DNA of 64,000 nt. It comes from Halichondria panicea (Eukaryota > Porifera > Demospongiae > Suberitida > Halichondriidae). This document shows, piece by piece, positions 1-64,000 of the stretch. The stretch covers positions 5,340,071 through 5,404,070 of the forward strand of contig NC_087380.1 in assembly GCF_963675165.1 (NCBI RefSeq), given 5' to 3'. Position 1 is the first letter of the stretch, and every line of letters starts with the position of its first letter. A program made the translations under genes and the position numbers. The notes beneath the pieces are model-generated. The model saw only the letters and a list, made by a program, of their open reading frames with translations. It had not been told where the DNA came from and ran no database searches.

Positions 1-246
1 GTTTTGCAGAATTTCAATTTCTTATTGCACACGTTATTTCAAGTCATCCAGCTATCTCTAAAAAATGCAATTAAAATCTGAAAACTAGCTTTACAAGTTT
101 TAAACAGGGTTTTCAGCTTCATGATTAGCAATTAACACACTGCATCAATAACACACTTATAGAAATAAGTGTTTTAATCAATGTGCATAAGTAGTGCACT
201 CGCTTAGACTACGCTATAGTGCGTTACGTAACCTCAAGCATTGATG
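1..246. other. AT-rich sequence without a recognised gene
   Basis: I see no gene here. The last nine bases (238-246, GCATTGATG) are the left target-site duplication of the element that follows, and the stretch just before resembles 8222-8265 (both contain GCATTACGTAACCTC or a near match), so it is probably old repeat. Confidence 0.5.
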
Positions 247-1321
247 TAGCCTCGATCCCAGGCCGAGTTTTCGCTTTTATAACGGTTAGGCGAACAACTG
301 GGCCTGGTACTAGTTGTCTGCGCATGTGTCAGTCGTTTGTCAGATTCTGAGGAATGGATATTCTCGTTCACTTTCGTGACATTTATATTCGTGTACTATC
401 GTGTACTAGAAGTCAGTTCCCGTTTTATCATTATTGGAATCGATTGGAATGGCTCTTAGCTGAAGCTTCTCTCTTCTCAGAAGCTTATTCTGAAGACTGA
501 ACAACAAGGGAAGAGGTATAAAGCTTTGTCAAGCTTGTTAAGGTCAGATATTTTTGTGTGGGCCCTATGGCTGGCTATGCTATCAAGTCTTGTTCATGTT
601 TGGCAAGAATGTAGGTAGACTATAGTTTCATCATTAATATGGTGGATCAAGTGAAGAGTGTGAGCTAGAGAACTTGGTGCTGCCATCATCAGCTCGTCGA
701 CAATGACACTATAACCGAGAAATTTCTACACGTATTTAAAATGTCTACTTCTCTGTACAGGAGCAATGGCTAATATCCAGCTGTCCCAACAGTGCTCCTC
801 TTGGCTATACTAACGGACGAGACTGGACAGTTTGAGGTAAGGGTTTAACCGTCTTTGGTTTCTTTTAATATTGTCCTATACTCACAGACACAGGACTGGA
901 GTATGACCTGCTCATTCGAGCGTTGCTGGGTAGCTCAGAGACATCAAGAGAATCTACGTTTTCTCAAGTAATGAGTTACGAGTTGGGGCCTAGAATCAGA
1001 GAAGTCCAGCAGCCTGCTAAATCTTTTTGAAACGTAATTTGAAGGCATTCAATCATCCTGAAGTTGCCCTGGGTCACTGTAATTGTGCTGCAGCACAACT
1101 GGCAACTCCCCAGGCCTTTGTGAAGCAGCTCCCTATGTGCATCTTTTGTGTACTCACTCTGTGCATTTTCTGTGTACAAATTTCTATTATTGATTTATTA
1201 AATATTTTTGCCGACCACAAATATACAATGAAAATTTGACGCATGCGCAGACAACTAGTACCAGGCCCAGTTGTTCGCCTAACCGTTATAAAAGCGAAAA
1301 CTCGGCCTGGGATCGAGGCTA
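247..1321. mobile_element. Non-autonomous TAGCCTCG-type DNA element, copy 1 (1075 bp)
   Basis: The element begins TAGCCTCGATCCCAGGCC and ends with the reverse complement; the terminal inverted repeats run about 80 bp, through the CGCATGCG-like motif. It is flanked by a perfect 9-bp direct repeat, GCATTGATG (238-246 and 1322-1330). A near-identical copy of almost the same length lies at 50457-51539 with a different 9-bp duplication, so the two are independent insertions and the high identity points to recent activity. The small open frames inside lie in both strands and match no protein I know. Long terminal repeats and 9-bp duplications are classical for Mutator-like elements, but see the DUF6589 link at 27584-29193. 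Confidence 0.92.
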
Positions 1322-1485
1322 GCATTGATGTATCATAAAGTTATAATAGAGAACACCAAGTAGAGAACACTAAGCGAAGGCTCAAGTAAACTGTAATAAT
1401 AATAGTGAACACAACTATAGTCAGTGCCACCGTAACAGTATTAAGGTGTATAGATACCAAGGAATGACTATCTGTGATTATGCGC

Positions 1486-2095
1486 TATGCCTCGGTGCAC
1501 ATGCGCAAGCGAGGTATACGTGTTTGTGTGTCTGTGTCTGTCGCTAAACTGCTCAAGGATGAATTAAGTGCAAGTAAGAGTTTCTATAGGCTTCTAGTCA
1601 TGTTTACTTGGATTTTAATTTGTGGATTTACAAAATAATGCTTTGTTCTCGAGTTATGCCTAGTTTTGCTTACTTGGAATGCCATTGCAGCCTTTTCAGA
1701 AGAGTCCGTAGCAAAACTTGTTCACCGTACCGAGTGTTACTACTCTACTTAGTAGTTAGCTCTGCACTAGAACGCTAGCTATTGGTAGCTGCAAGAGTGA
1801 GCAGAGAGCTGAGAGGCTCTGCTGACTTGCAGCCATTAATTTTAGACTTGAACTTTTGGCATCGATCGTTTTTAACAACAATAATGGTCGATCATTACCC
1901 ACTATTCGGTTGATTTGCAGCAAAATTAATCATGATCAATGTTAGTCTCATGAATAAGCCGCACCTTTGGTGTCAAAGGTGCGGCTGATTCATGAGACTA
2001 GATCAATGTGTGTATAAAAGCTATAATAATAGTAGTTTTATGTTATGTAGCTTTGGCACCTCCACCGAGGCATCAGCACCCGTGGTGCTTTCATT
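1486..2095 (+). mobile_element. Dispersed repeat with ATGCCTCGGTG ends, copy 1
   Basis: The stretch is repeated at 48142-48613 in the same orientation. It starts TATGCCTCGGTGCACATGCG and ends near CACCGAGGCATC...GGTGCTTTCATT, so its ends contain short inverted motifs (CCTCGGTG / CACCGAGG). It carries no coding potential. This copy is longer than the other mainly because a 58-bp hairpin has been inserted at 1943-2000. Confidence 0.75.
1943..2000. mobile_element. 58-bp hairpin insertion with 9-bp target duplication
   Basis: Two 27-nt arms (1943-1969 and 1974-2000) pair with one mismatch around a 4-nt loop; the ends are TAGTCTCATG and its complement. It is flanked on both sides by GATCAATGT (1934-1942 and 2001-2009). 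The homologous repeat at 48142-48613 lacks it, which gives a filled and an empty site. Related ends occur at 9826-9872 (TAGCTCATGAATCA...TGATTCATGAGACTA). Confidence 0.85.
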
Positions 2096-2302
2096 ATTTT
2101 CTGTTAAGCTGCTACAATGACTAGCATGGTGCATAGGGAAATGTCACTGGCCCACATTGACATTGTAAATTGACACTGTAAATTATTACGATATCAGTAC
2201 TTAATGCTTGAACAATGAATTTCATTAGAGATAAACTATATAGACCTTGCAAACAGAAGAGCCACAAGCTAGTAAAAACACAGCTGTAGATCTATACAGA
2301 AG

Positions 2303-5300
2303 ATGGCAACAAGAGGTAATTGAAGCATAACTACTAGTCTATCAATGTTCCACATGCAGGAGCATGATTATAAAGCATTGATATTATGTTATGGAAAGCC
2401 TATATTATTTTATTGAAACTCCACGACTGTATATACGTACATAAGTCAAGTATATGAAATCGTGTATAATTATGGATGTATTTTTAATCTCCCTTATAGT
2501 TTATGTGGTGTTGTAATTAAATGATACATACATGTAACCCAATAATGCCATGCATGCAGGCCAGTACAACAACCAATATTCTCATGTACAAGCTAGCAAC
2601 TATCCACTGGCACCAGGACCAACCAGGTCTAGATCTAGCCCACAATATGGACATGGATATGGATATCAACCATTGCACGGACACCCACAAGAACAAGGTG
2701 AACTACATAGTTACCCTCACCTCATAAAACGTTTCTAGCATTTATTATACTATGCATCTTCACTAACCCTACTAATTTAATAGAGTGAAAATGAAAGTAC
2801 CCTTTACAAGCAGTGAACACCGCTACCTACTCACATTAAGTACATTTACAAGCATTTAAGTAAGCTTTACAAGCTGTGAAAAGGGTACTTTATAAAGATG
2901 TGAAAAGGGTACTTTATAAAGATGTGAGTAGCATTTATATGCGTTTAAGTACCCTTTCAAGCAGTGAAAACGTTACTCACATCTTGAAAGGACCCTTTAC
3001 AAGCATTTAAGTACCAAGCATGCACTGCATGGCACTAGTTGGATATAGCCAAAAAGTAAACCGCGGTAGGGTTAGCCACACTTCACTAAATGATTATACT
3101 GCTCATTTTGTTAGTGACGTGAAGTGGCCATCATGCAATAATTACAAGCCAAAACATAAAACATGGCTATAAGCCTATGGTTTATAATCGTTGTGCAGTT
3201 ATAGGGATAGTGATGTGGCGCACACATGCAAACACAAGTGTTTATTCATTCTGCCAAAGCCAAACAGAAATTGTTGAGGTTCCATGATTATCTCCAGATA
3301 GCAGACCACTAATTTTATCAGCTACTACAAATCACAAAACCTCCAAACAACATCTATTAAAGTTCCCATGCAATACGTATCAAGAAGTATTGCTAAACAC
3401 GGGCAAACCCACTGCCAATCCTATGTAAAACCTACTGGTTTTACTGGTTTTACTAATATAGTGTGAAAGTTTTGAGGCACTTATATTTCGTGGAATGGCC
3501 TCTTGCACGTTTTAGCAGATAATTCTAATAATTTTTGTGTAGGAATGCTAACCGACGAAAACAGCGAAAATTAAACCCCCTCGAAAATTCTGCGCTATAC
3601 TGTACATACCAATAGACCACAGTCCCACAGTATGCGGAGTATACAATGTAATTACACTGAAGGAAAAACAACAGCCTTAATCGGCTCAGTATAAAAACAA
3701 AAAGCACTTGTAACCCTCAGCGCTATAGTAGCTATAATATTATAGTAGGAAAAGAGCTTGCACACAGTGACTGTTGCACAATCGTTTTAATGCATGGAAT
3801 ATCTACACATGAAAACATAATTGCATGCTCTCCGATGCATTCTGCCTTTTACAAATGTCACTAGAGCACCTGCTGCTTTCAACAAGGCAGAGCTCGTTTT
3901 GTGTGCAGTGTCACTGTGTATATATAGTAAGTAGTATGCATGGGTATCATCTTGTATGAGTAGCTGCTCAGCGGAAAAGTAGTGTGGGCTGAAAGCCTGC
4001 TATAGGTCTGGCTTTCACAGTCACATCCTTACTTCCCTTCACGAAGGCTGCATGGTTGGAAATATACCGTATAGCCGGTAATTTTCAGGGGACAAATATT
4101 TATGACCACGAATATTTTACCCACAAATGAAGCAACCTTGACTACCTTTACCTGCAGTGCAAGCAGCAACCATGAACCACGAATATTTTGTTTCCGAAAA
4201 TTGCCGGCTATACGGTATATTTCCAGCCAATGCAGCCCACAAACACATTCCAAAACAGCAGGGGTTGACAGCCATGAGAGGGCAAGCTTTACCTGGCATA
4301 GTATAATTATAACACTTGTATATTCTGCAAGGATTTATGGCAACTAATATTTTCGAGGTTTTCGAGGATTGACCGAGAAACATGAAAATTTAGTGCCCTG
4401 AAAATTAACCAGTATTGAACCCTCTCTACTGTAGGGGTGTGGTCATTTGAACCTCTATCCTCGAGAATTTTTCTCGAATTGTTTAGTTTGGGCAATCTGC
4501 AAAAATTTAGTGCCTTGAATAACTCGCTATACGGTATAATACTTATCAATTATTAAACGTATTGTCAATATGCAGACTACTCTGAGACGAGTATGGCTTA
4601 TGGTCAAGCTAGGGAAAACAACGCCCACACGTATGCTAATCATCACACACCAGTTGCACCACAACCAAAGCCTAGGACAAAACTTTCACAAGGTATCACA
4701 TTTATACATTCATACATTACTTTATATCCAAGTATATAGAAGGAAGAAACATGACTGAGGGTGTGTCATACAATACGCATAATTTTGGACAACAGGCTCC
4801 AATCCAGAGTGCCCAAGATCAACGGACAAACCAAGGTATGGCACCGTTTATTATAGCACACCCTATTGCTTGCGAAGTAATAATTATACAGGCTTAAGAC
4901 TGCACTTAATACACCTCACATACTATTGTATAGTGCAAGAAATTTATATATAATATACATGCAGTGGAACCCCTCTATAACGGACACCTTTGGGGAACAA
5001 TGTTTTGGCCTTTATACAGAGGTGGCCTTTGTTGAGAGGTTGTTTTGTACACAAACTGTTCATTTGGGACCTGCATGGGTGCCTGGCCGTTATAATTATA
5101 GCAGCTGGCCTTTATTCGAAGGTGGTTGTTAACCGAGGTTCCACTGTATAGTTATATATATATAGACACTGTTTCGGAGGTGCATATGTCTATGGGATTT
5201 AGAAGCCCAAAGGCACTGCTTTAGTATAATTATAGCGTGTAGCGAGGGTACAAATTCCTGAGGCAGAGGGCTTCTAAATCAATCACGACAAAATCTGACA

Positions 5301-7959
5301 AAACCCCGACAAAACAGTGTCTAAATACTGAGTCTAGTGTGCATGCGCAAACCATGCCCTCAAGGTTTAATTGACTATACAATACAACAACTTGACAACG
5401 GGTAAGTTGCAGATATACAAGTCTCACAGTAATGTATATACCTCGTCTGAGGCACTTTTCCCATGTGTATTTACTAGTGTCTAACTCATGCAAGGCGGCT
5501 ACCTTGTCGCATACATTTGTATCCCACAATAATTTAATTTGGCTTTTATTTGAGGCCTGTATACAATTCCCATTGAAATTGCGGCGTTTAATTGAGTAAA
5601 TCGCATAACGTTTTCTTAGCCATAAAATTGGCCAAAACGCAATATGCTCACATATATTTTTAGCTTTACTGTATCATACATAATTATCTATGCATAGGAC
5701 CACTTGACCAGACAGCAGTGCTAGAGACTTTAAGTGGGCAAGACACAAAGCTGGAGAAAAACAATACAGGAGAGATTACATACAGTGAAGGTATGTATAT
5801 ATACATACGCGTATACGTATATGAAAGCCTTGCGCAGAGTGTACTTAAGTACAATTTTGAGAAGGAGAGTATAGACACTTGCTAGAGAGAAGAGAGTAAG
5901 ATCTGCATGGATATAAAATGTATACAACTATGGATACGTATAGATCTACATTATTGGTCAGAATCAGCCTCTCCAGAAACAGGGTACACACGGTGCAAGG
6001 TTATTCTAATGATTGGCACATAAGAAAGGGTTTGTGTATTCAGATAAGTTTATGAACAGTGTAAAACTTCACCGTGAGACCAGAAGTGGTCCATGCAGAG
6101 AGTCTTGTATTGATGTATATACTAGAGTTTAGATAGAAGCGCTAGGGGTAGAAAAGTAGCTAGCTGGAGACCTATTGTATATATATATAATGATTGTTTT
6201 GTAAATTAAGAAGCATAGTTGAATAACAGTCGTGTAGAGCTTACTGTGGGATGAGAAGTCATTCAGAGAGTCTTGTACTGATCGATGTAGAGTACTTGTA
6301 CTGAATTTAGAGCGAACTGCTGGAGTGGAGAACAAGTTTTGAACCATTTATCGACTATTCGCCACTACCACTATATTTACCACTACCACTATAATTATAT
6401 CACCACTGCAACTAACAGCTATAATACTGTATCGCATCTCAGAAATGCATATGCCATGCTCAGGAATGCGAAATTGGGTGTAGCTACATTCGGTTAATCT
6501 TTATTACCTCTACTATTTGTATAATTCCGAGCGAAGCGAGCCTATATAAATTCAATCGAGATCAATCGTGATGGTAGTCTCGCGCCAAAAACGCACCCGT
6601 ATGATTATTCTATGCACAATATAGAACTCAGACCAGAGTCACATGGATCCCGAATCGAAAGAACTGACCATGCCCCCGTAATTGAAAATCCTAAACCAGG
6701 TATACACATCATTACTTGGTATAATTATACCATCTATTTTCAATACACATGCAGGAAACGACAGCAGAGATGACCAAACCAAAGAGGCTGCTGACGTTAT
6801 ACAAGGCCAAAAACCAAAAATCGTAAGACTCATGATTATATTGGCTGTTAGCAGGAGCACATATATACGCTTATAATCGAGTAAGCGCTATATAATAATC
6901 CAGTTTCTACTGTATGGGGGGGATAGCAGTAAGGATGCTCCTGCTATTAGGTATACCCATATATCCAAGAACTCAGGTCACACTGAGCTTTTACGCCCAA
7001 AAGTTGTCTTTAGCAGTCTTTGGATAAATATGCATATACACCACCAGTATTTAAGTAGCTAGTGTGTCTCATGTACATTGATGACAATTGAAGGTGCAGA
7101 TGTATAGGGCCAGAGGCCACACATAACTTAGTTCACTATAAGCCCATGTACCCACCCATGCACATACATATAGCACACACAATTGCTGACTCTAGCTGTG
7201 GAGCCCAGGGAGATGATAACTGAAAACAGAAGCTACCACAACGAAATCAGTGGGATCGAAGCAATAAAAAGGCTTAAGGTTTTCCGAAATTGCTGCTACC
7301 TCACACGCTACAGTGAAATTCAGAAGTGTTACATACTTTCTGTATGCATGAGCGATGAAGACTTGCAAAACGAAATTTATAAGCATTTTGAGCTGAAAGT
7401 TTCTGATGAGGGAATACGAATTCTAGAACACAGACCATTTGCAAATTTAGTGGAATTGCTTACGCATTACGAAAATAACAGACTCGGCTCAGCCTTCCCA
7501 ACAATTGGAAAATGCATTACCCTAAATGCCTACAGGGAAAGAGTCAGAGAGAAACATAAGAGGCAACCACAACAAGTACACCTACAGCTACATCAAGAAC
7601 AACAAGCTCAACCACAACAACAAACGCAACAAGCACCAATACAAGCACAACAACAAGCTCGGCTACAACGAGCACAAATACAAGCACAAATTCGAGAACA
7701 TCAAGTACAAATACAAGAACAACAAACGCAACTACAAAAAGTGCTACAACAACAATTACAAGCCCAAAAAGATTCACTACAACAAGCACAAATACAAACA
7801 CAAGTACAAGAACAACAAGTTGAAATAAAACAACAACAGGGTCACCTACATGAACAACAAAATCAACTGCAAGAAACAGTTCAGCAACAACAAGCACAAT
7901 TACAACAACAAGCGCAGCAAATACAAGCACTACAACAACGCAAATGTAAAATATTTTAG
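2303..7959 (+). CDS. SH2-domain protein with Q-rich tail and C-terminal CaaX box (gene A)
   Basis: Predicted exons are 2303-2315, 2560-2697, 4576-4692, 4740-4835, 5698-5790, 6625-6699, 6755-6822 and about 7204-7959, giving 451 residues. The first six introns are phase 1 and the last is phase 0; the last acceptor (GAG|CCC) is the least certain border. Residues 1-200 are low-complexity and rich in Tyr, Gln, Asn and Pro (NNQYSHVQ, VAPQPKPRTK). An SH2 domain spans roughly residues 210-305: SYHNEISG, then YLTRYSE with the phosphotyrosine-binding Arg, then CYILSV and KHFELKV. It is followed by about 130 residues of Gln-rich likely coiled coil, and the protein ends in CKIF, a CaaX prenylation signal. 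The likely role is a membrane-tethered phosphotyrosine adaptor; no kinase or other catalytic domain is visible. Genes B and C are paralogues with the same exon plan. Confidence 0.8.
2770..3020. repeat. Degenerate direct and inverted repeats in intron 2 of gene A
   Basis: Units such as GTGAAAAGGGTACTTTATAA occur in tandem near 2876-2923, and AAGTACCCTTT / AAGGGTACTT motifs recur in both orientations. No coding function is apparent. Confidence 0.6.
4047..4235. mobile_element. Small inverted-repeat element (MITE) in intron 2 of gene A
   Basis: Arms at 4058-4086 and 4196-4224 pair over 29 bp with one mismatch (core ATACCGTATAGCCGG), and the similarity continues outward to about 4047 and 4235. 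The motif ACCGTATA recurs at the ends of the elements at 31192-31909 and 38365-38584 and in decayed copies near 4545 and 8910, so a family is present. Confidence 0.75.
4962..5146. mobile_element. Short Tc1/mariner-pogo-like MITE in intron 4 of gene A
   Basis: The ends CAGTGGAACCCCTCTATAAC and its imperfect complement ...CCGAGGTTCCACTG resemble the CAGTGGAACC-type ends common in pogo/Tigger-like elements. It is about 185 bp with no coding capacity. TA target bases are plausible on the right (TATA follows) but not clear on the left. Confidence 0.55.
5164..5322. mobile_element. Small MITE with nested inverted repeats
   Basis: The outer ends are AGACACTGTTT and AAACAGTGTCT; inside them lie GATTTAGAAGCCC and GGGCTTCTAAATC. 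The inner part recurs at 60171-60248 within an intron of the KDZ transposase gene. Confidence 0.65.
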
Positions 7960-8996
7960 CTTGAGACAGTACATATACTATTATGCCCCAGTGCACATGT
8001 GCTTTTGTGTGCGTGCATGTGTAGTTATAACTATATTTGCATATGAAATTTGCCACTTTGGAGGTCTAATTGTCACCTACATAATTATTTTGGAGGATAA
8101 TAAATGGAATGCCTGCATGCATGTATGGAGGGTTATGCTGGAGCTATTATCAGTCTACCACCACTATGAAACTGGCCCTTTATGACAGGAGAATAAAGTT
8201 AAGATGCCGCTGCTCTCGGTTGAGTAATGCACTTGCTATGTTTGTGCATTACGTAACCTCGAGGCACTATTACATCATCCTTGTGCACCATGCACATTAA
8301 ACGCTATATAATTATAGTTGTGATAAAAAAATAGAATTATCCGCAAGATAATACATAAATCTACTAGCAATAATTATATAGACAGACGCATGTGCACTCT
8401 GAGTGCATGACTATGTCCGCTAGAACTGTATTAATGCAGATTTGTGAGCACTAGACGATAATTGCTCTTTAGATATATTTTTTGTAATCCAGCAAAACTA
8501 TAAGATCGCAAAATACGTACCTAAAATAACAGCAGCACTCTTACAGTAGGCTAACAGACAGGCACCCATGTTCAAGTCATAATTATACTGAAGGCTTGCT
8601 TGTGTTTTGAGAGTATAGCTTCTCGGAATAAGATTGGAGTGCAGCTGCATGGGTATAGTATAAAACAAATTCAAGATTTGTAAAAACGAGACTATATAAT
8701 AATTATTATATAGTTATATAGTGGTCACATGCAAGAAATTTCCTTGGTACGAAATCTTTCAAATAGTTATGTACAAATGCAGTATTGCATGAGCTGCCAT
8801 AGATTCACAGTATGTCTCTGTGTAAACACCAGACTTATTCCAGAGGCCAGGTAACTCTGAAGTTATAATCTATAGGCTCGCACAAAGTCATTCCAAACGG
8901 CTATATAGCTACCGTATAGCTTTTAATTTTTTTCTGCTGTTTTCAAAGAACCCTCGAATGCACGAAAATTAGGTCTACGTATATAAAAGGTCTCAC
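7960..8996. other. Intergenic, downstream flank of gene A
   Basis: No gene is recognised. The stretch about 8430-8640 (GAGCACTAGACGATAATTGC ... GCTAACAGACAGGCACCCATG) is homologous to the flank of gene B (about 12715-12930) and of the broken copy (about 30605-30850), so the duplicated unit included downstream DNA. Confidence 0.6.
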
Positions 8997-9173
8997 CTTA
9001 GGAAGAGTCCAATGTACAACGGTATATATATATAATTATACCAACTGAAAGGCAACTTTCCAACAGGAATGTTATCAGATGCTCCACCCACTCCACCGAC
9101 CCCCCAGACTCTGGGGCAAGGCTACGGAACTCAGCATCTATGGGTGCAGGAGATAGTTTTTCATTAGGTTCAT
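8997..9173 (-). CDS. Possible exon of an unrecognised minus-strand gene downstream of gene A
   Basis: Read on the minus strand, the exon would start after TATTTCAG and end before the donor GTGAGA. The open frame reads DEPNEKLSPAPIDAEF and continues with SGGSVEWVEHL. A homologous stretch with the same acceptor and donor lies at 30978-31131 beside the broken SH2 copy. Conservation of the splice borders in both copies suggests a real exon, but no function is recognised and the upstream exons were not found. Confidence 0.35.
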
Positions 9174-10580
9174 CTGAAATAGAGACATTCGTCAATAATT
9201 ATGCAAGTAAGTGTACAAAATAGTGCAGAGCACAATAATGAGAAACTAGGCTCCCTTTGACCTACACTCTTTTATAGAGATGGTAACTGTTCGACTGTCT
9301 ATAGGGAGATACACATAATTATTGTATAAATTACACATTCCTCTAGGCTCTATGGTCTGATATTGTATCAGATGTGCACACATTCGAATTCCCATCCCTC
9401 TCATTAGGACTTATATATAATTATAGTAATACTATAATCTCTGCCCCCATCAAATAAATTGAACTATACAGGTCTAAGATTTATAATTGGTTGCTGCTTG
9501 CACATTGTTGAAGGCACGTCTGGATTTCTGAGAGTGGATATTGAGCTCTCCTAGGTTGACACCCACCCCACATGCATACTTCGTTAACTGTGATGTCACT
9601 CATGCATAGGGGGGAAACTTTGGCTGCAGGCCAGGGAGAGCGGGGAAGAAATATGGTGCCCGTTTAGGAATACATGCAGTGGAGATTAGACCTTCTATAG
9701 ATTTTGATATCATGCATGCATAGGATAGAGTTACTGCACCCTCCAAAAAATAGCGAGTGTGCATGGTCTCTTTGGATAATGAGCGGAGTAAAATGAGAGT
9801 ATACATATAATTATTTGAACCATTATAGCTCATGAATCACTCCTGTCAAGATACAACTGATTCATGAGACTAATTGGACCACAAGTAAATGCGGAGGTCA
9901 TGCATGCATCACAATCATGTGAGAATCTATGTAAGAGTATGAACACATGCACACACACAACGAAGAATCTTCACCTTCCAGTACATAGTTCCCATGCATG
10001 CAGGACCTGACTTGACCACCATCGACCGCCAGGTTGTCAGATCTAGTACCATAGATATATACAAGAAGCTATTTGGATAAGACTAAGTGCAACATTTTAA
10101 GCTTAATTTTTTACTGTTTTAGCAATCCTCCACAAAAATTAGGTCCACGAAATACTTAGCTACATGTAATGGAAGCGGGCGCAACGTCATTGACCAAATA
10201 GCGCGAAAATGATTCAACAAGATATTTTTAGAACTTTCACGAAAATTCAAAATGCTGTGCTATTTATAATAATTATCATAATTAGGGTTATAATCTAGTG
10301 AACACAACAAATAGTATGTATGGTAGCTATGGCAATGACACTGGCCGAGTGATAAGTACACAGTTAGTATATGTGTGTTCAGTATATTACTCTAGAGCCG
10401 TTTGAACAATGATTACGTCATTGTGATGTATTTGGGGATAGGTTAGAAATGTATTCACCTACTTATATACACCTACACTAATTAAGCATGTTATGTGTTC
10501 TGAGAGTTAGCTTCTCAGTCAATTAAAAGGTCAACTATAGCTGGGTAATTGATCACATGGAAACCATTACTCATATTCAT
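9174..10580. other. Intergenic region between genes A and B
   Basis: I see no complete gene. There is a hairpin-like element at 9826-9872. A possible isolated exon on the plus strand after GCATGCAG at about 10002 would end in frame at YKKLFG-stop; it has no supporting partner. A decayed repeat occurs around 10105-10160 (similar to 8930-8985). Confidence 0.4.
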
Positions 10581-10606
10581 TGGTCATGCAGATAGCAAGG
10601 GGCGGT
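10581..10606 (+). promoter_or_regulatory. Conserved upstream block of gene B
   Basis: TTCATTGG...ATAGCAAGGGGC lies about 55-80 bp before the ATG of gene B and is matched at 33331-33356 before the ATG of gene C. ATTGG is an inverted CCAAT box. Conservation between paralogues in otherwise diverged flank suggests a core promoter element; no experimental support. Confidence 0.4.
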
Positions 10607-10658
10607 GAAAATCCATGCAGTCAAAGAAAAGCAGTTGAATGTGTTCATAAACATTAAG

Positions 10659-12693
10659 ATGGCAACGGAAGGTAAGTGAGGTACAATGTAAGCATTATCT
10701 ACTGATAATAAAGGTACAGAGAGCCTAAGAATTGGAGCGTGAAGCTACATAAATAAAGCTAATTATCATGTGTTTACATATACATGCATGCAGTACCACC
10801 TCAGTTTGTTAAATCAAGTCATGACAGTAAGACATGCATGTTATACTCAGAGTACAACCAATGTAGCCCGACAAACCAGCACCTTACTACAGCAGCGACT
10901 TCTCAACAGCACTAACAACCAGCCCACAACAGTCACTGTATGGAAACCTATCACCATCAATTAGCCAAGGTAAACTTTGCTATAACGGTAGTCAGCTCAA
11001 TTCATAATTGATGCAGTAATGAGTATGTATACAGAATAATATATACTAATGACTATATAGACAGCATAAATATTCATACGTAACTGTATAGTACAATCAT
11101 ATATTTTATGTGTGCATGTATTATATACGCAGGTCAGTACAACAACCAATATTCTGAGGGACCAGCTCATAATTACAGCATCAGCTACCTACCAGAAACA
11201 ACTGAATCTAGCGGAGAACATCAGTATGTAAACTTTCCACAAAGTCTTCCATATCAAGGTCAATTTAGTCAATCATTACTATAGTTATAGTTACATGTAT
11301 ATGTACTTGGCCACAAGCAAATATATAGTGACAACAACAATCTTCAAAGACGTACTTGCAACAAACAACACTCAAGCTAATTGTCTTTCTTATAATTATA
11401 TATGCAGTGAATACACATCATGATCCAGCTAGGGGAAACAACACCCAAGGCCAATGGACAAATGAAGGTATGGACAGTTTATTAGCTACACCGTATTGAT
11501 TGACTCATAATGTCATATCCTCGCATATATAAACTGTACACAATCATACCCATGCAATATCTATATAATAATAGGACCACCCAACCAGCCTATTACTAAA
11601 GCTGACAGTGAGCCTTTCAATGGGCAAGGTACAGAGGTGGCAACTAACCATACAGGAAAGAGTACCCACAGTGAAGGTGACAAAACAAGTGGAAAAAAAA
11701 GACTGTGTACATGTACGTTTTATCCACGATTGCATGCACCAGAATTCAGAACAGAAACACATGAAATCAGCAAAAAAAACTGACCCTGACCCAGAGATTG
11801 AAAATCCTAAACCAGGTACTTTCATATATACTTATCATGATCAAGCAATACAAAACAATTTATACACAATGTCATGCAGCAAATAACAAAGAAGGGGAGG
11901 GCGAAACTGCTCGAGCTCTACAAGACCAACGACCAAATATCGTACGTTTAACCATAATTATACTACTTAAAAATGTTATGTATACTCCAAAGAGTTGCTA
12001 TAGAGTGAACACAATAAAAATGTATGCTCTACCATTAGTTACTTGCAGTAGTGCATGAATGTGATAAAACAATAGCCATCTATACATAGCGACAAAATTT
12101 GTTGCTGCTATGACACCATACATAAAACCTGAAACCATGCGTACATTATTACCTGAAACAATGCATGCGCACATAATAATGTACGCATAGTTTCAGGTTC
12201 ATGTTATGATATACTACATGTATAGCACACAGAAATACTGACTCTAGCTGAGGAGCCAGAAGAGGAGATAACTCAACACAGAAGTTACCACAATGAAATC
12301 AGTGGGGAGGAGGCCAAGAAAAGGCTCAGAGTTTTCAGCGATCACCACTACCTCACTCGCTACAGTGAAAATTGGAAGTTTTACGTACTTTCTGTGTATA
12401 TGAGCGATGAAGATTTAGAAACCGAGAAGTTTAAGCATTATAAGCTGAAGGTTTCTGGCGAAGGAATAAGAATTCTAGACCACAAACTGTTTGAAAGCTT
12501 GGAGATAATGCTCAAGTACTACGAAAACAACAGGCTTGATCCAGCCTTCCCAAGAATTGGAGTTTGCCTCACTGAGGAGGACTACAAGATAAGAGTCAGA
12601 GAGATACGTGATCGACAACCGAATCCTGACCCAGCCCCACACATTGAGGAACCGCAAGCACAACAGCCCAACATCAAATGTACAATAATATAG
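10659..12693 (+). CDS. SH2-domain protein with C-terminal CaaX box (gene B, one apparent frameshift)
   Basis: Predicted exons: 10659-10671, 10880-10969, 11133-11258, 11408-11467, 11575-11676, 11743-11815, 11880-11941 and about 12256-12693. All fit the phases of gene A except exon 6, which is 73 nt where the paralogues have a multiple of three. A run of eight A at 11772-11779 puts the frame one base out; with seven A the exon would read on into EIENPKPG as in gene A. As given, the protein stops at TGA just after the run; if that is an assembly error it would have about 320 residues. The N-terminal exons carry NNQYSEG and other Tyr-rich tracts. The SH2 domain has YLTRYSE, YVLSV and KHYKLKV. The Q-rich region of A and C is absent, and the end is CTII, a CaaX motif. 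Confidence 0.7.
12127..12198. repeat. Hairpin in intron 7 of gene B
   Basis: Arms 12127-12151 and 12174-12198 (core ATGCGTACATTATTA) pair almost perfectly over 25 bp around a 22-nt loop that contains another copy of ACCTGAAACA. Possibly a small foldback element; no clear target duplication. Confidence 0.6.
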
Positions 12694-12960
12694 CTATACA
12701 CTGTAAACAGACTTTTGTGAGCAGTAGACAATTACTCACATTATAATCGCTCACATTATTTTTTTTAGATCTATATTATTTTGTAAAAAAGTGTTTAAAT
12801 TAATCCAGCAAATATAACTAAAGCACTCTTGCAGTATAGGCAGTGGCTAACAGACAGGCACTCATGTTCATGCTGAAGGCTAGTCCATGCTTGCTGAGAG
12901 TATAGCTTCTCGGTCAATGTCAAGGAAGTGATTACCGCCAAAATTAGCAGTAAAAGTAGA
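12694..12960. repeat. Duplicated downstream flank of gene B
   Basis: GAGCAGTAGACAATTACTC and GCTAACAGACAGGCACTCATG correspond to 8445-8640 after gene A and 30605-30850 after the broken copy. The homology ends near 12960, where repeats begin. Confidence 0.6.
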
Positions 12961-13130
12961 GGTGCGTTTTGAGGTAGTGCCATTTTTTTAAGGTGTGGTT
13001 TTTTTTCTTTTCAGAGAGGTACATTTTTCAGAGAGATGTTTTGCAGCTTTTTTCAGCCAACTCCACCCATGTGCCATGTGATTTGGTCACATGACACACG
13101 ATTTTGTCTCTCTGAGTGAAGTATAGTATT

Positions 13131-13181
13131 AGTTGGGCGGAGTCCAACCCCTGGCAAAGCGTGGTTGGACTCCGCCCAACT
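13131..13181. repeat. Perfect 19-bp hairpin
   Basis: AGTTGGGCGGAGTCCAACC (13131-13149) pairs perfectly with 13163-13181. AGTTGGGCG-type ends also mark the element at 21319-21544, so it may be a minimal foldback element. Confidence 0.7.
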
Positions 13182-13262
13182 AGTATTGTATGTCATGATG
13201 TACATGTCGACAAGCGCTGGGCGGAGTGATTTCTGAAATGCAAGTACTACAAGAAGACATGT

Positions 13263-13735
13263 CAGGGCCGTAGATAGCTTAGGTTTGCAGGGGTGGCAAA
13301 ATAACAGCTGACATTTTTTTTACTAAAAAAAAGGTAAACTGTTATTTCATATCCTCTGAGTATTGCAACTTCCAACTTGCTGCGGTGGCACCAACTTAGA
13401 GCAACTAAAACAAGGTAGCTTGAACTAGGAAAGTGCCTGCTTCCCAGTGGCTACGCCCACTTTTGTTTTTTTTAAAAGTTGATTACAACATGCTTAACCT
13501 AACGCATCACAGTAGAGATATCTACAGAGGCACATGCAGTGGAGCTCAGAATTTTACCTAGCTCCACTGTGCTACCGGTGCGTAGATCTACCTAGGCTAG
13601 GTCATAACTTATTCTCAGCAGTCAGCATGCGCATCCGGCAGATAGCCCTGGCCACATCTCATTGGGCATGTTGCCAGATCAGTAGAATGCCAGGGGGGCA
13701 GTTTGCCCCCCCCCCCTCCGCTGTCTACGGCCCTG
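13263..13735. mobile_element. Short element with CAGGGCCGTAGA ends (hAT-like termini)
   Basis: The left end CAGGGCCGTAGATAGC and right end GCTGTCTACGGCCCTG are inverted repeats; CAGGG termini are typical of hAT elements. It is about 473 bp with no transposase. I see no convincing 8-bp target duplication, so the family call is tentative. Confidence 0.5.
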
Positions 13736-14021
13736 CGTGTTATAGAGTCTTGCCTTCTGACTTTAGAGTTGGTATGCAAGGAATTTGTCACACAGAGCAG
13801 TATAGATTGAGTGAAGATGAGGAGGCAGCTGCTGGTTATTTTAAATGCCTTTCAAGGACGTAAACATAGACACACCCCTGCATGTCTGGCAGAGTTGGAC
13901 GATCAGCATTTGCTAGCTATTTGCAGACAACGACTTCAATTTTTTATTGAAAATCATCAGACCTTTTTTCCTCTTCTGTTCCTTAGAACAAAATCGGCCT
14001 GGGAACAAGGCTAGTGTGTTG

Positions 14022-14272
14022 CACCTCTCTGCAAAACACACGGCTACAAAACACCTCTCTGAAAAGTCTGAAAATGCACCTCACTGAAAAACGCACTTCT
14101 CTGAAAAATGCACCTGTCTGTACATATACCTCTCAAAAAATTGCACCACCTATATACGCACCTCTGTATAAAAAACAACAGCACCTATTTTTTAAAAACA
14201 CGCCTCTGTAAAAACAGTAGCACCTATTTTTTAAAACGCACCTCTTTAAAAAAACGGCACCACGTAATTTTT
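14022..14272. repeat. Imperfect tandem repeat of a CACCTCTCTGAAAA-like unit
   Basis: Units such as GCACCTCTCTGCAAAAC, CACCTCTCTGAAAAG and GCACCTCTTTAAAAAAAC follow each other. Inverted versions occur at about 12958-13050 (CAGAGAGGTACATTTTTCAG), so 12958-14272 may be an old inverted-repeat element into which the CAGGGCC element was inserted. Just before, 13994-14013 looks like a decayed right end of the TAGCC family. Confidence 0.5.
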
Positions 14273-14383
14273 GCAAACATTCAGATCACCTGTGAAGGCC
14301 GGCCATACCTTGGGTCGGCCCTTGGTAGTTAAAGCTATACCAATGAGTTTGTCACATGCAAAGTAAATCAATGGACCAAAGAA

Positions 14384-15537
14384 ATGAAACTCCTCTCAAA
14401 CTTTGCTATATCGCAACCCCATGCTGCCACTGCATTAACATATGGCAGGTCATACATCTCCCGTACGGTCCCCAATATAAGCAACCGCCTACAAAGTCTA
14501 GAGGACACTATCCGCTCTGAATTTTTACCATCGATCATGGGCCATCCACCACCAAACGATTCTATGAGAAAATTGCTGACACTACCCGCAAGGCTAGGTG
14601 GATTAGGAATACCAGACGCCTCCTCCCGCTCGGACGACAAATTCAATGCCTCCATCAAGGTCACCACCCCTCTGATAAACCTAAAGGGTAGTGAACTCAC
14701 CTACAAAGCCTTTGCTGACCAGATAACTGCCAAACGCGAGATCCAGCGTGACCGACGTGAGCACATGACGCAAGCTGCATCCACCCTACAAGAGGAAGTA
14801 ACCCCTGAGCTCTCTAAAGCTATGGATCTCGCAAGCCAACCAGGTGCCTCGAGCTGGCTATCAAGACCCCCCACACACTGTGCCTGTGGCGCCGCGTTTG
14901 TTGTGGATCATATGCTCTCTTGCATGCCCACGCGGTGGGTTTCCTTCCCTGCGTCACAATGAAATAAGAGATTTAACAGCGAGACTGAAGTATGCAATGA
15001 TGTGCAAATTGAACCAGAGCTTCAGGAGAGACCACCATGCACAGAGACCATGTCCAGGAGAAGCGCAAATACTACCATAGGTGCTAGGCTTGATGTTGCT
15101 GCCAGTGGTCTCTGGGAAAGCAGGCGTGAGAGAACCCTGATGGACGTCAGAGTCTTCAACCCTTTTGCTCCCTCAAACCGCAACACTACCCTAGACCAAT
15201 GCTTCAGGAAGCACGAGAGGGAAACGATTCGTGCATACGGACAAAGGGTAAGAGAAGTAGAGCATGCTACTTTCGTCCCCATTGTGATGTCTGCCACTGG
15301 CGGCCTTTCGAAACAAGCTACAAACTTCTACAAACGACTGGCCTCCCTGCTCGCAGACAACCCTACAGCACCACCCTGCACTGGCTGAGATGTTCCCTAT
15401 CCTTTAGCCTGCTCAGGTCTGCCATTCAGTGCATACGTGGTGCACGTTCATCAAGGGGCCACCCAACGAAGCTGTCACCAAGTACCAGTGGACCTGGTTA
15501 TAGCAGAGGCCAGCTTGCAGCAGAACTAACAAACTAA
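14384..15537 (+). pseudogene. 3' remnant of a non-LTR retrotransposon (zinc knuckle plus restriction-like endonuclease)
   Basis: Three frames together give the C-terminal part of a reverse-transcriptase polyprotein: ARLGGLGIPD, then a Cys/His knuckle CACGAAFVVDHMLSC followed by GGFPSLRHNEIRDLTA, then GARLDVAASG...TLMDVRVFNP and REVEHATFVP, and finally LRCSLSFSLLRSAIQC. The D...DV pair in GARLDV/MDVRVF fits a restriction-like endonuclease as in the R2/NeSL/Hero-type clades. That family assignment is from memory. The copy is dead: the polymerase part is missing, about 30 residues seem deleted before the knuckle (GASSWLSRPPTHC), and there are frameshifts near 14925, 14985 and 15355. A cluster of small foldback repeats precedes it. 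Confidence 0.7.
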
Positions 15538-15942
15538 CTGTATACCTCATGTACACACTATTTTACATACACTGTTATTTGTTTTACCATCATCTACTTG
15601 CTTCCACCATAAAGGTGTTGTTTTAAATTTTTTGCAAAAGAAGAAGTCCAGTAACTAGCCTCTGATTACACTCAGCAAATTAGCATTGATGTCATTGCGG
15701 TCACATAAGATATCTACGACACTTATAGTGATTCGTGCATGCACTAAACTCGCGAGCAGACTTGTCTTATACAAGTCTGCTCGCGAGACTATATACGATC
15801 TACCAGGCCTACATGATAGTTGCATCATAATAGTACATTCTTTATCTAATTGGCATGCATGGAATGTAAAACTACATTAAATGTATAGTGCTAATGTCCC
15901 AGCTCACTCACCTGCACCAAGTGTTTACCAAGCTGCATAATT
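15538..15942. other. Intergenic, with a foldback hairpin
   Basis: No gene. At about 15749-15789 the arms CTCGCGAGCAGACTTGT and ACAAGTCTGCTCGCGAG flank a short loop; the right end reads ...GAGACTA, as in the TAGTCTC hairpin at 1943-2000, but no target duplication is visible. Confidence 0.55.
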
Positions 15943-18900
15943 ATGTGTGAGTGTGACTCAAAGACCAAAGAGCAAGAGCTATGGAGGCTACGGCTAAACT
16001 GGGCATTCATTATCTTCATGGCTCCCATGTATTCAATCAGTATGTATGGTATTATTTCATCCTTTCATCAATTCGTGACCAACCCAACTGAAGTTGAGAT
16101 TCTGTCACAAAACAACACTAAACAGAAGGTATTGAATTGTCTTACAATAGTCTCATGAATGAAATGAATCATAATGATGCTCGTAAAGCAGCTTCGTGTG
16201 CACATTTCTCTCAGTGTGCATATTGAATAATAACCCTGTATAATTATCTCAATGCAGATTGAGCCAGGCCTCGGAGAATCTGAATTATTTTACTCCTTGT
16301 TAATTTCAGCTACCAATGTTGGTGCTATCATTGGTGGGCTAGTGTGTGGATTTCTTGTGGGGATTGTTCCCTACTGGTATTTGTGGGCAGTGTCACTAGT
16401 GGCACACACAATTAGCTATGTTATGTACTGTGTTGTACATCAAGGTTGGCTGATGATGATTTCCAGGCTTCTTGCTGGGTATTTCGCAGGTGCTACTCTT
16501 ACACTCGGCTTCAGCTACTTCACTGACACCAGTGTTTTGTACGTTGAAAAACTAACGGGTGCCAAAACAGAATCAGAGCGAGTTAGAAACTATCTGTTTG
16601 CTACTTTTAGTTTTTCAATGAACCTGGGATTCCTTTTAGGACCAGGTAAGCGATTTGTGTTAGCTGGTTTTAAAGTCCATAATGTTTGTGCAGGTTTTGC
16701 AGTAATTGTGGCACAGTTTGAGTCAGTGGATCAGTTCAGGGCGATTGGATGGTTCAACGTTGCCTATGGTGTAGTTGTTTTGTGTGTATTGGTGATATTG
16801 TTTCGGGGAGAAATGAGTTTCAAAACTGACAGAAGATTGAGTTATTGTCAAGCTAAGAAACAGAATTCTAGCTGTCGATTGCAAAATATGAGTCTACTGT
16901 CACTTTTCATATCCTTTCGAATACGTTATATTAGAGCATGTATACCTCATTATGAAGTTTCTTAACTACGTCTATACATAATAATTTCATTTCTTTTCTT
17001 ATTTATATTGGAAAGGATCCGAGCGGCCTTTATTGGAACTGTATTCAACCCCATTGCCAGTGATTCGTTCGGAATTGATGAGAGTGGTGCCTCGTACTTT
17101 GTCTTAGTTCTCTCTATTCCTCTACTAGGAGGATCAATTTCATTGTGAGTCAGTGTATATAATTATTTCTGCATGTCTGTTCACTGCATGTCTTTAATCC
17201 CCATCATCCCATTTCCTTTCTTTAGACTTGTTTTCCAAAGACTAAAGATGTCGAGCCAGATGATTGTCCTGACAGGCATCATTACTACAATGTGTGGATA
17301 TTTAATTGTGACTGATTGGCAGACGATTCCCTACGATCCGTGCACAGAGTACAGTCCCTTTCATCATCCTGAAATTGTCCAATATTATGAAAATAACACA
17401 ATTATTGTAGGCAGGTTTCAAGCTGAATCACATCTTGATTTCACTTTGCCCAAGCTGAAAGGAGTCAAGCTTTTGTCCAACATTAACCTCATATTTGCTG
17501 ATGGTACATTTTTTGAGTCAGACTTAAGGATTAACCTCAGTTGCAGTCATGTTGACAATTGTACGTGTGCTCTAAAGAATCCTGCCTGTTTGCATTTCAA
17601 AATTGATGAAAATCTAAACATTCTACTGGCTACAAGCCCCGAGGATGTATATTATTACGACTGTAGTTTTAACTTCAACCTGAGATCACCAATCACAGCA
17701 TGTATTACTCTATCAAGACATCAAACAGCACTGGTAGGTAATAGAGCAACGGCCCCTGTTTCAAAACAAGAAGCTGAAATTGAAAGCATCAATGTACTGC
17801 CAAAAAGAGTATACTTCGTAGCTCGAAACAGCTGTATTGAGGCGAATGTGACTGGTCACCAGTGTCACTGGATACCCTCGTCCACAATCACCAAGAAGGA
17901 GTGTAAAGACTGTCAGCCCATCTGTAGGAGCGTGAGCCAGACACTCACTTTCACTCAGTTTCTGGTTGGCAATGGACTGTTGGTTTACACCAGTGCACTC
18001 CAGTATTCTCCGATCGTATCATTACTCATGAACCAAACACCAAAACAAATCCAGGTGCATGCTGTTAGCTATAGTAATAATAATTATGTTTAGTGCATAA
18101 TTATAGTGTTCTATTAATGAATGTGGATCTAGATCTATATACGCATGCACACATTCACGCATTCACGCATTGTGAATTCTTGAATAGTATATATGAGTTG
18201 CGGCTTACCCTCTTTTCTTTATCATCCTTTGGTTATAGCAGCTATTATAACTACGAATACTAGCCAATTAAGGTACCTCTTGACCAATCTTATAATTTCA
18301 TGCATGCATTGTTGCATATAACCTATATATACCGTTCTGTTCTTCATGCACTAACAATGGCTACATGTACATGTCTTGAATACGTAATTTTAATGCAGGG
18401 AATAGTGATTGGATCCATGACGGCTGTGGGCGGTGTATCATCAAGTGTGTCTCCTTTACTGAGTAAGTTATGAAGACTTAAGGTGCATGCGTGGAAACTG
18501 CACGAAAACAAATACCTCTTATTAACATTACATACATGCTAGAGGCGAAAAAATATGAGTATATAATATAGATTATTATTATTATTATACAGGGTTCTAC
18601 ATTGCAAGTGACGTAATCAATCATTGGAATACTACTTAACGATATTGTTTGGCATAAATTTACAGCTTATGAAGCATCTCCCATGCATGCATGCATGGAT
18701 GCACTCAGTCTCGTGTAGAACTTCATCATTATCCTTGAAAAACGATTCATTAAGCAAGCAGAATTGGATGTCTTATTTTGCTGTTGCAGACAACTGTTTG
18801 TTTAAAGCAATCAGCTCAGCTTCTAAATTATTAACGTAAGGTGTATTGAGTGTAGTTGCTCTCTCTTAGCTCGCTTAGATTTCCCCTTAGTCCTGTTGAT

Positions 18901-20419
18901 CTAATGCGCATGCATGCGCACTCATCCCCACGTATGAGGATCCTGGCAGAATCAATTTTCATCTTTCTTGAGGTCCTGGTCTAGTAAGCCACAAAACACT
19001 ACAATGATACGGTGACTACCATATACAATAGATGCACGTACACAAGTTTTTTGTTATGATTATACTCATAATAATATCTTTGTATGAAATTCATGCACAT
19101 TTTAATCATTAGAAAAGCACTTATTCCCCCTACTATAACACTCCAATACATGCATTTGAGCAAAGCATAACATGCATGGTGAGAGGCATTATTAGTACAG
19201 CGCTGCTTGCAACACTCGTTTATGGTCAGTATTAATTTGGTGGAATTGCAGAGAGAGACTAATAAAACAAACTGGACAGTTTTAATGAACAGTCAAGTGC
19301 ATGACTGCAAATAAGGCATACACAACACTCACAGTAAATTGTGGCTGATGATAGAATAACCGAGCCGCGAAAGAGATCCTTTGAGCTTCAATGGGGTGGG
19401 GTGGGGGAGGGAAAACAATGTTATGCATGTGAATTCGGATACAAACTAGGAGTAATTGGCACATGCAGATCCATGTGTTCGTGCATGGTCCATTACCCAA
19501 ATGTAATGTGTTATTGTCACGCAGGAAGCCATAATTATGTTTAAGCCATAATAACAATGTTAAATATAGCTTGACTACGGCAAGTACAATACATGTATAG
19601 CTGCTACATGCAGTACCAATTATATATATGCACTGATAACTCGCCAGAATAGAGGGGATCACTGGGGATCGAGTTAGTTGATGAAAGCTTTGTATACACT
19701 ATACATAACTGTTACCTTTATATAGCTAGTCTCCAATGATCGTGCAATATATATACCAGCTAGAAGTTTACATAGACCAATTGCTGTGCCAGCTCAGCAA
19801 AAAAGTTGTGCTGCACGTGATCATGTCCAACCTCCTCTGGTCTTACTGAGTGTGTCATTATATTGATTTGAAGTATTTGGTGGAGGATATGGGCTCATGC
19901 AGATCTCTAAAGGTCACTTTGCCCCAGAGCAATATGCCAAATTATACTGGCACTGCTATCTCACGCAGAGGTCAAAAGGCAACAAACTCTTTTAATACCT
20001 GACCAGCATTATACAGTGCTATGTACACGTATTTGATGTGTTTGCACTACTATATATACAGAATAAATAACCATGGCAACATATACATGTATTGCCTGTG
20101 GCCCTCGGCATTCCAGTGTTAATATTAATTTTGATGCACTGTGCCATGCAAGAACTTAATATACATTCTTTGGTGGCGTAGCAACAATGATTGATTGTTG
20201 CTACGCTACCAAAGACGAACTCAACTCTATATATGCACCAATTTCATTGCAGTCGATGCTGTGTACGAAGAGATGAAGAAAAGAGTGTTTTTGCTAACTA
20301 TACTGTTTGCTCTAGTACACTTTCCCTTTATCCTTGAGATTGTTGCACTCTACCCAAAACTGGGACCAAGAACTACAGACAACACAGACATTGAATACAG
20401 CAAACTGGAACATGAATGA
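15943..20419 (+). CDS. Major facilitator superfamily transporter, MFSD8/CLN7-like
   Basis: Exons I can support: 15943-16128, 16258-16645, 16694-about 16890, 17016-17144, 17226-18054, 18399-18462, one from 18593, and a last exon from about 20252 to 20419. The borders after 16694 and between 18593 and 20252 are unsure. The protein starts MCECDSKTKEQELW, then LNWAFIIFMAPMYSISMYG (first membrane segment), LLISATNVGAIIGGLVCGFL, ISRLLAGYFAGATLTLG and FLLGPG, matching the MFS half-repeat. Exon 17226-18054 has a long Cys-rich, likely luminal loop with N-glycosylation sites (NNT, NLS, NCT) after DWQTIPYDPC, which resembles the large loop of MFSD8-like proteins. After YIASDVINHW the frame breaks at about 18639 (stop TAA) and continues one frame over as LTILFGINLQ. 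MFS membership is firm; the MFSD8 comparison is from memory. Confidence 0.7.
20168..20214. repeat. 21-bp hairpin just upstream of the last MFS exon
   Basis: CTTTGGTGGCGTAGCAACAA (20168 on) pairs with 20194-20214 with one mismatch across a 5-nt loop. It is probably a small foldback repeat in the final intron. Confidence 0.6.
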
Positions 20420-21318
20420 TAATTACGTTACTCTCTATAGGAAAATGCCTATTGCATGTAATAATTGTGCATAAAATTATGTTGGAAATGTTGTTGCCCA
20501 GAATCTCATTCCTGTTCTGAACTGATTTCGGTCTACTCTGTATCACAGATTCACAAATTAACTGCTTGCATGTGTGTCTTGATAGAACAAAGTATCACAG
20601 CCATTCCGTATAATAAGAAACATCCTAAATCCTGCATGCATGTTGTTTGGCATTTAATGCAGTTTAGTTCTTATAGTGCATGGAACAGTACACATATATA
20701 CACATCACATCACACCACTATTCTCTTGGTCAGGAGTCAGGTGGTACTCCTATATCAGTACGTTAGTATACAAAAGTAAAAATTATCTACACAAAACGGT
20801 ACCAAATAAGTATTTTGGTGCCATATTAATTAACAGTTATATAGAGAGAGCCACTGCTATAATATATACCCCCCACGACAGCCACGGGCGAGAACATAGA
20901 GCCCTGTTCAGCAAACAGATGTGACGATGCACGAGCAGACATTCGTGCAACAGGTTTCTGGAGATGTCAGTAGGCCCTCTGATAAAAAAACTGTGCCATC
21001 AAAAATCTAATCACATAGACATACATCTAAACACAGAACACAACTGAGACGAGACATCGTTTAAACTGACTCTCACTGCATGTTATCTTGCTAACTTCCA
21101 GAGTATTCACCTTCAGTCATTTTTTTGCCCCTGAAGACATCGTTATGCAAAACGATATCTACCAAAAATGGATACTGATCCCGATTTAATTCAGGTGTTA
21201 TAATTATAAGCTCAGCAAAGCTGAGTAGCCATAACTTTATTTACAATTGCTCGGTATATCTATGGTAACGTGAGCAGAGCCGTCACGTGATCGATGATGC
21301 GTGGCCAACTTCGTACAT
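20420..21318. other. Intergenic
   Basis: No gene, RNA or clear repeat is recognised in this stretch. Confidence 0.4.
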
Positions 21319-21544
21319 AGTTGGGCGTGGCCCGGGATCTTCTGTTATTGGGTTTCAAGCTAATGTCAGGATTTGTCTTTGCTGCAACTATAATTATAGT
21401 TGCAGTCCAATCGAGCATTTCTAATGTAGTCTGTGTTACTTCCCCTTGTGCAACCGCAAGCAAGGTCAACACCCACTCCCAGCAAGACAAATCCTTGAAA
21501 TCCGACCTCCTTTCTTATAACGGCTAGTCGGGCCACACCCAACT
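21319..21544. mobile_element. MITE with AGTTGGGCGTGGCCCG ends
   Basis: The ends are AGTTGGGCGTGGCCCG and CGGGCCACACCCAACT. Inside is a strong palindrome (GCAACTATAATTATAGTTGC) and a second inverted pair around GGATTTGTCTT / AAGACAAATCC. TA flanks are possible on both sides. It is about 226 bp and non-coding. A solo AGTTGGGCGTGGCCCA lies at 49641-49656, immediately left of the DUF6589/RecQ element. Confidence 0.7.
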
Positions 21545-22072
21545 ATAAGTAAGACAGATAAGGCTAAGAATTAGATAACAAACTTACAGCATCATCTACT
21601 ACATACAACCACAAGCTTGTGAGTTAAAAATTCATTGCTTTTAATCCATGTACTCCACTCTAAACTCAGCTAGTTTGGCAAAAACGGGTATTGATGTTTT
21701 CTTACGAAATCAATACTTTTTTCAAGTGATTACTAGTACCGGGTAGAGCAATTCCCAGAATAAGGAAACTTACAAGGAAGAGTCAGAGCTGTTCCTTAAT
21801 GCTGATTAAGGTTTTTATAAAGAACAGCTCTAACTGTGTATGGGAACACGAAAATTAACACTACATGTATATATACATGTATGCATGTGTTGCTTATCAT
21901 ACAATAAGCAGAAGGCAGACTCAAGTCGCTTTTAAATGAACACTATTGTACGTAAAACATTTACTGAGTAAAGACTAGGGATGTCCTAATAAAATTACGT
22001 GCACAATTGAAGGTATGAGCGCATTGTAGGGACAAATCTATTGCAAGGCCGTAGCAAGCGGTCAGGCTGATC
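21545..22072. other. Intergenic
   Basis: No gene. A short inverted pair occurs at about 21775-21835 (GAGTCAGAGCTGTTCCTTAA / GAACAGCTCTAACTGTG). Bases 22065-22072 (GGCTGATC) are the left target duplication of the next element. Confidence 0.5.
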
Positions 22073-22667
22073 TAGCCTCCTTCACCGGCCTTTGAAAGAA
22101 GGCCTGCTATCGACTGCTTGCGCATGCGCCAAATTATTGGATTTTACCCCGTAAATATTCCTATAATACTGGATACATCAGAGAAAATATCCTAAAAGTC
22201 ATACACAGAGCTATATAGCTAGCTAGCTAGATACAGAGCTGTGTAGGTTTGTTGTACTGCTATTTCTTCTGATAGAATCAGTAGCAGTAGTATAGTAGAC
22301 TTTCACCAAAGTTAGTGTTAAATGGGCGTGGCCTGTCCATATAGGCTCTTATCAGCCGTCACTCCTTTCAGACGATCGTCATCCACACTGTTGCAGGCTG
22401 TGAGTCTTTTGTTAACATAGCAGGCTAAGGGTAGCTATCAGAGAATGCTATCCGATGGGCTAGAAACCTTCAATCGAACTTTCTATCTACTTCCTTCAAT
22501 CCACTTCCTTTAGTTGTGATGTCATAGTCTTACCATAATCTATGGTTTTACTGAGCATAAACGATGTTATCCAAAGCCCCCAGATACCGGGGGATATTAG
22601 CGCATGCGCAAGCAGTCGATACCAGGCCCACTTCCCTAGTGGGAAGTGCAGCCTGGGATCGAGGCTA
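22073..22667. mobile_element. TAGCC-type DNA element (595 bp)
   Basis: It starts TAGCCTCCTTCACCGGCC and ends CTGGGATCGAGGCTA; inward both ends carry GACTGCTTGCGCATGCGC in opposite orientation. It is flanked by GGCTGATC on both sides (22065-22072 and 22668-22675), an 8-bp duplication (9 if one outer A is counted with a one-base offset). No coding capacity. A truncated inverted relative lies at 37780-37931. Confidence 0.85.
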
Positions 22668-22675
22668 GGCTGATC

Positions 22676-23966
22676 AGGTTTTGGCCTGACCACTTTTTAC
22701 AGTTATAGGTAGGTAGGTAATGGTTGTCATTATTGAAAATTGCATGATGGTTTCCTGGTAATGGTCGTCAATTATTGTAATCGATCAGTGAAATAGTTAA
22801 GCCTTGCCATAATTTTTGCATTTACCTTTTTTAGCAAAATTTGCTTAGCCATAAGTTGGCCTAACCACTCTAAACTTGCTTGCTACGTGGTTGCGTGCGT
22901 GGTCTTAAAGGGCTTGCATGTAGGTTGACCGTTTGTTAAGACACAGAAGAGAACGAAGCATGCATGATGATAACGTGCGAAGCTAGTCCTCTTTACGTGT
23001 TCCATGATTATATGGGACTCTTTATTTTCCTGCTTGGCCAGTTTTTTAACCCCGGCCTATAAAATGGAAGATTAATTACACACAGGGAGGGTACCCCTTT
23101 ATACGTACCATATCAGTGATGCTGTATAGTGTTGGTATGACCTCTGACTTTCTGACCACCTTCCTGCCTCCAGTATCTACAATTATACTCACTGTGAAGT
23201 TGCTATGAATATACATTTAGTTTCAACATAAACAAAAGTGGAGATGTGTACACATTCAGCTCTAATTGACTGCAAGTGTGTATAAGTATAGTTGACAAAT
23301 AACACTACCCGGTAACAAGAGATTTGCAAGTATGGTATACTATAGGGGTCAAACAATATCTGCATGCAAACAACCTGGCTGTATTATAGATGTTGACCTA
23401 ACGAGCTCTGGAGTTTCTGAATTATATGTGTTTCAGTGTGTGTTAGTGGGTCACCTTATTATTGAAGCCACTGTTGGTCTGCTCAAGACAATTAACAGGC
23501 TTCACTGAAGTGGGAAATAGTGGAGTGGGTTTGAGGGGTTCTGCCCTAATAGATTTCAAAACTGATTTATCAGACCAATAGTTCGATTTGCATATTTATG
23601 TTTATACCTGTCTCTATGGTACACCCACACTAGCCACAGCCTGACAGGGGATTCAATGTTCACGCGGCACTGAACAGTCTTGTTTATATAAAACTACCAC
23701 AAAAGGTTGATAAGCATTGTGTTCCTGGGACATGCATGAATGGGCATGGTTGTTGACACAACTAAAAGCATAGCAGTAGGGGAATTCACGGAGTTCCGAA
23801 TAAGGTAAAACACACAGTGAATATCAAAACTAAGTGGGACAAAACAATATTCATGAAGCATTCGTGGTTACCATGGTGGCTTCTTAAGGTTACATTTGAG
23901 TGGTAGCTACGTAGTTAAGGACAACAGTTTGTCATTAACTACATTTGTCATTATTGTCAATGTAGC
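22676..23966. other. Intergenic upstream of the MBL-OTU-PHD gene
   Basis: I see no gene. The last 100 bp should hold the promoter of the gene at 23967, but no TATA box or other element can be assigned with confidence. Confidence 0.4.
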
Positions 23967-26502
23967 ATGGGTCTTTCAATTGCAAAGTTAGTAATAAAAG
24001 CTGAGTCAGATTCTAGAAGTAGCTTAGAAACAAGCAGTGTGTCTAAGGAAGGTAGCAATTTCAAGGCAAGTATTACCACAAACGATTCAAAGTCAGAGAT
24101 TCCAAGAGCAACCAATACAAGTTCTGACAGAGAGGCTCATACTGAGAGACAGCTACTGAAAGTTGGTGAGAGCAAACAGATCAGCATAGCACAAAGAATC
24201 CCTCAAGGAGAACAAGTGTTGGTCCATCCTATCAATGTAGGACAAGGAGATGCAATACTACTGGAGATACAGAGTCAAAATGGTAAGTGATTACAAGGCA
24301 ACTAGTGTTCCAAATTCATTAATGATAAAGCATAAAAATAAAGAGCTGATAGATACCGGTAACAACAGCAGAGTAACAGTACACATTTATTTTATTCACG
24401 ATCATGAAGAGTTCCTCCAGTCAGCTATAGCACACACAAAAGAATGATAAATGTATTAATTATATGCTGTTCCCAGGCCAGAGTGAGAAACACCTTACGG
24501 ATGGTGGCCAGGGACAAAGAACACAGAACACACAATACTACCAGAATCTCAAAGACACTCTCAGGGCTCGTGGATGCTTAGTACAGAAGAACCGTACTGA
24601 AATTGGTAATACGTTAGAAGATCGAATTTGTGAACAAGTTACAATGGACTCCATTGTCATCACACACCCCAATCTAGATCATTACGGTGGCATTAACCGA
24701 CTGCTACAAGACTTCACTATCACGGCTCCCATTACAACAACTCTGGCAAGCTGTTTAAAAGTTGGGCATTCTGGTGGCCCAAAAGACACGAAAATAGGTG
24801 AAGTGTTTTTGTCTGGTGAAAGAGACCAAATTAGGCACTGGTTCCCGTTAACTGGAGAAGGAGAGAATGGTAGACGACATACAAACATCAAAACACTACC
24901 CAAAGGTTCGACGGTAGAAGTAGCCAGGAACGAAGACCTAACATTTGATGCAAAACAACTCAATGCAACAAGTATTTTGACAACTGTAAGAATACCGGGG
25001 AGCAAATACGATTTTGATGTGGTGTTGAGCGGAGATTCATACGGTTATGTCATCGATGAAAAACTAGGATTAAAAGACAAATCTGTGGGAGTGTTCCAAG
25101 TGCCTCATCATGGAAGCAAGTATAACCTACGCAGACCTAGGGCATCCACAGTCACGGATTTCACACATTTTTACTCGAGCTTTAATGCACACATCTACTT
25201 AATCAGTCACGGCGACCACAGAGGCTACAATCATCCGCATAGTGAAGTTATCACAGGCATTCTCTCTGCAGCTGTCCAGAAAAAAAGACGTTGTAAGATA
25301 GTAGTCACGGCAACATGGTTTGAAGCATCTAAAATTGATGAAAAGAATATTAGCAACTGGAGGGACTATGTTGATATCTTCTACTTCAAGCAAGGCACTC
25401 CATACGTCACTCTGGATCCTAACGATGAGAATTTGCCTAAGGGCTTACAGCTGTTTGTCAAAAAGGTACACCTAATCAAGATAATAAATATGACTACACA
25501 GTTAATATTACTATTTATACAGGTGCCAGCTCAAAGTCTAGAAGACAAACTTGGAGAAAAGAATTTGCAGAGGAGGGAGGTTAGTCGTGACGGAAACAGC
25601 TTCTTCAATGCCGTCAGTGGAGCACTAACAAACAAGAACACACCCATCCAGTTGAGAGAGAAGCTTGTCGAACACTTAATGGGATTGCAAGGTTTATACT
25701 ATCCAAGATCAGGAGTGACTACAATGGAGGAATATTATGAGATCGTAAGTAATTATCTATTGGATGGACACTTCTCGTCTGATATTGAAAAGATTCTGCC
25801 CGAGGCAATGGCACGGACACTAAATATTCGAATACAAGTTATCTCTGCGAATCCTGAACAAAAGGACAAGTTTTATGGTGTCGAATCCACCCAGACTGTT
25901 ATTCAGTTAATACATGATAAGACAGGCAATGGTCACTATGACTACGCCTTTCCAGCCACATCCCAAGGGCTTTCCATGAATACTTCAGATTTGCCACCTG
26001 TCAAGGCTGAGCAGACTCCTATCAAGATCAGAGAAACTCCACCCTCACAAGCCATGACAAACGGAAGAGCTAGCAGACGTCTCCTCTTCCCAAATGACAG
26101 GTGAGACAAAACTAAAACAGTTTTACCAATTAAAATTATGATTTTTTATATTAATACCCTTATAGTGTAAACCAAAACAAGAGCCCACTCAACAAAGTTT
26201 GTCACTTCTGCAAGCAACCAGCAAATCCCATTGACAGATTGTACATATGTAAGAACTCTAAATGTCCAGTCAAAACACACTTGAATTGTGAAGAGGAGTC
26301 AAGAAAAACACACACTTTTGTGAGAAACTTCAAGAAATGCGTATATTGCCGGACTTGCAAAGAATGCAACGGAATAATGGGAACAGTACATGCTTCGTGT
26401 CATATTTGTGGGGGTGCTGGCCACGTCCCTTGTATTAGAAGAGTGCCCGAACAAACAAGAGATGGATACACATGTAGGATATGTAGAGGACAAAGCTTGT
26501 AG
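23967..26502 (+). CDS. ComEC-type metallo-beta-lactamase + OTU-like + PHD-like protein
   Basis: Exons 23967-24282, 24477-25465, 25523-26100 and 26166-26502 give 739 residues in a continuous frame. Residues 1-85 are Ser/Thr-rich and probably disordered. A metallo-beta-lactamase fold of the ComEC/Rec2 type follows: VHPINVGQGDAILLE, LTDGGQG, THPNLDHYGG (H and DH metal ligands), VLSGDSYG and VPHHGSKY, all key residues present. Next is an OTU-like domain, SRDGNSFFNAVSGAL to NGHYDYAFP: where active OTU proteases have DGNC the sequence has DGNS (AGC), so the catalytic Cys is replaced by Ser while the His region remains. The last exon is a Cys-rich PHD-like zinc-binding tail (CHFC...CKNSKC...CVYCRTCKEC...CHIC...CRIC). 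The intron 25466-25522 is 57 nt and open in frame, so its retention would add 19 residues. It could act on nucleic acids or phosphodiesters and read chromatin, but no function is known to me. A decayed paralogue lies at 47231-49605. Confidence 0.75.
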
Positions 26503-27404
26503 TACAATAGGTATATGGAGTGTATGTGAACAGTAGCTTGAGCATTGTTATCATTTGATTGTAGAGTATAACATGAGTCTTTGACGTTGAGTGGAACAAA
26601 AGAATACCGGCATAAAATGTACATTGCTTTCAGTATATACTGTATGCATGTATGACTACAGCAATAGCTGGTTTACTTAATGTTGTAAGCACCGCTATAC
26701 CGTATTATAGTGATTACGTTAGAAATGCAACACAAATTTATGCTATTTTTGTGCGAGTGGCTATCATGTCGCATTGTTTGATTAGGCCTTTTCACAATAA
26801 GCTATGGAATGTGCTGACACAGTAATTAGTTTTCCTTTTGCTGGAGTCCCCCATTTTGGTGGCTGTGTGGGCGTTTTTACTATCACTGCCATGTAAAATT
26901 GATGATCTTTACAAGGTCACCAAGTTCATTTAGTAGCATTTCATTTAGAATGTCAAAAGAAAATTTGAAGCATGCTCTACAAGTTTGATATTCTAAATCA
27001 AAACTACACTTGAGTTATGGTAGCTTGTATATTTGTACTAATATGGCTCAAATATGGCTCAGCTTGACTGTTATATGTAGTCTTGCGGACCCAGACCCTG
27101 AAAGAGAGTCTGGCTAATTTCATCATACAGAGTTGTGTTGACCGTGCCACAATATCGTGGCGCTTTAAGTGGCTGATAAGTGTTTGTAGTAAGTTGTGAA
27201 ACTGCACAGCTGCACAGCTGCTAAATTATGTGGTTTCCCACATCCGTCCTCTAACCACGTACCACTAACCACTTATCAATGCAAACAGCCACTTAGACCG
27301 CTGCACAAGTAGCTCATGTGTAATTTGCCAAACGATATATATATCGACTGGTCCACGAGACTATTATGTTATAATTATGCTGACCAACCTAGAGAAGAAA
27401 GGTT
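26503..27404. other. Intergenic with one arm of a long inverted repeat
   Basis: No gene. About 26855-26985 (GGTGGCTGTGTGGGCGTTTT ... TTGAAGC) is homologous, in inverted orientation, to 30187-30320. The nine bases 27396-27404 (AGAAAGGTT) are the left duplication of the next element. Confidence 0.6.
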
Positions 27405-27536
27405 GGGTCAGGTGGCATATACGGCACCGGATGTAATTTTGAAGGGGGAGGGGTTCGGGTTAGCTTAGGGAAAATAACAAAAATTAGGGCGTGTCCACAT
27501 CCGGTGCACATCCGGTGCCGTATATGCCACCTGATC
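27405..27536. mobile_element. 132-bp MITE with 9-bp target duplication
   Basis: Ends GGTCAGGTGGCATATACGGC and its complement form a near-perfect inverted repeat of about 29 bp (27406-27434 with 27508-27536). Flanked by AGAAAGGTT at 27396-27404 and 27537-27545. The centre is G-rich and non-coding. The termini differ from the TAGCC family although the duplication length is the same. Confidence 0.85.
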
Positions 27537-27583
27537 AGAAAGGTTTTGCTCACTGAATTAGATGTTTATATTTAGAATTCAGC

Positions 27584-29193
27584 TAGCCTCCTCCACAGGC
27601 CACCTTGAAGGAAAGAAGGAGGCCTGCTACAAGTTGCACACGCATGCGCGTAATTTTTGCATTCTTCTTCCGTAAAATGCACAGTAAATCCCAAAATTTT
27701 TAATGAAAATATACAAAAAATAAACGGCACAAAATTACAAGGTATTACCGCACGTGCGCATCATTATCACCCATGTGGTAGCTCAAGAAAAACAGTGTGG
27801 TAAAAAGATCTTAGAATGGCTTCAAACAAATGTATTGTTTGCAGATTTTGCAACTGCACAGTAGCTTCAAAGCACTCTATAGCTCTGTTCTCAGACAATT
27901 CTCTGAGTGAGGTTAAGCTCACTGCTGCAGCTGCCAGTCAGTCCAGATGAGGATCCCCACCATTGCTGTAGGTTGTGTATGCAGAAATTTCGTGCTGCAG
28001 AGAAGTTTGTTGCCTCTGTGAAGCTTTGTTACGATAGTAGGCATGTTGTTGGTCCTAGTGCGTCTTCCATAGGCTTGGTTAAGTCCACAGTTTATAGTGG
28101 TCGGAAGAGGGTGAAAAACACAAGTGGGCCCGAAGTGTCACCAGGTACCTTCCAGTCCCAGCCCTTGTCGAAGCGGTGTACAGGTGGTTTGCCGGGAAGG
28201 AGGCTAGCCTTCACAATCTGTAAGAAAATAATAATAATGAGATACACTGTTTCAATCATATAAAAATATAGTACAGAATGACTCACTTGATGGCAGACCT
28301 AAGGATCCTGCGAGAGCACCACCTTGTGACTTGAGGCAGGCGTCTGTCTGTGGAGCCACCCAAACTCAACCAGATGACTTGCCTAATTACCTAGGTATTA
28401 ATAAAACTTTGATTTAAAAAGTGAGTATTTATACATGTACTTCTAGAAGCTGAAAATTGCAGAAGCACAACTGTGAAGGTGATGTTGAATTTGCGGTACA
28501 TGTATGTAGATTTGGACTCACCTAATTATTGAAATTCGCAGATAACTGTCAGCTCCCCTTCCAAGCCTGAAGCAGTAACCAAGGAGATCAGAGAGAGTTT
28601 CAGCAAGGTTGCACGAGCGCTGGCTGGTGGTCACCCTCCCTCTATCGCTAGGGCAGTGTTTTCAGAGCCATCCTTGAAAGTGTGCATCATTGAGAAGGTC
28701 ATCAACATCCTCAACGATGAGTGTGCAGCTCTCTGTAAGAAAGTGAACCCTCCATCTCTGTTTCGCAAGTTCCCCATACACAAAGTTGACTTGTTCTCCT
28801 GGGACCGTTGCGTTGCTTTTGCCATATCTAGTAAGGAACCATACGAAAGTGTCGCTGCCATTGCATGTAGACTGCCTAAAACACTTCCACTTGCTTTGGC
28901 TTAAGAACAAGGTCTTTGTTGCCGATACAGGCCAGAGCGTACTTCACAGCACCAGAGAAACTTGACTGACTACTAGCCATCACAAAACAGGCACTAGCTA
29001 GCTGAGCTTGCACATAAATATAAAACGGACAATGTGGTTTCAGAATACTGTAAGTGGTGCGGAACTGTTATGTAATAATTTTACTGATATTTTACTAAGA
29101 TATCCTGATTCCCAGAAATTCTGGGAATGGTTTGCGCATACGTATGCAACTTATACTAGGCCCAGAAGTATGAGGGGCCTGGATTCGAGGCTA
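27584..29193. mobile_element. TAGCC-type DNA element carrying a transposase remnant (1610 bp)
   Basis: It starts TAGCCTCCTCCACAGGCC and ends GGGGCCTGGATTCGAGGCTA; the ends match over about 70 bp with gaps (AAGTTGCACACGCATGCGC / GCGCATACGTATGCAACTT). It is flanked by GAATTCAGC on both sides (27575-27583 and 29194-29202). Unlike the other members it contains coding sequence: a zinc-finger plus helical region that resembles the N-terminal half of the DUF6589 protein at 53351-56878. It may therefore be an internally deleted derivative of the autonomous element of the family. Confidence 0.85.
27816..28904 (+). pseudogene. N-terminal remnant of a ZAD-like / DUF6589-type transposase gene
   Basis: From ATG at 27816 the frame reads MASNKCIVCRFCNC...IALFSDNSL; after a one-base shift near 27900 it continues RLSSLLQLPVSPDEDPHHCC and RLCMQKFRAAEKFVASVK. 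This gives the C-x2-C...C-x2-C pattern and spacing of a ZAD-type zinc finger. A later exon (about 28542-28904) reads EIRESFSKVARALAGG, FSEPSLKVCIIEKVIN, NDECAALCKKVNPPSLF and VDLFSWDRCVAFA, then stops. The pattern (K/E)..LC....S.L......F.W matches KEICGEIKALC...SFKWMTF in the DUF6589 protein at 53351-56878, which also begins with a C-x2-C...C-x2-C finger. The catalytic core is absent. The intermediate exon or exons (about 28220-28540) are uncertain. Confidence 0.55.
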
Positions 29194-29202
29194 GAATTCA
29201 GC

Positions 29203-30432
29203 TTGATCTACTCAAACTTTATGATGACTTCGTGAGTGCTGTATATTGGGGTACATCTCAGGTCTAGAATCAAAGGAGGTTGGACGCGCGTCATCCACCG
29301 TCAGGTTTTATCACGTGCGCTCATAAGATTAGGCACCATTAGGCACCTCGATGCTCCACTGTTTTGTAGGCTGTACAGAGACACTGCAAGTAGCCAGAAG
29401 TGGTCAAGGAGCATTCCCACCGCCCTCTCACCTTCCCTACACTGCTGAAAAGATTCCAAGATGGATCTAGACTAGTATTTATATATTTTTTGACACTTTT
29501 CCAATTTTTGTTTAACAGGATTGTGATGTGTATGAGCAGAGGAGGTCAGAGCACCATTGATCTGTTTCTCTTTAGCGTTCCTAGCTCTTACTTGCACTGA
29601 TAAGCTTTTACATTCTCACCTTTGACCTCAAAGGAATTCTATAAAGGTTTATAATTATCACATGACTGAAGGCGTCATGATGATGCGTGTCCAACCCAGA
29701 GGAGGTACGCCAATGTCAAAAGGTCACTAATTAAAACATCATGTGGGCTTATGTTTTACATGTAAAACTGAGTTCACCCTCGCGCCCCAGGCTTTATACA
29801 ACACCACTAGCTTCATCCTTTTCATAATCATAGCAGAAATCAGTTGAACTATTGCGCCTCAGACGAAACAGCTTGAGAGAAGAGATCTCAGATTTATTTA
29901 CAACCTTTGACCTTTGATTGCATTCTTCGAAACCACAAGATATGGAAAATTAGCCTTCTGTAGCTAGGGTATAAATTTTGATGTACTGGTTTGCTGCACT
30001 GGATAGAACTAGGTATAGCAAGCTTTCCAAGCAAGCAAATAAACGGTCAAGAGCAACAGAAACGGTAGCTGCTATAATCCCAGCAAAGGTCAAGAACCCA
30101 GGACAAGATGATTAATGTTTCATTAAAAAAGTGACCCTGTTGACCCTTGCTTACCTCCCCTGTGTCCAACCTCCTCTGGTCTAGAATGTAATAGAGCAAG
30201 CTTCAAATTTTCTTTTGGCATCCTTATATTAGAACAAATTGCTACTAAATGAACTTGGTGACCTTGTAAAGATCATCAATTTTACATTGTAAAAACACCC
30301 ACACAGCCACAAAAATGGGATCCAGTGGCTTGTGAAAACTAATCAAGTTAAATTCCTTAGGCCTTACTGTAAAAAGGACTATTAAATCGGCATTTACCAG
30401 TACAGTCCCATTGAAATCGAGGTGATTACTGT
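29203..30432. other. Intergenic with the second arm of the inverted repeat
   Basis: No gene is recognised. 30187-30320 is the inverted counterpart of 26855-26985. Copies of TCCAACCTCCTCTGGTCT or its complement occur near 19825, 29278, 29688 and 30165, marking another dispersed repeat. The homology to the SH2 family begins at about 30433. Confidence 0.5.
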
Positions 30433-30590
30433 TACGAAAAAAACAGGCTGGACCCAGCATTCCCAACAATTTGAAAATGTATATTAAACTGAGGACGACT
30501 ATATACAAGGCAAGAGTCAAAGAGATACAAGCCAAAAGAATACAAGCCAAAGGAATACGCGAGCAACCATACAGATGCACAATAATGTAG
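30433..30590 (+). pseudogene. Truncated SH2-CaaX gene copy (last-exon tail only)
   Basis: The remnant begins in the last helix of the SH2 domain (YEKNRLDPAFPTI), is broken by TGA where the paralogues have Gly (GKC/GVC) and by a frameshift, and then reads DYIQARVKEIQAK...GIREQPYRCTIM-stop. The intact paralogues have DYKIRVREIRDRQ and the like. It keeps a CaaX-like end, CTIM. Upstream exons are missing and the sequence before 30430 is unrelated. Its downstream flank (30605-30850) still matches those of genes A and B. Confidence 0.75.
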
Positions 30591-30977
30591 CTAGCTAAAG
30601 ACAGCAGTTCCTTGTGAGCAATAAAAAGTAAACATAAATTATATACATGTACCTCTACATCGTTATTTCATACAGTATCGTTACTTATACATACAATTGT
30701 ATCTAACTTTATTAACGACAATCACAGTTTAATTTTATAACACCAGGCTAACAAACATGCTGAAGTTTGTGTTTGAGAGTAGCTGCTCGGTCAATGTTAT
30801 AAGCCTAGGGCTTTCAAAAATCAGATGGAGTGCAGCTAAATGCATATGGGTACAGTATTCAGTGACAATATTTCAGGATCCGAGAGTAAAAAATGAGACA
30901 ACCTGCCTAAGAAGACATGACAAAGAATTGACATTTTTCATTACATGGCCAATTCATAACTACTGTTAATGTCTCAC

Positions 30978-31131
30978 CTTGAGAATGAGTCTAATGTACC
31001 ACTGTAACAACTTAAAGTCTCTGTTATAGTCCTTCAGCAGGAATCTCAAAAGATGCTCAACCTACTCCACCTACCCAGTACGAACGGACGCAGGGGTGGC
31101 TTTTTCAGCAGGTCCAACAGGAGGGAGTCAT
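30978..31131 (-). pseudogene. Paralogue of the minus-strand exon at 8997-9173
   Basis: It has the same acceptor context (CTTTCAG|ATG) and donor (AAG|GTGAGA) as the exon downstream of gene A, and homologous sequence between (CCTACTCCACC...). The frame is interrupted by stops (SRLSIF-stop), so it is probably decayed like the neighbouring SH2 copy. Confidence 0.45.
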
Positions 31132-31191
31132 CTGAAAGGGAGACATAAATTGTGTACATACAAACAAGGAGAAGAGGGCATTGCAAATCAC

Positions 31192-31909
31192 TACCGTATA
31201 CGGGAAATTTTCGCGGGTGCAATTTTTTGTTTTGTATAACATATGACGTCACGGTTACGTAAAAATGCCCAGTCAGCCGTTTTGGTGTACAATAATGTCA
31301 TGGTCACAAATATGTTTTATTAAGCTGTTCGAAGCACTCTGGGCGTGATAAAGATGAATCGTTCCATAGAATCCCTGCAGTATAATAATGTTCAAAGGCA
31401 GAAGTGATAATGAAAATAAACCATGTAAAAGAGGAAAGGCGGATTTCTGGCTATTTCAAGAGAAGGTATCACTGATCAGATCTTGGTATTTATCAGCTTA
31501 AGACATTAATTTTGCATCTCTGGTAAGCCTGTCAATATTTGGGATGAGACAAACCTGGTTGACTGTCATCCTTAAACTTGCGAAATTTGCAAAATACCTC
31601 GCAGAGAAGGTTTCGGATGGCAACAACATCTAGAAAACCCGGTCCACTCCCTATATGCATTTGTATATATACGGACTCCAATGAATCTGATCCGCATTAT
31701 ATACTTGTTATAGCTTAGTAGTGGAGATGTTAGCTATTTGGCTCAAGAGCCCCCGGAAGAAATGTTCACATTGTAATATTCGATTTCAATGCCAGGAAAC
31801 CACACTTAAGAAGCTTTGCATGTGAAATACCGATACGCGAGAGTTTCTGTTGACTGCTCTGCCCTCGAAAAACGCGAAATTTTGCACCTCACAAAAATTT
31901 CCCGGTATA
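31192..31909. mobile_element. MITE with ACCGTATACGGGAAATTTTC-type ends
   Basis: The left end TACCGTATACGGGAAATTTT and right end AAAAATTTCCCGGTATA form an imperfect inverted repeat about 35 bp long, including GTGCAA / TTGCAC. It is about 720 bp and I see no coding region. Confidence 0.65.
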
Positions 31910-33330
31910 TGTGTGCTCCAGTAATAGCATTCAAATTGTCAATATTATAGGCCTTATAGTTAGTTTCAATAATATGTATTAGTTATTGCCCAGCACGAGT
32001 GCAACATGCCATATATTGCACTGGATGACATAATGCCCTCGGGCCGCACATTCAGCTCTAATTGGCCGATCATTAAGTATATATTGGCTTCAGCTCATGT
32101 ATACAGTAACGAAATCATTATCATCGCTCTTGAAACTTGTATGTATACTTGTCTCAAGCTTTTTCCACACAAAACATGGTTGAATCTAAATTGTCTTTTA
32201 GACTATGACACTGACATGCTATAGGCACAATTGTTGTATGGACAATACTATTGTAGAGTATGTCGCTTAACAGGGACAATAGAAACAACGATATAGTTTT
32301 AATCGACTCGAAATTTCAGAAGGCAATTCTTTAATAGGAGAGCTCTACATAATTCACCCTTATCATTCCCGTTCAGGTACGAGGATTTGAAAGTTGACGT
32401 GGTCTCAAATGTAGAAAAGATGCTTGAATTTATAAGGTTTCCCTATGATCTTATGCTCAGGACGGTGATATTCGGTCATAAAACATTATAAGTATGCTTA
32501 ATTTATCTCAAGGCTGCAATAGTATTCAGGACAACACAGAGATTTTAAGGGTACGACAAGCGGACTAGATCCAGCTCCTGTCACGCTGCACTAACAAAGT
32601 CAGTGAATCTTTTCTAACGCTGAATCGGTGTACAGTTAGAGAGAAGCTACGTACGTATATTCAATTGTGTGAACATAATAATTATGAATAATAATAATTA
32701 TTGTCCTTGTCTATAATAGTACTAACAAATATGCCTGTGCATGTCAACCATATTGTGTGGAAACAAAACTTGAGACAAGTGCATACTAAATTAAGAACAA
32801 TGTTAAACTTAATTGGTACTGTACATGTCCTACGTTTGTGTACCGTAAGACGTGCGTTTGTCATGCAGGAATTCCTTGTTGATGATCAAAAATGTAAAAA
32901 GTCAACCCCCACGTTCACAATTGTCAATGTGTGTATGTATAACAGTATAACAGTTCCAGCAAAGGCACGATAGCAAAACCACAATTAAAGCTATCAACTA
33001 TATGAATATCATTATGCTAGTGAACAGTTCAATAGTTATAAAGTAGGCACATAATAATTTGAATGCATTCGTAAATACTTAAAGTCACGCAAGCACTGTG
33101 GCCATCACATGTTGATAGTTAGAGCTAAATCTGTGATTTCTGTTATATGCACACAACAACTTTTATGCATGCAGATAATTATCATTGTTAAGAGTATTAT
33201 AATACCGAGGCTATAAACGGTATGGTACGTACAAAGCAGAATACATTCACGTGCTGCAATGAAATATTCATGACTAGCTACACCTATATATAATTATGTG
33301 TCACGCCTTGCCTGGGAAACATTCCTAATG
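31910..33330. other. Intergenic upstream of gene C
   Basis: No gene is recognised. The last part (about 33040-33300) is duplicated inside gene C at 37315-37560. Confidence 0.5.
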
Positions 33331-33356
33331 TTCATTGGCAGTATAGCAAGGGGCAG
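33331..33356 (+). promoter_or_regulatory. Conserved upstream block of gene C
   Basis: TTCATTGGCA...TATAGCAAGGGGC corresponds to 10581-10606 upstream of gene B at a similar distance from the ATG. It contains an inverted CCAAT motif (ATTGG). Confidence 0.4.
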
Positions 33357-33397
33357 ATAATTTATAGCCGAAAGAAAGCTGCAGTGTACAATAGAAG

Positions 33398-36300
33398 ATG
33401 GCAACAGGTACTCGATTAAATATCTATTACTGTGTACGACATAAAAGTATGGAATTGATGTAGAGATTAGAACTGACGTTATTATACAAAGTAGCTAGAT
33501 GATATTGTGCAACTTATATAATACATATTACGTATAATCACAACTATATAATTATAATACTGTTGTGTGCATAATTATATTAATATGCAGGTCAGTACAA
33601 TATTCGATTTTCCGACGAACAAGCCCGTAATAGTAGCTACAATAGCAGCTACCCAACAGCCAGGCCTAACCCAAATGGAAATCAGTACAGAAACTTTTCA
33701 GTGCCATTAAGCCAAGGTGAAATTTGTCAAACTTATTTTCACGTGCATGTGCATGCAGTGACTGTGGTAATTTTTATGAAATTCCCAAAGGTATATATAT
33801 ATGCTGGTGCTTGTATGCATGTGTTTCAGAATCCAAGAACGTTTTAGGTTACGATTTATAGGGACACATCAGCAAAAACGTGCAGTGCAAACAGCTATGT
33901 ATCGGCAGGAGCACATGAGCATCTAACTGTGCATGGGTTCAGAAATCACATCTCGTGTCTTTTCTTAAACACCGCATTAATTGTCTTATAAGAAAAGTGT
34001 GTGAGTACTGTGTACATAAATTACAGACTGCGGTCAGCCTGTGAATATCATTATAAACAGATTTGTATGTAGTGCAGCAGCAGGAGAGCTAGATTGAGCT
34101 AGAAAGAGCTAAAATGAATATCTAGGTCTTTGATGGATGTTGGTATACATCATGGAAGAGGCTGTCATTGGTGAGGTACAGAAAATTCTAAAAGAGGAAT
34201 TACTTTGTAAAGAGAAAGTTTGCTAGACCTAGACTAACACATAGATCTACTAGGCATTTTGTTTTTGCAGTAGGGAGTCTTACGTACTGGGGTTCTTAGA
34301 AGAGAGAGCTTACTACCAGCTATATAACTAGCTAGCTGTAGCTTTTTTACCTAGGCTTGGTAAAAGTGTCAGCTCAATTAGGACTCGCCCACAGATGATG
34401 ATCACCCACTTAGCGGTTTGGCATATAAGGTCATGCTTTGCAAACTTGCACGAGATGCGATTCCTGAGGTAAGACGCTCCTTCTGTCATGTGCTCCTGGT
34501 ATCGGTGAAGGCTTTTCGGGCTCAAACAGTAGTGTGTAAGGTATATACAGGGGCGAATGCAATATACCGTTACGTAATGACTATATATAGCTGCATGCTG
34601 TTTCAGCAATGCAACTATAATGAATAGCACAATAGTCTACTATACACATTCATAATATCTGAAGCAGGCCTAACAACTTCATGCATGCACTTAATGAATT
34701 CAATGTACAGATCAGTACAACCACCCATTTCCCGGCATACAACCATCAAACTACAGCTGCAGCTACGCAACAGCATCAACTAGCCCAAGTGGGAATAAGC
34801 CAGTGTACAAAAACTATTCAGTACCCCAATGCCAAGGTGAAATACAAATTGATTGTGTAGAAATTTAGTAGCCTCATCATTATGCTGATTTTTCAACGCT
34901 ATAATTATATACAATTATAGGTAGAAATACTGATATAGGCCTGGAGCCTGGATAGATTGTATCTGGGCCTGTCGTAAATTGTATTGTAAAACACTCCTTA
35001 TAAATGTCTAGATCTAGTACTTAAATGAAAATACAGAAAAATGAAATGACACAGAAAGATAATAACATCTAAGTATATATCTCAGTATGATACGTAGCAC
35101 AGAGAGTCTAAACCCGAGTAGCTAACCACAAAAATCCTCATACAAGAGTTTGACAACAGCATGTTTGGACTTGATGCTCATTAAAGTGAGGCCTTCTGTC
35201 AATGCAGTGCATATATAAATGTTTCATCTGGTCACAGCTAGCTATACTATATAGCTTTCGCCAAGAGATAATTTTAACAGATCTAGACTTACATATTTTT
35301 GAGATAACGGCAGTTTTACAGAGTAAATGTACACGTGTGCATAATTATAATTAATTTAGTCATTGGAATTTGCTAAAAGAATGAATTTCAACCATGCATG
35401 CCTATAGATAAAATCTATTCCAGGCCTACTTTTCCACATATAATTAATTTTATGTAGCTATAATTAATAATATTACACAAACATCACTCACTATATTCAA
35501 AGGAAATGTGGTATCTTTACCCTACTTATTTGACTCGTTCTATAGAACTAACATTAATAAGACTATATGATTCTGTATAAATACTGTACTGTACCTGTTC
35601 GTGTTTAGTGGTTCCTTTTCATTTCCAATAGCCTCTTTGGTTGCATAGGGAACTGGACATGGGAATATGCATGACACTGTAATTATGATCATACAAGCTC
35701 GAGCAACGCCCAAGTGACAAAGGCAGTGCCAAACACAATGTATAATATTTATAACACAATGTATAATATTTATAGGCCAACAGGCTCCAAACCAGACAAC
35801 ACAAGGTCGATGGATAAACGAAGGTAAGTATACACTTTTGTAATAATAATAATAATAGGTCATATAATAATTATTGCTAAACAGTACTATTTTGACTCAC
35901 AGACATTTACATGTTTAATAGATCACTTTAAACTGCATGCAATTGCTTATACATCACCATGCACGCATATACACCCATGTCTTAAAGGACTACCCAGCCA
36001 GGGTATTCCTGGGACCGAGCCTTTTCTTGTGCAAGACAATTATTTGGAGAACAACCATACAGGAGAGCATAGCATGTACAGTGAAGGTATATGTAATTAA
36101 ATTGACTTATCCCATCTGACATAAATTATCACATACTAGAATGCCGACCAGATTCTGTATCACATGAAATTGAGGGAATTGACCATGAACAACAGCTAAA
36201 ACCAGGTTATACTTATATAGTGCTGATCAATGCATTTTTACTGCTACACACTTGTTTCTTTGTGAGGGTTGTAAAGTGCTTAGTCAGCAATATTCTAGCT

Positions 36301-39300
36301 ATAAGCGCTAATATTAGCGCTTATAACCCATAGGCGCATTATTGCTACCAGTACTATTTTGAATCACAGACACTTACGTATCACTTTAAACTGCAATTGC
36401 TTATACATCACCATGCACGCATATACCCATGTTTTAAAGGACTACCTAGCCAGGGTATTCCTTGGACCGAGCCTTTCCTTGAGCAAGACAATTATTTGGA
36501 GAACAACCATACAGGAGAGCATAGCATGCACAGTGAAGGTATACATAATTAAATTAACTTATCCCATCTGACATATCACATACTAGAATGCCGACCAGAT
36601 TCTGTATCACATGAAATTGAAATTGAGGGAATTGACCATGAACAACAGCTAAAACCAGGTTATACTTAGTGCTGATCAATGCATTTTTTACTGCTACACA
36701 CTTGTTTCTTTGTGAGGGTTGTAAAGTGCTTAATCAGCAATATTCTAGCTATAAGCGCTAATATTAGCGCTTATAACCCATAGGCGCTAATATTAGCGCT
36801 TAATAGCTAAAATATTGCTGACTAAGCACTTTACAACCCTCACAAAGAAACAAGTGTAGCTCCGCTTTGCAGGGTCGCCTGATTCTGCATGGGAATTGCT
36901 CCATTCTGTACTGCACTCTATCTAGATTGTACTCAGCTTGTGTCCGTTAGCTCTAGCTGTGTAGTTTGGCAAAAACGGGGATCGGTGCGTTCTGACGAAA
37001 ATCGAAACATTCGGTAGTTTTTTCAAGTTATCACTGCTCGGACTGGAAGCGACTTGGCCTATCCAAGTTTTCGCTGGATAATAGGCCCATGGCCATCTGT
37101 TAGTGTGTGTAATTATAGTTTGAATCAGTCTTGTTTTGTTTGTGCGTTACACGCCCTTTTACCTGACGCACTTTGATGTCTGACGGAGTTCGGCAACTTA
37201 CTCTATTCTAGTACGCTCATGCAGTGTTAATAGCTCTGTCCCTTAATTGGTGAATGCCAATTAGTGGTGCAGTATTCTAATGCTTCATTTAGCATAGTCA
37301 ATATTGTAAAGTATAGGCACAAATAATTTTAGCGCATTTGTAAAGACCTTTAAGTTACACATGCACTGTGGCCATCACATGTTGTTTTTTGTGCACCCAA
37401 TAGTTAGAGCTATCATAAATCTGTTACACACAATGACAATGTTATATTGTTTGGCAAAACACTGAGAATAAACGGTATGATATGTATCGTGAAAAGCAGC
37501 ATACATTCACGTGCTGCAATGAACATTCATGACTGGCTACACCTATTATCATTGTGTTGTATATAAATGCACTTCATGTGAACAGACTAAGATCTGACAA
37601 AAGTGGAGAGCACACCTCCAAGAATACCTGCAATCAGAAGGTATAAAGCATGAACGAACAATTCCAAAAACCCCGCAACAAAACGGTGTTGCCGAACGTT
37701 TAAACTGAACACTTATCGAAATGGTACGAACTATCAGAAGAAAATAGCTGTACAACAAACCTACGCAGCTCTGTCTCTAGCTAGCTAGCTATATAGCTCT
37801 TTGTATGACTTTTAGGATATTTTCTCTGATGAATTCTGTATTATAGGAAGAAAAAGTATCCAATAATTTGGCGCAGCGCAAGCAGTCGATAGCAGGCCTT
37901 CTTTTCTATGAAGGCCGATGAAGGAGGCTAACACTTCGCATGCTCTATGAAAATCTGTTCCAATTATACCCGGACAATTTCCAAAATAATTATTTTTTGC
38001 TGTCTGATAAATTAGAAGATATACGGTATCACTTTAAACTGCAATTGCTTACATCACCATGTACGCATATACCCATGTTTTAAAGGACTACCTAGCCAGG
38101 GTATTCCTTGGACCGAGCCTTTCCTTCAGCAAGACAATTATTTGGAGAGTTACCATACAGGAGAGCATAGTATGCACAGTGAAGGTATAAATAATTAAAT
38201 TGACATTAATTTTAATATCCCATATGACATATGACATACTATAGAATGCCGCCCAGATTCTGTATCACATGAAATTGAAAGCCATGAACAACAGCTAAAA
38301 TCAGGTTATATTTAGTGCTGATCAATGCTATTTGTTGCAAGTTTGAGCAACCACACTACCAGTATACCGTATTACTAGAATATTTTGCGGGTGAAAACCT
38401 TTGCGAATGAGCCAAATCAGTAGAAAATTTAACCCTTTGCGATCTAACTATTGCGTTCTGACAAGGATCGTGTGTATTTACTACATGTAGTAATAATTTA
38501 GGTTTTGCGGATTTATTGTTGCAACCATCGCAAAGTTCGCAAATTAATGTTAGATGCTCGCAAAAACATTCTAGTAATATGGTAAAGTCATACCATGCAT
38601 GGGCGCACATAAACACACGGCATTATCTTTAAAGATTAACAACATCAATAACTGCTTGTGACACTCATTGACAAGTAATAACGAAAATTTGCGCACTATG
38701 TAAAATATTTAAACAGTACATGGTATGCGACAATTGCATTACTATTCTCTACACAGGAGACTACAAAGAAAGAGAGGGCCACTCTGACCTGCCTGCTCTA
38801 CAACAGGATCCTACAATTGTATGCATTACTCCTTAACCGTACATAAACCTGAATGAAAGCCAAGTAGTAAACCTTGCTACTTTTACCTTACTGCTATACC
38901 CTGTTGTAATATTATAAAGCTGATACCAAACTCCTGCAGTTTTCCCTAAAGCTGGCTATAATTGTGGAGCCCAGAGAGATGATAACTAAACACAGAAGTT
39001 ACCACAATGAAATCTGTGGGAAGGAGGCAGTAAAAAGGCTCAGGGTTTTCGGCGATCACCACTACCTTACACGCTTCAGTGAAAATCGAAAGTGTTACAT
39101 ACTTTCTGTGTGCACCAGCGATGAAGACTTACAATTTGAAAAGATAAAGCATTTTCAACTGAAACTTTCTGATCAGGGAATCAAAATTCAAGAAAAGAAA
39201 CAATTTGAAGACTTAGAAGAAATGCTTAAATACTATGAAACCAGCAGGCTCGACACAGCCTTCCCAAGAATTGGAGATTGTCTCACTGAGGATGACTACC

Positions 39301-39536
39301 GAGCAAGAGTCAGAGAGATACGTGAGCAGCAAGTACAACAACAACAAGTACAAGAACAAGAACAACGACAACAACAAGCACAGCTGCGGCAAAAAAAACG
39401 GCAACAACAAGAAAAACGGCAACAACGACAACAACATGAAGAAAAACAAGAGCAGATAATGGCGCAACTACTACAAACACTACAACAGCAACAAAAAGTG
39501 AATGATAAGCCCAAAACCGAATGCACAATAATATAG
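33398..39536 (+). CDS. SH2-domain protein with Q-rich tail and CaaX box (gene C)
   Basis: Predicted exons: 33398-33407, 33591-33716, 34711-34836, 35776-35823, 35988-36086, 36140-36205, 36440-36538, 36587-36658, 38086-38184, 38245-38304, 38757-38818 and about 38970-39536 (an alternative start of the last exon is 38952, same frame). Every length fits phase-1 joins, and the total is 477 residues without a break. Two N-terminal exons are duplicates of each other (QYNIRFSDEQ / QYNHPFPGIQ). Then the pair of exons encoding GLPSQGIP...YLENNHTGEHSM and ECRPDSVSHEIE is present three times. The SH2 domain (SYHNEICG, YLTRFSE with the binding Arg, CYILSV, KHFQLKL) lies at about residues 300-395, followed by a Gln/Lys/Arg-rich coiled-coil-like segment and the CaaX end CTII. 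Likely a prenylated phosphotyrosine adaptor like gene A. Confidence 0.8.
36694..36859. repeat. 166-bp near-perfect palindrome in an intron of gene C
   Basis: Arms of about 80 nt (CTACACACTTGTTTCTTTGT... and its complement ending GTGTAG) meet at a centre made of repeated GCGCTAATATTAGCGC palindromes. The left arm is also present, without the right one, at about 36245-36345 in the previous duplicated unit, so the palindrome arose by an inverted duplication after the exon-pair duplication. Confidence 0.8.
37315..37560 (+). repeat. Second copy of the gene C 5' flank
   Basis: Homologous to about 33050-33300, including CACTGTGGCCATCACATGTTG and CATTCACGTGCTGCAATGAA. The segment is internal to gene C (intron before the third exon pair), so part of the promoter flank has been copied into the gene. 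Confidence 0.7.
37585..37745 (+). pseudogene. Ty1/copia integrase fragment
   Basis: Two frames give LRSDKSGEHTS and then EYLQSEGIKHERTIPKTPQQ followed by NGVAERLN-stop-TLIEMV. This is the C-terminal part of a copia-type integrase core (the D...QQNG.AER.N..L motif). One frameshift and a TGA at the Arg position of ERLNR make it inactive. No LTRs are seen nearby. Confidence 0.8.
37780..37931. mobile_element. Truncated TAGCC-family end
   Basis: An inverted, diverged copy of the left part of the element at 22073-22667 (GCGCAAGCAGTCGATAGCAGGCC ... GAAGGAGGCTA). The other end is missing. Confidence 0.7.
38365..38584. mobile_element. MITE with ACCGTATTACTAGAAT ends in an intron of gene C
   Basis: Left end ACCGTATTACTAGAATATTT and right end ATTCTAGTAATATGGT pair imperfectly; internal TTTGCGAA / TTCGCAAA motifs also alternate in orientation. 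It is about 220 bp and non-coding. Confidence 0.7.
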
Positions 39537-40050
39537 ATAAAGAGAATACATTCATGCAGACAGCACATTTTTGTTACAAGTAGAAAGCACATTTGTTAGA
39601 CAGCATGTTTGTGAGCAGTAGATGGCACACTTTCGTGAGCAGTAAAAATTACATACTTTAAGGTGACATATTTTCACAGGTAGATTTGTTTGCGTTTTCA
39701 CTGTTTAGCTCGTTTCTAAATCCTGCTCAAGTTGTGAAATTAATGTTTTCATAGCATTTCTAATTATTGGCAAGTGGTTTTTAATGAGATTCATTGCACT
39801 TTTCAATTATTGGCGAGTACACATTTTTTTTTTTTGCAATTTTACTCTTATTCGCAGAAATAACAAAAATTGAAAAACTATAGTTAATGCACCGTTGCGA
39901 GTACTCTATGGATATTATTGGCCAAGCTCGAAGCTCGAAATTGCTAGGATTTGCCCGGAAAAAGCACCAAAAAGCGTAGAAACAAGCAAGAGGAGAGAGG
40001 TGTATTATAGTGTTATGGAAGAGGAGCTTAGAAATGTGATGGCTAGAGTA
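39537..40050. other. Downstream flank of gene C
   Basis: No gene. It repeats fragments of the gene's own 3' flank (GAGCAGTA motifs around 39555-39640). Confidence 0.45.
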
Positions 40051-41095
40051 TAGCCTCGTCTACAGGCCCAGAGGAAGTGTGCACGAATCACTACAAGTGC
40101 TAGTGTATTTGGCCTGACCGCAATGCACTGAACGTGATTTGTGCACCCCAGGCCAATTAAAACGTAAGGAAGAAAATAGGTCTAGGAGAGATTATATCTG
40201 GGTGTGTCTATATAGCCAGGGTAGTTTAGGGTGGCAAAATGTTTGGCTACACCCAATTTTGTAATCTGTGACATCACAGTAGATCTAGTTACATATTGCA
40301 CATCATACTGGATAGACAGTAGATTCTAGCCTCGATCCCAGGCTTTACTTTTTCTTGTTCTTGTCTATATAGCTCTCAATACAAATGAGATGATGGGAGG
40401 CAGTAAAGAAGGAAATGATGTGAAATAAAAGTAAAGCCTGGTATGCAAAGTCGCGTGATCCACATACATTTTTATGAACGTGGGCAATATGTAGCCCACA
40501 ATCGTGGCGTAGGGTATATAGATCTATTCTCCCATGCAATTAGCTAAGACACTGCTACAAAATCTACCAAATTAACCAGAAGCAGAGACCAAGCTCAATG
40601 CAGAACCAGCGTGCTGAACTCTGATAGCAAGTAGCTTAGTAGCTACCTGCTATAGATGATAATGATGACTAAGCTATTAGTCTAACAGATCTAGCATTCA
40701 GCATGACATAGAAAAATCAGAATACAGGTATAGTAGAATCTATATCTAGGTAACACGCCATCTCTAGTAGGTATAGCTAGCTAGCTTGTATAACACCAAT
40801 TCCAAGTCTGTGTCCACCAGTCCTACAAAGTATATCAGTCATCATAGATCGAGGTGGGCAGTCCAATATCTCAACCTCTACCTGCCCACGCTCAATTTCA
40901 CCTTTCTACCATGCACTCTTTTACGTACCTTCGCATACCAGGCTCTCCTTTTTCTTATACCACACTTAACGTCACCACTCATTGGTCAACAGCTGTAGGA
41001 TATATAGATACAGTCCCAGGCGTGCACAGTTTTTCAAGTTGTTTTTTATTTGTTCAAGAAAGTAAGCAAAGAGAAAAGATCTATGCTTGACGGTA

Positions 41096-41262
41096 CTATA
41101 AGACTCAAAGCGACGGCAGAAACATGGAAGGTGCTCTCCAACAAGATGGCTAAGCTTCTATGGGTCCATGGGCGTGGTTTAGATACATTTTATGCTTGCA
41201 ACTCCAGTAAGGGACGTCGAATGGTTAACGCTTGGACCAAGGAAGCTCTTGAGCATCTGTAG
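41096..41262 (+). other. Short unexplained open frame inside the 2.1-kb element
   Basis: The frame reads TIRLKATAETWKVLSNKMAK, continues LLWVHGRGLDTFYACNSSKG and ends KEALEHL-stop. Its composition is protein-like, but I recognise no family. It could be a gene fragment picked up by the element or a piece of its own lost transposase. Confidence 0.25.
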
Positions 41263-41389
41263 GAGTGGACTCATTGCTCAACTATAGTTAGACTACATTA
41301 CATCATCTGTAATTGATCTGATTGGCTAAAAACATTAGATTACATGGAAGCATAATCTACAAGAAGGTACTTATTCTACAGGTAGTGGA

Positions 41390-41455
41390 CGCATATTCTA
41401 CAGGAAATGGGCACATATTCTACAGGAAATGGACGCATATTCTACAGGAAGTAAC
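41390..41455 (+). repeat. Minisatellite of a roughly 25-bp unit
   Basis: The unit GACGCATATTCTACAGGAAA is repeated about three times with small changes. The same GCATATTCTAC motif occurs in the ends of the MITE at 41995-42134. Confidence 0.75.
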
Positions 41456-41994
41456 AAATAATTTGCAGGAAGTTCTCAAAAGTTGGAATGAAATTTTTAG
41501 TGAAAAAGTGACAAGAAGATGAAAGAAACATTATAAAAAACACAGAAAGCAATAGTTTGTTCAGTCAATATCCATTCCATGTTCACTGTTGCTTTGTATT
41601 GCTTTTTCCAGTTGGGCATGGGCAGGGGGGCCAGGAAGCATCAAAAACACTTCAGCAATCGCTTGACACTTTCTATTGAAGGTTCCATGCCGGTCCAGTC
41701 TGCTCTATACCCCCTCCACTCCACCGCAGAGTTTTCTTCTTTTTGTAGTGTTGCAGTGAGTTCTAGGTTCTTTTTAACTTGTCTCTTCTTTCCAGTATCT
41801 TCAACAAGCGTTTCACAAGCTCTACTAAGTTTTTACTGTAGTTTTTCGTTGTTTTGAAGCCGTCTTCTTGTCTTTTTCTGTCAACTGGTGTCTCTCACAG
41901 CTCGTCCAGCTTGCACAAATTCAATTTCTGTTGCTACGCACCAAACCTGGCTTTTTATACCACGCCTCACGTATGCGCAATGGAGTCCAAGTTA

Positions 41995-42134
41995 GATAGA
42001 CCACACCCACTCGTAGAATATGCGTCTTAGTAACCACCTTGGTTACGGTTAGATTCCCTCGGCTTTGCGCCTCGGGCTAACTGCAACCGCGGAGGTTACA
42101 TAGACGCATATTCTACTCTTAGGTGTAGTCTATC
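41995..42134. mobile_element. 140-bp MITE nested in the 2.1-kb element
   Basis: Ends GATAGACCACACCCACTCGT and the imperfect complement ...TAGGTGTAGTCTATC; AGAATATGCGTCT lies just inside on both sides. A related, more decayed hairpin follows at about 42275-42365. Confidence 0.7.
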
Positions 42135-42705
42135 CTATACCTCTTTGACGGCTGCAAAATCCGGCATAGTCTTGTTCTTTTTGCAGTCTGCATCATGGAT
42201 TGAATTGTTGCTATATAGGGGGAGGTCCTTTTATAGTGCTGTGGTCACATGGTATATATTAGATATGCCACACCTACTTGGAGGATATGCACCCCCGCCA
42301 CCATGGTTACATACCCCTCGGAGTAACCATGGTATAGTAGAGGATATATGGGTGTGGTAAATCCTATACTTCACTTTACCTCTATTTCAATTGGATACCG
42401 TATTTGAACGATTGTGACAACAGAACAAGGAGAGCCTGCATGGGACTGAGGCTAAGTAGATTCTACTATGGTTGTGGTTACACGTAATTGAGTTATGTAG
42501 TACTAATGTGATGATGTCATTATTCTACAACATTTTTGGGGGGGAAGCTGTGCATTTGGGGGGGGGGGTTTCACTCTTGCATCTCCCACTAGATGAAACC
42601 CTTGATAGCGATAGTAAACTATACTTCAGAGTAAAATATGCCATAAAGGTTCGAGAAAGGACAAATAAGAGAAAAATCGGCCTGGTGACGAGGCTAATGG
42701 CTAGA

Positions 42706-45700
42706 GATGATCTTTAAGGCATAAAGATCTACACTGTTTTTGTTTTGCCAACATAAATAGCTGAAAACCTAAAGCTCAGTTCTCGTACATGTACGTTGGG
42801 GGTATGGGCTATGATAGAAGTTTAGCTCTTATTATGCATACACATTTTAACCAAAAAGGGTTAGTATACTGGATGTAAGAGTTTGCAATACAGGAACATC
42901 CGTTTAGCCCCTTTCCCTTTCTTTGCTGAAGAGAAGAATCAACTATGGTTCCTGAAACGTACAAAGTAGCATTTAGTAGACCCTTACAGATGTCCACATT
43001 TTAAATATTAGTTTCGGTCTTTTCTCAATGAGTTATTATGACAGTGTATAAGAGTGAATACAATGCATACCTTGACAGTCCAATCACTGCATGAAGACTG
43101 AAAACACCTCCATGTTGAGGCAGTCCACGGTAGTACCTCTCACTCAGTCAGCTTCCTCAACATTTCACCGTACACATAGAGAGATTTCTCTCCCTTCTGC
43201 CGGGTCCGTGATCAAACAAGAGCTTAAGACTTTTGCATTCGTTGATTAGCATACTCACTCTGCATCCAGTCCTCAAGCATCGTCCACATGGTGGTGTCAA
43301 CAGATTAACTCGACTGTAGCATTTACACAAGCGATGAACATAACGAGTTCCACTGTGGCGTGTGTGAGAGGAGATTGCATTACAGATGAAAAACATGAAC
43401 GAAGAACAGAGAGCTTTGAGCATGCACTCAACCACATAGAAGAATATACTCAGTTACAGACATTGCATGCATGTACTGGTCAAAGTCTTGATACGGTATA
43501 TTTGCTGCCGGACAAAGTTAATGCATGCAACAGAAATTATGACAAGTAACTGCAAGAGACCACACCTATCTCTGGGCCAGCCCAACTCCCCTCTGTGTAG
43601 TCCGAACTACAGCTTAGTGCTTAGCAAAGTTACCACAACTGTTGATTGTCACACACTGCACGAAAAAACCAGTATAGTAGCACTTGTTCATTATAAAACG
43701 CAGGTGGTATGGTATAATAGGTCAAAGCACACTTCACTATATACATCTAGTACAGAATTGTGACTACTAGTTTTCTCAATTTGGCATGCTTGGAGGAGAG
43801 GGTGTGCTCTATGTCACTAGCTGGCTGTATACTCTCTCCGATCTCCACTTCCGTGGCCATTGTTGTCATAGGGTACTGTCTTGACCACCACAATATCACT
43901 GGATAATTAAGTTAATAGTTCTACTTTTTGCAACCATTGGTGTTAGTAAAAGACGATTACTGCCTGGAGGGAATGAAGAATTCAGTGAAGTTCTGATCCG
44001 TGTGGATGGAAGTGTGGGTACAGACAGTTCAGAGTTACGCATCACTTTGAATGAAGTATCATTACAGTGGCTACGCTACGTTCACAGATATACATGACTT
44101 TGAAATCACAAGTAGATGTGAGTGCGAAATTGATTTGTACCTGAATTGACGCATGCAGGATAGCGGTCATGTAAAGCTTGGTGATGCTGCTCAATGGGTA
44201 TAACCAGGAAATTTGCTGAGAACTTTTGGTGCCACCAGAAATAAAATGATTCTGAGCAATAACATCCTTTTCGTCATCTTCTGGTAAGTGACTGGCTATA
44301 TGGCAATAAAAAAATGGCTTAGAAGCCACATCTGTGAGCTGCAAAACAAACATCAAGAGCTTCCAGTACAACCTTTGTTTGCTGTGAGAACCTATATATG
44401 GAGTGTGGTACCTGCATGTCATTTCTAGGTTATAGCAGCGAAGACTGTCCACACCCCTAAGAAATTGGTAGCTAAGTTGTCAGCTGATAGAATGTCAGCT
44501 GGGAAGTACGAAACGTGTTTCTAGCACAACAAACAAAACAATAATTAAAATTAATGAAGATGCTGATGTGGCGCAAACTAGACCAAGCTATTAAATACAC
44601 CAGTGACACACGTATATACATTTGTATGCAATGATTGACCAATGATTTTTGCTGATAAATTAATGGCTGCTGCTTTCATGAAAAAGTGCAGCTTTGCAGC
44701 TCTTTCCTCAATCTTGCATGTTATACATGTAGCGCTTTTAATGAACTTCCCGTTATTGAGGAAATGCTTCACATGTTTATTGACTTCATTTATATATCGC
44801 CCGCATGCTCTGAAAATTGTAGACAGCGACGTGAACCAACTATGAAATTTGTAGGGGGCCTTATAATCGAGCAAGTCCAGTTTCTACGGTATGACATTAG
44901 GATCAAGCTAGGGCAATGTAACTTAAGACTCACAACGAGATTGAGGTTTTCACTCAATTGCAGGACATGGTAGATCTAGTTTCGAGACCAGCTTCCCATG
45001 CGGATCATCTCCATAATTCAGCCTGGATTCACCATCATCGCTTAGACCAATTTATCAAGAACTTATACATGTAGTTCAAATATGTTAAATAGCCTCGTTT
45101 CCAGGCCTTACTTTTTCTTGCTGTTGTCATTGTTCATCCATAATAGAAAGTAGTGAATAGACAAAATGAGGCAGTAAAGAAAGAATTTTTCTACTCTATT
45201 TCTTTCTTTATTCCTCCAATTAATACTGGCTTATATGTCACACATGTGTCTATAATGCTCAAAGGTGGCTATCCTTAGTGCTTGATGCGGATGTGGAGAA
45301 TGCAGAAGTGTTCTTGCATCTGCGAGGACCTGCTCGCTCATTCAATTACCCTTCCATTCCTGATATACTGACAATTCCATCGAGTAACATTTTAACAAGA
45401 GTACATTGTATAGCCAAACACTGCTACTGGCCATGCATACACTCTTAGCAAAACCAGAGAGAAAATGGCCAGAAAAAACTAGCGACTTGATTTGAGCAAA
45501 CTTAGACACTGTTTTGTAAGTTGTTTTTTTTCTCGCAATGACATGTTAAAGATTATAGACACTAAATGCCTAATGGTACTACTAATTTCTGCACCCGTAC
45601 CTTCTGATTCAAAATAAGATACTTAGGAACACATGAGTCTATAGTTTAGTTTGTAGCCAATCTTAGTTTTTATCTTTGGTGGTGGATGAACCCTTTCTGC

Positions 45701-47230
45701 TTGAACTTGTAATCCACTTATTTAGCTGCAGGAGCTTTCGGCCATGCAAGGTTGACCGACTGGGTATCTTACTACTGGCTGTGATTATCTAGTATTTTGC
45801 TTGAATCATCGTGTATCTCATGTTTTGCAGCTTTTTCAACCAAAAGAGGTAACCACTTGCAGTGTATCACCATTATCAAACCAAAAACATACTTATAGGT
45901 TCCAGAAAAAATTTCAGAAGATAATTGGCTAAAAGGTGCCACTATTTAATATGTGGTAAAACCTATTTTCAACGAAAAAGTTTTTTCAATTACACTTTTC
46001 CATCACCAAACTTTTACACCAATAAGGGGAATTGCAGGTGAAAATTGTGGATCTAAAGATCAAACTTTATTTTGTACCCCGTACGCACCCCATAGTCGGT
46101 TATAATTAATAGAAGCCACACAACATACCATATGAAAGCCTGTTGCTCAAGCTACACGATGATATACAAACACTCTTGCCACTTTTTAAGTGCAACGAAG
46201 CGAGCAAAATGTTCGATATAATGGCTACATATTTAGGTGACCATATCTCAGAAGCCGCACAAAAATAAAACCCAAATTCCTTGGGGTCTTCTTGCTTCAC
46301 CACACCCTATATACAGGCGGAATTGGAACTTCCTTGAATTCTGTGAGGTCACCCAATTAAATTTGTATGGAAGAACCCACAGTTATAATTATGTCAATAA
46401 CTGCACCAACAATGTCTATATCTCTGATCCCATTAATATCCCATTGCCAAATTTAGATAATATATAGTAACAGGAGACTATAGTTTGGAAAAAACGACAA
46501 GGACAAAAGACGCCATTTTTGAGTTACGCTTAATTAAAGGTTTTGAACAATGACCTTTGACTCGTTAACGAGCGCCCACCCCCTTTAAGTATGTTATCTG
46601 AAAGGACATATCATAAGGAGTACGGTGGTATTATTTTTATGAAGTTATGCTCTGAGAAGTGTAGGCTGGTCACAAAAATTTGAAGGGCTCATAACTAAGA
46701 AGCCATATGACGTATGGGGCAGATATTAAGTTATATTATAATTATTATGTATACCCCAAGTTTTGTTGAAATCTGAGGGGGTGCTTATTTTTTGTGTTGA
46801 GTTGGCATGGAATGTCCCCATTACTATTAGACAAAGGATCGATCAGTGCATGAGCACTGAGCAGTACAGTACATTGACCGAGACAAAAACTAAGACAGTA
46901 AGTCAAAATACAAAACCGAAAAAACAGACACATTGACTGACTAACTAAACCGCAGCCCCTCGGTAATTAATCAAATCTAATAGGTGCGACTGTTCCACGC
47001 AGACAACATTTGAGTTCGAAATAGTATTTAACAACTGATAAAATGCACAAGAACAAAGGTATAATTATGTATCTATATATAGGCACAAGATTTTCACAAA
47101 GGTAGAGCAAATTCTAAAGCCGGGCTCTCGCATAATAGAGCATGCAACAGAAACCATACAATAATAACGAATCAGGAAGTAAATTTAATAACTATTAATA
47201 GTAATGTGCACACAGTATTTGATCTGCATG
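42706..47230. other. Long region without a recognised gene
   Basis: Short open frames occur on both strands, but none has a recognisable domain or splice pattern. At 45090 there is a solo left end of the TAGCC family (TAGCCTCGTTTCCAGGCC...TACTTTTTC), similar to about 45090-45240 and 50320-50446, with no partner nearby. Confidence 0.45.
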
Positions 47231-49605
47231 TTACCTTGTTGCAAACCGTTCATGTTGACAGTTCGGAAACGCACTTCTTGCAAACATACTTTTTAGATGC
47301 CTTGTTTGCCCTATTATATATGGGGTGCAGTCTGTCTCTGCATTGGCATGAGCTCGAGATTCGCATTTTGTACATACAGCTGTGTACGTAGTTGTGTACG
47401 TTCCAGGTTCATTGGTTAACTGTTTACAAACAGTACATGTTCGGCACTTTTTACAGAGGTAGTTCTTAGATGTCTTAGCATAACGGGTACACTTTTTGTT
47501 AGCATGGGCACGGGAACTGCATTGCATGCATTTGACTACGCAAGTGGGTCCAGTTTATTCTCCACACACTGTACAGTCAAGTTCGTGTGACTCAACGATG
47601 GTTGGAGTTGCAGTTGAAGGCTGTAGCAAAGCAACGTCTTTCTCTGGTACATGACTATAATTATATAAAACCACAATTATCAATTTGTATGCACGCAGTG
47701 TATTGTCAAATGTAATGGCTTATCTTTCAAAGAGCGCTTTGGGCTTCATAGATTTTATTCTTGATTTAGAATGTTCTGTGATTGGTGTTTCCTGAGATTT
47801 GTTGGGTATTGCTGAGCTAGAACCTTCTTCTGTGATTAGTGTTTCCTCAGATTTGTTAAGTATTGCCGAGCTAGAACCTTTCTCAATACTGTGTTCACGC
47901 TTTTCACGCTTGTCATTTTCCTGAAGAAGATAAATGGAAACAGCACAATTAAAGCTTTCATCCCATGCACCTGTCTCAGATCATTGGTCTAAATGAGCCA
48001 TACCAATTCCTCTTAGTAGCAGTTCTTTTCTTCTTTTCGTAATTATAAATGGCCCTCATGGATTGATTAACTGTTATTAGTAAATAATTGTTTTTTGTGG
48101 AACTCTCTACCTAGCCATGTTATACCTTAACGACCTCTCATTATGCCTCGGTGCACATGCGCAAGCAAGGTATACGGTAGTGTGTGTGTGTGTGTGTGTG
48201 TGGACTGCTACAGCTGCTCAAGGATCAATGAAGTGCAAGTAAGAGTTTCTATAGGCTTCTAGGGATTTTAATTCGTGGATTTGCAAAGTTCTCAAGTTAC
48301 GCCTAGTTTTGCTTACTTGGAATGCCGAAGAGCACGTAGTCAAACTTGTTTACCGAGTGTTGCTACTCTACTTAGTAGTTAGCTCTGCACTAGAACGCTA
48401 GCTATTGGTAGCTGCAAGAGTGAGAAGAGAGCTGCAAGGCTCTGCTGATGCAGCCATTCATTTTAGACTTAAACTTTTGGCATCGATCGTTTTTAACAAC
48501 AATAACGGTCAATCATTGTTGCATGCATGTTCATCATGTGTATAATTTAGTAGCTTTATGTTATGTAGTTTTGGCATCTCCACCGAGGCATCAGCACCTG
48601 CGGTGCTTTCATTTCATGTATTTGTATTTGTATTTGTGTTCTTGGGAGCACCCTTGAGAGGCCTACTTGCTGGATTCAATTCAATACCAAACGTGAGACT
48701 GACCATTTTTTAGCAACTAATCCCAATTAAATTTTAATTCTACATGCATGGCCTCAACTGAAGGACATCAATACTGTATATCTGCTATGATTACCATGAC
48801 TGATTAAGTAGATGTCTGCATCAAATTCCATGTAACATGTATGACAACTCAGGTAAGAACCTTCTCCTTTTGTTTGTGCCATAGTACTGTTTTTCTTGCT
48901 TCTGTGGTGAGGCACTTGGAAAACACCAACAGTCTTACGCGGCATGTCTTTTTCAGACTTTAGCCCGAGTGTATCAAATGATCTCACCATATGAGTCGCC
49001 AGTCAACACCACATCGTAATTGCATGTGCTTCCCGGTATCTGCACAGTTGTCAGAATACTTGTTGCATTACAATCGATATCCTTTTGGAAACTGGGACTT
49101 TTACCAACTTCTACAGTTGATCGTTGAGGTAGATCTTTTAATCTAGGGTGTTTTCGTCCAGGTGCATTTTTTTGAAACCAAAGATTAGGGCTATCACTTT
49201 CTGCACCGCTGTACTCCACTCCTTTTTCGTATTCATTTTTGCATTTAGGAACTTGCTTGTACAAACTTGCGGCCTCTGTGGTTATGATGGGACAGCAGAC
49301 AGTGAACTTTTCACCCGACTTAGTTTCTTTGCTTCCAGTACCTAAAAGTGCATTAATTCCTCCATGATGGTCGGCATCGGGATGAGTATTGACAATCGAG
49401 TCAAGCATTATCTGTCGATAGGTGCGATCTTTCCATGTTTTCCCCCCTGACGATGTAGACTTTGGTGCTTTAGATATGCAATTGTTCTTGTCCAGAGCTG
49501 TTGTCAGATTAGATTTTTGTCCTCGGCCACCATCGACTTTTTGGGTGACTCTACACAGAGGTATAAATAACAGTCGGTCATCGGTCAATTTCCGAGCAAT
49601 TAGCC
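47231..49605 (-). pseudogene. Decayed paralogue of the MBL-OTU-PHD gene
   Basis: On the minus strand the part from about 49550 to 48754 matches the second exon of the gene at 23967: KVDGGRGQ, THPDADHHGG, VVLTGDSYG, VFQVPHHRSKKN and DIYLISHGNHSRY. HHGS has become HHRS, and frameshifts occur near 48980 and 48775. About 47935-47735 encodes two repeats of GSSSAI(L/P)NKS(E/Q)ET. A Cys-rich end follows at about 47600-47231 (LDCTVCGE, stop TAA, then CVVKCMQCSSRAHANKKC and KKCRTCTVC), equivalent to the PHD-like tail. I find no OTU part; a dispersed repeat at 48142-48613 lies where it would be. The upstream exon is cut off by the transposon at 49657. Confidence 0.7.
48142..48613 (+). mobile_element. 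Dispersed repeat with ATGCCTCGGTG ends, copy 2
   Basis: Homologous to 1486-2095 but without the 58-bp hairpin insertion. It contains a (GT)n run at 48179-48202. It lies between the MBL and Cys-rich parts of the pseudogene. Confidence 0.75.
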
Positions 49606-49682
49606 TATTTGACCGGCCATTTAGCTACTTGCTCGGTCATAGTTGGGCGTGGCCCACCCTGGACGCGAACGTAGGGTTGGGC

Positions 49683-50446
49683 TAGCCTCTACACAGGCTC
49701 TCCTTTTTCTGTTCTTTATCACAATCGTTCAATAAGATAAAATACTGTCTTAATCGTTCAATGAGATAAAATACGGTATTAATTGGAGGAATAAAGAAAG
49801 AAATAGACGTAGAGTTAGGAAAAAGGAGAGCCTGTATGGGGAAGTCGTGTGAGGGTAGAAGGGTGGTAGAAGGGTGAAAATGAGCGTGGGCATACTGAGC
49901 TAGAGATGTTGGACTGCCCACGCAGATATCTATGACTAATAAAACTTTGCCTGCAGCAAGCTGGACATGGACTTGGAACTGAAAGTTTGCAAGCACTATA
50001 GCTAGCTATATACCTTAGGCTTAGCTAGATGATCTACTAGTCTAGATTGTGTGTTCAGATTCTATCAGACTATTACCTTTTCTTGTGTCTTTCTACATGC
50101 TAGTATAGATCAAGAATAGCTTAGTCATCATTATCATATAGCAGGTAGCTACTGCCACCAGAGCTGGCCACGCTGGTTCTCTGATCTGACTTGCAGCACA
50201 GCTTGGGTGCAGTGGTTGTCTCAGTACAACTCTGAATGTGTGGGAGAATACCTTACGTCATGATTGTGGGCTACATATCGCCCACGTTCATAAAAATCCT
50301 TGTGGATCACGCGATTTCCCAAACCAGGCCTTACTTTTCTTAACTGTACGCCCATTTCTTTCTTTGCTGCCTCACTATGTCTTTCTTGTGATTTATGGAT
50401 GAACAGTGACAACAGCAAGAAAAAGTAAGGCCTGGGAACGAGGCTA
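49683..50446. mobile_element. TAGCC-type element inserted in the left terminal repeat (764 bp)
   Basis: Starts TAGCCTCTACACAGGCTCTC and ends GGCCTGGGAACGAGGCTA. Duplicated target GGGTTGGGC at 49674-49682 and 50447-50455. Internal inverted segments (GGAGAGCCTGTATGGGG near 49845; CAGGCCTTACTTTTCTT near 50326) make it a complex foldback. It is related to the 2.1-kb element at 40327-42454. Confidence 0.88.
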
Positions 50447-50456
50447 GGGTTGGGCA

Positions 50457-51539
50457 TAGCCTCGATCCCAGGCCGAGTTTTCGCTTTTATAACGGTTAGG
50501 CGAACAACTGGGCCTGGTACTAGTTGTCTGCGCATGCGTCAGTCGTTTGTCAGATTCTGACGAATGGATATTCTCGTTCACTTTCGTGACATTTATATTC
50601 GTGTACTATCGTGTACTAGAAGTCAGTTCCCGTTTTATCATTATTGGAATCGATTGGAATGGCTCTTAGCTGAAGCTTCTCTCTTCTCTGAAGCTTATTC
50701 TGAAGACTGAACAACAAGGGAAGAGGTATAAAGCTTTGTCAAGCTTGTTAAGGTCAGATATTTTTGTGTGGGCCCTATGGCCGGCTATGCTATCAAGTCT
50801 TGTTCATGTTTGGCAAGAATGTAGGTAGACTATAGTTTCATCTATGGTGGATCAAGTGAAGAGTGTGAGCTAGAGAACTTGGTGCTGCCATCATCAGCTC
50901 GTTGACAATGACACTATAACCGAGAAATTTAATATGTATAGATCTACACGTATTTAAAATGTCTACTTCTCTGTACAGGAGCAATGGCTAATATCCAACT
51001 ATCCCAACAGTGCTCCTCTTGGCTATACTAACGGACGAGACTGGACAGTTTGAGGTAAGGGTTTAACCGTCTTTGGTTTCTTTTAATATTGTCCTATACT
51101 CACAGACACAGGACTGGAGTATGACCTGCTCATTTGAGCGTTGCTGGGTAGCTCAGAGACATCAAGAGAATCTACGTTTTCTCAAGCAATGAGTTACGAG
51201 TTGGGGCCTAGAATCAGAGAAGTCCAGCAGCCTGCTAAATTTTTTTGAAACGTAATTTGAAGGCATTCAATCATCCTGAAGTTGCCCTGGGTCACTGTAA
51301 TTGTGCTGCAGCACAACTGGCAACTCCCCAGGCCTTTGTGAAGCAGCTCCCTATGTGCATCTTTTGTGTACTCACTCTGTGCATTTTCTGTGTACAAATT
51401 TCTATTATTGATTTATTAAATATTTTTGCCGACCACAAATATACAATGAAAATTTGACGCATGCGCAGACAACTAGTACCAGGCCCAGTTGTTCGCCTAA
51501 CCGTTATAAAAGCGAAAACTCGGCCTGGGATCGAGGCTA
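50457..51539. mobile_element. TAGCCTCG-type element, copy 2 (1083 bp)
   Basis: Near-identical to 247-1321. It inserted into the right target duplication left by the element at 49683-50446, producing GGTTGGGCA at 50448-50456 and 51540-51548. The order of events is therefore clear: big transposon, then the 764-bp element, then this one. Confidence 0.92.
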
Positions 51540-51754
51540 GGTTGGGCACCACTGCAATGTAAGGTTTGTTCCACTGCAGAAATTTTGCAGCCCAATCAGA
51601 TTGCAGCGTTCCAAGTGTTTGTTATTGTTCACAAAGGTGTGGAATTCACACCTTGAGCATGCTCACAGCATAAATTGTAGAGCAAGAACTAGAGCTGCGC
51701 TGTCACTGTGAATGAGCAAGAACTAGCTAGAGCTGCACTACATATACCACTGTA

Positions 51755-53215
51755 ATGAGCTCAAAAACCATCAAAGAAGCTGTTACAGCAGCTGGAAGAA
51801 TGCTTGGCTATGATAAAATAAGGCCACATCAACTCCAAGTTATTGAGGCATTTGTGAAGGGCCAGGATGTGTTTGGCATATTGCCTACTGGCTATGGCAA
51901 GAGCTTCTGCTATGCCAGCCTTCCAGCCATCTTTGACCAACTTCTTGGAAAGCCTGGCACCACCATTGTACTGGTTGTTTCTCCTCTCACTGCAATCATC
52001 AAAGACCAGGTGCAGTGAATAAATAATTATTAGCAATTCTATACAGCTCTAGGTATACAATGTATTTAAGGATGTTACTTTAATGTGTAGGTGGCTAGCT
52101 ATTCGTCCAGAGGGATATCTGCTGGTTACTATACAGGAGATTCTGATAAACAAATGAAAGATGCTGTTTTGAGAGGTGACTACCAGCTTGTATATACATC
52201 ACTCCAGAACTACTCATAGGTAGTAATGTTTGTCGAAAGATGTTGACAGGAGAAGTGTACGAACAACGGCTGAAAGCGTTTGTGGTGGATGAGGCGCACA
52301 CAGTTAAAAAGTGGTATGCTAACACTGCTATAATATTATTATTATTAATTTTACAATTATTTTATGCAATGCAGGGGGCAGACTTTTCGCAGAGTAATGG
52401 AGAGATTGGGAGAAATCAGAAGTTTGTTGCCACCTAGTGTGAGAGTAATGGCTCTGACTGCCACTGCAACAAACGCAGTACGATGTTCGGTCACCTGTAC
52501 TCTAAGGATGGACAAGCCTGTCGTTGTTGCATTATCTTCTTGTAAGGCAAACCTGGTGTACAACGTTGGAAAGTACACCACAGTGGTAGAAACCTTCAAA
52601 CCTTTGTTAACACGTATAAGGAATGACAGAGATAAATGCCCAAGAACAATTGTGTACTGCCAATCGTATAATATGTGTGCCAATATTTACATATATTTGT
52701 CTAGAGGTTTGAGTTGCGAATTGACTGAACCAGTGGATGCTCCTAATATTGCCAAATTTCGATTGGTAGACATGTTCACAAGTGTAACTGATCAGGCTCA
52801 CAAAGATACTACAATATCTCTGTTCACAAAACCCAGCCAGTTGCGTGTCGTTATTGCCACAGTGGCATTTGGCTTGGGCATCGACTGTCCGGATGTACGA
52901 GAGATCATCCACGTTGGAGTTCCAGAGGATATTGAATCGTACATTCAGGAGACTGGTCGTGCTGGAAGGGATGGAAAACCCTCATTGGCAATTCTACTCA
53001 AAGCAAGAGTGTACCATGCATGTGAAGAAGGAATCAAGGAATATGTAGATAATGATTGTCAGTGTAGGAGAGACCTTCTCTTTAAATCAATGGATAACTA
53101 TAAACATAGACAAATAGACAGTAGTAGACAGTGTCTTTGTTGTGACGTATGTGCTTTGATTTGTACGTGTGGCTGTTGCTCCAGAAACCTCTCTTCATTT
53201 GTTTTTTTAGGTTAA
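51755..53215 (+). pseudogene. RecQ-like DNA helicase of the transposon (one frameshift)
   Basis: Exons 51755-52009, 52091-52313 and 52375-53215. The motifs are in order: Q-motif region IRPHQLQVIEAF, Walker A LPTGYGKS, SPLTAIIKDQ, DEAH box [41 protein letters not shown] and [10 protein letters not shown], then a Cys-rich zinc-binding tail (CQCRRDL...CLCCDVC) as in RecQ proteins. It has no HRDC domain and is about 440 residues, shorter than cellular RecQ. Exon 2 is one base short: after QLVYTS the frame runs into a stop, while the next frame reads PELLIGSNVCRKMLTGE and goes on to the DEAH box. One lost base (or two gained) near 52200 explains it. It probably unwinds DNA during transposition; this copy is likely inactive. 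Confidence 0.85.
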
Positions 53216-53350
53216 ATTTTCATAATTGATTATTGAATGACATCGTGAATGGGAGTGATAATCGTTAATTAGTTTTAATTAATTATGGAATGACATGTGA
53301 ATGGGAGTGATAATCATTAGATACAAATAGTAATGCATGCAGTTGAAAAA

Positions 53351-56300
53351 TTACAGTAAAGTTAATCGGCTAACCATCCAATCAAGTAAATCTTTGTTAG
53401 AGGCAGTTGAAAATAAATCTTTGGGGTTCTTGAAATGTTTAAGCTTTCTACCAGGTTCGATAGAGAATACCTCATGCTTCATTAACTGCTCAACGATAGT
53501 GTATACGTCTTTTTCAGCAGATGGCTTCCGGTATTTGCTAGAAGTTGATGGCACTGAGTTTTCTTCATCAAACATTTCCATCAGTGGAGCTAGTGTTCCA
53601 ATCGCTCGTCCAACCCTCGAGATTGAACGCATAGTCTTGTTAGACTTCAAGTTATGAATTGCACCTTTCGCTATACGATTCAAGTGCTCCATATGAAGGT
53701 CAAGTGGAATATTTCTTCCTGGAATACCGCGGACATTTACAAAGCGACCCAAAATTAACTGATTGGACAGTCGTGACGATAATGCATACAAATGTTGGTG
53801 AAGGAAATGAAGAGCTTCGCAAGAGTAATTGGTAGAATGTGCTGCACGAAAAATCGGAAGAAAATAACGCCAGCATCGAAACACTCGTTCTCCGTCACCC
53901 TCCCTGATAGCGTCTGCAAATTCCATATACAACACCCCGATTCTCAACAGCTGGATTGAGTAGCTCGAAATACAATCGCTATCGTTTTGGACATAGTCCT
54001 CAGAACTAGAGTTGTGGGAAAGGGATATGTATTTTTTGTATACCTTCAGGCACAGGTCGTGTAAGCATGCCTTCCTCTCATGCCTAGGTTTCATCCATAG
54101 ATTTTCTGCATCCTGAATCACACGTTCGCTTGGGGTATCACTCACCGATTTCATATCAAATGTTGGAAGAGCTGCTGCAACAATCTGGCTTTGTGTGACA
54201 GTCTCAATAAAATCTTCACATGCATTGAAATCTTTTTTTACATCTGTTGGAACATTTGTGCGATTCAGTCGGTTGCGTACATTGTACAGACTACCAATAG
54301 TATCTGTTGCCGATCGAGAAGAGAAGTAGTATTTCCATATTATCTGTGTGTGAAAAATTGTATGAGGTCATGCACACATGTTTTAGTTCAGTTACTTATA
54401 CCGATAGAACTCTCAGTTTCGTGTGCCAGTCAGCAGACACCGGTACCAATCCTTCATATCTATTGGACGGTGAGTCAGCATTGATCTTGAATTTCTGGGC
54501 ACCTCTTGCTCTCGCAGCTGTTAGGTAGTCCCCATGAAGGATGATCGGGAAAGACCTAGCCTCTTGAATATCAATGTGCTCGTTAAGACTTGGTACAAAT
54601 ACTGCACGGGACGATTCAATCATTGGAACATAATTGTGTATTGTGGCCATGATCTCAACCATTTCATCACCCTTGTTCTCATTTTTGGGAATAATAGACA
54701 TCGGTACCTATATAATTGAATTGCTATAACTTTTTAATGCCATATAACGTACCCACTCAGATGGTTGACTCAGCTCATGGTAGTACTTATGCTCAATGTG
54801 CCAATCTATTGCTCCGTCAAATGATTGCTTGAAGTATGGTATGTTGTTGCAGAGGACTCGGGATATCATCGTACAGATATTCTCTTGTAGTGCTGTGTCA
54901 TCCTCATATGTTGGGAGGAGTGACAACGCCCTTGTTTGAGATCAGCCTGTGAGCACTTAAAGGGCTCTTCTCCCATTCCACTGAAGTCGATCCTGTCCTT
55001 AACGGCATAATAGTGGAAGTAGTGGAGTGACTTTGTTCCAGAAGGTTTGTCCGTTCTGAAATACCGCTGTTTGATATTCTTGTCGATGTTGTCTCCACAT
55101 AGATGGAACATGGGCACTGTATATATAATTATAGTTGAACGTTGGTATCAGAATAATTGTTTGGTGTATACCTGTATCAACTAATGATTGGTCAGCAGTA
55201 GCTTTGTGTCTGACTGGAGTGGCTATTCCTGCATGTGCATAAGTTTAGAGTACATGTATGTGACAACAGTGCAAATACATGACTGAGTGCAAATACATGA
55301 CTGTGCAACTGTGTGATGACTATGCATGACTGTGCATGTGTTGACTGGATAGAAAACATGACTGGGCGGGCATAGTAAACCAACCTAGGTTGTGAGATTG
55401 ATTTCTATCAGTGCTTTCAACCTCATCAGCAGAAGAGTCACTACCAGAATCTTCTGAAAATACTTCTTCATCAGAAGTGACAGGAGAAATATTTTGGACG
55501 GAAGCATCTGAATCTTGTGCACCTGTGTCGCTCTCTGAGTCTGAGTCCGAGTCCGAGTCATCAGAAGAGGAGAAACAATCGAGGTGTTTAAGATCCTCCG
55601 CTAGAATTGATTGTGCTCCTGGATCAATGTGATGCCTCCCCTATAATCATACATGAATAATTATAGGTATATAAAGCAAAATGTACACTTACGACAGTGT
55701 TAGAAGATCTCAGCAAATCCAACAAGTCATCTCTCCATTTCTTAGACTTTTCATCAAAGGCAACACCCACTCTATCCAGTAGACGAATAAGGCTGGTGTG
55801 AGATATTGTCAGGTTCAGCCTTTGTAGACGACTGAATGTCTATAAAAGTTTAGCAGTTTTTACAGAATGAAGTGAAAAAAATGGCACCAATTTATACCTC
55901 TTTTGATGAATGACCAGCATACATGATGAGTGAGAGCATCTTCGCAATAAGATTCATCCTTTGGTTTCTGTTCCGTGCAAGAAGTGCAACACACAGTCCA
56001 ACTACGGCATCAAAGTTAGGCCTGTTTCGATGTTGTGTACCAGTTGACTCCAATAACAATTTTAGAGTTGGTGTGTATTTGACCAACTCAGGCGTAAAAG
56101 TCATCCACTTGAATGATTTCAGTAGTGACGGATCAGTTTGCTGAAGAATGGAGTTGGTATGGTTTGAGCACAGCGCTTTTATTTCACCACAGATCTCCTT
56201 ACAAATCAGCTTCAAAATATTTTTCCTAATAGATTCATCTTTTAGGCATTCGATTGCAATTTTATTCTTGCTTCGTCGTGCTATCGCTTTTTTCCCAGAT

Positions 56301-56878
56301 GCTTTCGATTGGGAGTTAACTTGAAACTCCTAGGTCTCTTATAGGTAAGTCGAATCTAATGCATATGGAATAAACAGCAATGGTATATATATAACTATAT
56401 TGTTATACTTATATACGGAAACTGAGGGTGAGCTACTCGCTTCATCTTCATCTTTGTCATCTTGAAGAGGTTGAATGGCTGAATCTGTAGCAATCTTTCG
56501 TCGCTTTATTATTGGTTCTGGTTCTTGTGCTTCCTGGCAGAGTTGGCTTTCAACTGACTTAGCGAGGTTATTTTTCAAGATAGAGACAAGCTTGAAGTGC
56601 CTTTCAAACCCAGAGAAACATTTCCTACACATTTTTTCATTGTCTACATTCATCCTTGCCATGTTCTCTGCACACAATTCTTTATCCTCTGAGTCTCAAT
56701 CCAAGTTTGCAAGCATTGATCTCCATGAATAAAGCACTTTCCTTGCACCTTTATTTTGTAGAGCTCTTCTGTCATCTTTCCTGGCAGCTAGGTCTTGGGC
56801 ACAACCCAAACAGAGAATTGCAGCATCATTAACTTGCATTTGAGCCATTATTGCAGCTTGCAAATCAAAGCAAATCAA
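53351..56878 (-). pseudogene. DUF6589-type DDE transposase of the transposon
   Basis: Exons on the minus strand, approximately: 56878-56417, 56329-55898, 55840-55694, 55641-55387, 55118-54753, 54704-54403 and 54343-53351. The N-terminus has a ZAD-like finger (LCLGCAQDL ... MCRKCFSGFERHFKL). Next come KEICGEIKALC, TFSRLQRLNLTISHTS, a Ser/Asp/Glu-rich stretch (SDDSDSDSDSESD) and the core: LCGDNIDKN with LHYFHYYAVKDR, ILHGDYLTAARARGAQK, IIWKYYF, and NIPLDLHMEHLNRIAKGA. The Asp of GDN, the Asp of HGD and the Glu of MEHLN are the likely DDE triad. Two lesions: TGA at about 56695-56693 between ANLD and DSEDKELC, and a frameshift near 54935 between ADLKQG and SLLPTYEDD. Otherwise the gene is well preserved, so loss of function seems recent. 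Confidence 0.8.
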
Positions 56879-57236
56879 AGCACAGTGGAATTGCCTGCTT
56901 GTGGTAGAATTCTAGCTGAGCCATGCGGTTCTGCACACTTAAGCTTAATTATATTCATAAGCATGCGTTAAGTACCGGTGGAACAAACCTTACATTGCAG
57001 TGGTGCCCAACCCTACGTTCGCGTCCAGGGCAGGGGGTTCGCATGGTTAGCACTGGATAATAGTAGTCTTAAGGTCAGCATGTAAGCTGCAAAGCATGCA
57101 GTAGTGACTATTGACTATAGTCTATACCGAGTTTAATCTAAAGTAGCGAGCTCTTTTATCTATGGGTGCACTGAGCTAGCTCCGCAGAATCAGGTAGATC
57201 TAGATCTATATTCTATAGCTAGCTAGCTGGCCGGCC

Positions 57237-60200
57237 ATGAGCAAGAGAAGGATAAGTGTGAAGCCTAAGTCTCAATCTATCTCCTACTTTGAAGTATCTC
57301 CTTCAAAACGTCGTGCTGTGCATAAAAAGTCTCTCTCTTTGTCTGCTGTGCCAGAATCCTCTTCTGTTAATTCTTCCAGCAGTACTAGGTTCCTCTCCAG
57401 TGATAAAAATGAAGCTGAAGAAGTAGATGTACATGGAGCGAGCAGGCCTACTGATGTTATCAGTGGCGACTCTCCAGATGTATTAATCAGTAGTGAGTGG
57501 CATGATCATGATCCAGAGAGCTCGGGGCAGGATGACACCACTTTTCCAGACACGGTGAGCTCAAGTGCTTATGAGAAGCGACAGCAGAAGGCTGCTGACA
57601 ACTGGGCTGAAGTGCGTGTCCAGTTGCTACGTGCCAGTGTAGAAACCGGAATTCCTTCCCCTTGTTCTGTGTGTGCCGAGTGTGAAGAACCCGCTGTTGC
57701 AATTTACCGGGATTGTGGACCACAGGCATACTACTGTGCCAACCATGTGGACTCAGTACACTCTCTGACAAATATTTTTCATCGACCTTTTCTCTGGAAA
57801 GTATGCACTAATCAAGCATACTGCTGTACATTTTTGTGATTATTAAATGCATGCGATCTGATTTTACAGAATGGAATGCTTCACCCATACTATTTCAAGC
57901 AGTCGAGAACCTTTCCAGCACTTCATTGTTGCTGTACAACTTACATAAAAGAAGTTGTTTGTCTTGACCCTAAAGGTATTTGTTTAACTACACTGATATA
58001 GCCTGTGTCTAAGAATCCAATGACTTACAGGTTTCCAGCATTGTGTGTGCGTAACCTTCTGCAAGTGTGAGCCTGAGGCTGTTACTCTTGTGCGGCATAA
58101 CATGTGGCCAGCGACACCAGCAACTCCCACCCTAGCATTTCATCAGGATCTGCTACTATGGATGGAGTCACTTTTGCTGGAAGGGTGTATTGGTGTCGAT
58201 GCTTTTTGTCGTTCTCTTGAATACAAAATTGGAAGAGATATCAGCAAACAAGTATGTGAATTTGATGTCGGTTATAATTATACATTAATTGTTGCGCACT
58301 GATGAGGTGTACATGTTGCATGCGTCAGCAATCGCTTGAGGTACACACTTTTAATTATCAGTTGTTTTAATCTGTTTATTCTTCTATAGCTCCGGAAGAT
58401 CTATCCTGTCATGATTGATGCATTTGAAGAATATAGGTAGGGTATATTAATTGTGAAAGAACATAATACGACATATTCACATTAACATTCAGGTTCAACA
58501 GATATCAACTCGACTGTCTTCTATTTTTGTCTCCTGACTTGAACACTACAGCTATCTGCCCTGCCTGTCCTCAGGTTTGTGGTTTTGTTATAGCAATTAG
58601 ACTCTGGCAGCCTATACTTACCTTTTACGTGCAGAGCAATGGAACTTAAATTATATCCATGGATGGTGTATTTGGACTATGTCGGAAAAAGTCTGCTGGT
58701 GTTAGTGTTCGACCACCACTCTTCTCTGGTGTATTCTTTGAGGAACAGCAAGCAGTAGATGAGTTTGTTGCTGATTATGATACATTTGGCCAGATAATCG
58801 ACAAGGTAAGGTTTTAGCGTTATACTTAATTGGTCAAGTGTGAAAACCTGCGCTATACAATTTGGATGTAAATAGACTTTTAGCACATTTCACTCAGTTA
58901 ATTTTATCCTGGCATTAGGGGTGTCATGAGTTCCTCGCTGGAGACACTTTGCGCTCCAAATCAAGGTACGCAGCTCTAGATGAAACTGCCGTGTTTGGAA
59001 GCATCTGTCGTCATGAGTTTCCCCAGAGATTTCTGAATATGAAGCATGGAGAAAGGTATGTACGTAACATTAAGGTTTTCAAAAAGAGCATACATGGTGC
59101 ATTGTTAAAAATTAAGGTATTCTGTATCTTAATTATCTAGACTAGCATATCCTGTGTACCTGCTAAAGAAGGCACACCAAAACAAGGGTGACAAGTGTCT
59201 GTTGTTACTGTATGATATTGCCTGCTTACTCGAAACTCATCTGAAGGTTTGTGTCTCAATAGTCAGATCTAATCTTAATTAGTACGCACTCATATTTGAT
59301 TACTTCTCCAGAATCGTGGACATCTTAACATGTTAGAAAAGACAACATTAGGAGTGCCAATTTTTCATGTCTATGGGCATTGTGCATTCTGTCAGGTAAG
59401 AAGAAAGATGCCAAAGCTGTGTGTTAATAACTTACTGTTGTATTATACATGTAGCTGACATATTCACCTAGAGTCCTAACTGGATGCGGACTTACTGATG
59501 GTGAAGCTATGGAGAGACTGTGGTCATATCTAAGAAGATTTGCTAAATCCACCAAAGAAATGCGACCATCTCATCGCATTGATGTCCTTACCTCAGCTCT
59601 ATTACATTATGCATCAAGAGTACGTCTTAATCTAGGTTTGTTTTATGTTAGGGCTACCTTAATTAATATTAGCTCTCAGCACTAGTTGGTATGCACCTAT
59701 GTATGCTTTGCATAAAGGGAAAAAAAGTGCTAACTCTTGTATACGTAGGGGCATCGTTAGTCAAGAACGCCCAAAACACTCAACATAGTGCAACAGAGGA
59801 CTTATCAAAGCTAATCAATGAGTCAAATGGTTAGACGTAGTCAAGAATAAAGTTTGTGAATTTTGTGCACTTTTATATTGCACCTTCAGGTACACTGACG
59901 GAGTCATCAGCTGAACAATTGCAGAAACAACAACACGGGCTGTTCGCAAGGAGTCAAACTGATCTGAGTGAGCATTAATTATCAGCTGATGGTATCAAAA
60001 TCGTGATGAAACTTTGACAGGTTTCGGGCAACGTCACAAAACCTTTCAGAACATCCTTCATATTGCTCGCGAGCGTAGGTTTTTAATATCTACCAAAGCG
60101 AGATACGCTGGTAAGAATGTTAGTCAGCACAATCATGTAATTATATAAATAATAGTTAAGTAATAATTATGATTTAGAAGCCCAAAGAGCTGGTTGTATA

Positions 60201-61055
60201 GTATCCCGAACGTAGTGAGGGTTCTACTAGCCCTAAGGGCTTCTAAATTATGTGGAAACTTCCTAAACAGCTAGTGTCTAAGCATTAATTTTATTTTTAT
60301 TATAGCAACCATGATTCTCTAGCCAATCAGATTTTGATCTACATGATTTTCTAAGTTGGATAGAACACTACCTTTAGCCAATCAGATTGTAGTATGTATG
60401 CATGCTAACATGATCTATGTACTATGTTACAGATGGTCAATCGATTGCTGCACGCCTTGCAAAGAAGATATCATCAAGTACGAGTACGCTGAAACGAACA
60501 GTGAGCAGATTTAATGGTATGCGTCATGATCAATTTGAAGGAGTAGCATACCATCTGCCAGCCAATTTGAATTGGGATACAGTTTCCAATTTGGAAGAAT
60601 TGTCTACGTTGGAGGTCGCGTCGGCTGGAAATTGTACCATTCCCATTCATTTGTGGATAAAAGTTGTGAGAGCGTGTAATATGAAGGAAAGGGCAACGGA
60701 AGAAGTGAAGATGATAATGGAAGAAATTAATACTGTTGCCAACAACCTGAAATACGAGCATTCCGTAATAAGTCGTCATATACAGGATATCGCCACATCT
60801 GATAGTCTGTCTCTGTTTCAGAAAGGTTGCCTTAACCTTTTGCACCGAAGATTATTACTTTGCGAATCTTATTTAATTACGTTTTCCAGAACAGTTAACC
60901 AGTATCATACTGTAGAGCTACCTGATACGAGCTTATTAGGTCCAGATGGTTCATTTTTTTACAATTGTCAAATTCATGAACATGATTACCCTTCTGTTAC
61001 TGATATTATTTGTACAGACAGTAGTAGTGATGATGATTCTGACGTGGACAATTGA
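57237..61055 (+). pseudogene. KDZ (Kyakuja-Dileera-Zisupton) transposase gene with one premature stop
   Basis: About fourteen exons: 57237-57798, 57871-57975, 58031-58251, 58390-58437, 58493-58574, 58636-58805, 58919-59055, 59140-59246, 59312-59395, 59456-59620, then smaller ones near 59748, 59890 and 60021, and a last exon about 60433-61055. A Ser-rich N-terminus precedes a Cys/His region (CSVCAECEEPAVAIYRDCG, YYCANHVDSVH) and CVTFCKCEPEAV. The catalytic blocks are MDGVFGLCRKK (first Asp), ALDETAVFGSICRHEFP, LLYDIACLLETHLK (second Asp) and GLTDGEAMERLWSYLRR (Glu), the hallmark of KDZ enzymes. The C-terminus is acidic (SSSDDDSDVDN). In exon 58636-58805, TAA at 58648-58650 interrupts SNGT-stop-IISMDG, six codons before the first catalytic Asp; no other acceptor removes it. 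The termini of the element were not found. Confidence 0.8.
60171..60248. mobile_element. Small GATTTAGAAGCCC inverted repeat in an intron of the KDZ gene
   Basis: GATTTAGAAGCCC and GGGCTTCTAAATT flank about 50 bp. It is a relative of the inner part of 5164-5322. Confidence 0.65.
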
Positions 61056-61247
61056 ACACTTATCTTTTTTATGTACTTTAATTAATAATTTATTAACCAC
61101 ACTTATAGCTATAGGCAGTCATTATTTCTTAAACATCAATGCCTTTTATAAATTGAAGTCAAGGCTATTATAAGTCAACCGTGCGCATGCATAATTAAAC
61201 ATTATATGAATATGAACTGCATATAGTAGTTTTATATAGTCAGCTGG

Positions 61248-62680
61248 TTATTTACGTTTGCGATTAGTTCTTGTATGAAGTGGGGAGACATCAGCTACGT
61301 TTGATATCATACTGCTCGGCCATTCCACGATGATCCCTGTGCTCAATTTATTTTCCCCAAAAGCATCTTCAAACCAAGCTTCAGCACCAACTTGTACAAC
61401 ATCCACAACGGAAAGCGTTTCACAATCTTTTTGGCAAGGACGACCATGAATGGTTTTATGTACACCAGGAAGCACTGTACCTGTCACAACAATACTTCCA
61501 TCTCTGCCTTTCATAAAAATCGTACTGACGGTATCAGTGTTAGAAATAGCTTGATTGGACAAGATTCCAGAAGGTGTTGCTTTGGTTGTAGTTTTAGTGG
61601 TTGATTTCTTCACAGTGGAAATAACAGCTTTGGATGTAGTAGATGAGGTGGTGTTGATTGGGTTTGCGTTTGTTGAGGTAACATTGAATGAGCTGGAATT
61701 TGTGTTGAGACTGGTTGTACTTGACGAGGCTGCAGTGGCTGGGGTAGCAAATTGTTTCTTGGACAGGTCATCTGTAGTAATAATTAGAGAAACGAGGTGT
61801 ACAGTTTGTCGTGCACACAAAGCAATCAGTTTTACGTAATTAAATAATGGTATCTACATTACATTTACTTATAAAGCCTTACCATACAGAAAGTAGGAGC
61901 TGAAGGATGACAGGATTGCAGGGTGAGATTGAAGAAATTTTTTCCCATCTGTGGTTCCCACACTTAAAACCTTTTTATCAACAAACATCATTGTAGCCAT
62001 CTCACAACCAAGTGATTGCAGCAGATTGGCCTGTATAAGTGCACAAGGTAAATATAGCCACATGTTAGGGTTTAGTGTGTTGTCTACATTATAGGCATTA
62101 TATCATTTATAAGCCCGCCTCATAGTAAAAGTAATTATTTCCTTAGCTCGCATAAATTGGACCTGTCGCAACATCATAATAATTATGTTCACAAAATTAA
62201 TTTTAGGTGATAAAATACAATATTATATGTGCCGTCTACGTGCACATACAGTACTCACAACACCTACATCTCCCTGATGTCTCTTAGCAACCCGAACAAT
62301 GAGCTGCCTCTTCTTTTCTGGCGTTAGTTCCTCCTCATCCTCCTCCTCATTGCTACCCTCAATATCGTTTGCTACTGCATTGTATCAGCAGTGCTGATTT
62401 TTCTCCAAGCCTCTGCCATCAATTTTGATTTATCTGAGAGAGTCTTCCCTTTGAGATCTAATATAATCGTGCATTTGCTGAATAGTGAGTGAATGCACAA
62501 CTTTTATATACGGCATGCATGTCATTAAAATAAACTATCCACCATAAATCTACGTACCTTGTTGTTTGTGAAACTCTTTACTGAAGACATTAAAGCCAGA
62601 GGCCTACCTTAATTTCCTTCGTGTGGACAGCTTTTTAGTTCTAGCACGAGGAACAGTGTCACAATGAGAGCTGGTGTGCC
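61248..62680 (-). CDS. Unrecognised gene convergent with the KDZ transposase
   Basis: Likely exons on the minus strand: one around 62680-62611 (TSSHCDTVPRARTKKL, basic), one around 62385-62256 (EGSNEEEDEEELTPEKKRQL, VAKRHQGDVG), about 62033-61885 (ANLLQSLGCEMATMMFVDKK, VLSVGTTDGKKFLQSH) and about 61772-61248. The last has a Ser/Thr/Asn-rich linker followed by DTVSTIFMKGRDGSIVVTG, HGRPCQKDCETLSVVDVV and VEWPSSM, and ends TRTNRKRK-stop. The frames join in phase and the exons look intact. I recognise no domain. The position, ending about 190 bp from the transposase stop, parallels the two-gene arrangement in the neighbouring transposon, so it may be an accessory gene of the KDZ element. The first exon and the start codon are not certain. 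Confidence 0.5.
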
Positions 62681-62755
62681 GTTTCTTGTGATTGTTTATC
62701 CAATACTGCATGTATGCATGTGCGTATTTAGTTTTGGTAGTGTGTATGTTGCTGT

Positions 62756-62844
62756 ACGCACACACACACACAGACCCACATGTACACACACATGTACACA
62801 CGCATACACACACACGCGCACATGTACACGCGCACGTACGCACG

Positions 62845-62900
<56 letters not shown>
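62756..62900. repeat. (CA)n microsatellite
   Basis: An almost uninterrupted CA-rich run, pure from about 62849 to 62900 and with GT/CG interruptions (CATGTACA, CGCACGTACG) before. The open frames of alternating Cys-Val or Thr-His across it are artefacts. Confidence 0.95.
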
Positions 62901-62904
<4 letters not shown>

Positions 62905-63511
62905 TTAATGATCCCAGACTAAATAATTGGACAAAGCTAAAGCCATCTCATGTGTAACCAATACCGACTGCATGTACATGTTACAAATACTATACTACCA
63001 ATTAAAGTCCATATAATACTAAGGCAGTGTGTATACACATAACCAATATTGACTGCAATCAATGCTACTACCAAGTAGTAGCTACATGTGTCAGGCTACA
63101 GCCTAAAAGTAACCAATGCTTGACTACAACCAATACTGCTAGTCTTTACAGCAGGTGATGTGTACAGGGTGAAACATCTGTACCTTAATTAGCTGCAAGG
63201 GCTGATAAAGTGAAGAGGGCATGCAACTCACTATTAGTTTAATGTGCGAGCAAAACTGCATTCAATTTATTTTATAGCTATCTGCACATGTACTTTACAC
63301 AAAATCAGAAGTAGTTTGTACTTTTCCAGTAAATTCCACCGCCCATGCACTTACAGTTTTTGCTCGCAAGCTGTTGCATGCCCTCTTCTATTTATTAATT
63401 CTTGATAATATAAACCATGTTGACTCTACGATCAATATACTGGTAATTTACTCAACTCTCACGCGAATGCTAGTAGAAAGGCAGAGGTAAAACGCAATTA
63501 ACTGGTCACGT
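62901..63511. other. Gene-free stretch with an inverted repeat
   Basis: GAAGAGGGCATGCAAC and GTGCGAGCAAAACTG (63212-63258) are matched in inverted form at 63355-63388 (CAGTTTTTGCTCGC, GTTGCATGCCCTCTTC), outlining a foldback element of about 177 bp. No gene is seen. Confidence 0.6.
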
Positions 63512-64000
63512 GACCAAAATTGCTGTCCAAAGCGCAATGCTTACTTGGCAATTTTTTAGGATCTTTTTTGGACATAAGCAGACGGTAAGAGATGTAGAGA
63601 GTATTATTTTGTATAGCTAGAAATTAATTGTATATAGGGGCTAGACGAAGTTTAATTACAAATGCATGTATTTGATGACAGCTTGTTAGTGACAATGTAC
63701 ATTTTTAACGTATAGGTATCAGATATGGACCGCATACCTAAAAAGAAGTCTAAGGCATCCAAGGTAAAGCTACAAGCAAGCTCAAGACTCCTTAAAAAGT
63801 CAACATAACTGTTACAACTTATCCCGATCTTCAACGTTTCCTAAATATGATTGTGCTAATCCTATACACAATTACTTTCTAGCTATACAAATACTCTCTA
63901 CATCTCTAAGTGACTGCTTATGTTCAAAAAAGATCCTAAAACAGTTTAGCAGAATGTGCATATATGCCAAGAAAGCATTGCACTTTCTGCAATTTTGGTC
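63512..64000. mobile_element. Inverted-repeat element running off the right edge
   Basis: The left arm begins GACCAAAATTGCTGTCC and continues with GCGCAATGCTTACTTGGCAA, AGGATCTTTTTTGGACATAA and TAGAGAGTATTATTTTGTAT. The right arm (about 63880-64000) has the complements in reverse order and ends GCAATTTTGGTC at the window end. The arms are about 110 nt with small gaps; the true ends may lie outside. Confidence 0.8.

Follow-up and report, generated by a model that had tools for sequence, protein, structure and literature searches.

Proteins with SH2 domains reach membranes through N-terminal lipids, transmembrane partners or lipid-binding domains, and we know of no natural SH2 family that carries a C-terminal prenyl anchor. 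A stretch of 64,000 nucleotides from the sponge Halichondria panicea (the window; contig C4, positions 5340071-5404070, forward strand, in a genome of 131 Mb) raises the question of whether such a family exists, as the first-pass annotation had noticed SH2 genes in it whose last four residues form a CaaX-type tetrapeptide. Following the tetrapeptide through the gene models, the rest of the genome and the other SH2 places in it, we arrived at a reading that we consider probable on sequence evidence: a lineage-restricted family of animal SH2 adaptors, which would be held at the membrane by a prenyl anchor at the C terminus.

Genes A, B and C were assembled by chaining upstream exons to the SH2 exons on GT-AG borders and reading frame (Table 1). 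The three translations predicted in this way all start with MAT- and contain no internal stops, and in each last exon a stop codon directly follows the tetrapeptide. The splice form predicted for gene C is uncertain, because its Tyr exon is doubled and an exon pair is tripled, the repeated exons having weak GTTATA donors. The three genes thus stand as first described, with an SH2 domain, a phosphotyrosine-pocket Arg (YLTR[YF]SE) and terminal CKIF, CTII and CTII, all backed by matches to the SH2 profile and by in-frame gene models.

Table 1. Predicted genes, exons and fragment in the window (positions counted from its first nucleotide)
Feature	Positions	Strand	Content
Gene A (L007)	2303-7959	+	8 exons, predicted 461 aa, C-terminal CKIF; in-frame GT-AG chain
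Gene A, exons	2303-2315, 2560-2697, 4576-4692, 4740-4835, 5698-5790, 6625-6699, 6755-6822, 7174-7959	+	
Gene A, last exon	7174-7959	+	SH2 (YLTRYSE), Gln-rich heptad-like tail, CKIF, stop (to 7959); PF00017 30.6 bits
Gene B	10659-12693	+	7 exons, predicted 298 aa, C-terminal CTII
Gene B, exons	10659-10671, 11133-11258, 11408-11467, 11575-11676, 11750-11815, 11880-11941, 12226-12693	+	
Gene B, exon 2	11133-11258	+	Tyr sites including YVNF (Y-x-N type)
Gene B, last exon	12226-12693	+	SH2 (YLTRYSE), short tail, CTII, stop (to 12693); PF00017 32.1 bits
Decayed 3' fragment of SH2-CaaX last exon	30432-30590	+	Ends CTIM, stop
CTIM and stop of the fragment	30576-30590	+	Preceded by a short frame
Gene C	33398-39536	+	12 predicted exons, predicted 487 aa, C-terminal CTII
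Gene C, exon 2 (Tyr exon)	33591-33716	+	YRNF site
Gene C, exon 3 (Tyr exon)	34711-34836	+	Related to exon 2; YKNY site
Gene C, tripled exon pair	35988-36205, 36440-36658, 38086-38304	+	
Gene C, last exon	38940-39536	+	SH2 (YLTRFSE), Gln/Arg-rich tail, CTII, stop (to 39536); PF00017 35.5 bits over 38910-39533

A fourth copy, ending in CTIM, had been counted with the three genes and has to be withdrawn. Aligned with gene B, this fragment is identical at 72 of 96 positions, eight of the positions being frame-breaking gaps; it corresponds to the end of an SH2 exon only, and no LTRYS segment was found in its region. Because of these gaps and the missing segment, we do not count it as an SH2-CaaX gene.

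The SH2 assignment was made with the Pfam profile PF00017 (curated cut-off 21 bits), which all three last exons in the window pass. The profile list for the whole genome includes ten of the 11 family members described below above the cut-off, and the remaining one, gene A, passes in the test of the window exon. The pocket Arg (YLTR, at the FLVR position) is present in 10 of the 11 members; in the family alignment this Arg (R45) and the terminal Cys (C152) are among the nearly invariant columns, and a His (H71) is found in all 11. An AlphaFold model built from the three window sequences is weak (mean pLDDT 45.7), with an order of helix, strands and helix that fits an SH2 domain. Among solved structures, the closest relatives by profile search were SHP2 (2.2e-14) and SHP1 (7e-8), followed by TXK, VAV2, Fyn and Src at about 1e-6. 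The C-terminal SH2 domain of SHP2 (PTPN11) is the nearest by profile, with the Src-type domains far behind; in the alignment with Fyn, the family has Ser in place of the first Trp and Gly in place of the Arg of the following helix. Unlike SHP2 and the Src-family kinases, the family gene models have no phosphatase or kinase domain and end in a CaaX tetrapeptide.

Searched at the protein level, the whole genome yielded 11 strong SH2 exon matches (E of 2.8e-13 or better), after which the values jumped to 0.24. These exons are spread over three contigs, with seven in the 5.18-5.51 Mb region of C4, three between 1.89 and 2.16 Mb of C2 and a single one near 1.74 Mb of C6, and the same 11 were recovered by three separate queries, two of which were distant members. 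One of the distant queries yielded the 11 family rows and nothing else, and the other 17 rows, 11 of them family; of the six additional rows, four are stop-broken matches that fall in two C2 sites, and the other two are weak matches on C7. Decayed matches were seen on C2 near L010. In the tree of SH2 domains, the seven C4 genes fall on one side of a branch with a support of 87/90, which is below the threshold mark of the tool. Matches to the Wnt family point to an animal as the source of the genome. Bacterial and archaeal contigs were likewise scanned for relatives of the family, and none of the 88 pattern matches obtained was confirmed by tblastn.

Last exons are open in all 11 members, and ten of these end in C-x-[IVF]-[LIMF], namely CTII (L001, L002, L005 and L006), CTIL (L003 and L004), CKIF (L007), CVVL (L008), CVFM (L010) and CLIL (L011). 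Eight members lie beyond the window genes, seven of which have the CaaX end, among them three distant ones that are 33-35% identical to gene B. The exception is L009 (C2:1898595), where the pocket Arg is kept and the terminal Cys is lost (EMSL). By eye, the DNA 3' of its stop is still similar to the coding tail of L010, and none of its three reading frames has a CaaX end within the 300 bases inspected downstream; for these two reasons L009 looks like a shortened, truncated copy. L011 shows the reverse, with the CaaX end kept and a Cys replacing the SH2 Arg (YLTC instead of YLTR).

For comparison, the profile list of the genome contains 61 SH2 places outside the family, and 60 of these (all but the weakest) were followed in frame to the first stop codon. 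Four had no stop in the stretch, which left 56, some of which represent the two halves of a single domain or genes that are almost identical; the list itself is a lower bound, having missed the family member L007. Cys at -4 was found in one of the 56 (L033, CAHG, outside the CaaX pattern) and a CaaX-type box in none. The difference in Cys at -4 between family (10/11) and control (1/56) has a Fisher p of 4.8e-10, to be taken as descriptive, since the family rows are related. It should be noted that 15 of the 56 control stops do not lie beyond the matched stretch and that many are intronic, so that the control consists of open frames rather than proved C termini. Among the SH2 places read in this way, the CaaX end was seen in the family alone (10/11 against 0/56). 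Within this genome L009, which keeps the SH2 Arg and lacks the terminal Cys, comes near to the case that the first-pass annotation had named as speaking against its reading.

When the members are anchored at their stops, Cys occupies position -4 in 10 of 11, the last residue (X) is hydrophobic in all 11, a2 is hydrophobic in 10 and a1 is T, K, V, L or M; in members that bear the box, a2 is I, V or F and X is L, I, F or M. By comparison, columns -7 to -12 from the stop hold five to nine different residues each, and even the Cys codons of the box vary between TGT and TGC. A fixed Cys with a free a1, hydrophobic a2 and X and varying residues upstream is, as far as residue patterns go, what is expected of a prenylation box.

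The same residues might be read as a ligand of PDZ domains, an alternative that we regard as unlikely. CTII and CTIL fit [ST]-x-hydrophobic (class I), which accounts for six of the 11 members, and four more (CVVL, CVFM, CLIL and EMSL) fit by eye the hydrophobic-x-hydrophobic pattern of class II; L009 would thus still fit in spite of having no Cys. The class of a PDZ ligand is set mostly by p-2, and Cys at p-3 is not needed. The family has the opposite arrangement, with a variable p-2 (T, K, V, L, M) and a Cys at p-3 fixed in 10 of 11, and CKIF fits neither class.

It is also conceivable that the box is idle, the members being soluble SH2 proteins that descend from one CaaX-ended gene and have had too little time to lose its end. 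The C4 genes speak for it: their final codons (TGY ACA ATA NTA) differ little at the DNA level in six of the seven genes, for which reason the C4 copies are not independent witnesses, and the linker between SH2 and CaaX varies by CAA-type repeats, which are able to grow quickly. The first-pass annotation had taken the complete difference of the linkers as a sign that the Cys is selected, and inside C4 that argument is weak. Between lineages, however, it is strong. Between the C4 members and L008, L010 and L011, silent substitutions approach or exceed saturation (NG86 dS of 1.28 or more, or not computable), whereas the distance from L010 to L011 is small (dS 0.26), which leaves about three deep lineages. 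Across these lineages the Cys is kept with differing a1, a2 and X, while the residues adjacent to the box are not kept. Six CaaX strings across near-saturated lineages argue for upkeep of the box rather than inertia, and we consider idle inheritance improbable. The dN/dS of the SH2 domain is below 1 in every computable pair (0.17-0.63); the raised values belong to L009 (0.63 against L010 and 0.46 against L011), with the other closest pairs at 0.17-0.38.

A further way in which the proteins could escape prenylation is splicing past the end of the CaaX exon in some or most transcripts. Donor-like hexamers follow the SH2 domain in five of the 11 members: TAC/GTGAGC early in the tail is common to L003, L004 and L005, and AGA/GTGAGA is found in L009 and L010. 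The TAC/GTGAGC of gene C lies 212 bases upstream of the stop. The stop of L010 overlaps a GTAAGT hexamer, so that CVFM might be spliced past, and the real donors of the gene models are loose. Against this, the searched donor patterns are absent from the other six members, including genes A and B, and none of them marks a site common to the whole family; we hold such a bypass to be very unlikely. Within 400 bases after the stop, AATAAA or ATTAAA is absent in eight of the 11 members. The least credible alternative, which we all but dismiss, is a largely non-functional family, in which a single SH2 gene would have been copied repeatedly into decoys or decaying genes: the decayed window fragment, the truncated L009 with its raised dN/dS, the loss of the SH2 Arg in L011 and the decayed C2 matches would fit it, but the dN/dS of the other closest pairs, the open last exons throughout and the three intact gene models do not.

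Returning to prenylation, the machinery that the proposed anchor would need has candidates in the genome. Repeats of the prenyltransferase-beta type match on three contigs, as candidates for farnesyltransferase (FTase) or geranylgeranyltransferase I (GGTase-I), and there is one match to ICMT and one to an Rce1-like protease. According to a study of CaaX sequences (PMC10320760), X of L, F, M or I makes GGTase-I more likely, position a1 is permissive, and a2 is restrictive when it is Asp, Glu, Lys or Arg; the same study lists CVFM as a prenylated string, for which the yeast Ydj1 reporter gave a gel shift of 100%. GGTase-I is also described as accepting CaaL/I/M in a paper that deals with CaaX sequences of humans and viruses (PMC11152559). 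None of the ten CaaX strings of the family has a restrictive a2, the least usual of them being CVFM. With the X residues seen in the family, the lipid at Cys -4 would be added mainly by GGTase-I, otherwise by FTase, and would thus be mainly geranylgeranyl; Rce1 and ICMT may then complete the processing, which would place the protein on the inner, cytosolic face of the membrane.

The stretch between SH2 and CaaX is short in gene B and long and Gln-rich in gene A. In the latter, 32 of 2000 shuffled sequences gave a heptad signal at least as strong as that of the tail (133 residues tested), a hint of a coiled coil. At the other end of the proteins, the N-terminal regions had been described as Tyr-rich, which holds moderately: Tyr makes up 11 of 200 residues in gene A, 6 of 143 in gene B and 15 of 289 in gene C, and the first 90 residues contain nine, six and nine, respectively. 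Five of the seven C4 genes have N-terminal Tyr exons, namely the three window genes together with L003 and L004, where the exons lie upstream. Upstream of the other six of the 11 members (L002, L006 and those on C2 and C6), Tyr exons were not recognised among the matches, which were repeats or weak; L002 has a matching MATEG start exon and later exons without a Tyr exon, and in L006 one exon matches.

Seven of the eight Tyr-exon copies located contain Y-[RVKTE]-N-[FY] with a varying middle residue, gene A exon 2 being without it; three of the seven sites are codon-identical. Y-x-N, the Grb2-type docking motif, occurs six times against 2.4 expected, a modest excess (138 of 5000 shuffles). A candidate Grb2 exon, Grb2-like by eye, matched SHP2 better than GRB2 (4.7e-20 against 2e-17), and with this one exon tested a Grb2 gene was not confirmed in the genome.

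Several known systems share parts of this layout. LAT, FRS2 and SLAP combine a membrane anchor with tyrosines or, in the case of SLAP, with an SH2 domain; their anchor is a transmembrane helix or palmitate/myristate, in contrast to the C-terminal prenyl group predicted here, and LAT and FRS2 have no SH2 domain. Ras/Rho GTPases, G-gamma and INPP5E end, like the family, in a CaaX of the L/I/M/F type, and some known CaaX proteins have Lys/Arg before the Cys, as do L003, L004 and L007; the family differs from Ras/Rho, G-gamma and INPP5E in having an SH2 domain and no GTPase or phosphatase. Engineered fusions of the SOS-CaaX type indicate that a CaaX can replace the membrane recruitment of a signalling protein, although these are laboratory constructs and not natural genes. 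In the titles and abstract openings listed by searches of the open-access literature, a scope outside which the main SH2 survey lies, no natural SH2-CaaX protein was described. Liu et al. (2011) are said to have surveyed SH2 proteins in 21 species. The main text of PMC11152559, cited above for GGTase-I, does not use the term SH2, and a Legionella review brings up SH2 effectors and CaaX effectors in different passages (PMC7542358). The SH2 domain and the CaaX box are each known, and it is their combination that is unusual.

Taken together, a prenyl-anchored phosphotyrosine adaptor, as suggested in the first-pass annotation, provides the best fit to the sequences, the CaaX end having recurred in seven of eight further members; the support from the CTIM remnant is lost, and L009 without the Cys and L011 without the Arg depart from the layout. 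Once at the membrane, such an adaptor may use its SH2 domain to bind phosphotyrosines on receptors in the vicinity or on adjacent copies of the protein. The N-terminal tyrosines of the adaptor, of which several lie in Y-x-N, could be phosphorylated and recruit further SH2 proteins. The net role would be that of a membrane docking hub, with the C-terminal anchor replacing an N-terminal myristate or a transmembrane helix. More tentatively, and with less than even confidence, one may picture a hub built by this lineage from tandemly expanded, prenyl-anchored SH2 proteins that have a tail able to self-associate and phosphotyrosine docking sites of their own, the copies differing in lipid (farnesyl or geranylgeranyl) according to X and hence in membrane address. 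Such a hub would perform from its C terminus the task that adaptors of the LAT/FRS2 type and myristoylated Src-family proteins perform from the N terminus. If confirmed, the family would mean that an animal lineage has wired the reading of phosphotyrosine to the prenylation pathway.

Within gene C, a predicted member of the SH2-CaaX family ending in CTII, every copy of the tandemly repeated exon pair carries one tyrosine context, either NYLEN or NYLES, and the tripling is a recent internal expansion of the N-terminal region. Outside this family, the SH2 genes L012 and L013 form a pair of near-identical sequence, spaced about 25 kb apart. The locations of these and other features are listed below.

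Features in the window and on other contigs (C2, C7) of the same genome
Feature	Location	Strand	Remark
Decayed SH2-family match	C2:2187181-2187439		with stops; close to family member L010
Decayed SH2-family match	C2:2153883-2154095		with stops; close to L010
L012, L013	C7:109 kb and 84 kb		
Inverted copies (n=2)	window about 240-330 and 1236-1328		each some 80-90 bases long; identified by eye
Open frames	window 16234-18093	+	
Open frame	window 24431-26104	+	557 codons
Cys-rich open frame	window 26155-26499	+	
Gene C exon pair	window 35988-38304		three tandem copies

The inverted copies, which precede predicted gene A, resemble by eye the ends of a mobile element of roughly 1.1 kb. The frames at 16234-18093 resemble membrane-transporter exons: 16234-16962 gave an MFS_1 match (E 8.6e-05, below cut-off) and 17149-18090 gave none. 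In the 557-codon frame, metallo-beta-lactamase-like (THPNLDHYGG) and OTU-like (DGNSFFNAV) stretches were recognised by eye, and a comparison with Pfam returned zero families at E <= 0.001; the Cys-rich frame gave two weak C1-domain matches, both below cut-off.

In the family member L011 (C6:1736742), the phosphotyrosine-pocket Arg is replaced by Cys and the CLIL end is intact, with a second Cys upstream of it (CPKC). L011 could show whether the anchor has a role without phosphotyrosine binding.
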